Notes under the pieces: model-generated
Databases searched by the model: none
What the model was told of the DNA's origin: nothing
The model's input: the letters and a program-made list of their open reading frames with translations, nothing else
In this document: positions 1-47,397 of the stretch, piece by piece
How the letters are laid out: every line of letters begins with the position of its first letter
Numbering within the stretch: position 1 is the stretch's first letter
Made by a program: the position numbers and the translations under genes
Source: an uncultured Gemmatimonadota bacterium
Lineage (GTDB): Bacteria; Gemmatimonadota; Gemmatimonadetes; Gemmatimonadales; Gemmatimonadaceae
DNA length: 47,397 bases
Reading direction: 5' to 3'
Assembly (NCBI GenBank): GCA_902825965.1
Contig: CADEDA010000004.1
Location: 1 to 47,397 of the forward strand

Positions 1-54
<54 letters not shown>

Positions 55-141
55 TGAGGGGGATGGTGGATATTGGATGGTGGATGGTGGATGGCGAGGG
101 TTGGGGGCATCTTGTAGCTCTCAACACCGACCCCGCTTCCG
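55..141. repeat. Short GGATGGT direct repeats between tRNA and aminotransferase gene
   Basis: The spacer holds several near-copies of a 7-base unit (GGATGGT/TGGATGG) between about 60 and 95, separated by 0 to 6 bases. No gene is seen. A similar G-rich direct repeat lies after the next gene, near 1501-1530, where GTGAGGTGGGAG occurs twice. These look like slippage-prone spacer repeats; no function can be assigned. Confidence 0.5.
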
Positions 142-1503
142 ATGACCGCGACCGCGCCGCACCCTGCCTCGGCTGGCCTGGCAACCCTCGCCGCCGAAGA
201 GCTCGACGCCCTCTGGATGCCGTTCACGGCCAACAAGGCGTTCAAAGCCCGACCGCGCATCCTCGCGTCGGCCAAGGACATGCACTACACCTCGGACGAC
301 GGGCGCCGGATCCTCGACGGCACCGCCGGGCTCTGGTGCGTGAACGCCGGGCACTGCCGCACGCCGATCGTTCAGGCGATCGCACACGCGGCCGGCACGC
401 TGGATTTCGCGCCCGGATTCCAGATGGGGCATGCGGGGAGTTTCGCACTGGCACGCAAGGTGGTGGAGATCCTGCCGGCCGGATTCGAGCAGGTGTTCTT
501 CTCCAACTCCGGGTCCGAAGCCGTCGACAGCGCTCTCAAGATCGCGCTCGCGTACCACCAGGCGCGGGGCGAGAAGTCGCGGACCCGGTTCATCGGTCGT
601 GAGCGAGGCTACCACGGTGTGGGGTTCGGCGGCATCTCGGTGGGCGGCATCGCCCCCAACAAGGCGGCGTTCACGTCGCAGTTGCTGCCCGGTGTCGATC
701 ACCTGCCGCACACGCATGACCCCGCCAGGAACGCGTTCAGCAAGGGCATGCCCGCACACGGCGCGTCCCTCGCCGATGCGCTCGAGGCATTGGTGGCCAA
801 ACACGGCGCCGAGACGATCGCGGCGGTGATCGTGGAGCCGGTGGCCGGATCGACCGGCGTGTTGATCCCGCCGGTGGGCTACCTCGAGCGGTTGCGCGCC
901 ATCTGCGACGCCCACGGCATCCTGTTGATCTTCGATGAAGTGATCACGGGTTTCGGGCGGCTCGGCACCCCGTTCGCGGCGCAGTACTTCAACGTGATCC
1001 CCGACATGATCACGCTGGCGAAGGGCATCACCAACGCCGCGGTGCCGATGGGAGCGACCGCGGTGCGCGGCACGATCTACGACACCGTGGTGAACGCGAC
1101 GGCCAAGGGCATCGAGTTCTTCCACGGCTACACCTACAGCGGGCATCCGCTCGCCGCCGCTGCGGGCCTCGCCACGCTCCAGCTCTACCAGGACGAGCAG
1201 TTGCTCACGCGTGCCGCGACGCTGGCACCCGTGTGGGAGCAGGCGGTGCATTCCCTGCGCGACATGAAACACGTGGTCGACATCCGCAACCTCGGGCTCG
1301 TGGCAGGCATCGAGCTGGCGACGCGCGACGGCGTGCTCGGTGCGCGGGCCTACGACGCGTTCGTCGACGCGTTCTTCACCGAAGGGGTGCTGATCCGGAC
1401 CACCGGGGACATCATCGCGCTGTCGCCGCCGTTGATCATCTCGGAAGAGCAGGTCTGGGAGTTGGTGGGCAAGGTGCGGAGGGCGGTTGAACGGCAGGCG
1501 TGA
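142..1503 (+). CDS. Class III aminotransferase, beta-alanine:pyruvate (omega-amino acid) type
   Basis: 453 residues, full length for this PLP enzyme family. The N-terminal LDALWMPFTANKAF and DGTAGLWCVNAGH segments are typical of omega-amino acid:pyruvate transaminases such as BauA. LIFDEVITGFGR supplies the Asp (about D265) that contacts the PLP pyridine nitrogen, and TLAKGITNAAVPMGA contains the Schiff-base Lys (about K294). The expected reaction is transfer of the amino group of beta-alanine to pyruvate, giving malonate semialdehyde and alanine in the cytoplasm. A semialdehyde dehydrogenase at 2894-4390 and a possible beta-aminopeptidase at 1570-2877 support this substrate. Specificity within class III is hard to call from sequence, so another omega-amine donor is possible. 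Confidence 0.87.
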   Translation: MTATAPHPASAGLATLAAEELDALWMPFTANKAFKARPRILASAKDMHYTSDDGRRILDGTAGLWCVNAGHCRTPIVQAIAHAAGTLDFAPGFQMGHAGSFALARKVVEILPAGFEQVFFSNSGSEAVDSALKIALAYHQARGEKSRTRFIGRERGYHGVGFGGISVGGIAPNKAAFTSQLLPGVDHLPHTHDPARNAFSKGMPAHGASLADALEALVAKHGAETIAAVIVEPVAGSTGVLIPPVGYLERLRAICDAHGILLIFDEVITGFGRLGTPFAAQYFNVIPDMITLAKGITNAAVPMGATAVRGTIYDTVVNATAKGIEFFHGYTYSGHPLAAAAGLATLQLYQDEQLLTRAATLAPVWEQAVHSLRDMKHVVDIRNLGLVAGIELATRDGVLGARAYDAFVDAFFTEGVLIRTTGDIIALSPPLIISEEQVWELVGKVRRAVERQA

Positions 1504-1569
1504 GGTGGGAGGTGTGAGGTGGGAGGTGTACGGCAACGACAGTGCTCTTCTCAACGGCGAGGCGGAACG

Positions 1570-2877
1570 ATGCGCGTTCTTCGGCGGCTGGTCTCGCTCG
1601 CGTTACTGCTCCTGCCGATGGGTTCCGTCGCGGCGCAGCGGGCGCGGGCCGGTGATCTCGGGATCACGGCGCTCATCGGCGGCACGCCCGGAGCGCTGAA
1701 CGCGATCACCGACGTGACCGGCGTCGAGGTCGGCCACGCCACGATCATCCGCGGTGACGCGGGTCCCCTGCGCGTCGGCACGGGACCGGTGCGCACCGGC
1801 GTGACGATCGTGCATCCGCGCGGCCGACGGAGCAACGACCCCGTGTTCGGCGCTTGGTTCACGCTGAACGGCAACGGCGAGATGACCGGGACCACCTGGC
1901 TCGAGGAAGGCGGGATCCTCGAGGGGCCGATCGGCATCACCAACACCAACAGCGTGGGAGTGGTGCGCGACGGGATCCTCCAGTGGCAGGTGGGCACGCC
2001 GGGTTTGCAGCCGTGGGGATTGCCTGTGGCCGCCGAGACCTGGGATGGCGTGCTCAACGACATCAACGGCTTCCATGTGAAGCCCGAGCACGTCCGCGAG
2101 GCACTCGACGGCGCACGTGGAGGGCGCGTCGTCGAGGGCGCCGTCGGTGGCGGCACGGGCATGGTCTGCCTCGGCTTCAAGGGCGGGATCGGCACGGCGT
2201 CCCGTCGGCTCCCTGCGGCGCAGGGCGGTTACACGATCGGGGTGCTGGTGCAGTGCAACTTCGGCAACCAGCGCAACCTGATGATCGGCGGCGTGCCGGT
2301 GGGACGCGAGATCACCGACCTCGCCATCTGCACGGCGGGAGCGTTGCCCGCAGAGGCGCCGACGAACGAGCGCCTGGCACCACCCTGTCCATCACCGGCG
2401 CGCGATGCGATGCGCGATGCGATGCGCGGTGCGATGCGCGGTGCGATGCGCGGTGAGATGCGCGGTGCAACGCGCGACGATGCGATCGAGCCCCGGGAGC
2501 TCGGCTCGATCATCGTGGTGGTGGCGACCGACGCCCCGTTGCTGCCGCATCAGCTCAAACGTATCGCCACACGCGTCTCGCTCGGGGTAGGACGCGTGGG
2601 CGGCTTCGCGTCGAACGGTTCGGGCGACATCTTCATCGCGTTCTCGACGGCGAACGCGCGCACGGCAATGGCCGAGGATTCGACGGCCCTCACCATGCTG
2701 TCCAACGCGCGCATCTCGCCGCTCTTCCAGGCGACGGTGCAGGCGACCGAGGAGGCGATCATCAACGCGATGCTCGCGGCCGAGACGATGACGGGTGCGA
2801 ATCAGCAGCGCGTGTTCGGGCTGCCGGCCGCTCGGGTGCAGGAGGCGCTGCGGAAGTACGGTCGCGCGACCCCGTAA
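1570..2877 (+). CDS. P1 family (DmpA/BapA-like) secreted aminopeptidase with tandem-repeat linker
   Basis: 435 residues from ATG 1570, which opens a Sec signal peptide (RRLVSLALLLLPMGSVAAQ); longer starts add an unlikely leader. DmpA/BapA peptidases are Ntn hydrolases that cut themselves before a nucleophilic Ser and then release N-terminal residues, including beta-amino acids such as beta-alanine. The expected cleavage site is seen as ELG|SIIVVVATDAPL, about Gly312|Ser313, and VQCNFGNQRNLMIGG matches the conserved active-site Asn region. Just before the cleavage site, residues 278-304 are a 12-base tandem repeat encoding MRDA/MRGA units, which core family members are not known to need. The gene sits between an omega-aminotransferase and a semialdehyde dehydrogenase, suggesting supply of beta-alanine from peptides in the periplasm. 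Confidence 0.85.
   Translation: MRVLRRLVSLALLLLPMGSVAAQRARAGDLGITALIGGTPGALNAITDVTGVEVGHATIIRGDAGPLRVGTGPVRTGVTIVHPRGRRSNDPVFGAWFTLNGNGEMTGTTWLEEGGILEGPIGITNTNSVGVVRDGILQWQVGTPGLQPWGLPVAAETWDGVLNDINGFHVKPEHVREALDGARGGRVVEGAVGGGTGMVCLGFKGGIGTASRRLPAAQGGYTIGVLVQCNFGNQRNLMIGGVPVGREITDLAICTAGALPAEAPTNERLAPPCPSPARDAMRDAMRGAMRGAMRGEMRGATRDDAIEPRELGSIIVVVATDAPLLPHQLKRIATRVSLGVGRVGGFASNGSGDIFIAFSTANARTAMAEDSTALTMLSNARISPLFQATVQATEEAIINAMLAAETMTGANQQRVFGLPAARVQEALRKYGRATP
2399..2482 (+). repeat. 12-bp tandem repeat inside the P1 peptidase gene
   Basis: About six and a half copies of a CGCGATGCGATG / CGCGGTGCGATG unit, in frame, encode (MRDA)2(MRGA)n. The unit length is a multiple of three, so copy-number changes keep the reading frame. 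The array ends about eight codons before the autocleavage Gly-Ser. Confidence 0.9.
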
Positions 2878-2893
2878 GTCGGGCGCGCAGGGG

Positions 2894-4390
2894 CTAGCGC
2901 AGCACCGGCATCGTGAACGAGGCGCCATCGCCCCCGCTGGGCCAGCGGGTGGTCACGGTCTTCACGCGCGTGTAGAAGCGAACGCCGTCCATGCCGTGCT
3001 GGTTGTGGTCCGCGAACGCGGATTCCTTCCAGCCGCCGAACGAATAGAACGCGAGCGGCACCGGGATGGCGACGTTGATGCCGACCATGCCGCAGCGCAC
3101 GCGGTGGGCGAAGTCGCGTGCCGCGCCACCACTGCGTGTGAAGATGGCGACGCCGTTGCCGTAGCGGTGCGTGTCGCAGAGGGCGCGCGCCTCCTCGGCG
3201 CCCTGCACGCGCACGACGCAGAGCACGGGGCCGAAGATCTCCTCCTGGTAGATCGACATCGCCGGCGTGACGTGGTCGAAGAGCGTGCCCCCGAGGAAGA
3301 ACCCCGGGCCGGCGGCCGACGCGTGGTTGCGGCCGTCCACCACGAGCGTCGCGCCGGCCGTGACGCCTTCGGCGATGTAGCCGGTGATGCGGTCGCGATG
3401 GGCCGCCGTGACGACGGGCCCCATGTCCGGATCGCCGACGGTCGGTGCGCCGACACGCAGCGCGCGCACCCGCTCGGCGAGCGCGGCGACGAGCGCATCC
3501 GCGGTCGTGTCACCCACGACCACGGCGACGGAGATGGCCATGCAGCGTTCACCGGCCGATCCGTACGCGGCGCCCATCAGTGCGTCGGTGACCTGCGTGA
3601 GGTCGGCATCGGGCAGCACCACGCAGTGGTTCTTGGCCCCCCCCATCGCCTGCACGCGCTTGCCGTGCTTCGCCGCGGCCTCGTGGATGTACCGGGCGAC
3701 CGGAGTGGATCCGACGAAGCTGACGGCTTCGACGGCGGGGTGCACGAGCAGCGCATCGACCGCCTGCTTGTCACCGTTGAGCACATTGAGCGTGCCCGGC
3801 GGCCCACCCGCCTCGGTCCACAGCTCTGCCAGGCGCAGCGGGCAGGAGGGATCGCGTTCGGACGGCTTGAGGATCACCGCGTTGCCCGTGGCGAGCGCGG
3901 GGCCGAGCATCCAGAGCGGCACCATCGCCGGGAAGTTGAACGGCGTGATGGCGGCGACGACGCCGAGCGGTTGGCGCAGCGCATGCATGTCGATGCCGCG
4001 CGAGACGCCATCGGAGAACTCGCCCTTCATGAGGTGCGGGATGCCGCAGGCGAACTCGATGACCTCGAGCCCGCGCTGGAGTTCGCCGCGCGCATCGGCC
4101 AGCACCTTGCCGTGTTCGGCGCTGATCAGCGCCGCGAGCTCGTCGCGGTGCACCAGGCAGAGTTCGCGGAACTTGAACAGCACCTGCGCCCGGTCAGAGG
4201 CCGAGCGTTCGCCCCAGGCGGGGGCCGCGCGCCGCGCCGCGTCGACCGCGCGTTCGCCGTCGACGGCATCGGCGAGCGCGAGCTGTGCGCGCAGCGTGCC
4301 GGTGGCGGGGTCGAACACCGGGGCCGTGCGTGCGCTGTGGGCATCCACACGCATGCCGCCGATGAAGTGGCCGAGTCGCGGAGGGGTCAC
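2894..4390 (-). CDS. mmsA: CoA-acylating methylmalonate/malonate-semialdehyde dehydrogenase
   Basis: 498 residues, the usual length for MmsA, an aldehyde dehydrogenase superfamily enzyme that converts (methyl)malonate semialdehyde, CoA and NAD+ to propionyl- or acetyl-CoA plus CO2. Visible marks are ITPFNFPAMVPLWM with Asn of the oxyanion hole, VILKPSERDP for NAD binding, FVGSTPVARYIHEAAA, VQAMGGAKNH and the catalytic Cys in GSAGERCMA (C283). GGAKNH instead of the usual ELGGK glutamate motif is characteristic of this CoA-dependent subgroup. It is convergent with the P1 peptidase gene, 16 bases away, and 28 bases downstream of the VKOR-like gene on the same strand. With the omega-aminotransferase at 142 it can complete beta-alanine breakdown (BauC role) or serve valine breakdown. 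Confidence 0.9.
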   Translation of the reverse strand: MTPPRLGHFIGGMRVDAHSARTAPVFDPATGTLRAQLALADAVDGERAVDAARRAAPAWGERSASDRAQVLFKFRELCLVHRDELAALISAEHGKVLADARGELQRGLEVIEFACGIPHLMKGEFSDGVSRGIDMHALRQPLGVVAAITPFNFPAMVPLWMLGPALATGNAVILKPSERDPSCPLRLAELWTEAGGPPGTLNVLNGDKQAVDALLVHPAVEAVSFVGSTPVARYIHEAAAKHGKRVQAMGGAKNHCVVLPDADLTQVTDALMGAAYGSAGERCMAISVAVVVGDTTADALVAALAERVRALRVGAPTVGDPDMGPVVTAAHRDRITGYIAEGVTAGATLVVDGRNHASAAGPGFFLGGTLFDHVTPAMSIYQEEIFGPVLCVVRVQGAEEARALCDTHRYGNGVAIFTRSGGAARDFAHRVRCGMVGINVAIPVPLAFYSFGGWKESAFADHNQHGMDGVRFYTRVKTVTTRWPSGGDGASFTMPVLR

Positions 4391-4418
4391 GAGGCGATGA
4401 CGAGGCGATCAGGGGTGG

Positions 4419-4895
4419 CTAGTGCGCGGACTGCAGGAGTCGCGTGCGGCGGAGCTCGAGCGCCGCGAGCACGCCGAGGATGGCGATGGAGACCGCGGAG
4501 ATGGCGCACCAGGGGCAGAAGGTCTTCAGGACGAAGAACTCCGCGTACTTGAGGCGCAGCGTGAAGAGGATGGCGGGGAAGATGAGTGCGGCGAGTGCGA
4601 GGGCCGGGCCGCGTGCATCGCGTCGGGCGTCCGTGCCGCCGAGGAGCGCGGTGAGGAGGATGAGCGAGTAGCCGATCGCGCCGATGAGCGCGACGTCGAC
4701 GCCGAGGAACCAGCTCCAGGAGGAGAACTGCACGGCGGCGCATCCGCCGGAGCCTCCGCAGGCGAGCGCACCGGCCTTTCCGATCTTCCAGAGGTGCAGG
4801 TAGGTGGCGACGAACGCGTTGACGAGCGCGATGAGGGCGATGAGCTGGCGATAGCTCAGGCCGAGGAGTCCGTCGCGAGGCTGGGGACTGGTCAT
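4419..4895 (-). CDS. Vitamin K epoxide reductase (VKOR) family membrane protein
   Basis: 158 residues from ATG 4895; a Met nine codons upstream would add only a polar leader. Four hydrophobic segments are visible (LIALIALVNAFVATYLHLW, VALIGAIGYSLILLTALL, LALAALIFPAILFTL, ISAVSIAILGVLAAL). Two Cys in ACGGSGGCAAV form the periplasmic loop pair, and FCPWC near the C-terminus is the CxxC that faces the quinone. Bacterial VKORs reoxidise DsbA-like proteins and pass electrons to quinone. No fused thioredoxin domain is present, so a separate periplasmic partner is needed. It precedes mmsA by 28 bases in the same direction, with no obvious functional link. Confidence 0.88.
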   Translation of the reverse strand: MTSPQPRDGLLGLSYRQLIALIALVNAFVATYLHLWKIGKAGALACGGSGGCAAVQFSSWSWFLGVDVALIGAIGYSLILLTALLGGTDARRDARGPALALAALIFPAILFTLRLKYAEFFVLKTFCPWCAISAVSIAILGVLAALELRRTRLLQSAH

Positions 4896-5294
4896 GGACG
4901 AGGAGTGACGGAGCGCCGACACAATCTGAAGGTTGAAGCTATGAGAAGCAGAACCGGCGCACTAGCGGTGACCGCATGACGAATACCACCCGCGATGCAG
5001 CGAACCTCCACACCACGTGGCGCGCCCAGTGCTGAGCGAGTGCATCGTGTTCGCGGGTGCGGCCATCGGCTCGCTGTTCGACTTCGACGCCGTGAGGCTC
5101 CTTCTGCCGCCGGTCGCCGTGTCCACTGCAGCGCCGAGAAGCACCACGGGCGGCTTCGGGTCTCGATGCTCGACCAACACTTTGCGAACATCCCGCGCCC
5201 AGCACTCCCTCGCGCCGCCACGTAGCTTCCCACGGACCCCGTGCGCCCCCACCCCCACGCCGCACGATCCGCCACGTTCGCCCGGAACCTGCCG
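4896..5294. other. Divergent intergenic region, no recognised gene
   Basis: About 400 bases separate the divergent VKOR-like and amidohydrolase genes. Several frames are open, but they are Arg/Ala-rich in all readings, have no recognisable motif and overlap each other. Promoters for both flanking genes should lie here, but no convincing -35/-10 or -24/-12 pair was found. I see no RNA gene. Confidence 0.5.
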
Positions 5295-6722
5295 ATGTCC
5301 CTCTCCCTGCAGCGCGCGCGACGCACTGGCATCGCTGTCGCCGCTCTCCTCGTCACCGCCGCGGTACCCCAGGTACCCCACGCGCAGACGACACCGATCG
5401 CGATCACCGATGTCACGGTGATCCCGATGGACCGCGAACGCACCGTCCCCGGCCAGACCGTCATCATCCAGGACGGCCGCATCACGGCGATGGGTGCCAC
5501 GGCGCGCACCACCGTGCCGGCGAACGCCACGCGCATCGACGGCCGCGGCAAGTTCCTCATGCCCGGCCTGGCGGAGATGCACGCGCACGTGCCCCCGGGG
5601 AACCCCACCGACGAGGTACTCGGCGACATCCTCTTCCTCTACGTCGCCAACGGCATCACCACCATCCGCGGGATGCTCGGGGCGCCGTACCAGATCCAGC
5701 TCAAGGACAAGATCGCCAGTGGCGCACTGCTGGGACCGCGCTTCTTCCACGCCGCGCCCTCGCTCAACCAGAACTCGGCGCCCAACCCGGCCGCCGGCGT
5801 GGCGGCGGTGAAGGCGGCCAAGGCCACGGGCTATGACCTGATGAAGATCCACCCCGGGTTCAGCCGCGAGACCTGGGATGCGAGCGTGGCCGAGCTGAAG
5901 GCGAACGCGATGACCTTCGGCGGGCACGTGCCGATGGCGGTCGGCGTGGTGCACGCGATGCGGACCGGCATCGCGACCATCGACCACGTGGACGGCTACC
6001 TCGAAGCCTCCGTGCGCGACAGCGCGCTGTTCAGCACACCAGGCACGACCCTCGGTGACGTCATCGCGTCGGTGGATCCTTCGAAGTTCCGCGCACTCGC
6101 GCAGATGTCACGCGACCTCGGTGTGTGGAACGTGCCGACCATGTACCTCTGGGAGAACTTCTACAACGACCTCACGCCCGAGCAGCTCGCCGCGCTCCCG
6201 GAGATGCGGTATGTGTCGGGGCAGCAGGTGACGGCGTGGATGACGCAGAAGCGCAACCGCGCGCTGGCCGACGCGAACCAGGCGATGACGCCCGAGCGGC
6301 GCAGCCGCTACCTCACGCTGCGCCGCGAGATGCTCAAGACCCTGGCCGACGTCGGCGCGCCGTTGCTCATGGGCACCGATTCCCCGCAGATGTTCAACGT
6401 GCCGGGCTTCGCGCTGCACCGCGAACTCCAGGTGGCGCGTACGGCCGGGCTCAGCAACTACCAGGTGCTCGAGAGCGGGACCAGGAACGTCGGGCGCTAC
6501 GTGCGCGAATCACTCAAGCAGGACGGCGCGTTCGGGACCGTGGCCACGGGGCAGTGGGCGGACCTGGTGCTGCTGGACGCGAACCCGCTGGAGGACCTCG
6601 CGCACCTCACGCGCCGCGCCGGCGTGCTGGTGCGCGGCAGGTGGGTCAGTGCGGCGGAGATCACGGCCGGACTCGAGCGGATCGCCGCGCGGCACGCGGC
6701 GTCACGGCCGGGGAACAACTAG
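5295..6722 (+). CDS. Exported metal-dependent amidohydrolase
   Basis: 475 residues from ATG 5295, which begins a Sec signal peptide (SLSLQRARRTGIAVAALLVTAAVPQVPHAQ). The TIM-barrel metal ligands of the amidohydrolase superfamily are visible: HAH in MPGLAEMHAHV (about H96 and H98), the Lys in YDLMKIHPG, His in FGGHVP and in ATIDHVDGY, and the Asp in LLMGTDSPQ. The end, GTVATGQWADLVLLDANPLEDL, is the imidazolonepropionase-like hallmark of the small beta-sandwich domain. Relatives include prolidase-like exported hydrolases of this phylum group; the substrate is unknown. It is convergent with the ATP-grasp gene, 30 bases away. Confidence 0.87.
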   Translation: MSLSLQRARRTGIAVAALLVTAAVPQVPHAQTTPIAITDVTVIPMDRERTVPGQTVIIQDGRITAMGATARTTVPANATRIDGRGKFLMPGLAEMHAHVPPGNPTDEVLGDILFLYVANGITTIRGMLGAPYQIQLKDKIASGALLGPRFFHAAPSLNQNSAPNPAAGVAAVKAAKATGYDLMKIHPGFSRETWDASVAELKANAMTFGGHVPMAVGVVHAMRTGIATIDHVDGYLEASVRDSALFSTPGTTLGDVIASVDPSKFRALAQMSRDLGVWNVPTMYLWENFYNDLTPEQLAALPEMRYVSGQQVTAWMTQKRNRALADANQAMTPERRSRYLTLRREMLKTLADVGAPLLMGTDSPQMFNVPGFALHRELQVARTAGLSNYQVLESGTRNVGRYVRESLKQDGAFGTVATGQWADLVLLDANPLEDLAHLTRRAGVLVRGRWVSAAEITAGLERIAARHAASRPGNN

Positions 6723-6742
6723 CCGCACCCGTCACTCGTGCG

Positions 6743-6774
6743 GGGGCTACGCTCACTCCGTGTGCCGTAGCCCC
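6743..6774. terminator. Hairpin between convergent genes (possible bidirectional terminator)
   Basis: GGGGCTACG (6743-6751) is complementary to CGTAGCCCC (6766-6774) with a 14-base loop. It covers the last codons of the minus-strand ATP-grasp gene just after the end of the convergent amidohydrolase gene. No U-tract follows on either strand, so this is a structural candidate only. Confidence 0.35.
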
Positions 6775-7766
6775 AGGCGCACGATCCGGTCGAGCAGCTT
6801 GGGGTACGCGAGCCCGTCGTGCGCGGCCGCCTGCGCGAACTCCTCCTCGCGCGCGATGTCGGGGTTCGGGTTCGCCTCGAGGAAGTACGTGCGCCCCGCG
6901 CTGTCGAGCCGGAAGTCGATGCGCGCGTACCCCGTCAGCTCGAGGATCCGGTAGATGCGCTTGCTGTCGTGCAGCAGGCGATCCTCCCCGCCGTCCGGCA
7001 ACCGCTTGGCGGCGCGGATGACCACGCCCTTGCGCGCCTGGTAGTCCGGGTCGTGCTTGAGCCGCGCGGTGGCGATGAGCGGCGTGTTGGGCTCGGCGTT
7101 CTCGGTGAGCAGCTCCCAGGGCGTGAACGCCGCGAGGCGGTCATTGCCCAGCACGCTCACGTAGAGTTCGCGCCCCTCGATGAACTGCTCGGCGATCGCG
7201 TCGGTGCCGAGCCGCTCGTGTACGAACCGCACGCGCTCGGCCAGCTTCTCGTCGGAGTCCACCACGGAGGCCTGGCTGATGCCCAGCGACGAATGTTCGA
7301 TGAGCGACTTGACGATGAGCGGGAAGGCCAGGTGCCGCGGCCGCTTCACCTTGCGGCCCAGCGGGAAGACCGCGAAGTCCGGGACGCGGATGCGATGGTA
7401 GGTGAGCAGCTTCTTGCTCAGTGCCTTGCCGCGCGAGAGCATGAGGCCGCGTGGGTTGCAGCCGGTGTACGGCACCTTGATGAGCTCGAGGTACGCGACG
7501 ACGTTGTGGTCGTAGACCGTCTCGCCGTGGAACTCCTCCAGCAGGTTGAACACGATGTCCGGCTTGATCGCGTCGACGGCTTCCTTGATGGGGCGCAGTT
7601 CCCACTGCACGCCGAGCACGTGCACGTCGTGTCCGATCTCGCGGAGCGTGGAGATGACGTCGTACTCGGTCTTGACCTCGAAGGCCTCGCGCCTGCTGAG
7701 CGCGTCAGCGTCGTCCGGCGGCACGAGGTCGGGGTGCGTGAGCACCAGGATCGTGAGCCGCTTCAT
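6753..7766 (-). CDS. D-Ala-D-Ala ligase-like ATP-grasp enzyme
   Basis: 337 residues. Fold and motifs match ATP-grasp carboxylate-amine ligases: an N-terminal Rossmann-like part (TILVLTHPDLVPP, DVHVLGV), VPYTGCNPRGLMLSRGKALSKKLL, a central FPLIVKSLIEHSSLGIS ATP lid, and a C-terminal metal site YARIDFRLD...YFLEANPNPDI. Such enzymes join a carboxylate to an amine using ATP. The sequence is diverged from housekeeping Ddl, and no mur/fts genes are nearby, so peptidoglycan synthesis is not implied. Its start overlaps the stop of the upstream metallopeptidase gene by 4 bases, so the two are translationally coupled. It is the last gene of a four-gene minus-strand run that also has TldD and TldE. Substrate unknown. 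Confidence 0.83.
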   Translation of the reverse strand: MKRLTILVLTHPDLVPPDDADALSRREAFEVKTEYDVISTLREIGHDVHVLGVQWELRPIKEAVDAIKPDIVFNLLEEFHGETVYDHNVVAYLELIKVPYTGCNPRGLMLSRGKALSKKLLTYHRIRVPDFAVFPLGRKVKRPRHLAFPLIVKSLIEHSSLGISQASVVDSDEKLAERVRFVHERLGTDAIAEQFIEGRELYVSVLGNDRLAAFTPWELLTENAEPNTPLIATARLKHDPDYQARKGVVIRAAKRLPDGGEDRLLHDSKRIYRILELTGYARIDFRLDSAGRTYFLEANPNPDIAREEEFAQAAAHDGLAYPKLLDRIVRLGLRHTE

Positions 7767-8791
7767 ACGGCGATCCAGTCGCGGCGGCCCTGTCCGACGA
7801 GGAATCCCATGGTGCGCGCGGTGAGCAGCACCAGGAAGTCGGTCAGCAACTGGCGTTCGTTGCCGGGGACGCGGAGCCGGAGCTCCTTGCAGCGTCCGAT
7901 CATGTCGCCGAGGACCTGATCGAGGGAGAACTGGTACTCGCCGGTCCAGCGGGAGACGATGCGGCGGATGTCGCCGCGGTGGCGACGGAGGAAACTCGCG
8001 GCCGTGGGACGGGCGCGATGACGCGGATCATCGGAGAAGAGGCGTTGCAGGTCGTCGTCGTACGTCTTCGGATACTCCACCGAATATATCGCCTGCCGGT
8101 AGGTGTAGTGCTCGAACAGCGTGCGCTGCATGAGCCGCAGCGGGTCGACCACCTCGCGGTTGCGATGTGACGGCGTCACGCCGGCGAGCTCGGTCATGAG
8201 CCGGTCGACGTACTCGAGCTTCTGCAGGGCGGGCCAGCCGGCGTAGCGCCGCCGCCAGTCACTGCGCGGGCGCAGCCACACCGCGAACGTCTCCGCGAAA
8301 TCCTCGTCGGGATGCGACTGCGCGTACCAGCGCCGCAGGTGCTGCACGTAGCGCTTGCTCGCCGGATTGGGACGGTAGGCGTCGGGGTACTTGATCGACG
8401 ACTTGCCGAAGAGCCGCTGCCATTCGCGGCGGCGGTGCAGCTGGTACCCGTGCTGCACGGCGTGGCCGCACTCGTGCCGCAGGATCTTCATGCACTCGTG
8501 GTGGGTGCCGCCCTCCACCTCGATCAGCTGCGTGCGCTCGAGCTTCATGAGACGCGGATGCAGCAGGTAGAACGGCACGGCGAACCCGGAGACCCCGCCC
8601 GGCGAGAACCACTCGTCGGAGACCCAGACGTGCGGCTTGAGCCGCAGCCCGCGGTCCTCCAGTTCGCCGTGCAACTCGTCGATGCAGTCCTGCACCCAGG
8701 TCCCCTCGAGCCGGAGCCCCAGGTCCTTGAAGCGCATCAACAGCAGGCGCTCGTCGGTCCAGCTGGCCCACGGGTACCGGGAGTTGGGCAT
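7763..8791 (-). CDS. Putative zinc-binding metallopeptidase (HExxH)
   Basis: 342 residues, no signal peptide, so probably cytoplasmic. The zinc motif is HECGH (residues 106-110) within MKILRHECGHAVQHGY. DEDFAETFAVWL about 55 residues later gives a likely third ligand, E167. This pattern matches the family annotated as putative zinc-binding metallo-peptidase (Peptidase_Mx-like). The stop overlaps the start of the ATP-grasp gene (ATGA), and TldE ends 29 bases upstream. The pairing with a peptide-ligase-type enzyme suggests both act on the same peptide or polymer, but the substrate is not known. Confidence 0.8.
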   Translation of the reverse strand: MPNSRYPWASWTDERLLLMRFKDLGLRLEGTWVQDCIDELHGELEDRGLRLKPHVWVSDEWFSPGGVSGFAVPFYLLHPRLMKLERTQLIEVEGGTHHECMKILRHECGHAVQHGYQLHRRREWQRLFGKSSIKYPDAYRPNPASKRYVQHLRRWYAQSHPDEDFAETFAVWLRPRSDWRRRYAGWPALQKLEYVDRLMTELAGVTPSHRNREVVDPLRLMQRTLFEHYTYRQAIYSVEYPKTYDDDLQRLFSDDPRHRARPTAASFLRRHRGDIRRIVSRWTGEYQFSLDQVLGDMIGRCKELRLRVPGNERQLLTDFLVLLTARTMGFLVGQGRRDWIAV

Positions 8792-8820
8792 CAGGGCGTC
8801 ACCAGGGCGTCACCAGTCGG

Positions 8821-10257
8821 TCAGACCGCGTCGGACAGGCTGGTGAAGCTGAAGTCGCGGGCCTTGAGGGTCGGCACCACGCTGCCGCCCTCGGCCACGC
8901 GCACCGACGGGCCGACGGCCTCGAGGTTGTTCAACAGGAAGAGCGGCGAGTCGTTGAAACGGAAGTTCTTGATGGAGCGCGCGATCCTCCCGTTCTCCAC
9001 GAGGAACGTGCCGTCGCGGGTGAGGCCGGTATAGACGAGCGTGCGCTGGTCGATCGCCCGCAGGTACCAGAGGCGCGTGACCAGCACCGCACGGTCCGTT
9101 CCCTTGATCATCTCGTCGAGCGACGACGTGCCGCCAAGCATCTTGAGCCCGCCGCCCCCGCCCCCGCCGAAGCCGCCGCCCCCGCCACCGGTGGGCGTGA
9201 CTCCCTTCCGCTGCGCCCAGAATCGCGTGTAGGCGAGCTGCTTGAGCACGCCGTTCTCCACCCACACCTGGCGCCCGGTGGGCAGGCCGTCCCCATCGAA
9301 GGGAGCGCCGAGGATCTGCGGGTCGGCGGGATCGGTGAGCAGCGTGACGCGGGAGTCCATGATCGCCTGTCCCACCTTGGTGCCGCCGCCGCGCACGCTG
9401 AACGGCGACCGTCCTTCGTCGGCGGATCGGGCGTTCATCGCACCGCGCACCGAGCCGATGAGGTCGGACACGGCCTGTGGCTCGAAGATCACGGTGTAGC
9501 GTCCGGGCTCGATGGCCTGCGGATTCCGCGACGCGCGCGACTTCTCGATCGCCCGCGTGGCGATGCCGGCGAAGTCGATGCGCGAGAAGTCGTTCTCGTC
9601 GGCGCCGACCCAGCCCGAGCCGGTGCCGTCGTTGGTGCGCACGGTGAGCGTGTAGTTCGCCCCCGTGCTGCGATGGTACGCGAACAGTCCGGCGCTCGTG
9701 CCGATGGCGGTCGCACTCGCCGAACAGTCGATGAAGCCGGCGACGGTGAGGTCCTTGGCGCGGCGCGCGGGGTCGAGTGCCGTCAACGCCGCCTTCGCGC
9801 GGTCCTCGGCGCTGAGGGCCGCCGTGGAGTCGAACCACGCGGGGATGCTCGCGTAGGTCTGCGGACCCAGCTCCGGCATGAGCTCGGGATCGTCGGGTGC
9901 GAGGCGGGCCAGCGCCTCCGACTGCGTCACCGCCCGCGCGAGGCCCTCCGGCGACACGTCGTTGGTGGAGACACTTGCGCGCTTCTTGCCGATGACCGAG
10001 GCGATGGAGATGGACGCGTCGTCGGTGATGCCCGAGGTGGACATCTGGTTGTCGGCGAAGCGGAGGTTGGTCTGGTACGAGCTGCCGACACTCACGCGGC
10101 AGGCATCGGCCTTGGACAGCTTGAGCGCGCGCGCGACGATGTCCTCGCACTCGGCGCGGGAGAGCACGAGCGCCTCGTCGAGGACACCATGGCGGACGGC
10201 GCTGTCGTGCGCGAGCAGGCGCTTGGGCGCGTCGGGGATGCGATGCAGGCGGCTCAC
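8821..10257 (-). CDS. TldE/PmbA-family metalloprotease subunit with poly-Gly insert
   Basis: 478 residues. The PmbA/TldE pattern is seen: an N-terminal domain (SSYQTNLRFADNQMSTSG), the central GRYTVIFEPQAVSDLIGSV segment and a C-terminal half with TDPADPQILGAPFDGDGLPT and YTGLTRDGTFLVENGRI. TldE itself lacks the HExxxH zinc site and forms a heterodimeric protease with TldD, which opens unfolded or modified peptides (known for microcin B17 maturation and CcdA degradation in E. coli). Residues about 357-370 are an almost pure Gly stretch (PTGGGGGGFGGGGGGG) that looks like a flexible insert. The start overlaps the end of tldD by 4 bases. Confidence 0.85.
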   Translation of the reverse strand: MSRLHRIPDAPKRLLAHDSAVRHGVLDEALVLSRAECEDIVARALKLSKADACRVSVGSSYQTNLRFADNQMSTSGITDDASISIASVIGKKRASVSTNDVSPEGLARAVTQSEALARLAPDDPELMPELGPQTYASIPAWFDSTAALSAEDRAKAALTALDPARRAKDLTVAGFIDCSASATAIGTSAGLFAYHRSTGANYTLTVRTNDGTGSGWVGADENDFSRIDFAGIATRAIEKSRASRNPQAIEPGRYTVIFEPQAVSDLIGSVRGAMNARSADEGRSPFSVRGGGTKVGQAIMDSRVTLLTDPADPQILGAPFDGDGLPTGRQVWVENGVLKQLAYTRFWAQRKGVTPTGGGGGGFGGGGGGGLKMLGGTSSLDEMIKGTDRAVLVTRLWYLRAIDQRTLVYTGLTRDGTFLVENGRIARSIKNFRFNDSPLFLLNNLEAVGPSVRVAEGGSVVPTLKARDFSFTSLSDAV

Positions 10258-11879
10258 AGTGTGCGCCCCGTGTTGATGACGTTGATGTTCTTGAAGCGCA
10301 CCGGCGGGCAGCCGTGGCTCACGGCATTGCTCTGGCCGGGCTGGCCCTTGCCGTCGTTGAAGGTGCCGCCGAGTTCGTAGGAGGACTTGCCGCCGAGCAG
10401 GTCGACGGAGTTCCAGAAGTCGGGTGTGCGCATCACGTACGCGACGTCCTTGAGTTGGCCGACGATCTTGCCGCCCTTCACCTCGTAGCAGACCTGCGCG
10501 CCGAACTGCGCGTTGTAGCGCTGCTGGTCGATGGAGTACGACGAGCGTCCGATCATGACGATGCCCTTGTCGGTGGCCGCGACGATGTCGTCGAGCGAGC
10601 GATCGACCTGCTGGTCGGGGACGATGGAGACGTTGGGCATGCGCTGGAACGCGACGTCGCCCCAGCTCTGCGCGTACGAGCAGCCATGCGAGCGCACGGG
10701 CATGTTGTTCTTCTCATACCAGGGACGCAGCCACTCGGCCTGTTCGCGCGTGGTCTGGTAGTCCCAGAAGATGCCGTTCTTGATGATGTCGAAGGTCTCC
10801 GGCTTCACGCCGTCGTCGTCGTAGCCGATGGTCGCGAGGGCGTTGGGTTCGGAGCGGTCGCCGCGGATGGTGAGGTGGTCGGGGCCGAGCCGCAGCTTGC
10901 CGAGCACGTCATTGGGCGGCGCGATGAACGACGTGCCGGCGTAGTTCGCCTCGTAGCCCATCGCGCGGTCAAGCTCGGTGGGATGTGCGATCGACTCGTG
11001 GATGGTGAGGAAGAGCTGCGAGGGATGCAGGATGAGGTCCCAGCGCCCCACGTCCACCGGACGCGCGGTGAGCTTCTCGCGCGCCTGCTCGGCCCACACG
11101 GTGGCGTTCCGCACGATGTCGTTCTCGAGCACGTATTCCCAGCCGCGCCCCATGGGCTGCACCACTTCGGGACCGCGGGTCGCGGTCTCCGTGCGATCGT
11201 CCGAGACCGCGGTGCAGGACATCGTCACCCAGCTCCGCACCACGTCCTGCGTGATCATCGACCCCTCGGAGTTCGCGTAGGAGCGTTCCTCCTTCACGAA
11301 CGAGAGGTTGGAGTTCACGAAGCGGATGTTCCTGACCTTCATCGCCTCGGCGTTCGCCGCCATGAGCAGCGCGACCTTGTCCTCCACCGCGATGGACCAG
11401 GGGTCGATGGTGTAGCTCGACTTCCAGGTCGCGTTGGGATGCACCTCGGTGGGGGCGAGTCGCACCAGGCGGTCCCGCGCGACGCGATTGGCCTTGGCCA
11501 GCGCGACGGCCTGCTTGGCGGCGCGGGCGACGCCGTCCTTGGTGAGTGCCCGTGTGGCCGAGAATCCCCAGGTGCCTTCGACCAGGACGCGCACGCCGCA
11601 GCCGATAGTGTCGGTGTCGGAGACCTGCGTGACCTGCTGCTCGCGCGTGCCGAGGTTCTGGCGGCGCTGGCGCTGGATGCGGGCGTCCGCCCAGGAGGCG
11701 CCGGCGAGCTTGGCGGCGGTGAGCGCCTCTAATAGAAGGACTTTGACTTGCGGGTCGGGCTCGGTGCGCTCGTTGAGGATCGGCGAGCGGGTGCCGGTGG
11801 CGTCCACCCGGCGCGCGGCCAGCGCGAGGGCGCCGGCGGCGAGGCCGGTGGAGGCGAGGAAGTCGCGGCGGGAGGTCAT
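10254..11879 (-). CDS. Tat-exported TldD-family zinc metalloprotease
   Basis: 541 residues. The N-terminus has a twin-arginine leader (TSRRDFLASTGLAAGALALAARR). HESIAH (H294-E295-xxx-H299) is the TldD HExxxH zinc site. The C-terminal SHGCPPVRFKNINVI matches the conserved TldD end. TldD pairs with TldE, whose gene follows with a 4-base overlap. A Tat leader is notable because E. coli TldD is cytoplasmic; here TldD would go to the periplasm, and TldE, which has no leader, would have to travel with it or act separately. The gene is first in the run TldD-TldE-metallopeptidase-ATP-grasp. It is divergent from the outer-membrane protein gene at 12198. Confidence 0.87.
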   Translation of the reverse strand: MTSRRDFLASTGLAAGALALAARRVDATGTRSPILNERTEPDPQVKVLLLEALTAAKLAGASWADARIQRQRRQNLGTREQQVTQVSDTDTIGCGVRVLVEGTWGFSATRALTKDGVARAAKQAVALAKANRVARDRLVRLAPTEVHPNATWKSSYTIDPWSIAVEDKVALLMAANAEAMKVRNIRFVNSNLSFVKEERSYANSEGSMITQDVVRSWVTMSCTAVSDDRTETATRGPEVVQPMGRGWEYVLENDIVRNATVWAEQAREKLTARPVDVGRWDLILHPSQLFLTIHESIAHPTELDRAMGYEANYAGTSFIAPPNDVLGKLRLGPDHLTIRGDRSEPNALATIGYDDDGVKPETFDIIKNGIFWDYQTTREQAEWLRPWYEKNNMPVRSHGCSYAQSWGDVAFQRMPNVSIVPDQQVDRSLDDIVAATDKGIVMIGRSSYSIDQQRYNAQFGAQVCYEVKGGKIVGQLKDVAYVMRTPDFWNSVDLLGGKSSYELGGTFNDGKGQPGQSNAVSHGCPPVRFKNINVINTGRTL

Positions 11880-12197
11880 CTGGGGTGCTCGGGTCCTCGG
11901 GAGAGTTCGACCGCCACGCGCTGCGGGGGCGGCCGAGGCGGGGAGAATGTCGCGTCGGGGCGGAGCGATGGCAAACGACGAAGGGGTCGAAGGCTACGCG
12001 GCTTGCGGGCGCGGCGCTGGCGGCGGGGGCGGTCCCGACGCCGCGGTTGCGGTCCGCGGGCCGGCGGACGGAACTAACCTGCTGGGCGGCAATCGGTTAC
12101 CGGATCCGCACCCGAGCCGTGGGCCTCAGGAAACGATTTGCCGTCTCGCGACATCGAATCCAGCATTGGTTCCCTTCACCTCCTCCTCGAGAACTTC
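11880..12197. other. Divergent intergenic region, no recognised gene
   Basis: 318 bases between divergent tldD and the beta-barrel gene. Very GC-rich with poly-G/C runs (GGCGGCGGGGGCGGTC). It must hold promoters for both sides. I found no clear promoter, RNA structure or small precursor-peptide gene with a ribosome binding site. Confidence 0.45.
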
Positions 12198-13526
12198 ATG
12201 CGCGCGCTGCTCTGCGGGATATTGTCGTGTTTCCTGTGGTTCGCTCCCACGCAAACACTGGGATCCCAGGCCGCACCTCCCGCAGTCGACTCCACACGAC
12301 GTAGCGAGGAGCAGGGTGCGCAGCAGACGACCCTCCGCGCGTTCTTCGACTGCAGCGAGCGCGGATGCGACCGCGACTTCCTCGTGACCGAGATGGTGTG
12401 GGTGAACTGGATGCGCGACCGACTCGACGCCGACTTCCACGTGCTCGTGACGTCGCTGACCACCGGCTCGGGCGGTCGTGAGTACGTCGTGGTGTCGATC
12501 GGCCAACGCGGCTTCGCGGGCCAGACCGACACGTTGCGCTTCACCACACAGCCCAACGACGCCGACGACACCATCCGTCGCGCGCTGCTGCGCACCATCG
12601 GCCAGTTGCTGCTGCCGCATGCCGCACGGGGCGCGCTGGGCAGCCGGCTCAGCATCAGCTACACGCCACCGGCCGGCGAGACGGTCAGGCCCAATGTGGC
12701 GGCGCGCGATCGCTGGAACTTCTGGACCTACAGCACGTCGGTGAACGGCTTCTTCGACGGCGAGTCGCGACAGTCGTTCCGCGAGCTCTGGACCGACCTG
12801 TCCGCCAACCGCACCACGGAGCGCTGGAAGGTGCGGCTCGGCCTCGATGCCTCGTACAACGAATCGAAGTTCACGCTCGACAGCGGCGAGACCTTCACGG
12901 CCATCCGGCGCAACTCCGGCGGCAGTGCGATGGCCGTGCGGAGCGTCTCCGATCACTGGTCGCTCGGTGGGCGCGCCTCGGCGTCGCGGTCGGACTTCTC
13001 CAACACCGACCTGGTCGCCCAGCTCTCCGCCGCCGCCGAGTGGAACTACTTCCCGTACAAGGACTTCGCGCGACGCAAACTGGCGCTGCTCTACACCGTC
13101 GGTGTCCGCGACTTCCGGTATCGCGAGGTCACCATCTACGACAAGGAACAGGAGCGGCGCCCCATCCACACGCTCGATGCGACCTTGGGCGCGCGGCAAC
13201 CCTGGGGCGAGGCCAACGTGACTCTCTATGGAAGCCAGTACCTCGATGGCCTCAAGTACTACAACGCCGGGATCTGGGGCAATGTCGAGGTGCGCCTCGG
13301 TCGCGGCCTCTCGTTCAACGTCGATGGCCGGCTCACGCGCGTGCGCGACCAGCTCTTCCTGCCGCGCGGCGGCCAGACCGACGAAGAGGTGATCGCCCGG
13401 CAGCAGGCGCTCGCAACGAACTATCGGTACTTCGCGTTCTTCGGGGTGCGCTACCAGTTCGGTTCGATCTTCAACTCCGTGGTGAATCCGCGGTTCGGCA
13501 ACATCTCCAGTTCGTCACGGTTCTGA
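12198..13526 (+). CDS. Outer-membrane beta-barrel protein of unknown function
   Basis: 442 residues from ATG 12198, the start of a Sec leader (RALLCGILSCFLWFAPTQTLGSQA). An N-terminal part has a paired-Cys segment FFDCSERGCDRDFL. From about residue 170 the protein alternates polar and aromatic residues in strands (WKVRLGLDASYNESKF, WSLGGRASASRSDFSN, NVTLYGSQYLDGLKYY, FAFFGVRYQFGSIFNS) and ends in Phe, the outer-membrane C-terminal signature. I do not recognise a named family. It may be translated with the DUF885 gene starting 11 bases later. A role in the envelope is likely; transport or adhesion cannot be told apart. Confidence 0.75.
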   Translation: MRALLCGILSCFLWFAPTQTLGSQAAPPAVDSTRRSEEQGAQQTTLRAFFDCSERGCDRDFLVTEMVWVNWMRDRLDADFHVLVTSLTTGSGGREYVVVSIGQRGFAGQTDTLRFTTQPNDADDTIRRALLRTIGQLLLPHAARGALGSRLSISYTPPAGETVRPNVAARDRWNFWTYSTSVNGFFDGESRQSFRELWTDLSANRTTERWKVRLGLDASYNESKFTLDSGETFTAIRRNSGGSAMAVRSVSDHWSLGGRASASRSDFSNTDLVAQLSAAAEWNYFPYKDFARRKLALLYTVGVRDFRYREVTIYDKEQERRPIHTLDATLGARQPWGEANVTLYGSQYLDGLKYYNAGIWGNVEVRLGRGLSFNVDGRLTRVRDQLFLPRGGQTDEEVIARQQALATNYRYFAFFGVRYQFGSIFNSVVNPRFGNISSSSRF

Positions 13527-13536
13527 CCGGAGCCCG

Positions 13537-15321
13537 ATGCATCCGCGCACGCGACGCACCTTCGTCCGCACTCTCGCCCACACTCTCCCCCGCACTCTCG
13601 CCCTGCAGCTGCTGACTATCGCGGTGGGTGTCGCTGTCGTGGTCGCCGTGCCGGCGGCGGCAATGCGTGCGCAACCCCTCTCGCTCGCTCCCGAGCTGCG
13701 CGCCGCACTGCGGGCCGCCGCGGACAGCGTCGTCGCGCTCAACCGGCCCGACGGTCCCGCACGGGCCTGGCCGGACCTCGGCGACGGCCCCCGGCTCGCG
13801 CAGCGCGCACGCGCCGACCGCGTGCAGGCGATGCTGGGCGCGATCCCTCGGGCAGCGCTGACCAGCGCCGAGGAGCGGATGCTGTTCGACAATCTCTCGG
13901 AGGTGGTTGCGGGCAACATCGCCGGCCGCGTGTGCCGGACGCACCTGTGGTACGCCCCGAGTGCATTCGCCGGTTGGCACATCGTCGCGAGCAACTGGGC
14001 ACGCAACGTCCGCGTGGGCGACGCGTCCGCGCGCGCCAGCGTGCTCGCGGCGCTGCGCGAGCTGCCGGAGGCCATCGCCGCCGAGCAGGGCATGTTGCAG
14101 CGTGGGCTCGACAGCGGGGTGGTGTCGAGTGTACCGGTGATCCGCGGTGTGATCCGGCAGTTGGGCGACCTCACGCCGGACGACCTCACGCGCTCACCGC
14201 TCGCGGCACCGACGCAGCGCGACAGTGCCCCGGAGTTCCGCGAGGCCTACCTCGCGCTGCTCCGCAGCGCGGTGTATCCCGCCGCACGCGCCTACGCGGG
14301 CTGGCTCGACGCGCAGTACCTCCCGCGCGCCCGGCGCGACGGGGCGCTCACTACGCTCCGCGACGGACCGGCCTGCTACCGCGCGACCATGCGCGAGCGC
14401 ACCTCGGTGGACCTCGACCCCGCGAGCCTGATGGGCGAGGCCCGCGCGGAGATCGACCGCATCCATGCCACGCTGGCCCCGATGATCCGTCGGGCCACGG
14501 GCCATGGGGTCTCGGACGGCATCCGCACGCTCAAGAGCGACGCACGATTCACCTATGCGTCGCGCGACAGCATCCTCGCCGCGTACCGCGCCATGACGGC
14601 ACTCGCGGCGACGCGCATCGACCGTGTGGTCTCGGGCTTCGCGCCCGAGTCCATCGTCGTGATCCCGTATCCCGAGTTCCAGGAACGGGCAGGGGTGCCA
14701 CCCAGCTACCAGCGCGCGCCCGACGACCGCAGTCGGCCCGCCTGGTTCCTGGTGAACCTCGGTCGCCCGGAGCGGATGGCCGTCGGCAACGCTGCGGCCC
14801 ATGAAGCGTACCCGGGCCATCACCTGCAACGGATCGCGGCGTCACAGGCGACCGCGATCCATCCCGTCATGCGGACGTTGCAGGTGAGTGCCTTCTCGGA
14901 AGGGTGGGGCATCTACTCCGAGGACCTCGGCGCCGAGATGGGGCTGTACACCACCCAGCTCGACAGCATCGGGCACCTCGTGCACCTGCTCGACGTCGCG
15001 GTGGCGTACTACCTCGATGCCGGCGCGCACGTGCGCGGCTGGACCCGCGATGTGCTCATCGACAGCATGTACGTGCTCGGAGGGCGCACGCGGGCCCAGG
15101 CCGGTGACTACGCGGATCGGCATGCGGGGACACCGGGGCAACTCGCGACCTACTACGTGGGCTATCGCGTGATCCGCGCCGCCCGCGCGGACGCCGCGCG
15201 CCGGCTCGGCGCGCGCTTCGATGTGGCGGCGTTCAATCGCGAAGTGATCCGCCACGGGACCATCACCCTTGCGAGTCTCCGCGCCGTGCTCGAGGACTGG
15301 GTGCGCGCGCGCGAGCCATGA
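13537..15321 (+). CDS. DUF885 family exported protein (putative metallopeptidase-like)
   Basis: 594 residues with an N-terminal hydrophobic leader (LALQLLTIAVGVAVVVAVPAAA). HEAYPGHH (residues 422-429) is the signature of DUF885, a family related in fold to zinc carboxypeptidases/ACE-like peptidases. AFSEGWGIYSEDLG follows and supplies a candidate glutamate ligand. Members are usually 550-620 residues. Its biochemical role is not firmly established; periplasmic peptide hydrolysis is the usual inference. Its stop overlaps the start of tex by 4 bases. Confidence 0.85.
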   Translation: MHPRTRRTFVRTLAHTLPRTLALQLLTIAVGVAVVVAVPAAAMRAQPLSLAPELRAALRAAADSVVALNRPDGPARAWPDLGDGPRLAQRARADRVQAMLGAIPRAALTSAEERMLFDNLSEVVAGNIAGRVCRTHLWYAPSAFAGWHIVASNWARNVRVGDASARASVLAALRELPEAIAAEQGMLQRGLDSGVVSSVPVIRGVIRQLGDLTPDDLTRSPLAAPTQRDSAPEFREAYLALLRSAVYPAARAYAGWLDAQYLPRARRDGALTTLRDGPACYRATMRERTSVDLDPASLMGEARAEIDRIHATLAPMIRRATGHGVSDGIRTLKSDARFTYASRDSILAAYRAMTALAATRIDRVVSGFAPESIVVIPYPEFQERAGVPPSYQRAPDDRSRPAWFLVNLGRPERMAVGNAAAHEAYPGHHLQRIAASQATAIHPVMRTLQVSAFSEGWGIYSEDLGAEMGLYTTQLDSIGHLVHLLDVAVAYYLDAGAHVRGWTRDVLIDSMYVLGGRTRAQAGDYADRHAGTPGQLATYYVGYRVIRAARADAARRLGARFDVAAFNREVIRHGTITLASLRAVLEDWVRAREP

Positions 15322-17615
15322 CCGCATCGCTCGCACCCGCCCTCATCGCCCGTGTCGCCGCCGAGCTCTCGCTCGGGACCGGCCAAGTCCAACGCACCCT
15401 CGCGCTCTTCGACGAGGGCGCGACGCTGCCCTTCGTCGCGCGGTACCGGAAGGAGGTCACCGGCGGCCTCGACGAAGTGCAGCTCCGCGACGTGCGCGAG
15501 CGAGCCGACTACCTGCAGGAGCTCGAGGACCGTCGCGCGGCCATCCTCAAGAGCGTGGAGGAACAGGGCAAGCTCGACGATGTGTTGCGGGCCGCGATCC
15601 TCGGGGCCGACACCAAGCAGGCACTCGAGGACCTGTATCTCCCGTTCAAGCCCAAGCGGCGGACCCGGGCGATGATCGCGCGCGAACGGGGACTCGGTCC
15701 ACTTGCGGAGGCCTTGTGGTCGGGCGCGGTCGACGATGCGGCGGCGCTGGCATCCGCAGCGGGATACATCCTGCCGGGCGTGGACGGCAAGGAGAGCGAG
15801 GTGCCGAGCGCCGAGGCGGCGCTGCAGGGCGCGCGTGACATCCTGGCCGAGCAGTTGAGCGAGGATGCCGCCGTGCGCGGCTGGGTGCGGGAGGTCACGC
15901 GCGCCAAGGGCGTGGTCACGAGCCAGGTGGTGGAGGACAAGCGGCGCGACGACTCCAAGTTCAAGGATTACTTCGAGTATCGCGAACCCTTGGGGACCAT
16001 CCCCTCGCACCGTATGCTCGCGATCCGTCGAGGCGAGGCGGAGGGTGAGCTGTTGTGGCGGGTGGAGGCACCGGTGGACGAGATCGTGGCGCGGCTCACG
16101 CGTGAGGCCGTGGGCGAGCGTCCGGCGGTGCAGCAGCTCGGACTCGTGGCGCAGGATTGCTACAAGCGATTGCTCGCCCTGGCGATCGAGGGTGAGTTGC
16201 GGCTCGAGCTCAAGACGCGCGCCGACGACGAGGCGATCAGCATCTTCGGGCGGAACCTCGAGCAGTTGTTGCTGGCCTCACCGGCCGGTGAGCGGCGCGT
16301 GGTGGGGCTCGACCCCGGCTTCCGCACGGGTGTGAAGGTGGCGGTGGTGAGCCAGACCGGCGCGTTGGTGCACACCGATACGCTGTACCTGCATCAGGAG
16401 GACCGATTCGCCGGCGCCATGCGCGCGCTCATCGCGCGCTTCGCGCCGGAGCTCATCGCCATCGGCAACGGCACGGCGAGCCGGGAGACGGAGACGTTGA
16501 CCAAGGCCGCGCTCCGCGAACTCGACGCCCCGCGTCCGCAGGTGGTGGTGGTGAACGAGGCCGGTGCCTCGGTCTATTCAGCGAGCGACCTGGCGCGCGC
16601 GGAGTTCCCGGAGCTCGACGTGTCGCTGCGGGGCGCCGTGTCGATCGCACGCCGACTGCAGGATCCGCTGGCCGAGCTGGTGAAGATCGACCCCAAGAGC
16701 ATCGGTGTGGGGCAGTACCAGCACGACGTGAACCAGACGCGGCTCAAGCAGCGCTTGGATGACACGGTGATGAGCTGCGTGAATCGCGTGGGGGTGGAGG
16801 TGAACACCGCCTCGGCGGCCTTGCTCGCATACGTGGCGGGCATCGGGCCGTCGCTGGCGCAATCCATCGTGGCGCAGCGCGACAAGGAGGGCGGGCTCCG
16901 GAGCCGCGAGGCGTTGAAGGCCGTGCCGCGCCTGGGTGCCAAGGCGTTCGAGCAGGCGGCGGGCTTCCTGCGGGTGCGCGGTGGCGCACATCCACTTGAT
17001 GCGAGCGCGGTGCACCCGGAGCGCTACGCGCTGGTGGAGCGCATGGCAGCGGACCTGGGCGTGGAGGTGCGCGCGCTGGTGGGGAACGAGGGTCTTGTGG
17101 ATCGCGTCGCGTTGGAGCGCTACGTGAGCGGCGACGTGGGCATGCCGACGCTGCGTGACATCGTGAGCGAGCTCAAGAAGCCCGGGCGTGATCCGCGGGC
17201 GGCGTTCGAGCCGCCGGCGTTCCGCGACGACATCACCAAGCCGAGCGACCTGGCCGTCGGCATGGTGCTCGAAGGCGTGGTGACCAACGTCGTCGCCTTC
17301 GGCGCGTTCGTGGATATCGGCGTACACCAGGACGGTCTGGTGCACGTGAGCCAGTTGTCGGACCGCTACGTGCGCGACGCGAACGAGGTGGTGCAGGTGG
17401 GACAGCGCGTGCAGGTGACGGTGCAGGCGGTGGACCTGCCGCGGAACCGGATCGCGCTGACGATGAAGAAGGAGGGCGGGGCGGGGGGAACGAAGTCCGC
17501 GCGCCCGGAGGCGAAGGCGAATGTGAAGCCTGCGGGGAAGGGGGCCGGGGGCAAGGCTCCGGCGTTCGTGCCGCAGAAGGGGGCGGTGGCGCCGAATGGG
17601 ATGCGGTTCAAGTAG
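15318..17615 (+). CDS. tex: Tex-family S1 RNA-binding transcription accessory protein
   Basis: 765 residues, the normal Tex length. In order: an N-terminal helical region (FVARYRKEVTGGLDEVQLRDV is the family hallmark), a YqgF/RNase H-like domain starting around VVGLDPGFRTGVKVAVVS, a DPKSIGVGQYQHDV helix-hairpin-helix region with VEVNTASAALLAYVAGIG, and a C-terminal S1 domain (VVTNVVAFGAFVDIGVHQDGLVH). A Lys/Gly/Ala-rich tail follows. Tex binds nucleic acid and associates with transcription. It is the last gene of the plus-strand run and converges on gspG. Confidence 0.95.
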   Translation: MTASLAPALIARVAAELSLGTGQVQRTLALFDEGATLPFVARYRKEVTGGLDEVQLRDVRERADYLQELEDRRAAILKSVEEQGKLDDVLRAAILGADTKQALEDLYLPFKPKRRTRAMIARERGLGPLAEALWSGAVDDAAALASAAGYILPGVDGKESEVPSAEAALQGARDILAEQLSEDAAVRGWVREVTRAKGVVTSQVVEDKRRDDSKFKDYFEYREPLGTIPSHRMLAIRRGEAEGELLWRVEAPVDEIVARLTREAVGERPAVQQLGLVAQDCYKRLLALAIEGELRLELKTRADDEAISIFGRNLEQLLLASPAGERRVVGLDPGFRTGVKVAVVSQTGALVHTDTLYLHQEDRFAGAMRALIARFAPELIAIGNGTASRETETLTKAALRELDAPRPQVVVVNEAGASVYSASDLARAEFPELDVSLRGAVSIARRLQDPLAELVKIDPKSIGVGQYQHDVNQTRLKQRLDDTVMSCVNRVGVEVNTASAALLAYVAGIGPSLAQSIVAQRDKEGGLRSREALKAVPRLGAKAFEQAAGFLRVRGGAHPLDASAVHPERYALVERMAADLGVEVRALVGNEGLVDRVALERYVSGDVGMPTLRDIVSELKKPGRDPRAAFEPPAFRDDITKPSDLAVGMVLEGVVTNVVAFGAFVDIGVHQDGLVHVSQLSDRYVRDANEVVQVGQRVQVTVQAVDLPRNRIALTMKKEGGAGGTKSARPEAKANVKPAGKGAGGKAPAFVPQKGAVAPNGMRFK

Positions 17616-17617
17616 GG

Positions 17618-17633
17618 AGGACGGGCGCGTCCT
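17618..17633. terminator. Short hairpin in the tex/gspG convergent gap
   Basis: AGGACG (17618-17623) pairs with CGTCCT (17628-17633) around loop GGCG, inside the 27-base gap between the two convergent genes. No strong U-tract follows, so terminator activity is only suggested by position. Confidence 0.35.
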
Positions 17634-17642
17634 GCCTTGCGC

Positions 17643-18086
17643 TCAACCGACGATATCGGCGTCTTCGTTTTCGCCGCCGCGCCGTCCATCGCGGCCGAGT
17701 GAGCGGAGATCGTAGCCTTCGCGGTTCTGCTCGCCGGGACTCGCGTACTCGTAGGCGTTGCCCCAGGGGTCCAAAGGGACCGACTTCCGCAGATACGGTC
17801 CGCGCCAGGTTGCGGGCGCGGTGGCGGGTTTGATCCAAAGCGCACCGAGACCTTCTTCGGTCGTCGGGTAACGTCCGACATGGAGCCGATAGGCGTCGAG
17901 TGCCGCACCCAGCATCTCGATCTGCGACTTCGCTGTCGTCTCGCGCGCACTGCCCACGTGTTGAAAGACATTGGGGGCCACGAGCGTCGCGAGGATCGCG
18001 ATCACCACGACGACGACGAGGATCTCAACGAGCGTAAATCCGCGACGGACAAGCGCTTGGAATTCCACCCGGATACCGCGACCCAT
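17643..18086 (-). CDS. gspG: Type II secretion major pseudopilin GspG
   Basis: 147 residues from ATG 18086, preceded by a strong AGGAGG ribosome binding site (minus strand, about 18090-18096); a longer open frame upstream lacks one. RRG|FTLVEILVVVVVIAILATLVAP is a class III prepilin signal with Glu+5. YPTTEEGLGALW, DPWGNAYEYASPGEQN and the C-terminal YDLRSLGRDG...DADI are specific to GspG and form its calcium-binding end. GspG builds the pseudopilus that pushes folded proteins through the secretin. The gene is divergent from the regulator and the rest of the T2SS genes, which is unusual because gspG normally sits between gspF and gspH. Confidence 0.95.
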   Translation of the reverse strand: MGRGIRVEFQALVRRGFTLVEILVVVVVIAILATLVAPNVFQHVGSARETTAKSQIEMLGAALDAYRLHVGRYPTTEEGLGALWIKPATAPATWRGPYLRKSVPLDPWGNAYEYASPGEQNREGYDLRSLGRDGRRGGENEDADIVG

Positions 18087-18236
18087 CTCACCTCCTATTT
18101 GAGGCCGTGCTGCACCCAACCGATACACTGTCAACAACTGCCGTCACCGCAGGTGATTGATGCGCAATTGGTTCTCATAGGGTATCATTTGCGCCCCAAG
18201 TACATGCACGCAAAGAGTACCGCTCCCATCTGAGTC

Positions 18237-19256
18237 GTGCCAGTGTCATTCATTCCGCGTGATTCCGAAAGCTCCAGCCCGTCGATCAACTCCGACGCCG
18301 TTCCCGTCTCGTTCGCGACTGCGAGCGGTGCGATGGCGACTGCTCTCGCGAAGCTGCAGCGCTTTGCGGCGACGGACGAGACGATCGTGCTGCTTGGGGA
18401 GACCGGAACCGGCAAGACGCATCTTGCACGCTGGTTGCATCAGCAGTCACGGCGTCAGCATCGCGACTTCTATGCGCGCAACCTCGCGGGTCTCGACGAC
18501 AGCCTCGCCAGCTCGGAACTCTTCGGCCACGTACCCGGTGCATTCACGGATGCGAAACAGGGTCGGCCCGGTCTCTTCGCATCTGCCAGTGGCGGTACGG
18601 TGCTGCTCGATGAGATCGGCAAGACGAGCCTTACGGTACAGCGCAAGCTGCTCGACGTGATCGAACGTCGCGCCTTCACGCCGTTGGGCACCAACCGCGA
18701 AGTCCGACTGAACGCGCGCCTCGTCTTCGCGGCGAGCGAATCGCTGGAAGCGCTCGCCGCAGCGGGCGTCATGCTGGCCGACCTGCTGCCGCGGCTCGGA
18801 CTGTTCCAGGTCAGGGTGCCCCCGCTCCGCGAGCACTGCGAGGATATTCCGGTGCTCATGGAATCCATGATCGCGCACTATGCAGCACGCTTCGGCTATG
18901 CGCCCGGCGATGCCCCGCGTCCCACCGCCGAGCTGCTCCAAGTGCTGATGGACTATGACTGGCCGCACAACATCCGGGAGCTGGATTCGTTGGTCCTTCG
19001 CCTGCTTGCCGAAGCGCCCGCGGACAGGCTCGACGTTTCGCTGCTGCGCGACGAATTGGCGCGCTACAACCCTCGTGCGACCCCCGTCCGACGCAAGCGC
19101 CCGAGCGTCGAAGACCTGCGCGACGCGCTGAGTCGTGCCGGTGGGCAGCGAAAGGCGGCGGCGAAGCTCCTCGGCATCGGCCGGACGAGTCTCTATCGGC
19201 TGATGCATGCGGAATCACGCGATCCAGGGACGGACGAACAGTCGCGAACCGCCTGA
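18237..19256 (+). CDS. Sigma-54-type AAA+ activator with GAFTDA loop (regulator 1)
   Basis: 339 residues from GTG 18237. There is no receiver, GAF or PAS domain; about 50 residues precede the AAA+ core. Walker A is GETGTGKT (54-61), Walker B TVLLDEIG (D125, E126), and the C-terminal Fis-type helix-turn-helix is GGQRKAAAKLLGIGRTSLYRLM. The sigma-54 contact loop reads GAFTDA (101-106) instead of GAFTGA. Family members open sigma-54 promoter complexes; changes in this loop often weaken sigma-54 contact, so activity needs testing. The gene lies between divergent gspG and gspE, and a palindromic array begins eight bases after its stop. Without a sensor domain, it may be controlled by expression level or a partner protein. 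Confidence 0.87.
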   Translation: MPVSFIPRDSESSSPSINSDAVPVSFATASGAMATALAKLQRFAATDETIVLLGETGTGKTHLARWLHQQSRRQHRDFYARNLAGLDDSLASSELFGHVPGAFTDAKQGRPGLFASASGGTVLLDEIGKTSLTVQRKLLDVIERRAFTPLGTNREVRLNARLVFAASESLEALAAAGVMLADLLPRLGLFQVRVPPLREHCEDIPVLMESMIAHYAARFGYAPGDAPRPTAELLQVLMDYDWPHNIRELDSLVLRLLAEAPADRLDVSLLRDELARYNPRATPVRRKRPSVEDLRDALSRAGGQRKAAAKLLGIGRTSLYRLMHAESRDPGTDEQSRTA

Positions 19257-19263
19257 TCGGGTC

Positions 19264-19311
19264 GTGTTCCGGGCTAGTGTTGGAACACGGGCGCGTGTTC
19301 CACTGGAACAC
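19264..19311. promoter_or_regulatory. Palindromic activator-binding array upstream of gspE
   Basis: Four half-sites in alternating orientation: GTGTTCC (19264-19270), GGAACAC (19282-19288), GTGTTCC (19295-19301) and GGAACAC (19305-19311). The last two form a perfect 17-base palindrome, GTGTTCCACTGGAACAC; the two dyad centres are about 27 bases apart. The array sits 65 bases upstream of a -24/-12 element. This arrangement fits an enhancer for a Fis-type dimer such as the adjacent regulator 1. Confidence 0.7.
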
Positions 19312-19376
19312 TCCGCAGGCACCCGACCCTAGCCTAAGCGGTTGTACATCAATCGGTTGATTGCGGCGCATCCTCA

Positions 19377-19390
19377 GGCACTCCGCTTGC
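19377..19390 (+). promoter_or_regulatory. Sigma-54 (-24/-12) promoter element before gspE
   Basis: GGCACTCCGCTTGC matches GGCAC-N5-TTGC with exact GG-N10-GC spacing. Transcription would start near 19402, almost at ATG 19404, which implies a leaderless or very short-leader message for gspE. That closeness is the main reason for caution. The palindromic array upstream supports it. Confidence 0.55.
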
Positions 19391-19403
19391 CTTGCTCTCG
19401 GGC

Positions 19404-20894
19404 ATGCCCGCCACCGCCGACCAGGCGCTCTCGCTCTGTCCGGAACTCACCCGAGAGTTCCTGCTGCACCATCGCGTCTGCCCGCTGCGCATCGACTCCG
19501 GCGAACAGCTGGTCGTTGGGCTCGCTCCCGGTGGTTGTGAGGACGCCGTCGCGGAGGTGGGCCGGGCGTATCGCCTGAGCGCCCACGCCGAAGAGATCGG
19601 CCAATCGGACCTCGAGCGCACGATCGAACGCCTCGTGAGCACGGCGGAACACGCACTCCGCTTCGGCAGCGAGAGGACGAGTGCCGCCGGTGAGGACGAG
19701 GACGACCTCAGCACGGACCTCCGTGAGCTCGCAAACCAACCGCCGGTGATCCGCTACGTGAACGCCCTCGTGCGCGACGCGGTCGAGTTGCGGGCGAGCG
19801 ACATCCATCTCGAGGCGATTCGCGGTGGCGAACTCGTCGTCCGCTTTCGGCGCGACGGCGTCCTCGCGCGTTCCGATGCGCCGCCGCCGGCACTTCCACA
19901 CGCCGTTGTCTCGCGCATCAAGCTGCTTGCCGAGCTCGATACAGCGGAGCGCCGGCGGCCGCAGGACGGGCGCATCCGCGTCCGCATGGAGTCCCGCGAC
20001 CTCGACCTGCGCGTCTCGACGGTCCCCACCATGCACGGGGAGAGCGTCGTCATCCGCTTGCTCGACCAGGGCGGACGACCGGTGGATCTGGCAGCACTCG
20101 GCATGTCACCGTCGATGTTCGATCGCGTGGCGGCGCTGGCCGACCGGCCGAACGGACTCATCCTCGTCACGGGTCCCACCGGCAGCGGAAAGACAACCAC
20201 ACTCTACTCGGCGCTGTCCCGCCGGCCGGCCGAGCGCGAGAAGATCATCACCGTCGAAGATCCCATCGAGTATCAACTGCCGGGAATCGCCCAAGTCCCT
20301 GTGCAGCAACGGGCAGGCGTGACGTTCAGCACGATCCTGCGTTCGATCCTGCGCCAGGATCCCGATGTCATCATGGTGGGCGAGATGCGCGACGCAGCGA
20401 CGGCTGAGGTCGCCATCCAGGCCTCGATGACGGGCCACCTCGTGTTCTCGACACTCCATACGAATGACGCCATCGGGGCGATTCCGAGGCTGCTCGACCT
20501 GGGAGTCCCGGACTACCTCGTTGCGGCGACGCTCGAGGGGGTGCTCGCACAGCGCCTCGTGCGGCGCATCTGCGACGACTGTCGCGTGGCCTACGAGGCG
20601 CCGGCCGAGCAAGTGGCCTTGGTCAGCGGTGGTCCCGCCGTCGGACGACGTCTCGAGCAGGGTGCCGGTTGCTCGGCCTGCCGAGGCTCCGGCTACCGCG
20701 GACGCGTGGGCCTGTTCGAGCTGCTGGTAGTCGACGACGAGATCAAGGATGCGATCACCGGCGGCGCGCGTCGCGCGGACCTTTGGCGCCTCGCGCTCCA
20801 AGCCGGAATGGCGACACTTCGCGCGGATGGATGGACCAAGGTCGAAGCCGGGCTCACCACCTTGGATGAGGTGATTCGTGTCACCGCGGATTGA
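19404..20894 (+). CDS. gspE: Type II secretion ATPase GspE
   Basis: 496 residues. The N-terminal LCPELTREFLLHHRVCPLRI domain is GspE-like. Walker A is GPTGSGKTT (K263), preceded by DLDLRVSTVPTMHGESVVIRLL. The Asp box is EKIITVEDPIEYQL, and Walker B is DPDVIMVGEMRD. A four-Cys zinc module (CDDC near 20572, CSAC near 20674) is intact. GspE is the cytoplasmic hexameric motor that powers pseudopilus assembly. ATG 19404 is chosen because the conserved N-terminal domain begins directly after it. It overlaps gspF by 17 bases. Confidence 0.95.
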   Translation: MPATADQALSLCPELTREFLLHHRVCPLRIDSGEQLVVGLAPGGCEDAVAEVGRAYRLSAHAEEIGQSDLERTIERLVSTAEHALRFGSERTSAAGEDEDDLSTDLRELANQPPVIRYVNALVRDAVELRASDIHLEAIRGGELVVRFRRDGVLARSDAPPPALPHAVVSRIKLLAELDTAERRRPQDGRIRVRMESRDLDLRVSTVPTMHGESVVIRLLDQGGRPVDLAALGMSPSMFDRVAALADRPNGLILVTGPTGSGKTTTLYSALSRRPAEREKIITVEDPIEYQLPGIAQVPVQQRAGVTFSTILRSILRQDPDVIMVGEMRDAATAEVAIQASMTGHLVFSTLHTNDAIGAIPRLLDLGVPDYLVAATLEGVLAQRLVRRICDDCRVAYEAPAEQVALVSGGPAVGRRLEQGAGCSACRGSGYRGRVGLFELLVVDDEIKDAITGGARRADLWRLALQAGMATLRADGWTKVEAGLTTLDEVIRVTAD

Positions 20895-22101
20895 CGGGCG
20901 TTCGGCCGGCGAGACGCGCTTCGCGTATCGGGCGCTGCGCATCGATGGGAGCGAACAACGCGGAGAGGTGGCGGCGCCGACGCTCGCGGGCGCCCGCGAG
21001 AAGGTGGCGATCCTCGGGCTGCTGCCGATCGAGCTGCAGGGTGTCGCCGAGCGCTTCGAGGCGCAGGGGCGCATTCCGGTCGGGGATCTTGCGCTCGGGC
21101 TTCGCCTGATGAGTTCCCTGGTCAACGCAGGTCTCCCTATGGACCGCACCCTTGCCACGTTCGCGCACGTCGCGCCCTCGTCATGGACGACCCAACGTCT
21201 GGACGCGCTCCGGGCAGCGGTCCGGGAGGGAGCGACGCTGGGGCACGCCATGCGGGACGCGGGTGTCCCGCTGCCGCGCCATGTCCGTGGGATGCTCGAT
21301 GCCGCGGAAGCCGGTGGTACGCTTCCATCCGTGCTCAGCGACGCGGCGCAGCTGCTCGAGGAGAGCAACCGCCAGCGAGCGGCGCTGCGGGGTGCCCTGG
21401 CGTATCCCGCCCTGCTCGCTCTCGTGGGGACCGTCGCGCTCGGATTGCTGCTCGGGGTCGTGCTGCCGCGATTCGCGGACCTGCTGCACGAAGTCGGCCA
21501 ACAGCTGCCACTCACGGCCCGGTGGCTGCTCGGGCTCTCTCAGATTGGGCTGCGGTGGTGGCTGCTCCTCGTCGGTGTCGCAGCCGTGGGATCGTCGAGC
21601 TTCGCCAGAACGTACGCGGCCGATGCGTCGTTTCGGCGCCGCGTCCACGAAGCGCTGCTGGCGGCCCCGCTGCTGGGTCCGGTGCGATTCGCCGCCGCGG
21701 GGTCGCGATTGACCGCCGCGTTGGCGTCCATGCTCTCGTCCGGCGTGCCGATCGCCACGGCACTCGCGCATTGCGCCCACGCATCCGGCGATGAGGCGAT
21801 CGCACATCGAGTGCAGAACGCGCGTGATGCCGTGATCCGTGGCGAACGCCTGTCGCAGGCATTCGCCGCCGAAGCCACCGTCCGCCCCGGCATGCTGCAG
21901 CTCATCCGCGCGGGTGAGGCGACCGGCGAACTTCCACAGATGCTCCGCACGGCCGCTACCATTGAAGCAGAATGGTGTGCGGCCCGCGTACGCGCGATCA
22001 CGGGGCTCATCGAACCGTCACTCATCCTCGGCTTCGGAGCCGTGATCGCGTTCGTCGCATCCGCACTGCTCCAGGCGGTGTACGCCGTGCGGCCCGCATG
22101 A
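20878..22101 (+). CDS. gspF: Type II secretion inner-membrane platform protein GspF
   Basis: 407 residues from a GTG start inside the end of gspE. FAYRALRIDGSEQRGEVAAPTL is the typical N-terminus. Two helical T2SSF repeats are seen (LRLMSSLVNAGLPMDRTL... and LTAALASMLSSGVPIATAL...), each followed by EAGGTLP/EATGELP turns. Three hydrophobic segments are near ALLALVGTVALGLLLGVVLP, IGLRWWLLLVGVAAVG and LILGFGAVIAFVASALL. GspF links the ATPase to the pseudopilus. It overlaps gspH by 4 bases. Confidence 0.93.
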   Translation: MSPRIDGRSAGETRFAYRALRIDGSEQRGEVAAPTLAGAREKVAILGLLPIELQGVAERFEAQGRIPVGDLALGLRLMSSLVNAGLPMDRTLATFAHVAPSSWTTQRLDALRAAVREGATLGHAMRDAGVPLPRHVRGMLDAAEAGGTLPSVLSDAAQLLEESNRQRAALRGALAYPALLALVGTVALGLLLGVVLPRFADLLHEVGQQLPLTARWLLGLSQIGLRWWLLLVGVAAVGSSSFARTYAADASFRRRVHEALLAAPLLGPVRFAAAGSRLTAALASMLSSGVPIATALAHCAHASGDEAIAHRVQNARDAVIRGERLSQAFAAEATVRPGMLQLIRAGEATGELPQMLRTAATIEAEWCAARVRAITGLIEPSLILGFGAVIAFVASALLQAVYAVRPA

Positions 22102-22469
22102 CGCCGTGGCAATCGCGCTCCCGGCACGGCGTCACGCTGATCGAACTGCTCGTCGTGCTCCTGATCGTTGGTATCACGGCGAGCGTGGTGCATCTCGCAT
22201 GGTCGTCCCCTTCGGCGCCCTCCGCGTCGGCCGATGACTTGAATCGGCTCATCGCCCACGCACGTCGTGAAGCGATCCGTTCGGGACGACCACAGCGCGT
22301 GTCGTTCGTGCTGGATGAGGACGGGAAGCTGCGCGACTCAACGACGCCACGCGCGGGCGCCTTTGCCCGCACGGTCACTGCGCTCCCGGACGGCGGACTC
22401 CTTGCCGCTGACGACCTTCGGTTCGACCGGATTCTCGGAACGCCGGCGACGCCCGAGGGTGTGCGATGA
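22098..22469 (+). CDS. gspH: Minor pseudopilin GspH
   Basis: 123 residues. RHG|VTLIELLVVLLIVGITASVV is a class III prepilin signal with Glu+5. The following ADDLNRLIAHARREAIRSGRPQRVSF segment matches the GspH/FimT pattern of a helix with an R-x-A-x-x-x-x-R run. The protein is shorter than enterobacterial GspH. Start ATG 22098 overlaps gspF's stop (ATGA), and its own stop overlaps gspI. It is the tip-adjacent pseudopilin. Confidence 0.82.
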   Translation: MTPWQSRSRHGVTLIELLVVLLIVGITASVVHLAWSSPSAPSASADDLNRLIAHARREAIRSGRPQRVSFVLDEDGKLRDSTTPRAGAFARTVTALPDGGLLAADDLRFDRILGTPATPEGVR

Positions 22470-22846
22470 GTCGTGCTGCCCCGACCAGCCGGCACTGCCG
22501 CGCGGGCCTCACGCTGCTCGAGCTGCTCGTGGCCCTGACGCTGCTCGCACTGACCGGCCTTTCCACCATGGAGTTGGTGCGCACCGCAGCGCGCTTCAGT
22601 GGCGCGGCGGCCACGGCCGAGTCCGAGCTGCACTCCGCTTCACAGCTGCTCGACGCCATGCATCTCTGGTCGCGGACCGAACTCGACCAACGCCTCGGCG
22701 AACGCGAGCAGGGTCCGTTCCGCGTGGAGATCACGCGCCCGACGCCGGATCTCTATCTGGTCGTGGTGCGGGACAGTGCCGGAACCTCCGAACTGCTCCG
22801 GACCGGGATCTTCCACGCAAGGACGTCCGATGCGTACGCACGCTGA
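22466..22846 (+). CDS. gspI: Minor pseudopilin GspI-like
   Basis: 126 residues. RAG|LTLLELLVALTLLALTGLSTM is a prepilin N-terminus with Glu+5. After the helix, a small domain (SQLLDAMHLWSRTELDQRLGER...) fits the size of GspI. Assignment as I rests on size and the H-I-J-K order; sequence alone cannot separate small pseudopilins firmly. It overlaps gspH by 4 and gspJ by 17 bases, implying translational coupling. Confidence 0.75.
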   Translation: MSRAAPTSRHCRAGLTLLELLVALTLLALTGLSTMELVRTAARFSGAAATAESELHSASQLLDAMHLWSRTELDQRLGEREQGPFRVEITRPTPDLYLVVVRDSAGTSELLRTGIFHARTSDAYAR

Positions 22847-23375
22847 TCGCGTACGGCGGGGCTACACCTTGCTCGAGCTCGTGGTGGCGCTCGTGCTCAC
22901 CGGCGGCACGCTGCTTGCCGCGTCGGCGATGCTCTCCGCCACCGCGCGGCTCACCGAAGCGGTCCAGCAGGAAGTGGCGCGATCGGACGCACGCCGCGGA
23001 AGCGAACGTCTCATGCGCCGTTTGGTGGGGCAGGCCACATGGCCGACCGAGCGTGAGCCGGCGCCTGGAGGCGACGGGGCATCGTTGCAGCTCGTGTCGT
23101 GGTGTGACACGCCGGAAGGTTGGCATCGGCGCTGCCTCGTGCGATTCGAGCGGAGCGACTCCGGTGAGCCGACGGGCCTCCAGTTGATCGTCGATGATCG
23201 GAAACCGCAGCTGTTGTTTCCCGCCGATACGATCCTGGCGTTCATCTACTTGCGGAGTGCCGCGCACGGCGGCAGCTGGGATGCTCGGTGGAGCGACCCC
23301 GCGACGATCCCGGTCGCCATCGGCGTGGTCTTCGCCTCCGACACGCTGGTCCTGCGCACCGGGGAGCGCGGATGA
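22830..23375 (+). CDS. gspJ: Minor pseudopilin GspJ-like
   Basis: 181 residues from ATG 22830. RRG|YTLLELVVALVLTGGTLLAASAML is the prepilin N-terminus. The globular part contains a pair of Cys (WCDTPEGWHRRCL) and the GspJ-like size and position between I and K. GspJ helps form the GspH-I-J-K tip complex. The stop overlaps the gspK start by 4 bases. Confidence 0.8.
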   Translation: MRTHADRVRRGYTLLELVVALVLTGGTLLAASAMLSATARLTEAVQQEVARSDARRGSERLMRRLVGQATWPTEREPAPGGDGASLQLVSWCDTPEGWHRRCLVRFERSDSGEPTGLQLIVDDRKPQLLFPADTILAFIYLRSAAHGGSWDARWSDPATIPVAIGVVFASDTLVLRTGERG

Positions 23376-24337
23376 GCCTGCGTCGCGGCTACGTGCTCCT
23401 CACCGTCCTCTGGTTCCTCACCGGAGCGGTCGTGCTCGCGACGGTCGCCATGGCATCGGCGCGTGGCGGACTTGCGACCGCCAGCAATCGCGCGGCGCTC
23501 CTGCGCGCGGAGTGGCACGCCGAAGAATGCCTTGCGCGAGCCCGGGCCGCGATGCTCGCCGTGACCCTAGGAGAAGGCGCACCCGCGCGCGAAACGTTCT
23601 TCCGCCAGGGCCTCGCGTTCCGCTGGCAGGTGCTCAACTCACCGCTGGTGCTGGGGTGTCCGGGTACGGTGGACCTCGATCCGTTCGGCCACGGGCTGAG
23701 TCTGGTCACCGTCTCGGGGCCGCTGCTCGCACGGGTGTTCCGTGCGGCGGGAGTTCCCGCCGCGTCGACCGACTCACTCGTGGATGCCTTCCTGGACTGG
23801 CGCGATGCCGATGACAGCACACGCGCGCATGGCGCCGAGCGGGACTGGTACGCCGATCGCGGGGAACCAACGCCGCGGAACGGACCCCTGCTGAGTCTCG
23901 ATGAGCTGCAGGCCATTCGTGGCTACACGCCGTGGGTCGGGCCCGGCGCAGCCGTCGATCCATCGCGACTCTTCACGGTGGACTCGGACCTCCTGTTCGT
24001 GGATGCCGCGGCCGACGCGATCCTCATGGCCCTGCCCGGGTTCACCGAGGAGGCAGCCGCGTTCGTCGCCGAGCGCCGCCGCCGGAACGCGGAGCCACTC
24101 CAGGAACTGCTGGCCCTGATGGGCGGACTCGCCCCGGAGTCGCAGGCCGTCCTGACGCGTGCGTTCGGTGAACTGAGTGACATCGCAACGATCGCGCCGG
24201 GGGGGTGGATCCTCAGGGCGCGCAGTTCGGGTGTGCCGGGAACCCCGCAGGCGGAGCGCCTGCAGGTGGAGATCGAGCTGCGTCTTGCGATCGATGGGCA
24301 GCGTCACGCGATCACCAGAAGGAGGGTCTCACCATGA
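23372..24337 (+). CDS. gspK: Minor pseudopilin GspK
   Basis: 321 residues, the largest pseudopilin as expected. The prepilin segment RRG|YVLLTVLWFLTGAVVLATVAM lacks Glu+5, as is normal for GspK. The body contains SLDELQAIRGYTP and LFTVDSDLLFVDAAAD, matching the GspK alpha domain (SLxEL...G), and ALPGFTEEAAAFVAERR is helix-hairpin-helix-like. GspK caps the pseudopilus tip. The stop overlaps gspL by 4 bases. Confidence 0.88.
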   Translation: MSLRRGYVLLTVLWFLTGAVVLATVAMASARGGLATASNRAALLRAEWHAEECLARARAAMLAVTLGEGAPARETFFRQGLAFRWQVLNSPLVLGCPGTVDLDPFGHGLSLVTVSGPLLARVFRAAGVPAASTDSLVDAFLDWRDADDSTRAHGAERDWYADRGEPTPRNGPLLSLDELQAIRGYTPWVGPGAAVDPSRLFTVDSDLLFVDAAADAILMALPGFTEEAAAFVAERRRRNAEPLQELLALMGGLAPESQAVLTRAFGELSDIATIAPGGWILRARSSGVPGTPQAERLQVEIELRLAIDGQRHAITRRRVSP

Positions 24338-25488
24338 GTGCGTCGTTTCCTGTCGCTGCAGCGACCGCGCGTCTCGGGCGAGGTCCGTGGTCCCCAGTGC
24401 AGATCGGGATCTACGTCGGACCTGACGCGGTGGCAGCCGTGGAGGTCGGGGCCGGTTCGGTCCCGCATTGGGTGCTCAGCGGGCCCGCACCCGTCGACGG
24501 TGAAACCCTCACGACCAGCATCACCGAGCTGCTCTCGCGCATGCCCAGGTCGCACGGATCCTGGCGCCGACCGCGCGCGGTGGTCGGCATGCATGGCGAG
24601 TTTGCGCAGTACAAGCGGCTCTGGGGGTTGCCGCCGGTCGCCGACCCCACGGTGGGCAGCGCGCTGGTCCGCGAGAACGCCGCGCGATTCTTTCGGCAGA
24701 CGCCGCACGGCCTCAGCACGAGTGCGGTGGTCGTCCGTGCACCGGGGGAGATCTGGGCATCCGCCGTCGACACCTCGATCGTCCGCACGGTGTCGCACTG
24801 CTGCAAGACCCATGGCGTCGACCTTGGCGCCCTGATCCCGATGGACTCGGTCGCGGCCGATTCGCCCGCGCCCGCGGTCCTCGCGGACGACGCCAGCGTG
24901 AAGGCCTGGCGCCTGGCGCGGATCGCCGCCGCCAGCGGCGACATCGATTTCAACAGCGCCACCCTCGGGACCTTCCACAGAACGCGTTCGCCGCGGCGCG
25001 AGCGATTCGCCTTGGCGGCGTTGTGCATGGCGAGTGCACTGCTGGCCACGCTTCCGGTGTTGGATGCCCAGCGCAGCGCTCGCATCGCGCGCCAAGGCCA
25101 CGCGGCGATCGCGGCGCGGGAAGCGGAGGCGCTCGCCATGGTGGCGGAACTCAACCAAGTCGATGCCGCCCTCCTTGCGATCGCACAGGCGCAGGTGTCA
25201 CGCCGGCACAGCATCGATGTCATCGCGCACCTGACCGCGACACTGCCGCCGGGTGCCGCGATCACGCACCTGCAGCTCGACAGTCTCGGCGGCACGGTCA
25301 CGGCACTCGCCTCGTCCGCCGACGGGGTGATCAAGGGTCTGGCGGCGAGTCCACTGATCGTCCAGCCGGAGATCGTCGGTCCCGTGACACGGGACCGGTC
25401 GGCGGGACGCGAGTTCGATCGTCTTGCGGTTCGGTTCAGGCACCCCGTGCGGCAGGCGCCTGTGGTCGACCGAAGGAGCGAACCATGA
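24334..25488 (+). CDS. gspL: GspL-like inner-membrane assembly protein (PilM/PilN-like architecture)
   Basis: 384 residues. The N-terminal part (VQIGIYVGPDAVAAVEVGAG, RAVVGMHGEFAQYKRL) is actin-like, as in PilM and the cytoplasmic domain of GspL. One transmembrane segment follows (FALAALCMASALLATLPVL, about residue 230), then a helical stretch rich in Ala/Glu and a PilN-like end (IDVIAHLTATLPPGAAITHLQLD). GspL docks GspE to the membrane. The gspK-gspL-gspM-gspC series is joined by ATGA overlaps. Confidence 0.78.
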   Translation: MSASFPVAAATARLGRGPWSPVQIGIYVGPDAVAAVEVGAGSVPHWVLSGPAPVDGETLTTSITELLSRMPRSHGSWRRPRAVVGMHGEFAQYKRLWGLPPVADPTVGSALVRENAARFFRQTPHGLSTSAVVVRAPGEIWASAVDTSIVRTVSHCCKTHGVDLGALIPMDSVAADSPAPAVLADDASVKAWRLARIAAASGDIDFNSATLGTFHRTRSPRRERFALAALCMASALLATLPVLDAQRSARIARQGHAAIAAREAEALAMVAELNQVDAALLAIAQAQVSRRHSIDVIAHLTATLPPGAAITHLQLDSLGGTVTALASSADGVIKGLAASPLIVQPEIVGPVTRDRSAGREFDRLAVRFRHPVRQAPVVDRRSEP

Positions 25489-26078
25489 TCCGGCTCCATC
25501 CGCGTGATCGTCGCGCGATCGGCGTTGGCGCCGCCGTCCTGTTCGTGGCCTTCGCGGCGACGCGAGGGCTTCCTGCCTGGTGGCAGCTGCTGGAACGAGC
25601 GCGCGATACCGCCAGCGCGGAGTTGCGCGCGGTCCGCGACGCGCGGGCGGTCATCGCAGCGGCAGAAGTCCTTGAGGACTCGCTGCGCGTCCGCCGCGCA
25701 CGGTATGTCGCCGCGACACCGATGCTGGTGCTCGCGGGATCGCCATCGGACGCCGCCTCCCGGTTGAGCGCGGTGGTGAGCGACGCAGCCCGCAACGCCG
25801 GCGTTGCGATGAGCAGCGTCACGCTCCGGGCGGACACCAGCACCGCGTCCACGTTCGGTCGTCCTCGGCTTCGCGGAGAGGCCCGCGGGGACATCTCGGG
25901 CCTCTCGCAGTTCCTGCTGCTCATCGAGGGTGGGCCGACGCTGCTGCGTGTGATCGACCTCACCGTCACACAACCGGACCCCGTGGGCGGCGCCCGACCG
26001 GAGGAGCTCCGCTTCTCCTTCACCATCGAGGCACTCGCTCGCACGGAACGCCACACGAACCCCAAGGGTGCGACATGA
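25485..26078 (+). CDS. gspM: GspM-like inner-membrane protein
   Basis: 197 residues. A short cytoplasmic start (MIRLHPRDRRAI) leads to one membrane helix (GVGAAVLFVAFAATRGLPAW), a coiled region (RARDTASAELRAVRDARAVIAAAEVLEDSLR) and a ferredoxin-like periplasmic domain. This is the layout of GspM/PilO. AAGGAG precedes ATG 25485. It overlaps gspL and gspC by 4 bases each. Name assigned by layout and order. Confidence 0.75.
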   Translation: MIRLHPRDRRAIGVGAAVLFVAFAATRGLPAWWQLLERARDTASAELRAVRDARAVIAAAEVLEDSLRVRRARYVAATPMLVLAGSPSDAASRLSAVVSDAARNAGVAMSSVTLRADTSTASTFGRPRLRGEARGDISGLSQFLLLIEGGPTLLRVIDLTVTQPDPVGGARPEELRFSFTIEALARTERHTNPKGAT

Positions 26079-26539
26079 GGATCTCGCTCGAGACCGGGCT
26101 CTGGCTCGCTGCCGTCGTCGCAGGCGGTAGCACCGTCGTGTTGGTGAAGTCCGGGCGCGCGGCGCCGGCGTCCGCACCTTGGACGGTCCCTGCGGCCGAT
26201 GCGGGGTGGGCCATTCGCAACGACCTCGGCGACGCCGTGCGAAGGATCGTTGCGAGCGACCCGTTCCGGCTCGATCGACGTCCGGCCGAGCTGCCGTTCG
26301 GTGTGACGCCACCGACCCCGATCACCCCACAGCGGCGCGTCGCGCAGGCGCCGCAGGTTTCGGGGATCCTCGGTCCGCCTTGGCGTGCGGCACTCGAAGG
26401 TGTCCCTGGCCGAGAGGGAGGGGTGCTCGTGGCGTCGGGCGATACGGTGGGCGCGTGGCGCGTGGTGCAGGTGCGTCGTGACTCGATCGTGATCCAGGCG
26501 CCCGACACCACCTGGCGGCTCGCCGTGAGGAAGCCCTGA
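26075..26539 (+). CDS. gspC: GspC/PilP-like inner-membrane protein
   Basis: 154 residues. One N-terminal membrane helix (GLWLAAVVAGGSTVVLVKSG) and a periplasmic homology region: DPFRLDRRP, then VSGILGPPWRAALEG and VASGDTVGAWRVVQVRRDSIVIQAPDTTWRL. This is the HR beta-domain that contacts the secretin N0 domain. There is no PDZ or coiled-coil domain, so it is shorter than enterobacterial GspC. It directly precedes gspD, sharing one base. Confidence 0.75.
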   Translation: MRISLETGLWLAAVVAGGSTVVLVKSGRAAPASAPWTVPAADAGWAIRNDLGDAVRRIVASDPFRLDRRPAELPFGVTPPTPITPQRRVAQAPQVSGILGPPWRAALEGVPGREGGVLVASGDTVGAWRVVQVRRDSIVIQAPDTTWRLAVRKP

Positions 26540-28041
26540 TGATGCGGAACGTGCTGCTGTTCGCCGTCCTGACGCTTGCGGTGACACCACCGACCCGTGA
26601 GCTGCGCGCGCAGGGGGCGCCACCACCGACTCGGCATGACAGCGTGAGTGTGCGCTTCGTCGACTCCGAGCTTCGCGTGGTGATCCAAGCGTTGGCGCAG
26701 TACCTCGAGCATCCACTGATCATCGCGGCGATTCCGGCCGGCAGGGTCACGCTGGAGACACCGGCGCCGGTGCTCAGGAGTGCGGTGCTTCCGTTGCTGC
26801 GGGGCCTGCTCGAGTCGCAGAAGCTGCTGCTCGTGAAGGACTCGGTGGCGCAGTTGTTCCGTGTGGAGCCCATGCCGCAGGCGGCCCCGGCCGCGGTGCC
26901 TGAGGCTGGAGGGGCGACCCCGGACGGTGGCCCGCGCGCGAGCATGCAGCTCTACACCCTGCGGTTGCGGCATGCCCGCGCGGCAGACGTCGCGGCGACC
27001 GTGAACGCCCTCTACGGGCGTGCGAGCGCGATCGGCGAACTCGGCGCGCGGCGGCCACCGTTGGCGGATCAGTTGCAGGCCAACCGCGCTGCCACAACCG
27101 CAGCTCCGGCGAGCGCGGGTGCTGGGCAGCCGCTCACGACCCAGGTCCGGCCGGGTGCGGCGTTCAGCGGCGACGTGGTGATCGTTCCCGACCAGGGCTC
27201 CAACGCCCTGATGGTCCGGGCGAGCGAGCGCGACTTCGGGCTCATCCGGGACGCCGTGCAATCGCTCGACGTGCGCCCGTTGCAGGTCTTAATCGAAGTC
27301 ACCATCGCTGAAGTGCGGAAGGACCGCGGGTTTACGTTCGGCGTGGCGGCCGAGGTGAAGCCAACCGCGATCCCGGGCGCGGGCAACGCGACCATCGCCG
27401 GCACCACGACCGGCGTGGGCCTGGGCGACTTCGCGTTGAGCGTGATGAACGTGGGCGGCGTGGACCTCAACGCGACGCTGCGTGCAGCCGCACAGCGTGG
27501 TGATGTGTCGATCGTGAGCCGCCCCGTCTTGCTGGCCGCGAACAACGAGAACGCCCAGATCCTTGTGGGCAGCCAGCGACCCTTCGTGCAGGTCTCGCGC
27601 TCGCTGCCGACCGACGCGCCCCAGCGGGATCAAGTGGTGCAGTACAAGGACGTGGGGACGCAGCTGCAGGTCCGGCCGACGATCAGCGCGGACGGATACG
27701 TGATGCTGGAGGTGACGCAGGAGGTCAATGCGGTGACCACCGAAACGGCGTTCGATGCGCCGGTGATCTCCACCCGTTCGGTGCAGACGCGGTTGCTGGT
27801 CAAGAACGGCCAGACCGCCGTGCTGGGCGGCTTGGCGGATCGGCAGCGTGACGCGTCGCAGGGCGGGGTGCCGATCCTCTCGTCGATCCCGTTGCTGGGT
27901 GGGCTGTTTGGGCGCGTGAACCGGCGGACGACGGAGACGGAGCTGTTCGTGTTCCTGACTCCGCGGGTGTTGTTCGATGATGCGGATGTGGAGAAGGTGT
28001 CGGAGCCGCTGCGCGTGCGAGCGGCGGAGAAGCCGGAATGA
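26539..28041 (+). CDS. gspD: Type II secretion outer-membrane secretin GspD
   Basis: 500 residues with a Sec leader (RNVLLFAVLTLAVTPPTRELRAQ). The N0 domain is at VSVRFVDSELRVVIQALAQYLEHPLII, then an N-domain at YTLRLRHARAADVAATVNALYG, VIVPDQGSNALMVRASERDF and VLIEVTIAEVRKDRGFTFG. The secretin core signature is VLGGLADRQRDASQGGVPIL...PLLGGLFGR...ELFVFLTPRVL. It is shorter than the 650-residue enterobacterial protein because it has fewer N-domains. It forms the exit pore. The stop overlaps regulator 2 by 4 bases. Confidence 0.95.
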   Translation: MMRNVLLFAVLTLAVTPPTRELRAQGAPPPTRHDSVSVRFVDSELRVVIQALAQYLEHPLIIAAIPAGRVTLETPAPVLRSAVLPLLRGLLESQKLLLVKDSVAQLFRVEPMPQAAPAAVPEAGGATPDGGPRASMQLYTLRLRHARAADVAATVNALYGRASAIGELGARRPPLADQLQANRAATTAAPASAGAGQPLTTQVRPGAAFSGDVVIVPDQGSNALMVRASERDFGLIRDAVQSLDVRPLQVLIEVTIAEVRKDRGFTFGVAAEVKPTAIPGAGNATIAGTTTGVGLGDFALSVMNVGGVDLNATLRAAAQRGDVSIVSRPVLLAANNENAQILVGSQRPFVQVSRSLPTDAPQRDQVVQYKDVGTQLQVRPTISADGYVMLEVTQEVNAVTTETAFDAPVISTRSVQTRLLVKNGQTAVLGGLADRQRDASQGGVPILSSIPLLGGLFGRVNRRTTETELFVFLTPRVLFDDADVEKVSEPLRVRAAEKPE

Positions 28042-29093
28042 CACGTGCACTGGCCGAGCGGGAGCTTGTCGCATGGCTCGTCGGCGACTCAGCGGCGCTG
28101 GCAGATCTCCGCCGTACCATCTGTCGAATCGCCCCGCTCTCCGTTCCAGTTTGGGTTGAAGGCGAGACCGGTGTGGGCAAGGAGCAAGTCGCGCAGGCAC
28201 TGCACGCGGCGAGCGGTCGCGTGGGCCCTTTCGTGAGCGTCAACGTCTGCGCGATCGCGGAGCCGATGTTCGAAGCGGCGTTCTTCGGCCATGTCCGGGG
28301 TGCGTTCACGGGCGCGACATCGGACAGTCCCGGCTACTTCGCGGAAGCAGACAACGGAACGCTCTTCCTCGACGAGGTGAGCGGGCTCAGTCTCTCGAGC
28401 CAAGCCAAGTTGTTGCGCGCGGTGGAGACACTGAGGTTTCGTCCGGTGGGTGCGCGGAAGGACCGCGAGAGCCGATTCCGGATCGTCGCGGCGAGCAATG
28501 AACCGTTCGGGGCGCTGCAGCGCAGCGGTCGATTCCGCAGCGATCTGGGCTTCCGGTTGCGCGGTTCGGTCATGGCGCTGCCTCCCCTGCGAGAGCGCCT
28601 CGACGACATCGCAAGCCTCGCCCAGCACTTCATCGACGCAAGCGGGGTCACGACCTTGCGATCGATCACGCCGGATGCTGTGCGCCTGCTCAGGTGCGAC
28701 CGCTGGCCCGGAAACGTCCGTGAACTGCGGCAACTGATCGCCGTGGCAATGACGTTCTGCCGCGCGGACGTGATCGACGCGGAGGCGATCTTGGAGGCAA
28801 GGCGACTCCTGCCGAGTGGCGAATCTGCACCAACGCGGGTCCTCGACGGGACGCTGCAGCAAGAGCGTGATCATCTCGAAGAACTCTTGGCGGCCCATCG
28901 CTGGGACACCCTGCGGGTCGCAGAGCTGCTTGGCGTCGCGCGGCGAACCGTGTACCGGCGGATGCTTCGACTCGGCATTGAGGTCCCTAGCGGAGCTAGA
29001 CCGCTGTTGAAGCGGTCGTTGACATCTCGTGGACGTCCAATTGACGTCCACGAAGTGTCAAAACCGACCGGTCAGGTTCTTAGGGTGTTGTAG
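28038..29093 (+). CDS. Sigma-54-dependent AAA+ activator with intact GAFTGA (regulator 2)
   Basis: 351 residues. The AAA+ domain starts almost at the N-terminus: Walker A GETGVGKE (42-49, Glu where Ser/Thr is usual after Lys), GAFTGA (88-93), Walker B GTLFLDEV (D112, E113) and arginine-rich FRSDLGFRL. The C-terminal Fis helix-turn-helix is RVAELLGVARRTVYRRMLRLGI. No sensor domain is present. The start overlaps gspD's stop by 4 bases, so it is made with the secretion machine. Its 3' end carries strong palindromes upstream of a -24/-12 element for the RHS gene, so it is the likely activator of that gene. Confidence 0.9.
   Translation: MTRALAERELVAWLVGDSAALADLRRTICRIAPLSVPVWVEGETGVGKEQVAQALHAASGRVGPFVSVNVCAIAEPMFEAAFFGHVRGAFTGATSDSPGYFAEADNGTLFLDEVSGLSLSSQAKLLRAVETLRFRPVGARKDRESRFRIVAASNEPFGALQRSGRFRSDLGFRLRGSVMALPPLRERLDDIASLAQHFIDASGVTTLRSITPDAVRLLRCDRWPGNVRELRQLIAVAMTFCRADVIDAEAILEARRLLPSGESAPTRVLDGTLQQERDHLEELLAAHRWDTLRVAELLGVARRTVYRRMLRLGIEVPSGARPLLKRSLTSRGRPIDVHEVSKPTGQVLRVL
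28999..29061. promoter_or_regulatory. Palindromic enhancer-like array inside the 3' end of regulator 2
   Basis: Two inverted repeats lie side by side. GACCGCT (28999-29005) pairs with AGCGGTC (29011-29017). TCGTGGACGTC (29027-29037) pairs perfectly with GACGTCCACGA (29043-29053) around CAATT, and outer TTGACA (29019-29024) pairs with TGTCAA (29056-29061). A weaker GACCGGTC dyad follows near 29067. The array lies about 60-120 bases upstream of a -24/-12 element, the usual enhancer position for sigma-54 activators. Confidence 0.7.
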
Positions 29094-29121
29094 CATCGGC
29101 ACTTAGAAGAAGTGGGGGGTG

Positions 29122-29135
29122 GGCACACTCGATGC
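29122..29135 (+). promoter_or_regulatory. Sigma-54 (-24/-12) promoter element before the RHS gene
   Basis: GGCACACTCGATGC has GG-N10-GC spacing with GGCAC at -24 and ATGC at -12 (consensus TTGC). Transcription would start near 29147. That position excludes the far-upstream GTG 29119 as start of the RHS gene and fits TTG 29191 or ATG 29227. Confidence 0.6.
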
Positions 29136-29190
29136 TATGAGGGAAGCGGAAGTCGACCCCCATCGTCAACGAGAGATTCCGGAGGTTCCC

Positions 29191-32100
29191 TTGGTTTCGG
29201 CCCGCTCCTTCTCCGCGCCCACAGTGATGCGTGCTCTCAGGCGCTTGGGTCTCTGGACCGTGCTTGTCACGCTGCTGCAGGCGACGCTGCCCGGGACCAG
29301 CAACGCGCAGTTCTGCGCGGACAACGATCCGTGTCCCACGAATCAGGCCCCAGTGGTGAGTCTCGTTGGGGATGCGACGACAGCGCAAGCGAGCTACACC
29401 TTCGCGGTGTTTGCCAGTGACGACGGGATGCTCGCACCGGCGAGCCTTCAGCTCTGGTTGAACGGGGCACTTCAGACCTCATGGGGACAATCCCCCCTCT
29501 CATCGCCGTGGACCACACACTCCACGCCCGGCCAAGTGACACTATCCGCAGGCACGAACACGCTCATCGTTCAGATGTGTGAGACGCGCTCGTCGCCGCT
29601 GTGTGGAGCGGACACACTTGTTGTGACGTATGCGCCCCCGCCCACCCCTCCCGCCACGGCAGCTCCGGTGCTCTCGCTTGCGCAGCGGAATGACGGTCGC
29701 CTGTTGGACGGGTGTGCGACTTGCTCGACGATGACGGCAAGCTATGCCACCCCGGAGTTCTACCTCAACGGCTCTCCCCGGAGCGTGGTCGTCCGGTACT
29801 CCTCCGAGCAGGCAAATCCGGTCGGCTATGTAGAAGTGGACGCGCACGTATGGGCGCAGACCGCCCCTACGCGGCTCGGCATTCGCTTGGAGCGCAATGG
29901 ATCGCCCCTCACGCTCGCGAACGGTGGGACCGAGAGTTTCGTCGTCGGGGGTCTCGGAACCTATCGGCTCGCGGCCTGGTTTGACGCGTGGAACCTTCCG
30001 AGCGACTCCATTGACGTGAGCGTCATCGTCACTGCGTACTACGGCCCCGCCGGCGCGCCGACAGACATCAAGTCAGACACACTCGACCCCGTGCGAGTGC
30101 TCGTTCACAACGCACGCCTGAGTCCGTACGGTCGCGGATGGACGGTCGCTGGCGATGCGCGTCTGCACAAACAGCACAATGGAAACCTCGTCGTGAGCGA
30201 CGGGGCCGGCAGCATGGAGTACCACCAGCTGGCGGGCTGCGGCGGGTCGCCGTGGACCTGCTCCTACACGCAACCTGCCGGCACCGTGGCGACCATCGCC
30301 CGCGTCTTGGTGCCGACGGGGCTACTCAATCCGCCCGACACTGTTTGGGTACGCGACAACAAAGACGGCTCACACACGTACTGGACGAACGTCGGGCTGT
30401 TGGATAGCCTGGTCGACGCGTACGGGAACACCACGACGTTCGAGCGGATGACCTCAGGTGACGTGAACCGACTCTATCGCATAAAGTTGGCAACCGCCGT
30501 TGGTGCGACCGCAATCACGAAGTACGTCACATTTGGCTATGACGGTGATGGCAAGCTGAGCTCGATCACCCTGCCCGATGGTCGCGCCTCGACGTTCAGC
30601 GTCACCAGCGGTTCAGGCGGGACGCTCAACGCAGTGGTCGATCCAGATGGGGTCACGGCACTGAGCGCAACCTACTCGTTCGGTTTCATGATGACGGTCG
30701 CCGGCCGCAACGCGAAGCCAGACTCGCTGACCTACGATGGCCACTGGCAGTTGTTCACGCGCCGCGGTCCGGTGGTCGCGATCGAGGGAGGAACCAGCCG
30801 CGATTCACTCGCCATCTACTCACTGCGTTCGCGCCTCTTGTCCAACAATGCGACCAGCGCGACGGGTTCGCCGATGGCAAACGCGACGCTCGCCGACAGC
30901 GCCATGATGCGACTGAGTGGGCGCAACGGCACATCAACGGAGCTCTGGAGTGCGGTTGGCGGCGGTGCGCGGCTCGTGCGTTCGAAGACCTCGGCCGGGA
31001 AGGTTGAGGAAGCACGCACCACGTTCGATGCGGCCCATCTCCCGGTGCTCACGAGTACGACGGGCCAGGCCGGACAGAGCCTTGAATGGTCGGGGGGTCG
31101 CTTGGTCAAGACCGCGGACGTGGCGACGGGCCTCAGCACGTCGTACCACTACGACGGCAGTGGTCGCATCGACTCGATAACGGTGAACGGTGTACGGATG
31201 GTGCGGCACTTCTACACGGGTTCGTCCTACGCCCCGGATAGCAGTCGATCCGACACGGCAAACGTGATTCGCTACACTCATGATGCTCGCGGACGTCTGC
31301 TCACCGTCAAGGACGCAAACAATGTGACGGTCACGCACACCTACGAGACGACGCACGGGAATCTGGCGTCCTCGGTGCGCTCCGGGACCGGCGTCCCGAC
31401 CACTAGCGCCGCGTTCACGTACGACGCGAGTGGCAGCGCAATCACGACGACCGACCCGCTCGGGCGAGTGTTCACCAACACGTACAACAATGTGGGACGC
31501 GTCACGCAGGAGCAGGGACCGCTATCGACGTCGACGACGCGATCCTACAACGACGCAACGGGTACGTACGGGCTCACGGATCCCAAGGGACAGCAGTATA
31601 CGACGCACGTAAATGCCGCCGGTCTCGCCACGTCACAGGTCGATCCCACCGGTGCTCGCGACAGCGTCACCTATGATGCAGACGGACGCATCGCTGTGTC
31701 GCGTAGTCGACGCGGAGATGAGGTACGCTTTACGTACGATGGCTTCGGTCGCGTTATCACGCGAACCCACAAGATCTCCGGCCAGACCACTCCGGATACA
31801 ACCAGTTTCGCCTACGATTCGCTTGGGAGATGGGTCGCCGCACGCAACGCGGAGAGTATCGACACGCTGACAGTCGATGCGGGTGGACGCGCGTCGCAGG
31901 CCGTCAGTCGCCGTGGCGCGGTGCGCCTCAACGTAGACTACGGTTACACGGCGGGGACGCTGTCCAGTCGGATCGTCGTCGGCGGAACGCCCAGCAGCGG
32001 CTCGGCCTGGTCCGACACACTTGGCCTGGCGTACGACGTCCAGCGCAATGCAAACGTGTTCCGTGACTTCGGCGGGAAGGACACCAAGTCCCTGCTCGAC

Positions 32101-33813
32101 AAGTCAGGACGTCTCGTGACCGACACATTCCCGACGAGCTCGGTCGCGGCTAGCAAGGTGCGGCGCTCGACCAGCTACTCCGCGACCGGCGACGTCATTG
32201 CGCAGACGTTCACCAGCAGCGGCGACTACCTGCTCTCGCGCACCTATGGCGACCACGATGCCCTCGGGCGGATCGGTTCGATCTCACGACAGAACGCGCC
32301 CGCGCCAATCGTGCGGCTCCACGAATACGACGCCTTGGGGCGCTTGGTCACGTATCAGGACAAGCAGACGTACGATTCCGTGTACTACTTCCAGACGCCG
32401 TGGGACCCGTACGGCGACTGTCCCGGCTGCTTCATCCTGGACTCCACGGTGACGACCGTGACGAATGTGCTCCGGTCGGCGACGTACGTGTATGACAGCG
32501 TCCACAATCGTCGTGATCTGAACTCAACCATCGCCACAGGCAACCGGGTCACGGCGATGGACAGCTGGGGAATCGCCTACGACGCGGCAGGCCACATCAG
32601 CCAGCGATGGAAAGGGGCTGATACGCTTACCTACACGTGGAACGGCTTGGGTCAGCTGATTCAGGTGGTCGCACCGGGGGGTGCGACAACAACGTATGGC
32701 TACGATGGGTTCGGGCGTCGCGTGCGCAAGACCGTGAATGGGGACACGACACGCTATCTCCTGGATGGCGATCGGGTCATGGCGGAGACCGACGGCGTGG
32801 GAGCCGTGCGTGCACTCTACTCGTACTTCCCCGGTGTGGACCGGCCGCACGCGATGCTGCGCAACAACAAGCGGTACTATTTCGCGCAGGACGTGCAGGG
32901 CAACATCATCGGCCTCATGGACTCCGTCGGTCACGTGGCACAGACCTACAACTACACGCCGTACGGGGAAGCGGTGGACGACATGGGGGAATCGGTCGTC
33001 AATCCGTATCGCTACAAAGGGCGGGAGTGGGATGCAGAGGCGCGGCTGTACTACATGCGGGCGCGGTACTACGATCCGATGCTGGGACGGTTTCTCTCGG
33101 AGGATCCGATCGGGCTGGCAGGGGGGATCAATCCGGCCATGTTTGTGGACGGGGATCCGGTGAACTTGTACGATCCCGACGGCCTCACGCCGTGTCCACG
33201 CGTGAATACGACCTGTCCGTGGGGGCTTCCCGCAGCCGTGTCGTCAGTTGCGCCGCGACGGACACTCAACCAGCATATCTTTCTCCTTGGTGCTTCGCGC
33301 CCAGGATTCACATCCTTCCTCGGAAACGATGCGCACACTGAGGACCACTTCAGGTTGTCTGGTCCCCCAGGGCTACTCGAGTCGCTCAGCGCTGACTGCA
33401 AGGATGCGCTAAAGAGCGTGCTCGTCAGTATGGCGTTCGATGCGATCGGGTTCGGTGCACTCAAGCGGATTTGGTCGACACTACCTGACGTTCTGGCCAC
33501 CACTTACCGAGGCCTGGATAAGAAGTTGCTAGAATTCGGCAAAGCGGCGGTGCAGTCGAAGGGAGTGTTTTTGCCACGAGTCAATAAGGCCACGCGGCTC
33601 GGATTCGACCATGATCTTGCTGCCATCGTTCGGTGGGGCGAGGATGTCGCGGGGGCGGGAATGCCCCCCGCAACCTTTCAGGGATCTGAAGCCATGCTGT
33701 CGGGCGGCGACCTTGGCATGGCGGTGGCTTCGCTAGCACTTGGTTTCATTCCTGGCGGAAACAGTGTAGTAGCCCTTGGGGAAGCCTTGTATGAATGTGG
33801 GCTCCGTAGCTAG
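29191..33813 (+). CDS. Secreted RHS/YD-repeat protein (polymorphic-toxin-like)
   Basis: About 1540 residues from TTG 29191, which has GGAGG five bases upstream; ATG 29227 is the alternative and both keep the Sec leader (LGLWTVLVTLLQATLPGTSNAQ). An N-terminal Cys-rich/Ig-like part (NQAPVVSLVGD..., GCATCSTM) leads to many YD repeats (YGNTTTF, YDGSGRIDSI, YDADGRIAVSR, YDGFGRVITR). The RHS core end is RYYDPMLGRFLSEDPIGLAGGINPAMFVDGDPVNLYDPDGL. Beyond it, about 210 residues form an unrecognised tail with no familiar nuclease or deaminase motif, and its DNA is less GC-rich than the core. RHS shells enclose C-terminal toxins. There is no PAAR or VgrG partner, and the gene follows the T2SS operon, so export by Sec then T2SS is inferred. 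A small membrane protein follows as immunity candidate. Confidence 0.88.
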   Translation: MVSARSFSAPTVMRALRRLGLWTVLVTLLQATLPGTSNAQFCADNDPCPTNQAPVVSLVGDATTAQASYTFAVFASDDGMLAPASLQLWLNGALQTSWGQSPLSSPWTTHSTPGQVTLSAGTNTLIVQMCETRSSPLCGADTLVVTYAPPPTPPATAAPVLSLAQRNDGRLLDGCATCSTMTASYATPEFYLNGSPRSVVVRYSSEQANPVGYVEVDAHVWAQTAPTRLGIRLERNGSPLTLANGGTESFVVGGLGTYRLAAWFDAWNLPSDSIDVSVIVTAYYGPAGAPTDIKSDTLDPVRVLVHNARLSPYGRGWTVAGDARLHKQHNGNLVVSDGAGSMEYHQLAGCGGSPWTCSYTQPAGTVATIARVLVPTGLLNPPDTVWVRDNKDGSHTYWTNVGLLDSLVDAYGNTTTFERMTSGDVNRLYRIKLATAVGATAITKYVTFGYDGDGKLSSITLPDGRASTFSVTSGSGGTLNAVVDPDGVTALSATYSFGFMMTVAGRNAKPDSLTYDGHWQLFTRRGPVVAIEGGTSRDSLAIYSLRSRLLSNNATSATGSPMANATLADSAMMRLSGRNGTSTELWSAVGGGARLVRSKTSAGKVEEARTTFDAAHLPVLTSTTGQAGQSLEWSGGRLVKTADVATGLSTSYHYDGSGRIDSITVNGVRMVRHFYTGSSYAPDSSRSDTANVIRYTHDARGRLLTVKDANNVTVTHTYETTHGNLASSVRSGTGVPTTSAAFTYDASGSAITTTDPLGRVFTNTYNNVGRVTQEQGPLSTSTTRSYNDATGTYGLTDPKGQQYTTHVNAAGLATSQVDPTGARDSVTYDADGRIAVSRSRRGDEVRFTYDGFGRVITRTHKISGQTTPDTTSFAYDSLGRWVAARNAESIDTLTVDAGGRASQAVSRRGAVRLNVDYGYTAGTLSSRIVVGGTPSSGSAWSDTLGLAYDVQRNANVFRDFGGKDTKSLLDKSGRLVTDTFPTSSVAASKVRRSTSYSATGDVIAQTFTSSGDYLLSRTYGDHDALGRIGSISRQNAPAPIVRLHEYDALGRLVTYQDKQTYDSVYYFQTPWDPYGDCPGCFILDSTVTTVTNVLRSATYVYDSVHNRRDLNSTIATGNRVTAMDSWGIAYDAAGHISQRWKGADTLTYTWNGLGQLIQVVAPGGATTTYGYDGFGRRVRKTVNGDTTRYLLDGDRVMAETDGVGAVRALYSYFPGVDRPHAMLRNNKRYYFAQDVQGNIIGLMDSVGHVAQTYNYTPYGEAVDDMGESVVNPYRYKGREWDAEARLYYMRARYYDPMLGRFLSEDPIGLAGGINPAMFVDGDPVNLYDPDGLTPCPRVNTTCPWGLPAAVSSVAPRRTLNQHIFLLGASRPGFTSFLGNDAHTEDHFRLSGPPGLLESLSADCKDALKSVLVSMAFDAIGFGALKRIWSTLPDVLATTYRGLDKKLLEFGKAAVQSKGVFLPRVNKATRLGFDHDLAAIVRWGEDVAGAGMPPATFQGSEAMLSGGDLGMAVASLALGFIPGGNSVVALGEALYECGLRS

Positions 33814-34088
33814 CTCACGACAGAACGCCGTTGTGACATCGCCGAACCAGTATGCGTTGACAGCGAGGTCTCATGCTGGAATCTCGAAGGTACGACGCCC
33901 ATGATCATCGTGAGTCCGCGACCGCACCTTGCTGCTGCTCGACCCGCAGGTTTAGAGCGCCAGATGGGAGAGCGCCGTGTGGATCGGTGTGAGGGGGGCG
34001 AATTGGCACTGCTGTTCGTCCGCGGTCTCCAAACCCGGGCCGCTCGGTGCCTCAAACAACGCCGAAAGCGGTCAACCCCGTGAACGCT
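33814..34088. other. Spacer between RHS gene and small membrane protein, nothing recognised
   Basis: 275 bases with a short open frame starting at 33901 that has no ribosome binding site or recognisable motif. It could be a decayed tail or immunity gene. Confidence 0.4.
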
Positions 34089-34499
34089 ATGAGACAGGGC
34101 GACATTAAGTGGGCAGTACGCCGAACGCTCGGCTTCTTCGTGTTCGTGGCGCTAATCAGCAGCCTCGCTGAGGTGCTGAGCCGCGGTGCGGTATCTCAGA
34201 AGTTCAAGCTGCCGCTTCCACTGATCCTGCTCTACTACGGCGCCTCTGCACTGTTCGCGGGACTCTTGATCGGTCTGCTACGCGACCAGCTGTGGCGGAA
34301 GCTCGTTCGGGCATCCATCGGCGTCCTCACCACCGCGATGCTCCTTCTGCTCTTCATTCTTTCGCGAATGAGCGCGGATGGGGTTCGGCCCTCCTTCATG
34401 GGGTACACTTTGATCGCGGCAGTGGCGCTCGTACTTGGAACTGTCGCGGGGCTACAGTTCGAAGCGCCAGCGTCGAGGGAGACGAGAAAGGAAGGGTGA
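34089..34499 (+). CDS. Small four-helix membrane protein (candidate RHS immunity protein)
   Basis: 136 residues from ATG 34089. Four hydrophobic segments: FFVFVALISSLAEVL, LPLILLYYGASALFAGLLIGLL, ASIGVLTTAMLLLLFIL and YTLIAAVALVLGTVAGLQF. I recognise no family. Its place about 275 bases after the RHS tail is where immunity genes of polymorphic toxins lie. A membrane location would suit a tail that acts on the inner membrane from the periplasm. Function is an inference from position only. Confidence 0.6.
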   Translation: MRQGDIKWAVRRTLGFFVFVALISSLAEVLSRGAVSQKFKLPLPLILLYYGASALFAGLLIGLLRDQLWRKLVRASIGVLTTAMLLLLFILSRMSADGVRPSFMGYTLIAAVALVLGTVAGLQFEAPASRETRKEG

Positions 34500-34662
34500 A
34501 CGAAGCAGCCTTCGCCTCCATAGACGGTGAGCTTCGCGACTGCCGCTGCGCCTGTCACTTAGAATCGAGTGGACCGCGATCGCTAGGGCGTGGTCCCCCG
34601 AACTGAGTTCCCATCCTTTGGTGAAGACTGCTAGTGAGGGTCCCCCCGTCCGCACTCCAGTT

Positions 34663-35504
34663 CTATGCTGACAACTGAGCGGGTGGTGTAGTGAAGGTCT
34701 GGGCGAACTCGAACGGGGTCAAGGGGTGGCAGGCTTCGTGCGGCCGGGCGGTGTTGAAGTCGCGGCGGTACCGCTCGACGTGAAACTGCGCGTCGAGTAG
34801 CGACCGGAACCAGTGTTGATTGAGGCATTCATCGCGGAACTTCCCGTTGAAGCTCTCGACATCGCGTTCTGCACCGGCTTCCCGGGTTGAATGAACTGCA
34901 ACGCGATCCCGCGATCCGCGGCCCACGCATCAAACGCGCGACTGCGAAACTCACTGCCGTTATCGAGCGACAACCGGGTGGGTTGATCGCGCCCGGTGAT
35001 CACCGCCTCGAGGGCGGCAATCACGGCGGTGCTCGGCAAGCTGTACGCCACGGTGATCGCCAAGCACTCGCGGGTGCAACTGTCAATGAGCGTGAGACAC
35101 CGAAAGCGCCGGCCGCTGCGCAGTTGATCGCTCACGAAGTCGAGACTCCAGGTCTCAGTCGGTCCTGTCGCGATCGGCCGCGGCACGCGCGGCACGGCGA
35201 GTCGTTTCCGCTCGCGCCGGCGTACCGCGAGGCCTTCGAGGCGATAGAGCCGCACGACGCGCTTGTAGTTCACGAGCCAGCCAGCGCGCTGCAGTCGCCA
35301 GTGTAAGCGAGGCACGCCCCACCGCGGATGCTCGGCCGCGAGCGTCACGAGCTTCTCGCGCAGCGGCGCGTCGAGGACCGGCCGCTGCGGCACGAAGCGC
35401 ACCACCGAGCGTTCGAAGCCCAGCGCCCGGCAGGCGTATCGCTCGCTGATCGGATACCGCGCCTGAACCGCCGTGACCACCGCCCGGCGCTCGCCGGTGG
35501 TCAT
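34663..35504 (-). pseudogene. IS3-family transposase OrfB, frameshifted
   Basis: The rve-type catalytic domain is split. The first part has a typical HTH_21-like YPISERYACRALGFERS, GVPRLHWRLQRAG, and the first two catalytic Asp in TETWSLDFVSD and TRLSLDNGSEF. After FIQPGKPVQNA the frame shifts by one base near 34862, and the expected continuation VESFNGKFRDECLNQHWF with the catalytic Glu lies in another frame, ending at TAG 34663-34665. A single T seems lost (GCG-AT for GCG-TAT). The shift separates the D-D from the E, so the protein is inactive unless it is a sequencing error. Confidence 0.85.
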
Positions 35505-35767
35505 GATCCTTTTCCCAGCACGTCCTTCAGGATCTGGAGATTCAGCGCCTGGTCGGCGACGAGACGCTTGAGGCGCGCGTTCTCGTCTTCGAGGGCCTTC
35601 AGTCGCTTCGCGTCGCTCACCTGCAAATCGCCGTAGCGCTTCTTCCATGCGTAGAACGTCTGGCGGGAGACGTTATGACGCCGCATCAGCTCGGCGGGAG
35701 CCGCACCGGCGGCATGCTCCTGCAGAATCGCGATGATCTGCTCGGTCGAAAACCGGGACTTCCTCAT
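35501..35767 (-). CDS. IS3-family transposase OrfA
   Basis: 88 residues: helix-turn-helix RFSTEQIIAILQEHAAGAAPAELMRRHNVSRQTFYAWKKRYG followed by a leucine-zipper helix (LKALEDENARLKRLVADQALNLQIL). The end DVLGKGS lies on a slippery A-AAA-G run near 35512, allowing a -1 shift into orfB as is usual in this family; orfB's own ATG (35504) also overlaps the orfA stop. Confidence 0.92.
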   Translation of the reverse strand: MRKSRFSTEQIIAILQEHAAGAAPAELMRRHNVSRQTFYAWKKRYGDLQVSDAKRLKALEDENARLKRLVADQALNLQILKDVLGKGS

Positions 35768-35851
35768 CTAAGCTCCTTGGTCGCCTCGAAGACGACCGAT
35801 GGGGCTCAGGAGTCAAGCATCAACTGGAGGGAGTGGCGGGGGGACCCTCAC

Positions 35852-37243
35852 CAGATTCCCAACGACCCGTACGGTGACTGCCCGGGGTGCTTCATCCTCG
35901 ACTCGATCATCCATACAACGGTCGATACCCTGAACTACAAGGCGTACAGCTACGACCTTGTGCACAATCGCACCGACGGGGGTGCCACGGTAACGACGGG
36001 AAATCGGATGACGGGAATGGACGGTTGGACCATTACCTATGACGACGCGGGATTCATCCGCAAGCGCAAGAAGGGTGCGGACTCGTTGGCGTACACCTGG
36101 AACGCGCTAGGGCAGCTCACGAAGGTAGTGGCGCCAGGATACACCGTGACCTACGGTTACGACGCCTTCGGCAATCGGGTGCGCAAGTCCGTAAACGGCG
36201 ACTCAACGCACTACATCGTCGAAGACGGAGCGGTGTTGGTGGAGCTGAGCGACTCCTGGCAGCCAGTCGCGAAGTACACGTACTACCCGGGCGTCGACCA
36301 ACCACACTCGATGGTGCGGGATGGTAAACGGTACTACTTCCTGCAGGACGCGCAGGGGAACGTGACGGGGGTCGCGGATTCGGGTGGGGTGCTGAAGAAC
36401 ACGTACCACTACTCCCCGTACGGAGAAGCGCTTTCTGGGACTAGCGAAACCGTGGCGAATCCGTACAGGTTCAAGGGGCGGGAGTGGGATGCGGAGGCGC
36501 GGCTCTACTTCATGCGGGCGCGGTACTACGATCCGCAGATCGGGCGGTTCGTTTCCGACGATCCGATTGGGCTCGAAGGGGGCATCAATCCCACGGCGTT
36601 CGTTGGCGGAGAACCAGTCAATCGTGCTGACCCCTCGGGTCTGCTCTGTCAGCTCGCTTGGGACATCCATAGCTGGACCTCAACGGGGGAGGTCTTCTTC
36701 GTAGGCAACTTCCGCTTCGAAGGAAGCTGTGGGCACCTGTTCGCTGAAGGAGGAGCGCCCGGCTACTCGCTTGGATCCCGATTCGGCGGTTGGTGGCACG
36801 GACTTCTTGAGGAGGAGAAGCGTGCGGCGAGTGTGGCAAGCGTGGAGCAATCGTCGGAAGGGCAGGCTTCCGCGGCCAGACAGCCTACCCGTATGCAATG
36901 CAGAGAGGCAGGGATGGCTGCCTTTCGCGGCCTATGGGTGGCACACGCTCTGGGAGGCACCGGCGTGGCTGGCGCAGGCAAGGGGGCCAGCTACTTCTCT
37001 GAAGCCATCAAGGAGCGCGCGGCTGGAAGTCTGCGCAAGGCCCGGACACTCCTTCGCGAGCCAGGTCAGTACGTATCATTCAAGGATCTCGCAAGGACGA
37101 CTCAGACGATGTCCCGCGCTGCGTCATGGGCTAGAGCGGGAATCGCCACAGCGAGAGCAGGTGTCGTTGTTGGGGGATTTGCCATAGGGTTCGCGATCGG
37201 AGTCGACGCGATGTGCATGTACGATGTCAACTACTACTCTTAG
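35852..37243 (+). pseudogene. Displaced RHS C-terminal fragment with a different tail
   Basis: The reading frame begins at the right end of the IS with QIPNDPYGDCPGCFILDS and has no start codon or ribosome binding site of its own. Its first 265 residues are closely similar to the C-terminal part of the RHS protein at 29191, including GREWDAEARLYFMRARYYDPQIGRFVSDDPIGLEGGINPTAFVGGEPVNRADPSGL. Beyond that, the tail of about 195 residues is unrelated to the tail of the intact gene and ends in Ala/Gly-rich hydrophobic helices (ARAGVVVGGFAIGFAIGVDAM). This is the classic orphan RHS-CT arrangement, a silent store that can swap tails by recombination. The IS removed or replaced its 5' part. Confidence 0.85.
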
Positions 37244-37559
37244 TCTTGCCTCAGCGTACGCAGTGGATTTCTCGCATGGAGGGATTGTGCAGCTCTTCGT
37301 GACTCGAACCAAGCTGAGTCGAAAGGTGCGAGTCGTGGCTGGTGGCCTAGCCATCCTCAGCGGGTGGGCTGCGCAGAATGGGCCTCTGGACGGCTCGAGG
37401 CTGGCACTACTTCTCAACTGGGGCCAAGTGGTGGTTGCATTGGTCCTTGGACTAACGGCGATCGGGTGGCGTCTCCACACATCGTGGGAAGGGAAGGGTC
37501 GGATTCCCATCGGAACGAAGCACAGGGACGCGAGGAATCGCGAGGATCCCTGGTTCTAA
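37224..37559 (+). CDS. Small membrane protein (candidate immunity for the displaced RHS tail)
   Basis: 111 residues from ATG 37224, overlapping the end of the RHS fragment by 20 bases; starts further in are possible. Two hydrophobic segments (VRVVAGGLAILSGWAA and ALLLNWGQVVVALVLGLTAIGW) are followed by a basic tail (KGRIPIGTKHRDARNRED). No family is recognised. Tight coupling to the orphan tail is the argument for an immunity role. Confidence 0.5.
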   Translation: MSTTTLSLASAYAVDFSHGGIVQLFVTRTKLSRKVRVVAGGLAILSGWAAQNGPLDGSRLALLLNWGQVVVALVLGLTAIGWRLHTSWEGKGRIPIGTKHRDARNREDPWF

Positions 37560-38299
37560 GTCGCGCCAAGGTTCCCGAGGGCTCCCCCCATTGAGAGGCT
37601 GAAGCTGTGTCCAGGATGGCACGATGTTCAACGGAATCTCGTCGGCGCGCATTTCGGTGGCTCGGCAAGCACGTCAAGGGGCGGCCCTCGCGCTGGGCGC
37701 CGGTGTAGTCGATTGCCGTGAAGGTCGGGCGCTGTTAAGGTCGGGTGCTCGGCCGAAGCGCTGCCGGACTGGCGGGCTAAGGCTGAGGCCCCCCGCCGAT
37801 CCTTCCAGTTGATGATCACCTTCCATACCCCTCCGGCCGTCATCGAGATGATCAGAAGTCTAGACCGAGAAGTCGCGATTGACGACCGAGCAGCTGAGGG
37901 CGATTCTGCAGGAGCCTGCGGCGCGGAAGCGGCACCACAATGTCTGTCGCCAGACCTGTGACCCGGTGACCCGGTTCGAGTTCACCAAGGCCTTCATGAC
38001 ACCACCCGCTCGGCGGTTGGGGGGCCTGCACGCCGGTTTGCACGATGCTACGTGTAGCTGAACTGCTGGGCACGGCCGTCATCCTCTGCTGCACCGTAGG
38101 CGTGTTCTGGTCCAGAGACCGAATCACATCTCGACATCGTGGTTTGAGAATCGATCAGAGTGATGCCCCTGCTTTCCCGGTCAGCTGACGATCGAGACGT
38201 GAAGCGCGTTGTGGGCCTTGTGGTCCTCGGCCCTACTGTTGGAGCAGCTGTGACGTTCTCCTGAGTCGTCGGTCGACGGCAATCGCCTCCCCTGAACAC
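37560..38299. other. Decayed intergenic DNA, no intact gene
   Basis: About 740 bases with no supported gene. An IS3 remnant is at 37853-38030 (separate entry). The rest has short open frames without ribosome binding sites or motifs and base composition lower in GC than neighbours. It is probably debris of past insertions beside the RHS cassette. Confidence 0.55.
37853..38030 (+). pseudogene. Internally deleted IS3-family remnant
   Basis: A frame reading TTEQLRAILQEPAARKRHHNVCRQT resembles the OrfA start (STEQIIAILQEHAAG...HNVSRQT) of the element at 34635. It is followed directly by DPVTRFEFTKAFMTPPARRL, like the OrfB end (LTPFEFAQTFTTPPAQ). The middle of the element is missing, so this is a deletion relic in the opposite orientation. 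Confidence 0.7.
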
Positions 38300-38333
38300 C
38301 AACGGCCAGCGGGGCATTCCCCGCTGGCCGTTG
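38300..38333. terminator. Strong inverted-repeat terminator
   Basis: CAACGGCCAGCGGGG (38300-38314) pairs perfectly with CCCCGCTGGCCGTTG (38319-38333) around loop CATT. The plus strand continues TCTTTCC and the minus strand GGTGTT, so it may work in both directions. It lies 22 bases after the end of the minus-strand holin-like gene, and would end that operon. Confidence 0.8.
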
Positions 38334-38354
38334 TCTTTCCGGTGCACCTGCCCA

Positions 38355-38591
38355 CTACTTCCGCCGCGCCACCTCCGGCGGCTCACTCATCGCTGCCAGG
38401 ATCGCACCGCAGGCGGTGATCACAGGTGGGAGCGTGGCCGCGAGCTGCGGGACCGCCTCGCTGAGTGCGGCCAGCACGTGGTTCGCGGGGGCGACCGCGG
38501 CGAGTGCGCCGACGATCGCCATGGCCGCGCCGAGGAGCGCGTACGCGCCCTTCGGTCGTTCCGATGACATCCTGCCCTTCGTGTCCGGCAT
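38355..38591 (-). CDS. Small holin-like membrane protein
   Basis: 78 residues from ATG 38591 with GGAG five bases upstream (the preceding ATG 38594 is the alternative). A short polar start (MPDTKGRMSSERPKG) leads to two hydrophobic helices (AYALLGAAMAIVGALAAVAP and LPPVITACGAILAAM) and a charged tail (SEPPEVARRK). This is the size and layout of holins but also of many small membrane proteins; no lysin is nearby. It follows the 240-residue hypothetical gene on the same strand and ends before a strong terminator. Confidence 0.6.
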   Translation of the reverse strand: MPDTKGRMSSERPKGAYALLGAAMAIVGALAAVAPANHVLAALSEAVPQLAATLPPVITACGAILAAMSEPPEVARRK

Positions 38592-38712
38592 CATTGCTCC
38601 GTGGTTGAGGGATGGCCCTGCCGAGTCACTGCGTTCGTCCTCGAGCTGGATGGCGTGCACTCCGCCACCCCGCTTCAACTGTCCTCCTGCTCGGTGATCG
38701 GTGGGGTGGGTG

Positions 38713-39435
38713 CTACGCAGCCCGCGCGACCTGCACCGCCGGTTCGACCGACGGCACGTCCGGGATCACATCCTCATCGCGCACCCCCACGCCGCCGGGG
38801 AGCAACTGCACGCGCTTGGCCGCGCGCCAGCGGGCGAGCGTCACCTCGTCGCGGAAGAACGAGGCGCGCACGATCGAATCGAGTCGCGCGACCGCGCGCC
38901 GGCCACGGCGCAGCTGCACCTCGAGGCCCTTCGTGGCACCCACCTGCGTGCCGATGTGCGCGGCGCGGCCGCCCAGGGCGCGCTCGAGCTCGTCGCGCGC
39001 GGCGATGAACCGCGCGAGGAAGTCGGCGGGCAGCCCGTTCGCGACGAACTGCGCCTCGTACGGCTGCGCCGCCTCGATCATGCCGTTGCACGCCGAAAGG
39101 ATTCGCGTCGCCCGGCTGCCCGGCTTCGGCATCCTGATGGCGGCCGGCAGCCGCACATCCGAGTCCGGCTCGATCTGCGTACGCCCGATCGTGACCAGCG
39201 GCCGCATGTGGCGCTCGAGGATGCCCTCGATGAGCTCGCGCTGCAGCCGGGTCTCCGCCTGGCTCAGCGCACGGCCGGCGAGCTGCGAGCCGGACAGCTC
39301 GCGCAGGCGCCGCACGACGTCGGCCAGCACCTCGCGCGGACCGGCGTAGGTCAGCGGTCCTTGGACCGGGTGCTGCTCGAGGAACACACCCACGCGCACG
39401 AATGCCTCCAGGTTCTGCTTCTGCTTCGCAACCAT
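38713..39435 (-). CDS. Conserved hypothetical protein, mostly helical
   Basis: 240 residues from ATG 39435, with AGGAGAGG three bases upstream. Largely alpha-helical, Ala/Arg/Leu-rich and soluble, with no signal peptide. Segments such as LEAFVRVGVFLEQHP, LIEGILERHMRPLVTIGRTQI, RFIAARDELERALGGRAAHIGTQVGATKGLEVQLRRGRRAV resemble a family of hypothetical proteins that I recall as multi-copy in Acidobacteriota and Gemmatimonadota genomes. Function unknown. It lies between the heptad-repeat frame and the holin-like gene, all on the minus strand. Confidence 0.7.
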   Translation of the reverse strand: MVAKQKQNLEAFVRVGVFLEQHPVQGPLTYAGPREVLADVVRRLRELSGSQLAGRALSQAETRLQRELIEGILERHMRPLVTIGRTQIEPDSDVRLPAAIRMPKPGSRATRILSACNGMIEAAQPYEAQFVANGLPADFLARFIAARDELERALGGRAAHIGTQVGATKGLEVQLRRGRRAVARLDSIVRASFFRDEVTLARWRAAKRVQLLPGGVGVRDEDVIPDVPSVEPAVQVARAA

Positions 39436-39444
39436 GTGCCTCTC

Positions 39445-39858
39445 CTATTGAATGGGGTGGACGCAATCGCCCCGGGGATCCCGCCCATGTGCGTCCGTCA
39501 CGGGCGGCGCATGCCTTGCCACATCGCGTTTCAGTGAGTCCACGTCGCCTTGTGGCCATGCCACGTCGTCTTCCTGTCCGTCCACGTCACCTCGCGGCGA
39601 TGCCGGGTCGACTTCCTATTCGTCCACGTCATCTAGCAGCGATGCCAGGTCGCCTTCTTGCTCGTCGAGGTCATCTCGCCGGACAAACACGTCGCCTTGC
39701 TGTCCATCCACGTCGCGTCGCTGTCCATTCACGTCGCCTTCCTGTTCGTCCGCGTCGTCTCGCCGCGATGCCAAGTCGGTTGGCTGCGACGCCACGTCAT
39801 CTCGCCGCGATTCCACATCGGCTGGCCACGATGCCAGGTCGCCTTGCCGTCGGTTCAT
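39445..39858 (-). pseudogene. Heptad-repeat protein interrupted by an amber codon
   Basis: From ATG 39858 the minus frame encodes heptads such as RRDDVAS, EGDVNGQ, RRDVDGQ, QGDVFVR and RDDLDEQ. A TAG at 39616-39618 stops it after DDVDE, but the same frame goes on with the same pattern (EVDPASP RGDVDGQ EDDVAWP QGDVDSL) and ends at TAG 39445-39447, whose AG begins the ribosome binding site of the next gene. TAG here is one base from CAG (Gln), which the repeat predicts. So this looks like one 137-codon gene with a nonsense change, or an amber readthrough. Repeats with Asp-Val at fixed positions suggest a coiled or rod-like region. Function unknown. Confidence 0.65.
39541..39850. repeat. Degenerate 21-bp tandem repeats (about 15 units)
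   Basis: Units such as CGTCGCCTTGCTGTCCATCCA / CGTCGCCTTCCTGTTCGTCCG recur at 21-base spacing. The spacing is seven codons, matching the heptads of the minus-strand frame. Units vary at many positions but keep GACGTCC-like cores, so the array is old or under coding selection. No CRISPR-like constant repeats with unique spacers are present. Confidence 0.75.
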
Positions 39859-39994
39859 TCGATGTTTCGGTCCGCACACGTCGTCCGGCGGTCCCACCAC
39901 GCGACTAGCGGCACGTTCGTCCTGCTTGGCCGCCCGCGGCTTGGTGGTCGATGGGCGGAAGCGCACGCCGCTATCGACTTCACCCCTCCTACTC

Positions 39995-40093
39995 GTACAA
40001 CTGTCGAGACCCCCCAATCGGATGAATGCCCGAATGGCCGATTCAATCGGCCAAACAGGCATTCATCCGAATTGCCCTTCTCGACAGTTATAC
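39995..40093. promoter_or_regulatory. 99-bp nested palindrome upstream of the sigma factor gene
   Basis: Three nested dyads share one centre near 40044. The outer arms AACTGTCGAGA (39999-40009) and TCTCGACAGTT (40079-40089) extend outward by GTA/TAC with one mismatch. The middle arms are TCGGATGAATGCC (40018-40030) and GGCATTCATCCGA (40058-40070). The inner pair is GGCCGATT-C-AATCGGCC (40036-40052). The structure lies in the divergent region between the heptad-repeat gene and the sigma factor gene. It could be a cruciform, an operator or a miniature mobile element. Confidence 0.8.
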
Positions 40094-40176
40094 CAGTAGA
40101 GGCACAGCTTCCTGCGGTTTCCCCCGGTTTCCCTCGGCTTCCCGTCACGCTTAGCGGACTTCAACCCACTACCCTG

Positions 40177-40842
40177 ATGCGACTGGCACGCGACAGGTCC
40201 CATTCTCCGCACGGCGTTGGCCTCACCGTGGCCGCGACGCCGGCGACTCCGCTGATGCCGCGGGACGTTTCCGACCTCAATGAGGACGAACGATCGTTCT
40301 GCGAGGTCTTCTATCGACTCGATTCGCGCTTGCTCAAGGTGGCCGAGCGCTACGTTGATCCCCAGACGGCCCAGGATGCACGATCCGAAGTGCTGCTCAG
40401 GTTCTGGCGTCGGTGGCCACAGCTCAGCGAGGAGCAGCGCGCCGACCGATACATCGTGCAGGCCGTGAAACACGCGGCGCTCGATGCACTCAAGGCACGG
40501 GGCGCGTGGACCTCACTCGACGAAGCGGAAGAAGAAGTGGAGCGGAAGGCTGCCGAGGACTACGACGCGGCGGCGAGCGCAGCGTCGCTGCAGGATCTTC
40601 TCGACCACACACTCGCGGCGATGCCGCCGCGTCGCCGCGCGGTGCTCGAGCTCCTCAACGAGGAGCGCGTCACCTACCAGCAAGCCGCCAAGGCACTCGG
40701 CATCAGCTTCGGCACCATCAAGACCCACTACCGCCTGGCGCTGGCGCAGTTGCGCGGCGCGTACGCCAAGGCCGGGTATCTCGTGGAGGACGCGCCGCGC
40801 GCCTTGCTCGCCGCTCCGACCGAAGGAACCGGCCGTGACTGA
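40177..40842 (+). CDS. Sigma-70 family (ECF-like) RNA polymerase sigma factor
   Basis: 221 residues from ATG 40177; ATG 40255 (195 residues, MPRDVSDLNEDE) is equally possible, and neither has a clear ribosome binding site. Region 2 is seen in VDPQTAQDARSEVLLRFWRRWPQL and YIVQAVKHAALDALKARG. Region 4 is MPPRRRAVLELLNEERVTYQQAAKALGISFGTIKTHYRLALAQLRGAY, a clear helix-turn-helix. The order sigma factor then FecR-like membrane protein with an 8-base overlap fits a sigma/anti-sigma pair. A large nested palindrome lies 84 bases upstream. Target genes are not evident. Confidence 0.85.
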   Translation: MRLARDRSHSPHGVGLTVAATPATPLMPRDVSDLNEDERSFCEVFYRLDSRLLKVAERYVDPQTAQDARSEVLLRFWRRWPQLSEEQRADRYIVQAVKHAALDALKARGAWTSLDEAEEEVERKAAEDYDAAASAASLQDLLDHTLAAMPPRRRAVLELLNEERVTYQQAAKALGISFGTIKTHYRLALAQLRGAYAKAGYLVEDAPRALLAAPTEGTGRD

Positions 40843-41782
40843 CCACACCCGATCCGTGCGCGACACGGAGGATGCGATGGACGAGATGGACGAGATGAAC
40901 GAGACGGGAGAAATGGACGATCTCGAGCTGATCACGATGGCCGTGAACGGCCATCTCTCCCCCGAGCGCCTCGCGGAAGTCAGTCAGCGGCTCAAGACCG
41001 ACGCGGCGTTCCGCGATCTGGCGGCGCCGGTGCTGCTGACGTGGAGCGTGCCGCCGCGCCTCGAGCCCGAGCCGCGGTCGATCGAGGAACTCGAGCGCGA
41101 CTGGGACGCCTTCGCGAAGAAGGCCGGCATCGGGCGGTATCGTCTGGTGAAGAGCGAGCCGTCCGGACCCGCAGGCCCAGCGGACGACCGCACCCACACC
41201 GGCCGCCGAGGCGGCGTGCGTCGCCGAGGCTGGTGGCTCGCGGGGCTGCTCCTCGTGGTCGCGGGCACCGCGGCGACGATCGCGTACAATGCGTCGCGCC
41301 GCGTCGCAGGAGATCCTGCGGCAGCGGCACTTGACTCCATGTCCGCGCCGGTGGCCTACCAGGCGGGGTGGATGCCGCTGATGGATGGGATCGAGGTGCA
41401 GCTCGATCCCGGCTCGTCGCTCCGACGTGCCCACCAGCGGATGCGTGGCATGCGGCACGTGCTGCTCCAGGGCACGGCGCGATTCCGGATCCCGGACGTC
41501 GACACGGCAGAGACCCCCCATCGCACGCAGTCGCTCGTCGTGGAGACCCCGGTGGGGTTCGTGACGGCCAGCAACGCCGAACTCACCGTCAGCACGCGCG
41601 GCGACACGACCGACGTGCAGGTGCACCTCCTGCCGCTGGGCGGCCGGCAAGGAGCGGACGCCGTAACGCTCTCGGAGGTGGTCGAGATGACCCGCATGGG
41701 CCAGCTGCTGTTCATGGCGGAGCAAGGCCGCATGCGACTCGTCCGCGGTCGTGATCCCGAACGCCTTCCTCCTTCACGCTGA
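40835..41782 (+). CDS. FecR-like anti-sigma factor / membrane regulator
   Basis: 315 residues from GTG 40835, overlapping the sigma gene. An acidic Met-rich N-terminus (DAMDEMDEMNETGEMDDLE) is followed by a zinc-less anti-sigma-like helical part (LELITMAVNGHLSPERLAEVSQRL). One membrane helix comes at WWLAGLLLVVAGTAATIAYNA. A periplasmic FecR-type domain follows (GSSLRRAHQRM...VLLQGTARFRIPDVD...VVETPVGFVTASNAELTVSTRGDTTDVQVHLL). The expected job is to hold the sigma factor and release it on an outside signal. No TonB receptor gene is nearby, so the signal is unknown. Confidence 0.82.
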   Translation: MTDHTRSVRDTEDAMDEMDEMNETGEMDDLELITMAVNGHLSPERLAEVSQRLKTDAAFRDLAAPVLLTWSVPPRLEPEPRSIEELERDWDAFAKKAGIGRYRLVKSEPSGPAGPADDRTHTGRRGGVRRRGWWLAGLLLVVAGTAATIAYNASRRVAGDPAAAALDSMSAPVAYQAGWMPLMDGIEVQLDPGSSLRRAHQRMRGMRHVLLQGTARFRIPDVDTAETPHRTQSLVVETPVGFVTASNAELTVSTRGDTTDVQVHLLPLGGRQGADAVTLSEVVEMTRMGQLLFMAEQGRMRLVRGRDPERLPPSR

Positions 41783-41857
41783 CCAGGGGTTCCTGTGCAT
41801 CCGTTCCGTTCACGCTTGGTTCCGCTCAGTCCGGCGCTCGGAGCAGTGGCGTAGCTT

Positions 41858-41905
41858 GATTTGCTCACTGTATTGAGTAAAATTACTCAGTACAGTGAGC
41901 AAATC
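41858..41905. promoter_or_regulatory. 48-bp palindrome spanning the start codon of the DUF4143 ATPase gene
   Basis: GATTTGCTCACTGTA (41858-41872) pairs exactly with TACAGTGAGCAAATC (41891-41905). The inner TGAGTAA/TTACTCA pair closes on AA, with only one mismatch over the whole length. The gene's GTG (41895-41897) lies in the right arm. AT-rich compared with surroundings. It may be an operator, a translation-blocking hairpin or the site through which the gene spread. Confidence 0.85.
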
Positions 41906-43103
41906 GCCAATCTCGTTCGCGCGCCCCGAAGCCGCCGAGCTTGCCGACCGCCTCCGCCAGCGCCGACGGTTCATCCAAGTCGTCGCCGGCCCCAGGCAGG
42001 TCGGCAAGTCCACGCTCGTCCAGCAGGCGACGGATCGGCTCGCTGTCCCGATCACCTCCGCCAGCGCCGACGAGCCGACGCTGCGCGGCGCGGAGTGGAT
42101 TGCCCAGCAATGGGACGCCGCCCGTCTCAGCATCCGGGACACATCGGGCGCGATCCTCGTGCTGGACGAGATCCAGAAGATCCCCGTCTGGTCCGAGACC
42201 GTGAAGCGCCTCTGGGACGAGGACACGCGTGCCAAGCGCCCGCTCAAGGTCGTCCTCCTCGGCTCCGCACCGTTGCTCATCGCCCAGGGCCTGACCGAGA
42301 GCCTTGCCGGACGCTTCGAGACCATCACGTTGACGCACTGGTCGTTCCCGGAGATGCGTGCGGCCTTCGGCTGGTCACTCGAGACGTACGTCTTCCACGG
42401 CGGCTATCCTGGTGCAGCCCCGCTCACCGGCGAGCCGCAGCGCTGGTCGCGATATGTCCTCGACAGTCTCATCGAGACCTCGATCTCGCGCGATGTCCTG
42501 CTGCTGACGCGGGTCGACAAGCCCGCGCTGCTCCGGCGGCTCTTCGAACTGGGGTGCCGCTATTCGGGTCAGGTGCTCTCCTACACCAAGATGCTGGGCC
42601 AGCTGCAGGACGCCGGGAACACGACGACCCTTGCGCACTACCTCCAACTACTCGAGGGCGCCGGTATGCTGCGTGGCCTGCCCAAGTTCACCGGCGACGT
42701 CGCCCGGAGCCGGGGATCGAGCCCGAAGCTCCAGGTCCTGAACACCGGCCTTATGACCGCTCAGAGCGGGTTGACCCTCGCCGAGGCACGGGCGGACCGG
42801 GAATACTGGGGGCGCCTTGTCGAGTCGGCGGTTGGCGCACACCTCGCCAATGCGGCGATGCGCGGCGAATGCTCGCTCTACTATTGGCGCGATGGCAATG
42901 ACGAGGTGGACTTCGTGGCGAAGACCGGGCGTCGTGTCGCCGCGATCGAAGTGAAGAGTGGTCGAACGCCGGCGGCGCACGCAGGGACGGCTGCGTTCGC
43001 AGCGACGTACCGCCCGCAGCGCACGCTGCTCGTCGGCGGTGACGGACTGACGCTGAAGGAGTTCCTGTCGAGACCAGCCAGCCACTGGATGCGTGCGCTC
43101 TGA
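41895..43103 (+). CDS. AAA ATPase with DUF4143 domain
   Basis: 402 residues from GTG 41895. The N-terminal AAA_14 domain has Walker A VAGPRQVGKSTL and Walker B AILVLDEIQKIP, with sensor-like VVLLGSAPLLI. Residues from about 195 form DUF4143 (SRYVLDSLIETSISRDVLLL, GQVLSYTKMLGQL), ending in the nuclease-like EVDFVAKTGRRVAAIEVKSG. The family is widespread, often strain-variable, and of uncertain role. A restriction-like nuclease motif is suggested by E-x(n)-D-F...E-V-K. It stands alone, and its start is covered by a palindrome. Confidence 0.88.
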   Translation: MSKSPISFARPEAAELADRLRQRRRFIQVVAGPRQVGKSTLVQQATDRLAVPITSASADEPTLRGAEWIAQQWDAARLSIRDTSGAILVLDEIQKIPVWSETVKRLWDEDTRAKRPLKVVLLGSAPLLIAQGLTESLAGRFETITLTHWSFPEMRAAFGWSLETYVFHGGYPGAAPLTGEPQRWSRYVLDSLIETSISRDVLLLTRVDKPALLRRLFELGCRYSGQVLSYTKMLGQLQDAGNTTTLAHYLQLLEGAGMLRGLPKFTGDVARSRGSSPKLQVLNTGLMTAQSGLTLAEARADREYWGRLVESAVGAHLANAAMRGECSLYYWRDGNDEVDFVAKTGRRVAAIEVKSGRTPAAHAGTAAFAATYRPQRTLLVGGDGLTLKEFLSRPASHWMRAL

Positions 43104-43134
43104 CTCCACCGACCCACGGGCCGCCTCTTGCTGC

Positions 43135-45147
43135 TCAGCCCCGCACCGCCCGCACCACCGCAGCGGCCGTGATCCCATACTCCTCATACAACCGCTGATA
43201 CGGCGCACTCGCCCCGAACGTCTCGATCCCGACGACGGCTCCGTCGAGCCCCACCCAGCGCTGCCACGACATCGGATGCGCAGCCTCCACCGCCACGCGC
43301 CTCACGCCCGCCGGCAACACGGCATCGCGATACGCTGCATCCTGCGCCGCGAACACCTCCATGGAGATCATCGACACCACCCGCGTCGCGGTCCCTGCCG
43401 CCGCGAGCTCGGCCTGCGCCTTGAGTGCGATCTCCACTTCCGAGCCGCTCGCCAGGATCACGGCCTTCACCGCTGCGCCGGCCGGCGCATCCTTGAGCAC
43501 GTACGCACCCTGGTGCGCCCCGCTCGCCGCCGCGTGCGTCGTCCGGCCGATCAATGGCAGCTTCTGCCTCGTCAACACGATCGCGCTCGGCCCCGTGCGA
43601 TAGCGCAGCGCCATGCGCCACGCTTCGGTGGTCTCCGCAGCGTCCGCGGGCCGCAGCACCAGCAGCCCGGGAATGCAGCGCAGCGACGTGAGATGCTCCA
43701 CCGGCTGGTGTGTGGGGCCGTCCTCGCCGAGTCCGATGGAGTCGTGCGTGAATACATAGATCACCTGCTGCTTCATCAGTGCCGCGAGGCGGATCGCGGG
43801 GCGCATGTAGTCGGCGAACACGAGGAAGGTGCCACCGTACGGGATCACGCCGCCGTGCAGCGCCATGCCGTTCATGATGGACCCCATGCCGTGCTCACGG
43901 ATGCCGAAACGGAAGTTGCGGCCGCTGCGCTTGCCGGCGGAGAACACGTCGGCGCCCTTCACATCCGTGAGGTTGGAGCCGGTGAGGTCGGCCGAGCCAC
44001 CAATCAACTCCGGCAACACGTTCGCCAAGCCGTTGATCACCACACCGCTCGCGGCACGGCTCGCCACGTTGCCATTGCCGGCATCGAACTGCGTGAGCGA
44101 CTTCTCCCAACCCGCCGGGAGGTCACCGTGCCAGCGACGCCCGAGCTCCTTCGCCTCATTCGGATGCGCCTTGGTGAATCCCGCGAACGTCTTCATCCAC
44201 TCAGCCTGCAGCGCCACGCCGCGAGCCTTGGCCTCGCGCCAATGCGCCAGCGCCGCGTCCGGCACGAAGAACGGCTCGCTGCTCGGCCAGCCGTACGCCT
44301 GCTTGGTGAGCGCGATCTCGTCCTTGCCGAGGGCCTCGCCATGGGCCTTGGCGGTGTCGGCGCGGTTGGGGGAGCCGTAGCCGATGATGGTCTTGGTGCA
44401 GATCAGCGTCGGACGCTGGGTGTCGGCCTTGGCCTCAGCGATCACGCGATCGATCGCGGCCTGGTCGTTCACGTCGGCGAGGTGCAGCACCTGCCAGCCG
44501 TAGCTCTCGAAGCGCTTGGCGACATCGTCGCTCGAGGCCAGCGAGACGCGGCCATCGATGGTGATGTTGTTGTCGTCCCAGAAGCCGATGAGCTTGCCGA
44601 GCTTCTGGTGGCCGGCGAACGACGCCGCCTCGTGCGAGATGCCTTCCATGAGACAGCCGTCGCCGGCGATGAACCACGTGTAGTGGTCGATCACGTTGTG
44701 GCCATCGCGATTGAACAGCGACGCAAGGTGCGCCTCGGCGACCGCCATGCCGACCGCATTGCCGATGCCCTGGCCGAGCGGGCCGGTGGTGGTCTCGACG
44801 CCGGCGGTGTGGCCGACCTCCGGGTGGCCCGGTGTCTTGCTGCCCCACTGCCGGAAGTTCTGGATCTCGTCCAGCGAGAGGTCGTAGCCGCTCAAGTAGA
44901 GCGTGGAGTAGAGCAGCATCGACGCGTGGCCCGCCGAGAGCACGAAGCGGTCGCGGTCCTTCCAGTGCGGATCGGCGGGATTGTGCTTGAGGTGCCGCGT
45001 GTAGAGCGCATACGCGAGCGGCGCGAGGGCCATGGGCGTGCCGGGGTGGCCCGACTCGGCCTTCTGCACGGCGTCCATCGACAAGGTGCGGACAGTATCG
45101 ATCGCGAGCTTCTGCAGCTCGGGCGAGACTGGGGCGACTGCGGTCAC
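43135..45147 (-). CDS. tkt: Transketolase
   Basis: 670 residues, full length. Motifs: [15 protein letters not shown], the thiamine diphosphate site [19 protein letters not shown] with [16 protein letters not shown]-like [15 protein letters not shown], and the C-terminal [17 protein letters not shown] (reads [20 protein letters not shown]) of the pyrimidine-binding domain. It moves two-carbon units between sugar phosphates in the pentose phosphate and Calvin cycles. No sugar-phosphate gene is nearby. It converges on the DUF4143 gene, 31 bases away. Confidence 0.96.
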
Positions 45148-45240
45148 AGGGTAGTGCTCCGGCGGATGATCGCCCGCGTGGCGTCGCGGGCACGGAGGAC
45201 GCGCATGCTTTGCGGCAGGGGGCAGCGTCCCGCCGGAAAG

Positions 45241-47322
45241 TTAGCCGGGTCGGCGTCGTGACGCGATGCGTTCGGCGACGATGGTCGCGAGGACCATGAT
45301 GGTCTCCTGCGGATTCACGCCGAGGGCGGTGGGGAGCAGGGACCCGTCGGCCACGAACACGCCGGGTGCACCGTAGACCTCCCCGTGCGGATCGGTCCCC
45401 GCGCTGCGACGGTCGGAACCGAGGCGGCAGGTGCCGTTGACGTGGGCGGAGAAGAGCGCGATGTCGTTGGCGCGGGTGGGCCGGCCGCGGAGTGCGGCCA
45501 GGTCGGCGGCTGATCGCAGCGAAACACGGCGTTTGTGTCCCGAGAGCACCTCACGTGCTCCGGCGGCGAAATGCAGGCGTGCGGCCGCGACGAGGCCCTG
45601 CTCCATATGCCGGGCGTCCGCCGGGTTCAACCGGTACCGGATGGACGTGCTGCCGTTGCGGCGCAGGCGGACCTCGCCGTCGGAGTGATCCTGCTGTGCC
45701 CCATCGCGGGTGAGCACAATCAGCGTGCCGATGTTGGGGAAGCGCCGCAGCACGTCGCGGTGCTGGCTGCCGATGCCGGGCGCCCCTACGGCGGCGAGCC
45801 CCGGGTGCAGCGGCGGACATTCGATCCAGGTCCCGTAGCCCGCGCGATCCTGCCGCAGGAACTCGTCGCAGAGTGTCGTGAGCGGGATGCCGCTGGAGCC
45901 GACCATCTCGCGATCGTAGAGCCCGAACAACCCGGTGGTGGGGTGCAGCCGCAGGAATCGCCCCGTCCCGCCGCCGCCCATGCGCGAGCGTTGCAGCAGC
46001 ACGGCGGTCTCCACCGCGCCGCCCGCAACGACCACGACCGGCGCCTCCGCGGTTCGCGTGCGACCACGGCCCTGCCCACCGTGCGTGAACGTGACGCGCT
46101 TCCTGGGGAACGAACCCCCGCGCTCGATCACCTCGATCCGCACCGCGTGTGCATTGGGCAGCAGTCGCGCGCCCGCCGCCTGCGCGCGCGGCAAGAAGGT
46201 CTGCAGCCCGTCCTGCTTGGCGCCGGTGCGGCACCCGTAACCGCAGAAGCCGGTGCGCACGCAATCGATGGCGTTGATGGCCGCAGCCCGCGCGGACCAA
46301 CCGAGCGCCCGCGCTCCGTCGAGGATGATGCGGTTGTTGGGCGAGTGTGCGTCATCGGGGACCAGGCGCGCGTGCACCTCGTCCTCGATGCGGTCGAAGT
46401 ACGGGGCGAGGTCGCTCGCGCGCATGCCTTCAGTGCCGTGGCGCGTGGCCCACTCGTCGAGCACCCAATCGGGCGTGCGCAGCATCACCATCCAGTTCAC
46501 CACGGTGCCGCCACCCACGCCGACGCCCTGCACGAACGACACCCCGAGGTCGTCGGTGCTGCGCTGGCCACCCTCGGCGTAGAGGGCGTCGAACATCGCG
46601 CCTTCCTGTTCCGTGAAGGCGCTGCCGCTGCGCAGCGCACCCGCCTCGAGGATGAGCACATCCATGCCTGCCTCGGCGAGCCGCGCGGCGGCCACCCCGC
46701 CTCCCGCACCGGACCCGATCACGATCACGTCCGCGCGCAGGGTCTCGGCATCGAGGGCGAGTGGCGCGAGCGCTGCGGCACGTGGTGGCGGGCGATGCGC
46801 CGCGTCGGGCAACGGCGCACGGAGCACCGGCTCGGCGTCGCTCGGGGCGCCACGCAGCGCGCCTTCCCAGGGCACCGCCGGCCCGCGCGTGTGGTACGGA
46901 CCGTGATATCCGACCTCGTGCTGCGCCTCGGGCGTGGTGTACTCGGTGAGCACGATCGTCTTGCGCACCGCCTGCAGCACCGTACGCGCCAGGCTCACGC
47001 GGGACTCGGCCCAGCGCGTGAGCAGGAGTTCCTGCTGTGCGGGAGAGAGCCGGACGAACGGCTTTGGCGGCAGGCCGACGACGAGCGCGGCGAGTCGCGA
47101 ACCGAGGATGCCGATGGCGGTGTGGAGATCGCGCCGTCGGTGCGGCAGCAGCCCGTCCAGGCGCGCAACTACAAGAGTGAGCAGGCGCTCGCCACGCGCG
47201 GGGTCCACGAATGCGTGCGGCACCACCGCCCGGGCGATCGCCGCGAGGGCCTCGCGACGGCGGGGAGAGAGCGGTGGGAGCGACGTGGCCGGAGAAGCCG
47301 GACCCGGGGGCGGCAGATCCAC
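45241..47322 (-). CDS. GMC-family oxidoreductase (long-chain alcohol oxidase-like)
   Basis: About 693 residues from GTG 47322, which has AGG/GGAAGG-rich sequence upstream; the frame stays open to TTG 47388 near the window end. An N-terminal region of about 170 residues (LSPRRREALAAIARAVVPHAF) is gluconate-dehydrogenase-subunit-3/fatty-alcohol-oxidase-like. The FAD site is VIVIGSGAGGGVAAARLAEAG, followed by GVGVGGGTVVNWM. The end has HVNGTCRLGSD and LPTALGVNPQET, holding the conserved His and Asn/Gln of the active site. GMC enzymes oxidise alcohols with FAD. Substrate is not clear. Confidence 0.86.
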   Translation of the reverse strand: MDLPPPGPASPATSLPPLSPRRREALAAIARAVVPHAFVDPARGERLLTLVVARLDGLLPHRRRDLHTAIGILGSRLAALVVGLPPKPFVRLSPAQQELLLTRWAESRVSLARTVLQAVRKTIVLTEYTTPEAQHEVGYHGPYHTRGPAVPWEGALRGAPSDAEPVLRAPLPDAAHRPPPRAAALAPLALDAETLRADVIVIGSGAGGGVAAARLAEAGMDVLILEAGALRSGSAFTEQEGAMFDALYAEGGQRSTDDLGVSFVQGVGVGGGTVVNWMVMLRTPDWVLDEWATRHGTEGMRASDLAPYFDRIEDEVHARLVPDDAHSPNNRIILDGARALGWSARAAAINAIDCVRTGFCGYGCRTGAKQDGLQTFLPRAQAAGARLLPNAHAVRIEVIERGGSFPRKRVTFTHGGQGRGRTRTAEAPVVVVAGGAVETAVLLQRSRMGGGGTGRFLRLHPTTGLFGLYDREMVGSSGIPLTTLCDEFLRQDRAGYGTWIECPPLHPGLAAVGAPGIGSQHRDVLRRFPNIGTLIVLTRDGAQQDHSDGEVRLRRNGSTSIRYRLNPADARHMEQGLVAAARLHFAAGAREVLSGHKRRVSLRSAADLAALRGRPTRANDIALFSAHVNGTCRLGSDRRSAGTDPHGEVYGAPGVFVADGSLLPTALGVNPQETIMVLATIVAERIASRRRPG

Positions 47323-47397
47323 GGGTGAGAGATAGCCTTCCCCCTCCCCCGTAGCCACTGTCGGTGAACACGTACATAATTGCGCCAATGGCGCGTT

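What the first reader, a model, noticed from the sequence alone, without database searches (positions are those of the whole stretch)
17643..37559. A T2SS locus directly joined to a secreted RHS polymorphic-toxin-like cassette under two sigma-54 activators
The sequence shows a full T2SS core (E-F-H-I-J-K-L-M-C-D plus divergent G), flanked by two sensor-less sigma-54-type activators, then a Sec-leader RHS protein with variable C-terminal tails and small membrane proteins where immunity genes lie. RHS toxins are usually linked to T6SS, contact-dependent secretion or Tc-type export; no VgrG, PAAR or Tss gene is here. Inference: the RHS protein is exported through Sec and released by this T2SS, both controlled by sigma-54. 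Weak points: gspO is absent and co-regulation rests on promoter motifs.
Basis: partly seen in the sequence, partly recalled or inferred. Interest (0 to 1): 0.88.

Follow-up and report, generated by a model that had tools for sequence, protein, structure and literature searches.

The report
Dedicated secretion system for Rhs toxins
Bacteria of the phylum Gemmatimonadota carry their own version of a common protein exporter (type II secretion) whose genes sit next to genes for large interchangeable Rhs-type toxins, which suggests that an exporter usually linked to digestive enzymes has become a dedicated weapon launcher.

Summary
The window (Gemmatimonadota) has a T2SS core, two sensor-less sigma-54 activators, an RHS protein with a leader and a variable tail, a membrane-protein gene behind it, and an orphan RHS tail cassette. 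The linkage is not local: in a secretin tree of 85 distinct loci, one fully supported clade of 48 has RHS genes within 11.5 kb of gspD in 32 of 40 assessable loci, against 2 of 31 elsewhere. Of 35 sampled genomes with this clade, 34 encode an RHS core, against 54 of the other 360. Sigma-54-like sites are enriched before both gspE and rhs across relatives. Tails are polymorphic (Tox-REase-7, M23 peptidase, hydrophobic tails with multi-TM neighbours), and cassette arrays lie beside some systems. Best reading: a T2SS subfamily devoted to exporting RHS polymorphic toxins under sigma-54 control. T2SS-dependent killing by an RHS bacteriocin is already shown for Xanthomonas Bcn-A, so the principle has a precedent; I found no description of a dedicated, co-encoded, phylum-wide T2SS in the library searched. 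Export, toxicity and immunity are inferred. A prepilin peptidase is encoded elsewhere in the genome; no T6SS sheath gene was found in it.

The parts
17643..18086 (-). gspG, major pseudopilin (displaced and divergent in this locus)
   Evidence: TIGR01710 157 bits, cut-off 88.85; 60% identical to gspG next to gspE at G000:C16
18237..19256 (+). sigma-54 activator 1, no sensor domain found; loop reads GAFTDA instead of GAFTGA
   Evidence: PF00158, AAA_lid_14, HTH_8; loop motif
19277..19311 (.). palindromic half-sites (GTGTTGGAACAC..GTGTTCCA..TGGAACAC), possible activator binding site
   Evidence: read directly output; not tested
19375..19391 (+). sigma-54-like -24/-12 site before gspE (CAGGCACTCCGCTTGCC)
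   Evidence: score 22 of 26; such sites are enriched before gspE in relatives
19404..20894 (+). gspE ATPase
   Evidence: PF00437; best NCBIfam hit TIGR02533, below its cut-off
20878..22101 (+). gspF
   Evidence: PF00482; TIGR02120 best, below cut-off
22098..22469 (+). gspH pseudopilin
   Evidence: N_methyl, TIGR01708 below cut-off
22466..22846 (+). gspI pseudopilin
   Evidence: N_methyl, XpsI and PilV below cut-off
22830..23375 (+). gspJ pseudopilin
   Evidence: prepilin motif; other hits below cut-off
23372..24337 (+). gspK
   Evidence: PF21687 over cut-off
24397..25488 (+). gspL
   Evidence: PilN-like region, below cut-off; position; relatives
25485..26078 (+). gspM
   Evidence: T2SSM below cut-off; relatives
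26075..26539 (+). gspC
   Evidence: no family hit; position and similarity to relatives
26539..28041 (+). gspD secretin (500 aa)
   Evidence: PF00263, Secretin_N over cut-off, weak N0; TIGR02517 best, below cut-off; clade of 48 loci
28038..29093 (+). sigma-54 activator 2, overlapping the end of gspD; intact GAFTGA
   Evidence: PF00158, HTH_8; motif
29120..29136 (+). sigma-54-like -24/-12 site before rhs (TGGGCACACTCGATGCT)
   Evidence: score 22 of 26; site class enriched before rhs in relatives
29230..33813 (+). rhs: leader, Ig-like N-terminal part, YD repeats, RHS core; a TTG start at 29191 after GGAGG is also possible (read)
   Evidence: PF05593 over cut-off, Big_7 below cut-off; TIGR03696 92.9 bits over cut-off; similar to solved T6SS Rhs and TcC shells
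33187..33813 (+). variable tail, about 208 aa, helical with hydrophobic C-terminal part
   Evidence: begins after DPxG-X19-DPxGL; no Pfam family; low-confidence helical model
34089..34499 (+). candidate immunity gene, 136 aa, about 4 TM segments
   Evidence: no Pfam family
34719..35767 (-). IS3-type transposase, orfB apparently in two frames
   Evidence: rve and HTH_21; ORFs
35675..37243 (+). orphan RHS tail cassette: C-terminal part of the core plus a different tail (36644-37243)
   Evidence: PF05593, TIGR03696 over cut-off; about 68% DNA identity to the core of the full rhs gene over about 600 bases
37224..37559 (+). second candidate immunity ORF (small, hydrophobic stretch)
   Evidence: no Pfam family

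Best explanation
This is a dedicated toxin-export module. Sigma-54 RNA polymerase, switched on by the two locally encoded activators, transcribes both the T2SS operon and the rhs gene. The RHS protein crosses the inner membrane by its signal peptide, folds in the periplasm into the YD-repeat shell that encloses its C-terminal tail, is cut by the DPxG autoprotease motif at the end of the core, and is passed by the pseudopilus through the adjacent short secretin GspD to the outside, where it acts as a large bacteriocin on competing bacteria. The tail is the toxin; the small membrane protein behind it protects the producer. Tails are exchanged by recombination with orphan cassettes beside the locus. 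Shown here: gene content, conserved linkage in one T2SS clade, tail polymorphism, sigma-54-like sites enriched across relatives, core and protease motif. Inferred: export through this secretin, toxicity (membrane damage for the window's own tail), immunity, tail exchange, prey.
For: Linkage: 32 of 40 assessable loci of one secretin clade (SH-aLRT 100) have RHS genes within 11.5 kb of gspD, 2 of 31 outside it. In 20 of the 32 the RHS match begins within 4.1 kb downstream of gspD on the same strand, in 7 on the other strand, in 5 RHS lies only upstream. An activator gene follows gspD within 1.5 kb in 27 of 42 clade loci, 0 of 35 others. Genome level: 34 of 35 clade genomes have an RHS core, 54 of the 360 others (not independent of the linkage count). 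gspD and linked RHS cores co-diverge (18 loci, Mantel r 0.28, p 0.002). Sigma-54-like sites before gspE and rhs: 20 of 44 against 8 of 207; rpoN present. Toxin nature: Tox-REase-7, M23 and DUF4329 tails in clade loci; arrays of core-end plus tail cassettes (L037 five, L038 three). Of 7 hydrophobic tails with a small gene right behind, 6 have one with 2 or more TM; background 41 of 516 small genes. No T6SS sheath gene found in this genome. Sister T2SS loci adjoin another secreted cargo, multicopper oxidase-like, so T2SS loci here can mark their cargo. Precedent: Bcn-A activity is lost in an xpsD mutant (PMC7259588, passages).
Against: No experiment. Eight assessable clade members have no RHS within reach (L061, L067, L069, L106, L110, L119, L122, L130; four of them with little upstream sequence). 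The window's secretin is the only strong match of its kind in its genome (the next two score 94 and 67 bits), so this machine may export other proteins too. Further RHS genes lie away from any such secretin (G000:C4:55951-60588), and G000:C16 has RHS, gspE and gspG but no gspD in the 8 kb read. Only 3 of 22 other RHS ORFs of 900 aa or more share the window's N-terminal region detectably, so no common export signal was found. By the crude rule 17 of 23 such ORFs (9 of 14 not cut by contig ends) have a signal peptide, the window's own not. In the window alone sigma-54-like sites are near chance (9 against 5.4 expected), and fewer than half of the gspE and rhs upstream regions have one. Mild gspD-RHS co-divergence could reflect descent of the organisms only. 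The window tail matches no Pfam family.
Confidence: 0.7

Rival explanations
1. Hot-spot neighbourhood: RHS cassettes and IS elements accumulate in a variable island that happens to hold a T2SS; the RHS proteins leave by another route, or stay at the cell surface.
For: IS3 transposase between the RHS pieces; lower G+C in the RHS region, about 0.61-0.64 against mostly 0.65-0.71 in the rest of the window; RHS genes also elsewhere in the genome.
Against: Linkage is concentrated in one T2SS clade (32 of 40 against 2 of 31) although its secretins share only about half their residues (mean 51% in 18 loci); 34 of 35 genomes; an activator directly behind gspD in 27 of 42; sigma-54-like sites before both genes; no T6SS sheath gene found in this genome.
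Confidence: 0.15
2. The RHS proteins are secreted by this T2SS but are structural or adhesive surface proteins (WapA- or teneurin-like), not toxins.
For: Big_7-like N-terminal part, below cut-off; teneurin similarity of the shell; the window's tails match no Pfam family.
Against: Tails at the same position include Tox-REase-7 and a peptidoglycan-hydrolase type M23 domain; orphan tail cassettes; small multi-TM genes behind hydrophobic tails; conserved DPxG pair.
Confidence: 0.1
3. A general-purpose T2SS that exports many enzymes, with RHS as one cargo among others (overlaps with the best explanation; it denies only the dedication).
For: It has the only strong clade-type secretin found in this genome.
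Against: Some clade genomes carry a second T2SS of the type with E after D and no RHS beside it (L043, L141, L150, L151), and sister loci carry a different cargo.
Confidence: 0.35

Closest known systems
Xanthomonas perforans bacteriocin Bcn-A (RHS family), PMC7259588 (passages)
   Same: RHS/YD protein of 1,398 aa active in the supernatant, immunity ORF in the locus, activity lost in an xpsD (gspD) mutant
   Different: The passages describe the Bcn-A locus as five ORFs and name none of them as T2SS; secretion was tested through the strain's xps T2SS. Here the T2SS is co-encoded, forms its own clade and has its own sigma-54 activators
'T2SS/Sec-dependent' polymorphic toxins of Zhang et al. 2012, PMC3482391 (passages)
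   Same: Signal peptide, RHS repeats, variable C-terminal toxin, immunity genes
   Different: There the table gives a signal peptide as the mark and leaves the column for signature neighbour genes empty; here T2SS genes are the neighbours
T6SS Rhs effectors such as Tse5, PMC10684867 (passages)
   Same: YD shell, DPxG aspartyl-protease motif, encapsulated tail; Tse5 carries a pore-forming tail
   Different: T6SS delivery; here a leader, no PAAR in the Pfam scan, no T6SS sheath gene found in the genome, and 19 instead of 18 residues between the two DPxG motifs in 35 of 41 cores
Hxc T2SS with LapA of Pseudomonas aeruginosa (recalled, not tested)
   Same: A T2SS with a dedicated, genetically linked substrate
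   Different: The cargo there is a phosphatase, not a polymorphic toxin

Membership tests
Type II secretion system | Assembly ATPase, platform protein, secretin, major and minor pseudopilins, C/L/M/K | tested here: met
   GspG and K over cut-off; E, F, D have T2SS models as best NCBIfam hits but below equivalog cut-offs; L, M, C by position and relatives
Type II secretion system | Prepilin peptidase available | tested here: met
   Peptidase_A24 over cut-off at G000:C23, outside the locus
Type II secretion system | Exports a folded periplasmic protein through the secretin | not testable with these tools
   needs a gspD deletion and secretome
RHS/YD-repeat protein | YD repeats and RHS-associated core with DPxG protease pair | tested here: met
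   PF05593 and TIGR03696 over cut-off; DPxG pair in 37 of 41 cores examined, spacing 19 in 35
Polymorphic toxin system | Conserved core with exchangeable toxin tails and orphan cassettes | tested here: met
   41 distinct tails (a few of them from loci outside the clade); of 16 tails scanned with Pfam, 6 match a toxin, hydrolase or DUF4329 family, 4 of these over cut-off; cassette arrays in L037 and L038. Exchange itself not observed
Polymorphic toxin system | Cognate immunity gene directly behind the tail | tested here: inconclusive
   Small multi-TM genes follow 6 of 7 hydrophobic tails with a close small gene (one of them, L137, outside the clade) and 3 of 12 other tails with a close gene; protection untested; the window's candidates match no Pfam family
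T6SS Rhs effector | PAAR/VgrG link and T6SS in the genome | tested here: not met
   No PAAR in the Pfam scan of the RHS protein; no VipB in G000; VgrG and PAAR not searched genome-wide
Sigma-54-controlled operon | Activator with GAFTGA, rpoN, -24/-12 promoter | tested here: inconclusive
   Activator 2 intact, rpoN present, sites enriched across relatives but not in the window alone; no transcription data
Bcn-A type secreted RHS bacteriocin | Killing activity that depends on a T2SS | not testable with these tools
   bench test only

The most novel reading that the evidence does not exclude
A lineage of T2SS in Gemmatimonadota has become a specialised weapon: its main or only cargo is RHS polymorphic toxins encoded beside it, fired as diffusible bacteriocins in sigma-54-driven bursts and rearmed by tail cassettes stored next to the machine, so it plays the part that T6SS or CDI plays in other bacteria.
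Probability: 0.5. Interest if true: 0.78.

Novelty: new variant of a known kind. Interest (0 to 1): 0.64.

Why it matters
Signal-peptide polymorphic toxins have been assigned to 'T2SS/Sec' by default, without neighbouring machinery. A T2SS clade that carries RHS toxins in the same locus makes that route directly testable, would show a T2SS specialised for antagonism rather than for digestive enzymes, and would give a weapon system to a phylum in which a T6SS sheath gene was found in only 26 of 200 sampled genomes.

Tried and rejected
Structure of the window's tail: AlphaFold on 8 aligned tails gave pLDDT 47.6, mostly helical; too poor for a fold search, so 'pore-forming' stays a guess. Pfam on both window tails and both candidate immunity genes: nothing.

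Sigma-54 sites in the window alone: 9 found against 5.4 expected, not significant; the case rests on the comparison across relatives. A GTGTTGGAACAC-type palindrome before gspE was seen and not tested.

One export signal shared by all RHS N-termini: not found. Spread outside the phylum: the one clade member labelled Acidobacteria (L072) is 99.99% identical over about 14 kb to a Gemmatimonadetes contig (L056) and is probably misbinned; the other hits under non-Gemmatimonadota titles are distant secretins (25-33% identity). Type IV pilus or competence system instead of T2SS: rejected because GspG passes its cut-off, K is a T2SS family match, and C, L, M-like genes are in place.

Choices behind the counts: L041 (158-residue gspD remnant, no RHS found near it) was left out of the tree (86 clusters to 85 rows). 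Fourteen rows with under 5 kb downstream and no RHS were called 'edge' and left out of the k-of-n counts (8 inside the clade, 6 outside). One search printed a cut list of matches; 60 places of that list were fetched, not all, and the loci outside the clade are those fetched or returned. Two outside loci (L073, L076) do have an RHS within 9 kb. One clade locus counted 'no' (L106) has an RHS core about 16 kb away (G157:C79) and an 'edge' locus (L057/L115) has one about 11 kb upstream (G267:C1), beyond what I had fetched. The hydropathy limits for tails and TM segments were my own choice.


Full report
What is in the window. The window is the first 47.4 kb of contig C4 (298,930 bases) of a 4.07 Mb genome, 95% complete with 0.7% contamination. 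Related loci bear Gemmatimonadota titles. Between tex (15318-17615) and a stretch with an IS3-type transposase lie gspG on the minus strand, a sigma-54 activator, gspE-F-H-I-J-K-L-M-C-D, a second sigma-54 activator that overlaps the end of gspD, and an rhs gene of about 1,527 codons. gspL, gspM and gspC are assigned by position and by similarity to relatives. In the Pfam scans the activators have AAA+ and Fis-type HTH domains and no sensor; activator 2 has an intact GAFTGA loop, activator 1 has GAFTDA. A prepilin peptidase and rpoN lie elsewhere in the genome. The T6SS sheath gene VipB was not found in this genome.

The RHS part. The rhs product has YD repeats and an RHS core end over cut-off, and its shell resembles solved T6SS Rhs proteins, Tse5, Tse15, Tre23 and TcC subunits by sequence. 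The core ends in DPxG-X19-DPxGL; this pair is present in 37 of 41 distinct cores from the sampled loci, with spacing 19 in 35. PMC10684867 (passages) gives the motif with spacing 18. Behind the motif comes a 208-residue tail, then a gene for a 136-residue protein with about four TM segments. After an IS3-type transposase lies a second, orphan piece: the end of an RHS core with another tail and a small ORF. The two core ends are about 68% identical at the DNA level over about 600 bases.

Is the linkage real? I collected 115 gspD loci, which fall into 86 clusters at 97% identity. In a tree of 85 of them one clade of 48, with SH-aLRT 100 and a stem of 0.53 changes per column, holds the window. 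Of its 48 members 32 have an RHS gene within 11.5 kb of gspD, 8 have none, and 8 cannot be judged because too little sequence lies downstream. Of the 37 others the numbers are 2, 29 and 6 (recounted; Fisher p about 3e-10). In 20 of the 32 the RHS match begins within 4.1 kb downstream of gspD on the same strand, in 7 on the other strand, and in 5 RHS lies only upstream. An activator gene follows gspD within 1.5 kb in 27 of 42 clade loci and 0 of 35 others. The usual order in the clade is [activator 1] E G F H I J K L M C D [activator 2] RHS; the other common type has E after D. At genome level, 34 of 35 clade genomes in the 395-genome sample have an RHS core end, against 54 of the 360 others (read; p about 5e-24); this count is not independent of the first. 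gspD and the linked RHS cores co-diverge modestly (18 loci, Mantel r 0.28, p 0.002), which descent of the organisms alone could also give. The scan of the 84,980-species collection, by short peptide patterns, found clade members only under Gemmatimonadota titles, apart from one Acidobacteria-labelled contig that is 99.99% identical to a Gemmatimonadetes contig.

Is it a polymorphic toxin system? Forty-one distinct tails were read. Of the sixteen tails scanned with Pfam (ten, six), four pass a family cut-off: Tox-REase-7 (3e-14), peptidase M23 (7e-18), DUF4329 (5e-9) and peptidase M15_3 (3e-5); a second M23 and a glucosaminidase match lie below cut-off; ten match nothing. The M15 example lies near a T2SS outside the clade. 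L037 and L038, two loci of one genome, carry five and three RHS core-end and tail cassettes beside the T2SS, like the standalone toxin cassettes named in the abstract of PMC3482391 (start of abstract). Hydrophobic tails, including the window's, tend to be followed by small multi-TM genes: 6 of 7 with a close small gene (one of the six from outside the clade), against 3 of 12 other tails and 41 of 516 small genes in the loci. This is what pore-forming toxin and immunity pairs would look like, but the tail model was too poor to say more.

Regulation. In the window alone sigma-54-like sites are not above chance. Across clade loci, upstream regions of at least 80 intergenic bases contain a site of score 21 or more before 9 of 22 rhs genes and 11 of 22 gspE genes, against 8 of 207 other genes (p about 1e-11). 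In the window these are 19375-19391 and 29120-29136. The gspE site would put the start of transcription almost at the start codon, a point of doubt.

Mechanism. The simplest reading is a sigma-54-controlled module in which a T2SS exports the RHS toxin coded beside it. Other T2SS loci in the phylum support the idea that they mark their cargo: four adjoin multicopper-oxidase-like ORFs (L133 by Pfam; L136, L146 and L148 by similarity to it, L148 only weakly), with an activator between machine and oxidase gene in L133 and L136. Export, toxicity and immunity are not shown. The machine may also carry other cargo, because it has the only strong clade-type secretin found in this genome, while some relatives have a second T2SS.

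What is known. PMC3482391 (passages) calls T2SS (general secretory pathway) the most prevalent route of polymorphic toxins, RHS included, and lists no signature neighbour genes for it. PMC10684867 (passages) names T2SS among the routes of Rhs toxins. PMC7259588 (passages) shows that the RHS bacteriocin Bcn-A of Xanthomonas perforans loses activity in an xpsD mutant. So T2SS-dependent RHS killing is known. Six searches of the held library listed no title or abstract describing a T2SS locus dedicated to RHS toxins or this system in Gemmatimonadota; I read passages of four of the listed papers only, and the library lacks most subscription papers and all bioRxiv preprints. I therefore rate it a new variant of a known kind.

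Noticed in passing
G000:C4:55951-60588 (L009:10951-15588), outside the window: A second full-length RHS gene, 55% identical to the first over 1,373 residues, with its own tail and a small multi-TM gene behind it, about 28 kb beyond gspD.
   Followed up: partly
L010 (G000:C16:1-8000): Another RHS gene (at least 1,557 aa) divergent from gspE and gspG of the same subfamily, but no gspD or other T2SS genes in the 8 kb read; a partial or decayed second copy of the module.
   Followed up: partly
L133, L136, L146, L148: Other T2SS loci in Gemmatimonadota adjoin multicopper-oxidase-like ORFs (weakest evidence in L148), in L133 and L136 with a sigma-54 activator between machine and oxidase gene: same design, other cargo.
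   Followed up: partly
window 19277-19311: Closely spaced GTGTTGGAACAC / GTGTTCCA / TGGAACAC half-sites before gspE, a candidate binding site for the activators.
   Followed up: no
L072 and L056: A contig labelled Acidobacteria gp6 is 99.99% identical over about 14 kb to a Gemmatimonadetes contig; probably misbinned.
   Followed up: yes
window 39402-39908 (and reverse strand 39616-39795): Low-complexity repeat-coding stretch (repeats such as RRLAVxPRRLA in one frame, DDxDEQEGD-like in another) upstream of the ORF at 40228.
   Followed up: no

What the first reader, a model, noticed from the sequence alone, without database searches (positions are those of the whole stretch)
35852..37559. Orphan RHS C-terminal fragment with a second tail and its own small membrane gene
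The fragment starts without a start codon at the IS edge, repeats the RHS core end of the intact gene and then diverges completely. Only the core is shared, so it can replace the tail of the main gene by recombination. The overlapping two-helix membrane protein is a likely immunity gene kept active against former siblings.
Basis: partly seen in the sequence, partly recalled or inferred. Interest (0 to 1): 0.68.

Follow-up and report, generated by a model that had tools for sequence, protein, structure and literature searches.

The report
Truncated RHS toxin tail with membrane partner
An insertion element sits where the front of an old RHS gene used to be, leaving only its last part plus a small membrane-protein gene; this is probably a leftover weapon-and-antidote pair of a kind known elsewhere, and not a spare tail recently swapped out of the neighbouring gene.

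Summary
A headless RHS fragment (35852-37243) begins exactly at the end of an IS3-type element (34634-35851), keeps 262 residues of core, then has a 200-residue tail unlike that of the intact gene upstream (29119-33813). A 111-codon, two-helix membrane ORF overlaps its stop codon.

The displaced-sibling reading fails its own test. The shared cores are 62% identical in protein and 64% in DNA, 73% of comparable four-fold sites differ, and the longest exact block is 25 bp. Fragment B is closer to the RHS gene of another species (73%) than to its neighbour. It is the 3' end of an old paralogue.

The wider comparison added something. Many Gemmatimonadota RHS tails share one layout: about 200 residues, early cysteines, then two cysteines 98-133 residues apart with the last 2-9 residues from the end. 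A small polytopic membrane gene often follows. Several relatives carry headless copies behind an intact gene, with much fresher shared cores (80-92% DNA identity).

My best reading is an orphan RHS tail/immunity module, possibly ionophore-like, as in CDI systems. Toxicity, immunity and expression are untested, and tail B has no detectable relative in the collections searched.

The parts
29119..33813 (+). RHS-A, intact gene (1564 aa from GTG; likelier start ATG at 29227 giving a Sec signal peptide); RHS core ends about 33183
33187..33810 (+). Tail A: 208 aa, cysteines at 3, 10, 71 and 204 of the tail
34089..34499 (+). 4-TM membrane protein, likely partner of tail A (in-frame GTG start also at 34047); member of a family found downstream of 4-Cys tails in relatives
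34634..35851 (-). IS3-type element with imperfect terminal inverted repeats, single full copy in the genome, no target-site duplication at its edges; orfA 35501-35767, orfB 34719-35648 (frame-shifted near 34900)
35852..36637 (+). RHS-B headless core fragment starting exactly at the IS end; DPxG-(19)-DPxG autocleavage-type motif at 36560-36640
36641..37243 (+). Tail B: 199 aa plus stop, cysteines at 2, 29, 86 and 191, hydrophobic C-terminal helices
37224..37559 (+). Small two-helix membrane ORF (111 aa), overlapping the tail-B stop codon; candidate immunity gene
37784..38011 (-). Remnant of a related IS3 element (two pieces), just after the module

Best explanation
RHS-B is the 3' end of an ancient RHS paralogue whose front 3 kb is gone; the IS3 element now sits exactly at the break. 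What remains is an orphan tail/immunity module. Proposed working: in the full-length gene the Sec-exported RHS shell enclosed the tail and cut it off at the DPxG...DPxG site (inferred from RHS family knowledge). The released 4-Cys, helix-rich tail acted on the cell envelope of rivals, most likely by inserting into the inner membrane like a CDI ionophore. The overlapping two-helix membrane protein blocked it in kin. As an orphan, the tail has no signal peptide and no native start, so at most the membrane protein is still useful. Shown: truncation at the IS, old core, tail layout, overlapping membrane ORF, recurrence of the layout in relatives. Inferred: toxicity, ionophore action, immunity, present expression.
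For: Fragment abuts the IS inverted repeat to the base; no TSD. A-B core identity 62% aa / 64% nt, 4-fold sites 73% different, while B to another species' RHS (G128, L092) is 73% aa. The four cores form a 100/100 clade with unresolved order, and B's branch (0.19) is no longer than those of intact copies (0.15-0.30), so it probably lost its front late. G128's RHS sits directly beside the block that lies at window 43138-45240 and beyond, so the locus is syntenic. The Cys layout occurs in 13 of 61 tails against 1.3 expected in shuffles (maximum 7 in 2000); at least 2 TM helices downstream in 8/13 versus 5/46, Fisher p = 5e-4. The 4-TM partner family, searched back without reference to RHS, lands next to further RHS or 4-Cys tails in G014, G076 (twice), G065:C31 and G119. 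CDI ionophores have two-helix immunity proteins of 72-100 aa (PMC11630599), and orphan CT/immunity pairs are documented (PMC3150448).
Against: Tail B itself fails leave-one-out homology to the 4-Cys tail profile (245 of 300 shuffles score as high), and its membrane ORF is not a detectable member of the 4-TM family. Neither has a credible relative in 148 family genomes or 394 class genomes; the tail also has none in GTDB r220, IMG/VR or plasmid records. Some 4-TM family hits are not next to RHS genes. The AlphaFold model of tail B is unusable (pLDDT 34). No toxin domain is recognised.
Confidence: 0.6

Rival explanations
1. Displaced-tail model of the first reader: B is the former tail of the intact gene A, recently displaced by tail A, and can be swapped back through the shared core.
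For: Position directly downstream in the same orientation; the same arrangement with 80-92% identical core DNA exists in G063, G030 and G039.
Against: A-B core is 64% identical in codon-aligned DNA with saturated four-fold sites; longest exact block 25 bp. RHS-A shows no breakpoint: its identity to C and to G128 is about even along its length up to the tail. The C1-C2 module is shared with G128, not with A.
Confidence: 0.12
2. Plain pseudogene debris: a headless RHS paralogue and its neighbour ORF, drifting without function.
For: No native start, no signal peptide, IS at the break, IS remnant on the other side; no conserved relative of tail or ORF.
Against: Frame fully open for 459 codons; the overlapping ORF is open and coding-like; core branch not accelerated. 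Orphan modules in other bacteria are known to keep working immunity genes (PMC3150448).
Confidence: 0.35
3. The 4-Cys tail is not a toxin but a membrane-seated part of the RHS protein (anchor or exporter contact), with the membrane protein as its docking partner.
For: Hydrophobic, disulfide-capable tails paired with polytopic membrane proteins in the absence of any recognised toxin domain.
Against: Strong tail divergence right after the autocleavage motif (identity about 0.7 falling to about 0.2), and headless tail-plus-partner arrays, fit toxin/immunity cassettes better than a structural part.
Confidence: 0.15

Closest known systems
Orphan CdiA-CT/CdiI modules, with Rhs-CT/RhsI pairs as their RHS counterpart (Poole et al. 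2011, PMC3150448)
   Same: Headless C-terminal fragment retaining some of the conserved region, no translation start, own small downstream gene, placed after an intact copy, sometimes disturbed by IS elements.
   Different: Here the shared region is old and divergent, the tail has no match in the collections searched, and function is untested.
CDI ionophore toxins with two-helix CdiI immunity proteins (Halvorsen et al. 2024, PMC11630599)
   Same: Variable N-terminal part plus hydrophobic helical C-terminal part; small, very hydrophobic two-helix immunity proteins; strong polymorphism of both.
   Different: Delivered by CdiA, not by a Sec-exported RHS; no sequence relationship detected; five-helix bundle not demonstrated here.
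RHS repeat proteins with DPxG...DPxG autocleavage (TIGR03696; P. laumondii Rhs1, PMC8636562)
   Same: Rhs_assc_core domain present (E = 1.2e-25), DPxG-(19)-DPxG motif, then a variable tail.
   Different: The fragment lacks the rest of the shell; the intact relatives here have Sec signal peptides, not the T6SS-type N-terminal region of Rhs1.
Imm-CdiI / Imm17 two-TM immunity proteins (PMC3482391)
   Same: Two TM helices, small, next to a polymorphic tail.
   Different: No Pfam, NCBIfam or PADLOC match for 37224-37559.

Membership tests
RHS/YD-repeat protein, C-terminal core | Rhs_assc_core domain above curated cut-off | tested here: met
   TIGR03696 E = 1.2e-25, 89.8 bits against cut-off 32.5
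RHS/YD-repeat protein, C-terminal core | DPxG...DPxG autocleavage motif before the tail | tested here: met
   DPIGLEGGINPTAFVGGEPVNRADPSG, spacing 19; cleavage itself not tested
Orphan Rhs-CT/immunity module | Headless CT fragment with own downstream small gene, after an intact copy | tested here: met
Orphan Rhs-CT/immunity module | Same tail found on a full-length gene elsewhere (common, not obligatory) | tested here: not met
   no credible hit in family, class, GTDB r220, IMG/VR or plasmids
Orphan Rhs-CT/immunity module | Tail toxic and small gene protective | not testable with these tools
   needs bench work
Recently displaced tail of the neighbouring RHS gene | Near-identical shared core | tested here: not met
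   62% aa, 64% nt, 4-fold sites 73% different
4-Cys RHS tail class of Gemmatimonadota (defined here) | Early Cys, Cys near 60-100, Cys within 10 of the end, 170-220 aa | tested here: met
   Cys at 2, 29, 86, 191 of 199
4-Cys RHS tail class of Gemmatimonadota (defined here) | Sequence homology in the C3-C4 domain | tested here: not met
   leave-one-out score no better than shuffles for tail B (245/300); borderline for A (26/300); clear for C (0/300)
4-TM partner family | Match of the downstream protein to the family profile | tested here: not met
   37224-37559 not found by the profile; RHS-A's partner 34089-34499 is a member
CDI ionophore/immunity | Membrane depolarisation by the tail | not testable with these tools
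   analogy only (PMC11630599)

The most novel reading that the evidence does not exclude
Gemmatimonadota carry an undescribed, fast-diverging family of Sec-exported RHS effectors whose disulfide-braced, helix-rich tails attack the inner membrane and are neutralised by dedicated small polytopic membrane proteins (a 4-TM family plus several unrelated small ones); the window's fragment is an orphan member of it.
Probability: 0.3. Interest if true: 0.6.

Novelty: new member of a known kind. Interest (0 to 1): 0.42.

Why it matters
The best-studied orphan CT/immunity modules come from enterobacteria. Here they appear repeatedly in a little-studied phylum, with a recognisable tail layout and membrane partners that none of the family libraries searched describes. 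If the pairs work as toxin and immunity, they would extend ionophore-type polymorphic toxins from CDI systems to Sec-exported RHS proteins, and would give testable pairs with no known homologue.

Tried and rejected
Recent displacement by tail A: rejected on core divergence and absence of a mosaic breakpoint. Tail-B relatives in G310, G408 and G238 (E about 1e-4): inspected, none is an RHS or 4-Cys protein. Class-wide hits to the 111-aa ORF (E 8e-5 to 1e-3): partial matches of about 40-80 residues inside much longer open frames, taken as chance hydrophobic similarity. Structure prediction of tail B: pLDDT 34, not used for any fold search. Only window and the search for related loci sequences were given to the structure tool, so its alignment was thin. 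An early coding-potential figure for the 111-aa ORF (-0.312) and the GC-by-position figure for it came from a frame slip and were discarded; the in-frame values are -0.030 for the whole ORF and 0.006 for the stretch past the overlap, against a null of -0.23 +/- 0.16. PADLOC and PDB sequence searches gave nothing useful.

Full report
WHAT IS THERE. The window is contig C4 of a 4.07 Mb genome. Its relatives are Gemmatimonadota; the closest named one is MAG JAIOPJ010000029.1, 'Gemmatimonadetes bacterium', which is G128 in the genome set. The region holds an intact RHS gene (A, 29119-33813), a 4-TM membrane gene (34089-34499), an IS3-type element (34634-35851), the headless RHS fragment B (35852-37243) and an overlapping small membrane ORF (37224-37559). 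A third, intact RHS gene (C) lies beyond the window at C4:55950-60587. The IS ends carry matching inverted repeats, and RHS homology begins on the base after the right-hand repeat. No target-site duplication is seen, and the element is single-copy in the assembly. The fragment has no start of its own at its edge: the open frame runs back into the IS antisense strand, and the next in-frame candidates are internal.

HOW OLD IS THE SHARED CORE. Over 259 residues A and B are 62% identical in protein and 64% in codon-aligned DNA. Of 81 comparable four-fold sites 73% differ, and the longest exact block is 25 bp (blastn 68% over 603 bp). B is closer to the RHS of another species, G128 (73%), than to A or C. 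The four form one 100/100 clade whose inner order is unresolved; B's branch is not longer than those of the intact genes. Along its whole length A is about equally distant from C and G128, so A is not a hybrid that took a new tail onto B's front. G128's RHS gene sits beside the block found at window 43138-45240 and onwards in L005, so this is an old, syntenic RHS locus. B and G128 also share the short cysteine module after the core (CQL...C) before diverging. I conclude that B is the rump of an old paralogue.

THE TAIL. Tail B has no family match and no credible relative in 148 family genomes, 394 class genomes, GTDB r220, IMG/VR or plasmids. Comparison of tails from 179 family genomes shows a recurring layout: about 175-215 residues, one or more cysteines in the first 50, then C3 and C4 98-133 residues apart with C4 2-9 residues from the end. 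The pattern occurs in 13 of 61 tails against 1.3 expected by shuffling. It covers A, B and C of this genome and tails in G063, G025, G030, G039, G065, G073 and G140. Leave-one-out profile tests show that a core set, C included, is truly homologous. A is borderline and B is not demonstrable. So B shares the layout; shared ancestry of its C3-C4 domain is not shown.

THE MEMBRANE PARTNER. A predicted protein with at least two TM helices lies within -60 to +250 bp downstream in 8 of 13 pattern tails and 5 of 46 others (p = 5e-4). Eight of these partners, including RHS-A's, form one 4-TM family. A search with that family alone, blind to RHS, found 20 of 179 genomes. Among places not used to build it, it landed beside RHS or 4-Cys tails in G014, G076 (twice), G065:C31 and G119, and beside a tail-like end in G042; other hits were not linked. 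B's partner is a different, two-helix protein with coding-like composition. This matches the two-helix immunity proteins of CDI ionophores (PMC11630599) in size and shape only.

ORPHANS ELSEWHERE. G063, G030 and G039 carry headless copies with 80-92% identical core DNA shared with a neighbouring RHS copy, and G023 has eleven orphan tails in a row, each keeping about 35 core residues, some with M23-peptidase or deaminase-like domains. So fresh tail exchange does occur in this family; the window's fragment is simply not an example of a fresh one.

MECHANISM. Shown: truncation at the IS, old core, conserved layout, overlapping membrane ORF. From RHS knowledge (PMC8636562): DPxG autocleavage would free the tail from the shell. 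Inferred: disulfide bracing in the envelope, membrane attack, immunity by the small protein, and a remaining role, if any, through immunity alone as in EC93 orphan modules (PMC3150448). I put 0.6 on orphan toxin/immunity module, 0.35 on mere debris at present, and 0.12 on the sibling-swap model; these overlap because a former module may now be debris.

VERDICT. Real and correctly located; ordinary in kind; the swap interpretation is not supported. The tail layout with membrane partners across Gemmatimonadota is the more interesting by-product.

Noticed in passing
L005 8951-13588 (C4:55950-60587), outside the window: Third RHS gene (C), intact, with a 4-Cys tail (homologous to the family) and a 132-aa membrane gene 29 bp downstream; a related IS remnant lies nearby at C4:61013-61071.
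   Followed up: partly
L038 3789-17821 (G023:C2): Eleven orphan RHS tail cassettes in a row on one strand, each keeping about 35 residues of core; tails include an M23 peptidase, a deaminase-like domain, DUF4329 and a weak Tox-URI2 match.
   Followed up: partly
L079 4088-14225 (G063:C245): Intact RHS followed by two headless copies and several 4-TM family genes; the copies share core and C1-C2 module at 80-84% DNA identity, then diverge. A good natural case for tail exchange.
   Followed up: partly
window 34719-35648: IS orfB leaves the frame near 34900 (its usual ending, DVESFNGKFRDECLN..., continues in the frame of ORF 34663-34926), so the transposase is probably broken.
   Followed up: no
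L088 6717-11643 (G065:C50): Two headless RHS copies with tails resembling metallopeptidases (HEASH / HEEAH) and no TM gene downstream.
   Followed up: no
L040 156-997 (G128:C21): Two small same-strand ORFs upstream of the intact RHS look like another tail-like/partner pair without a core.
   Followed up: no
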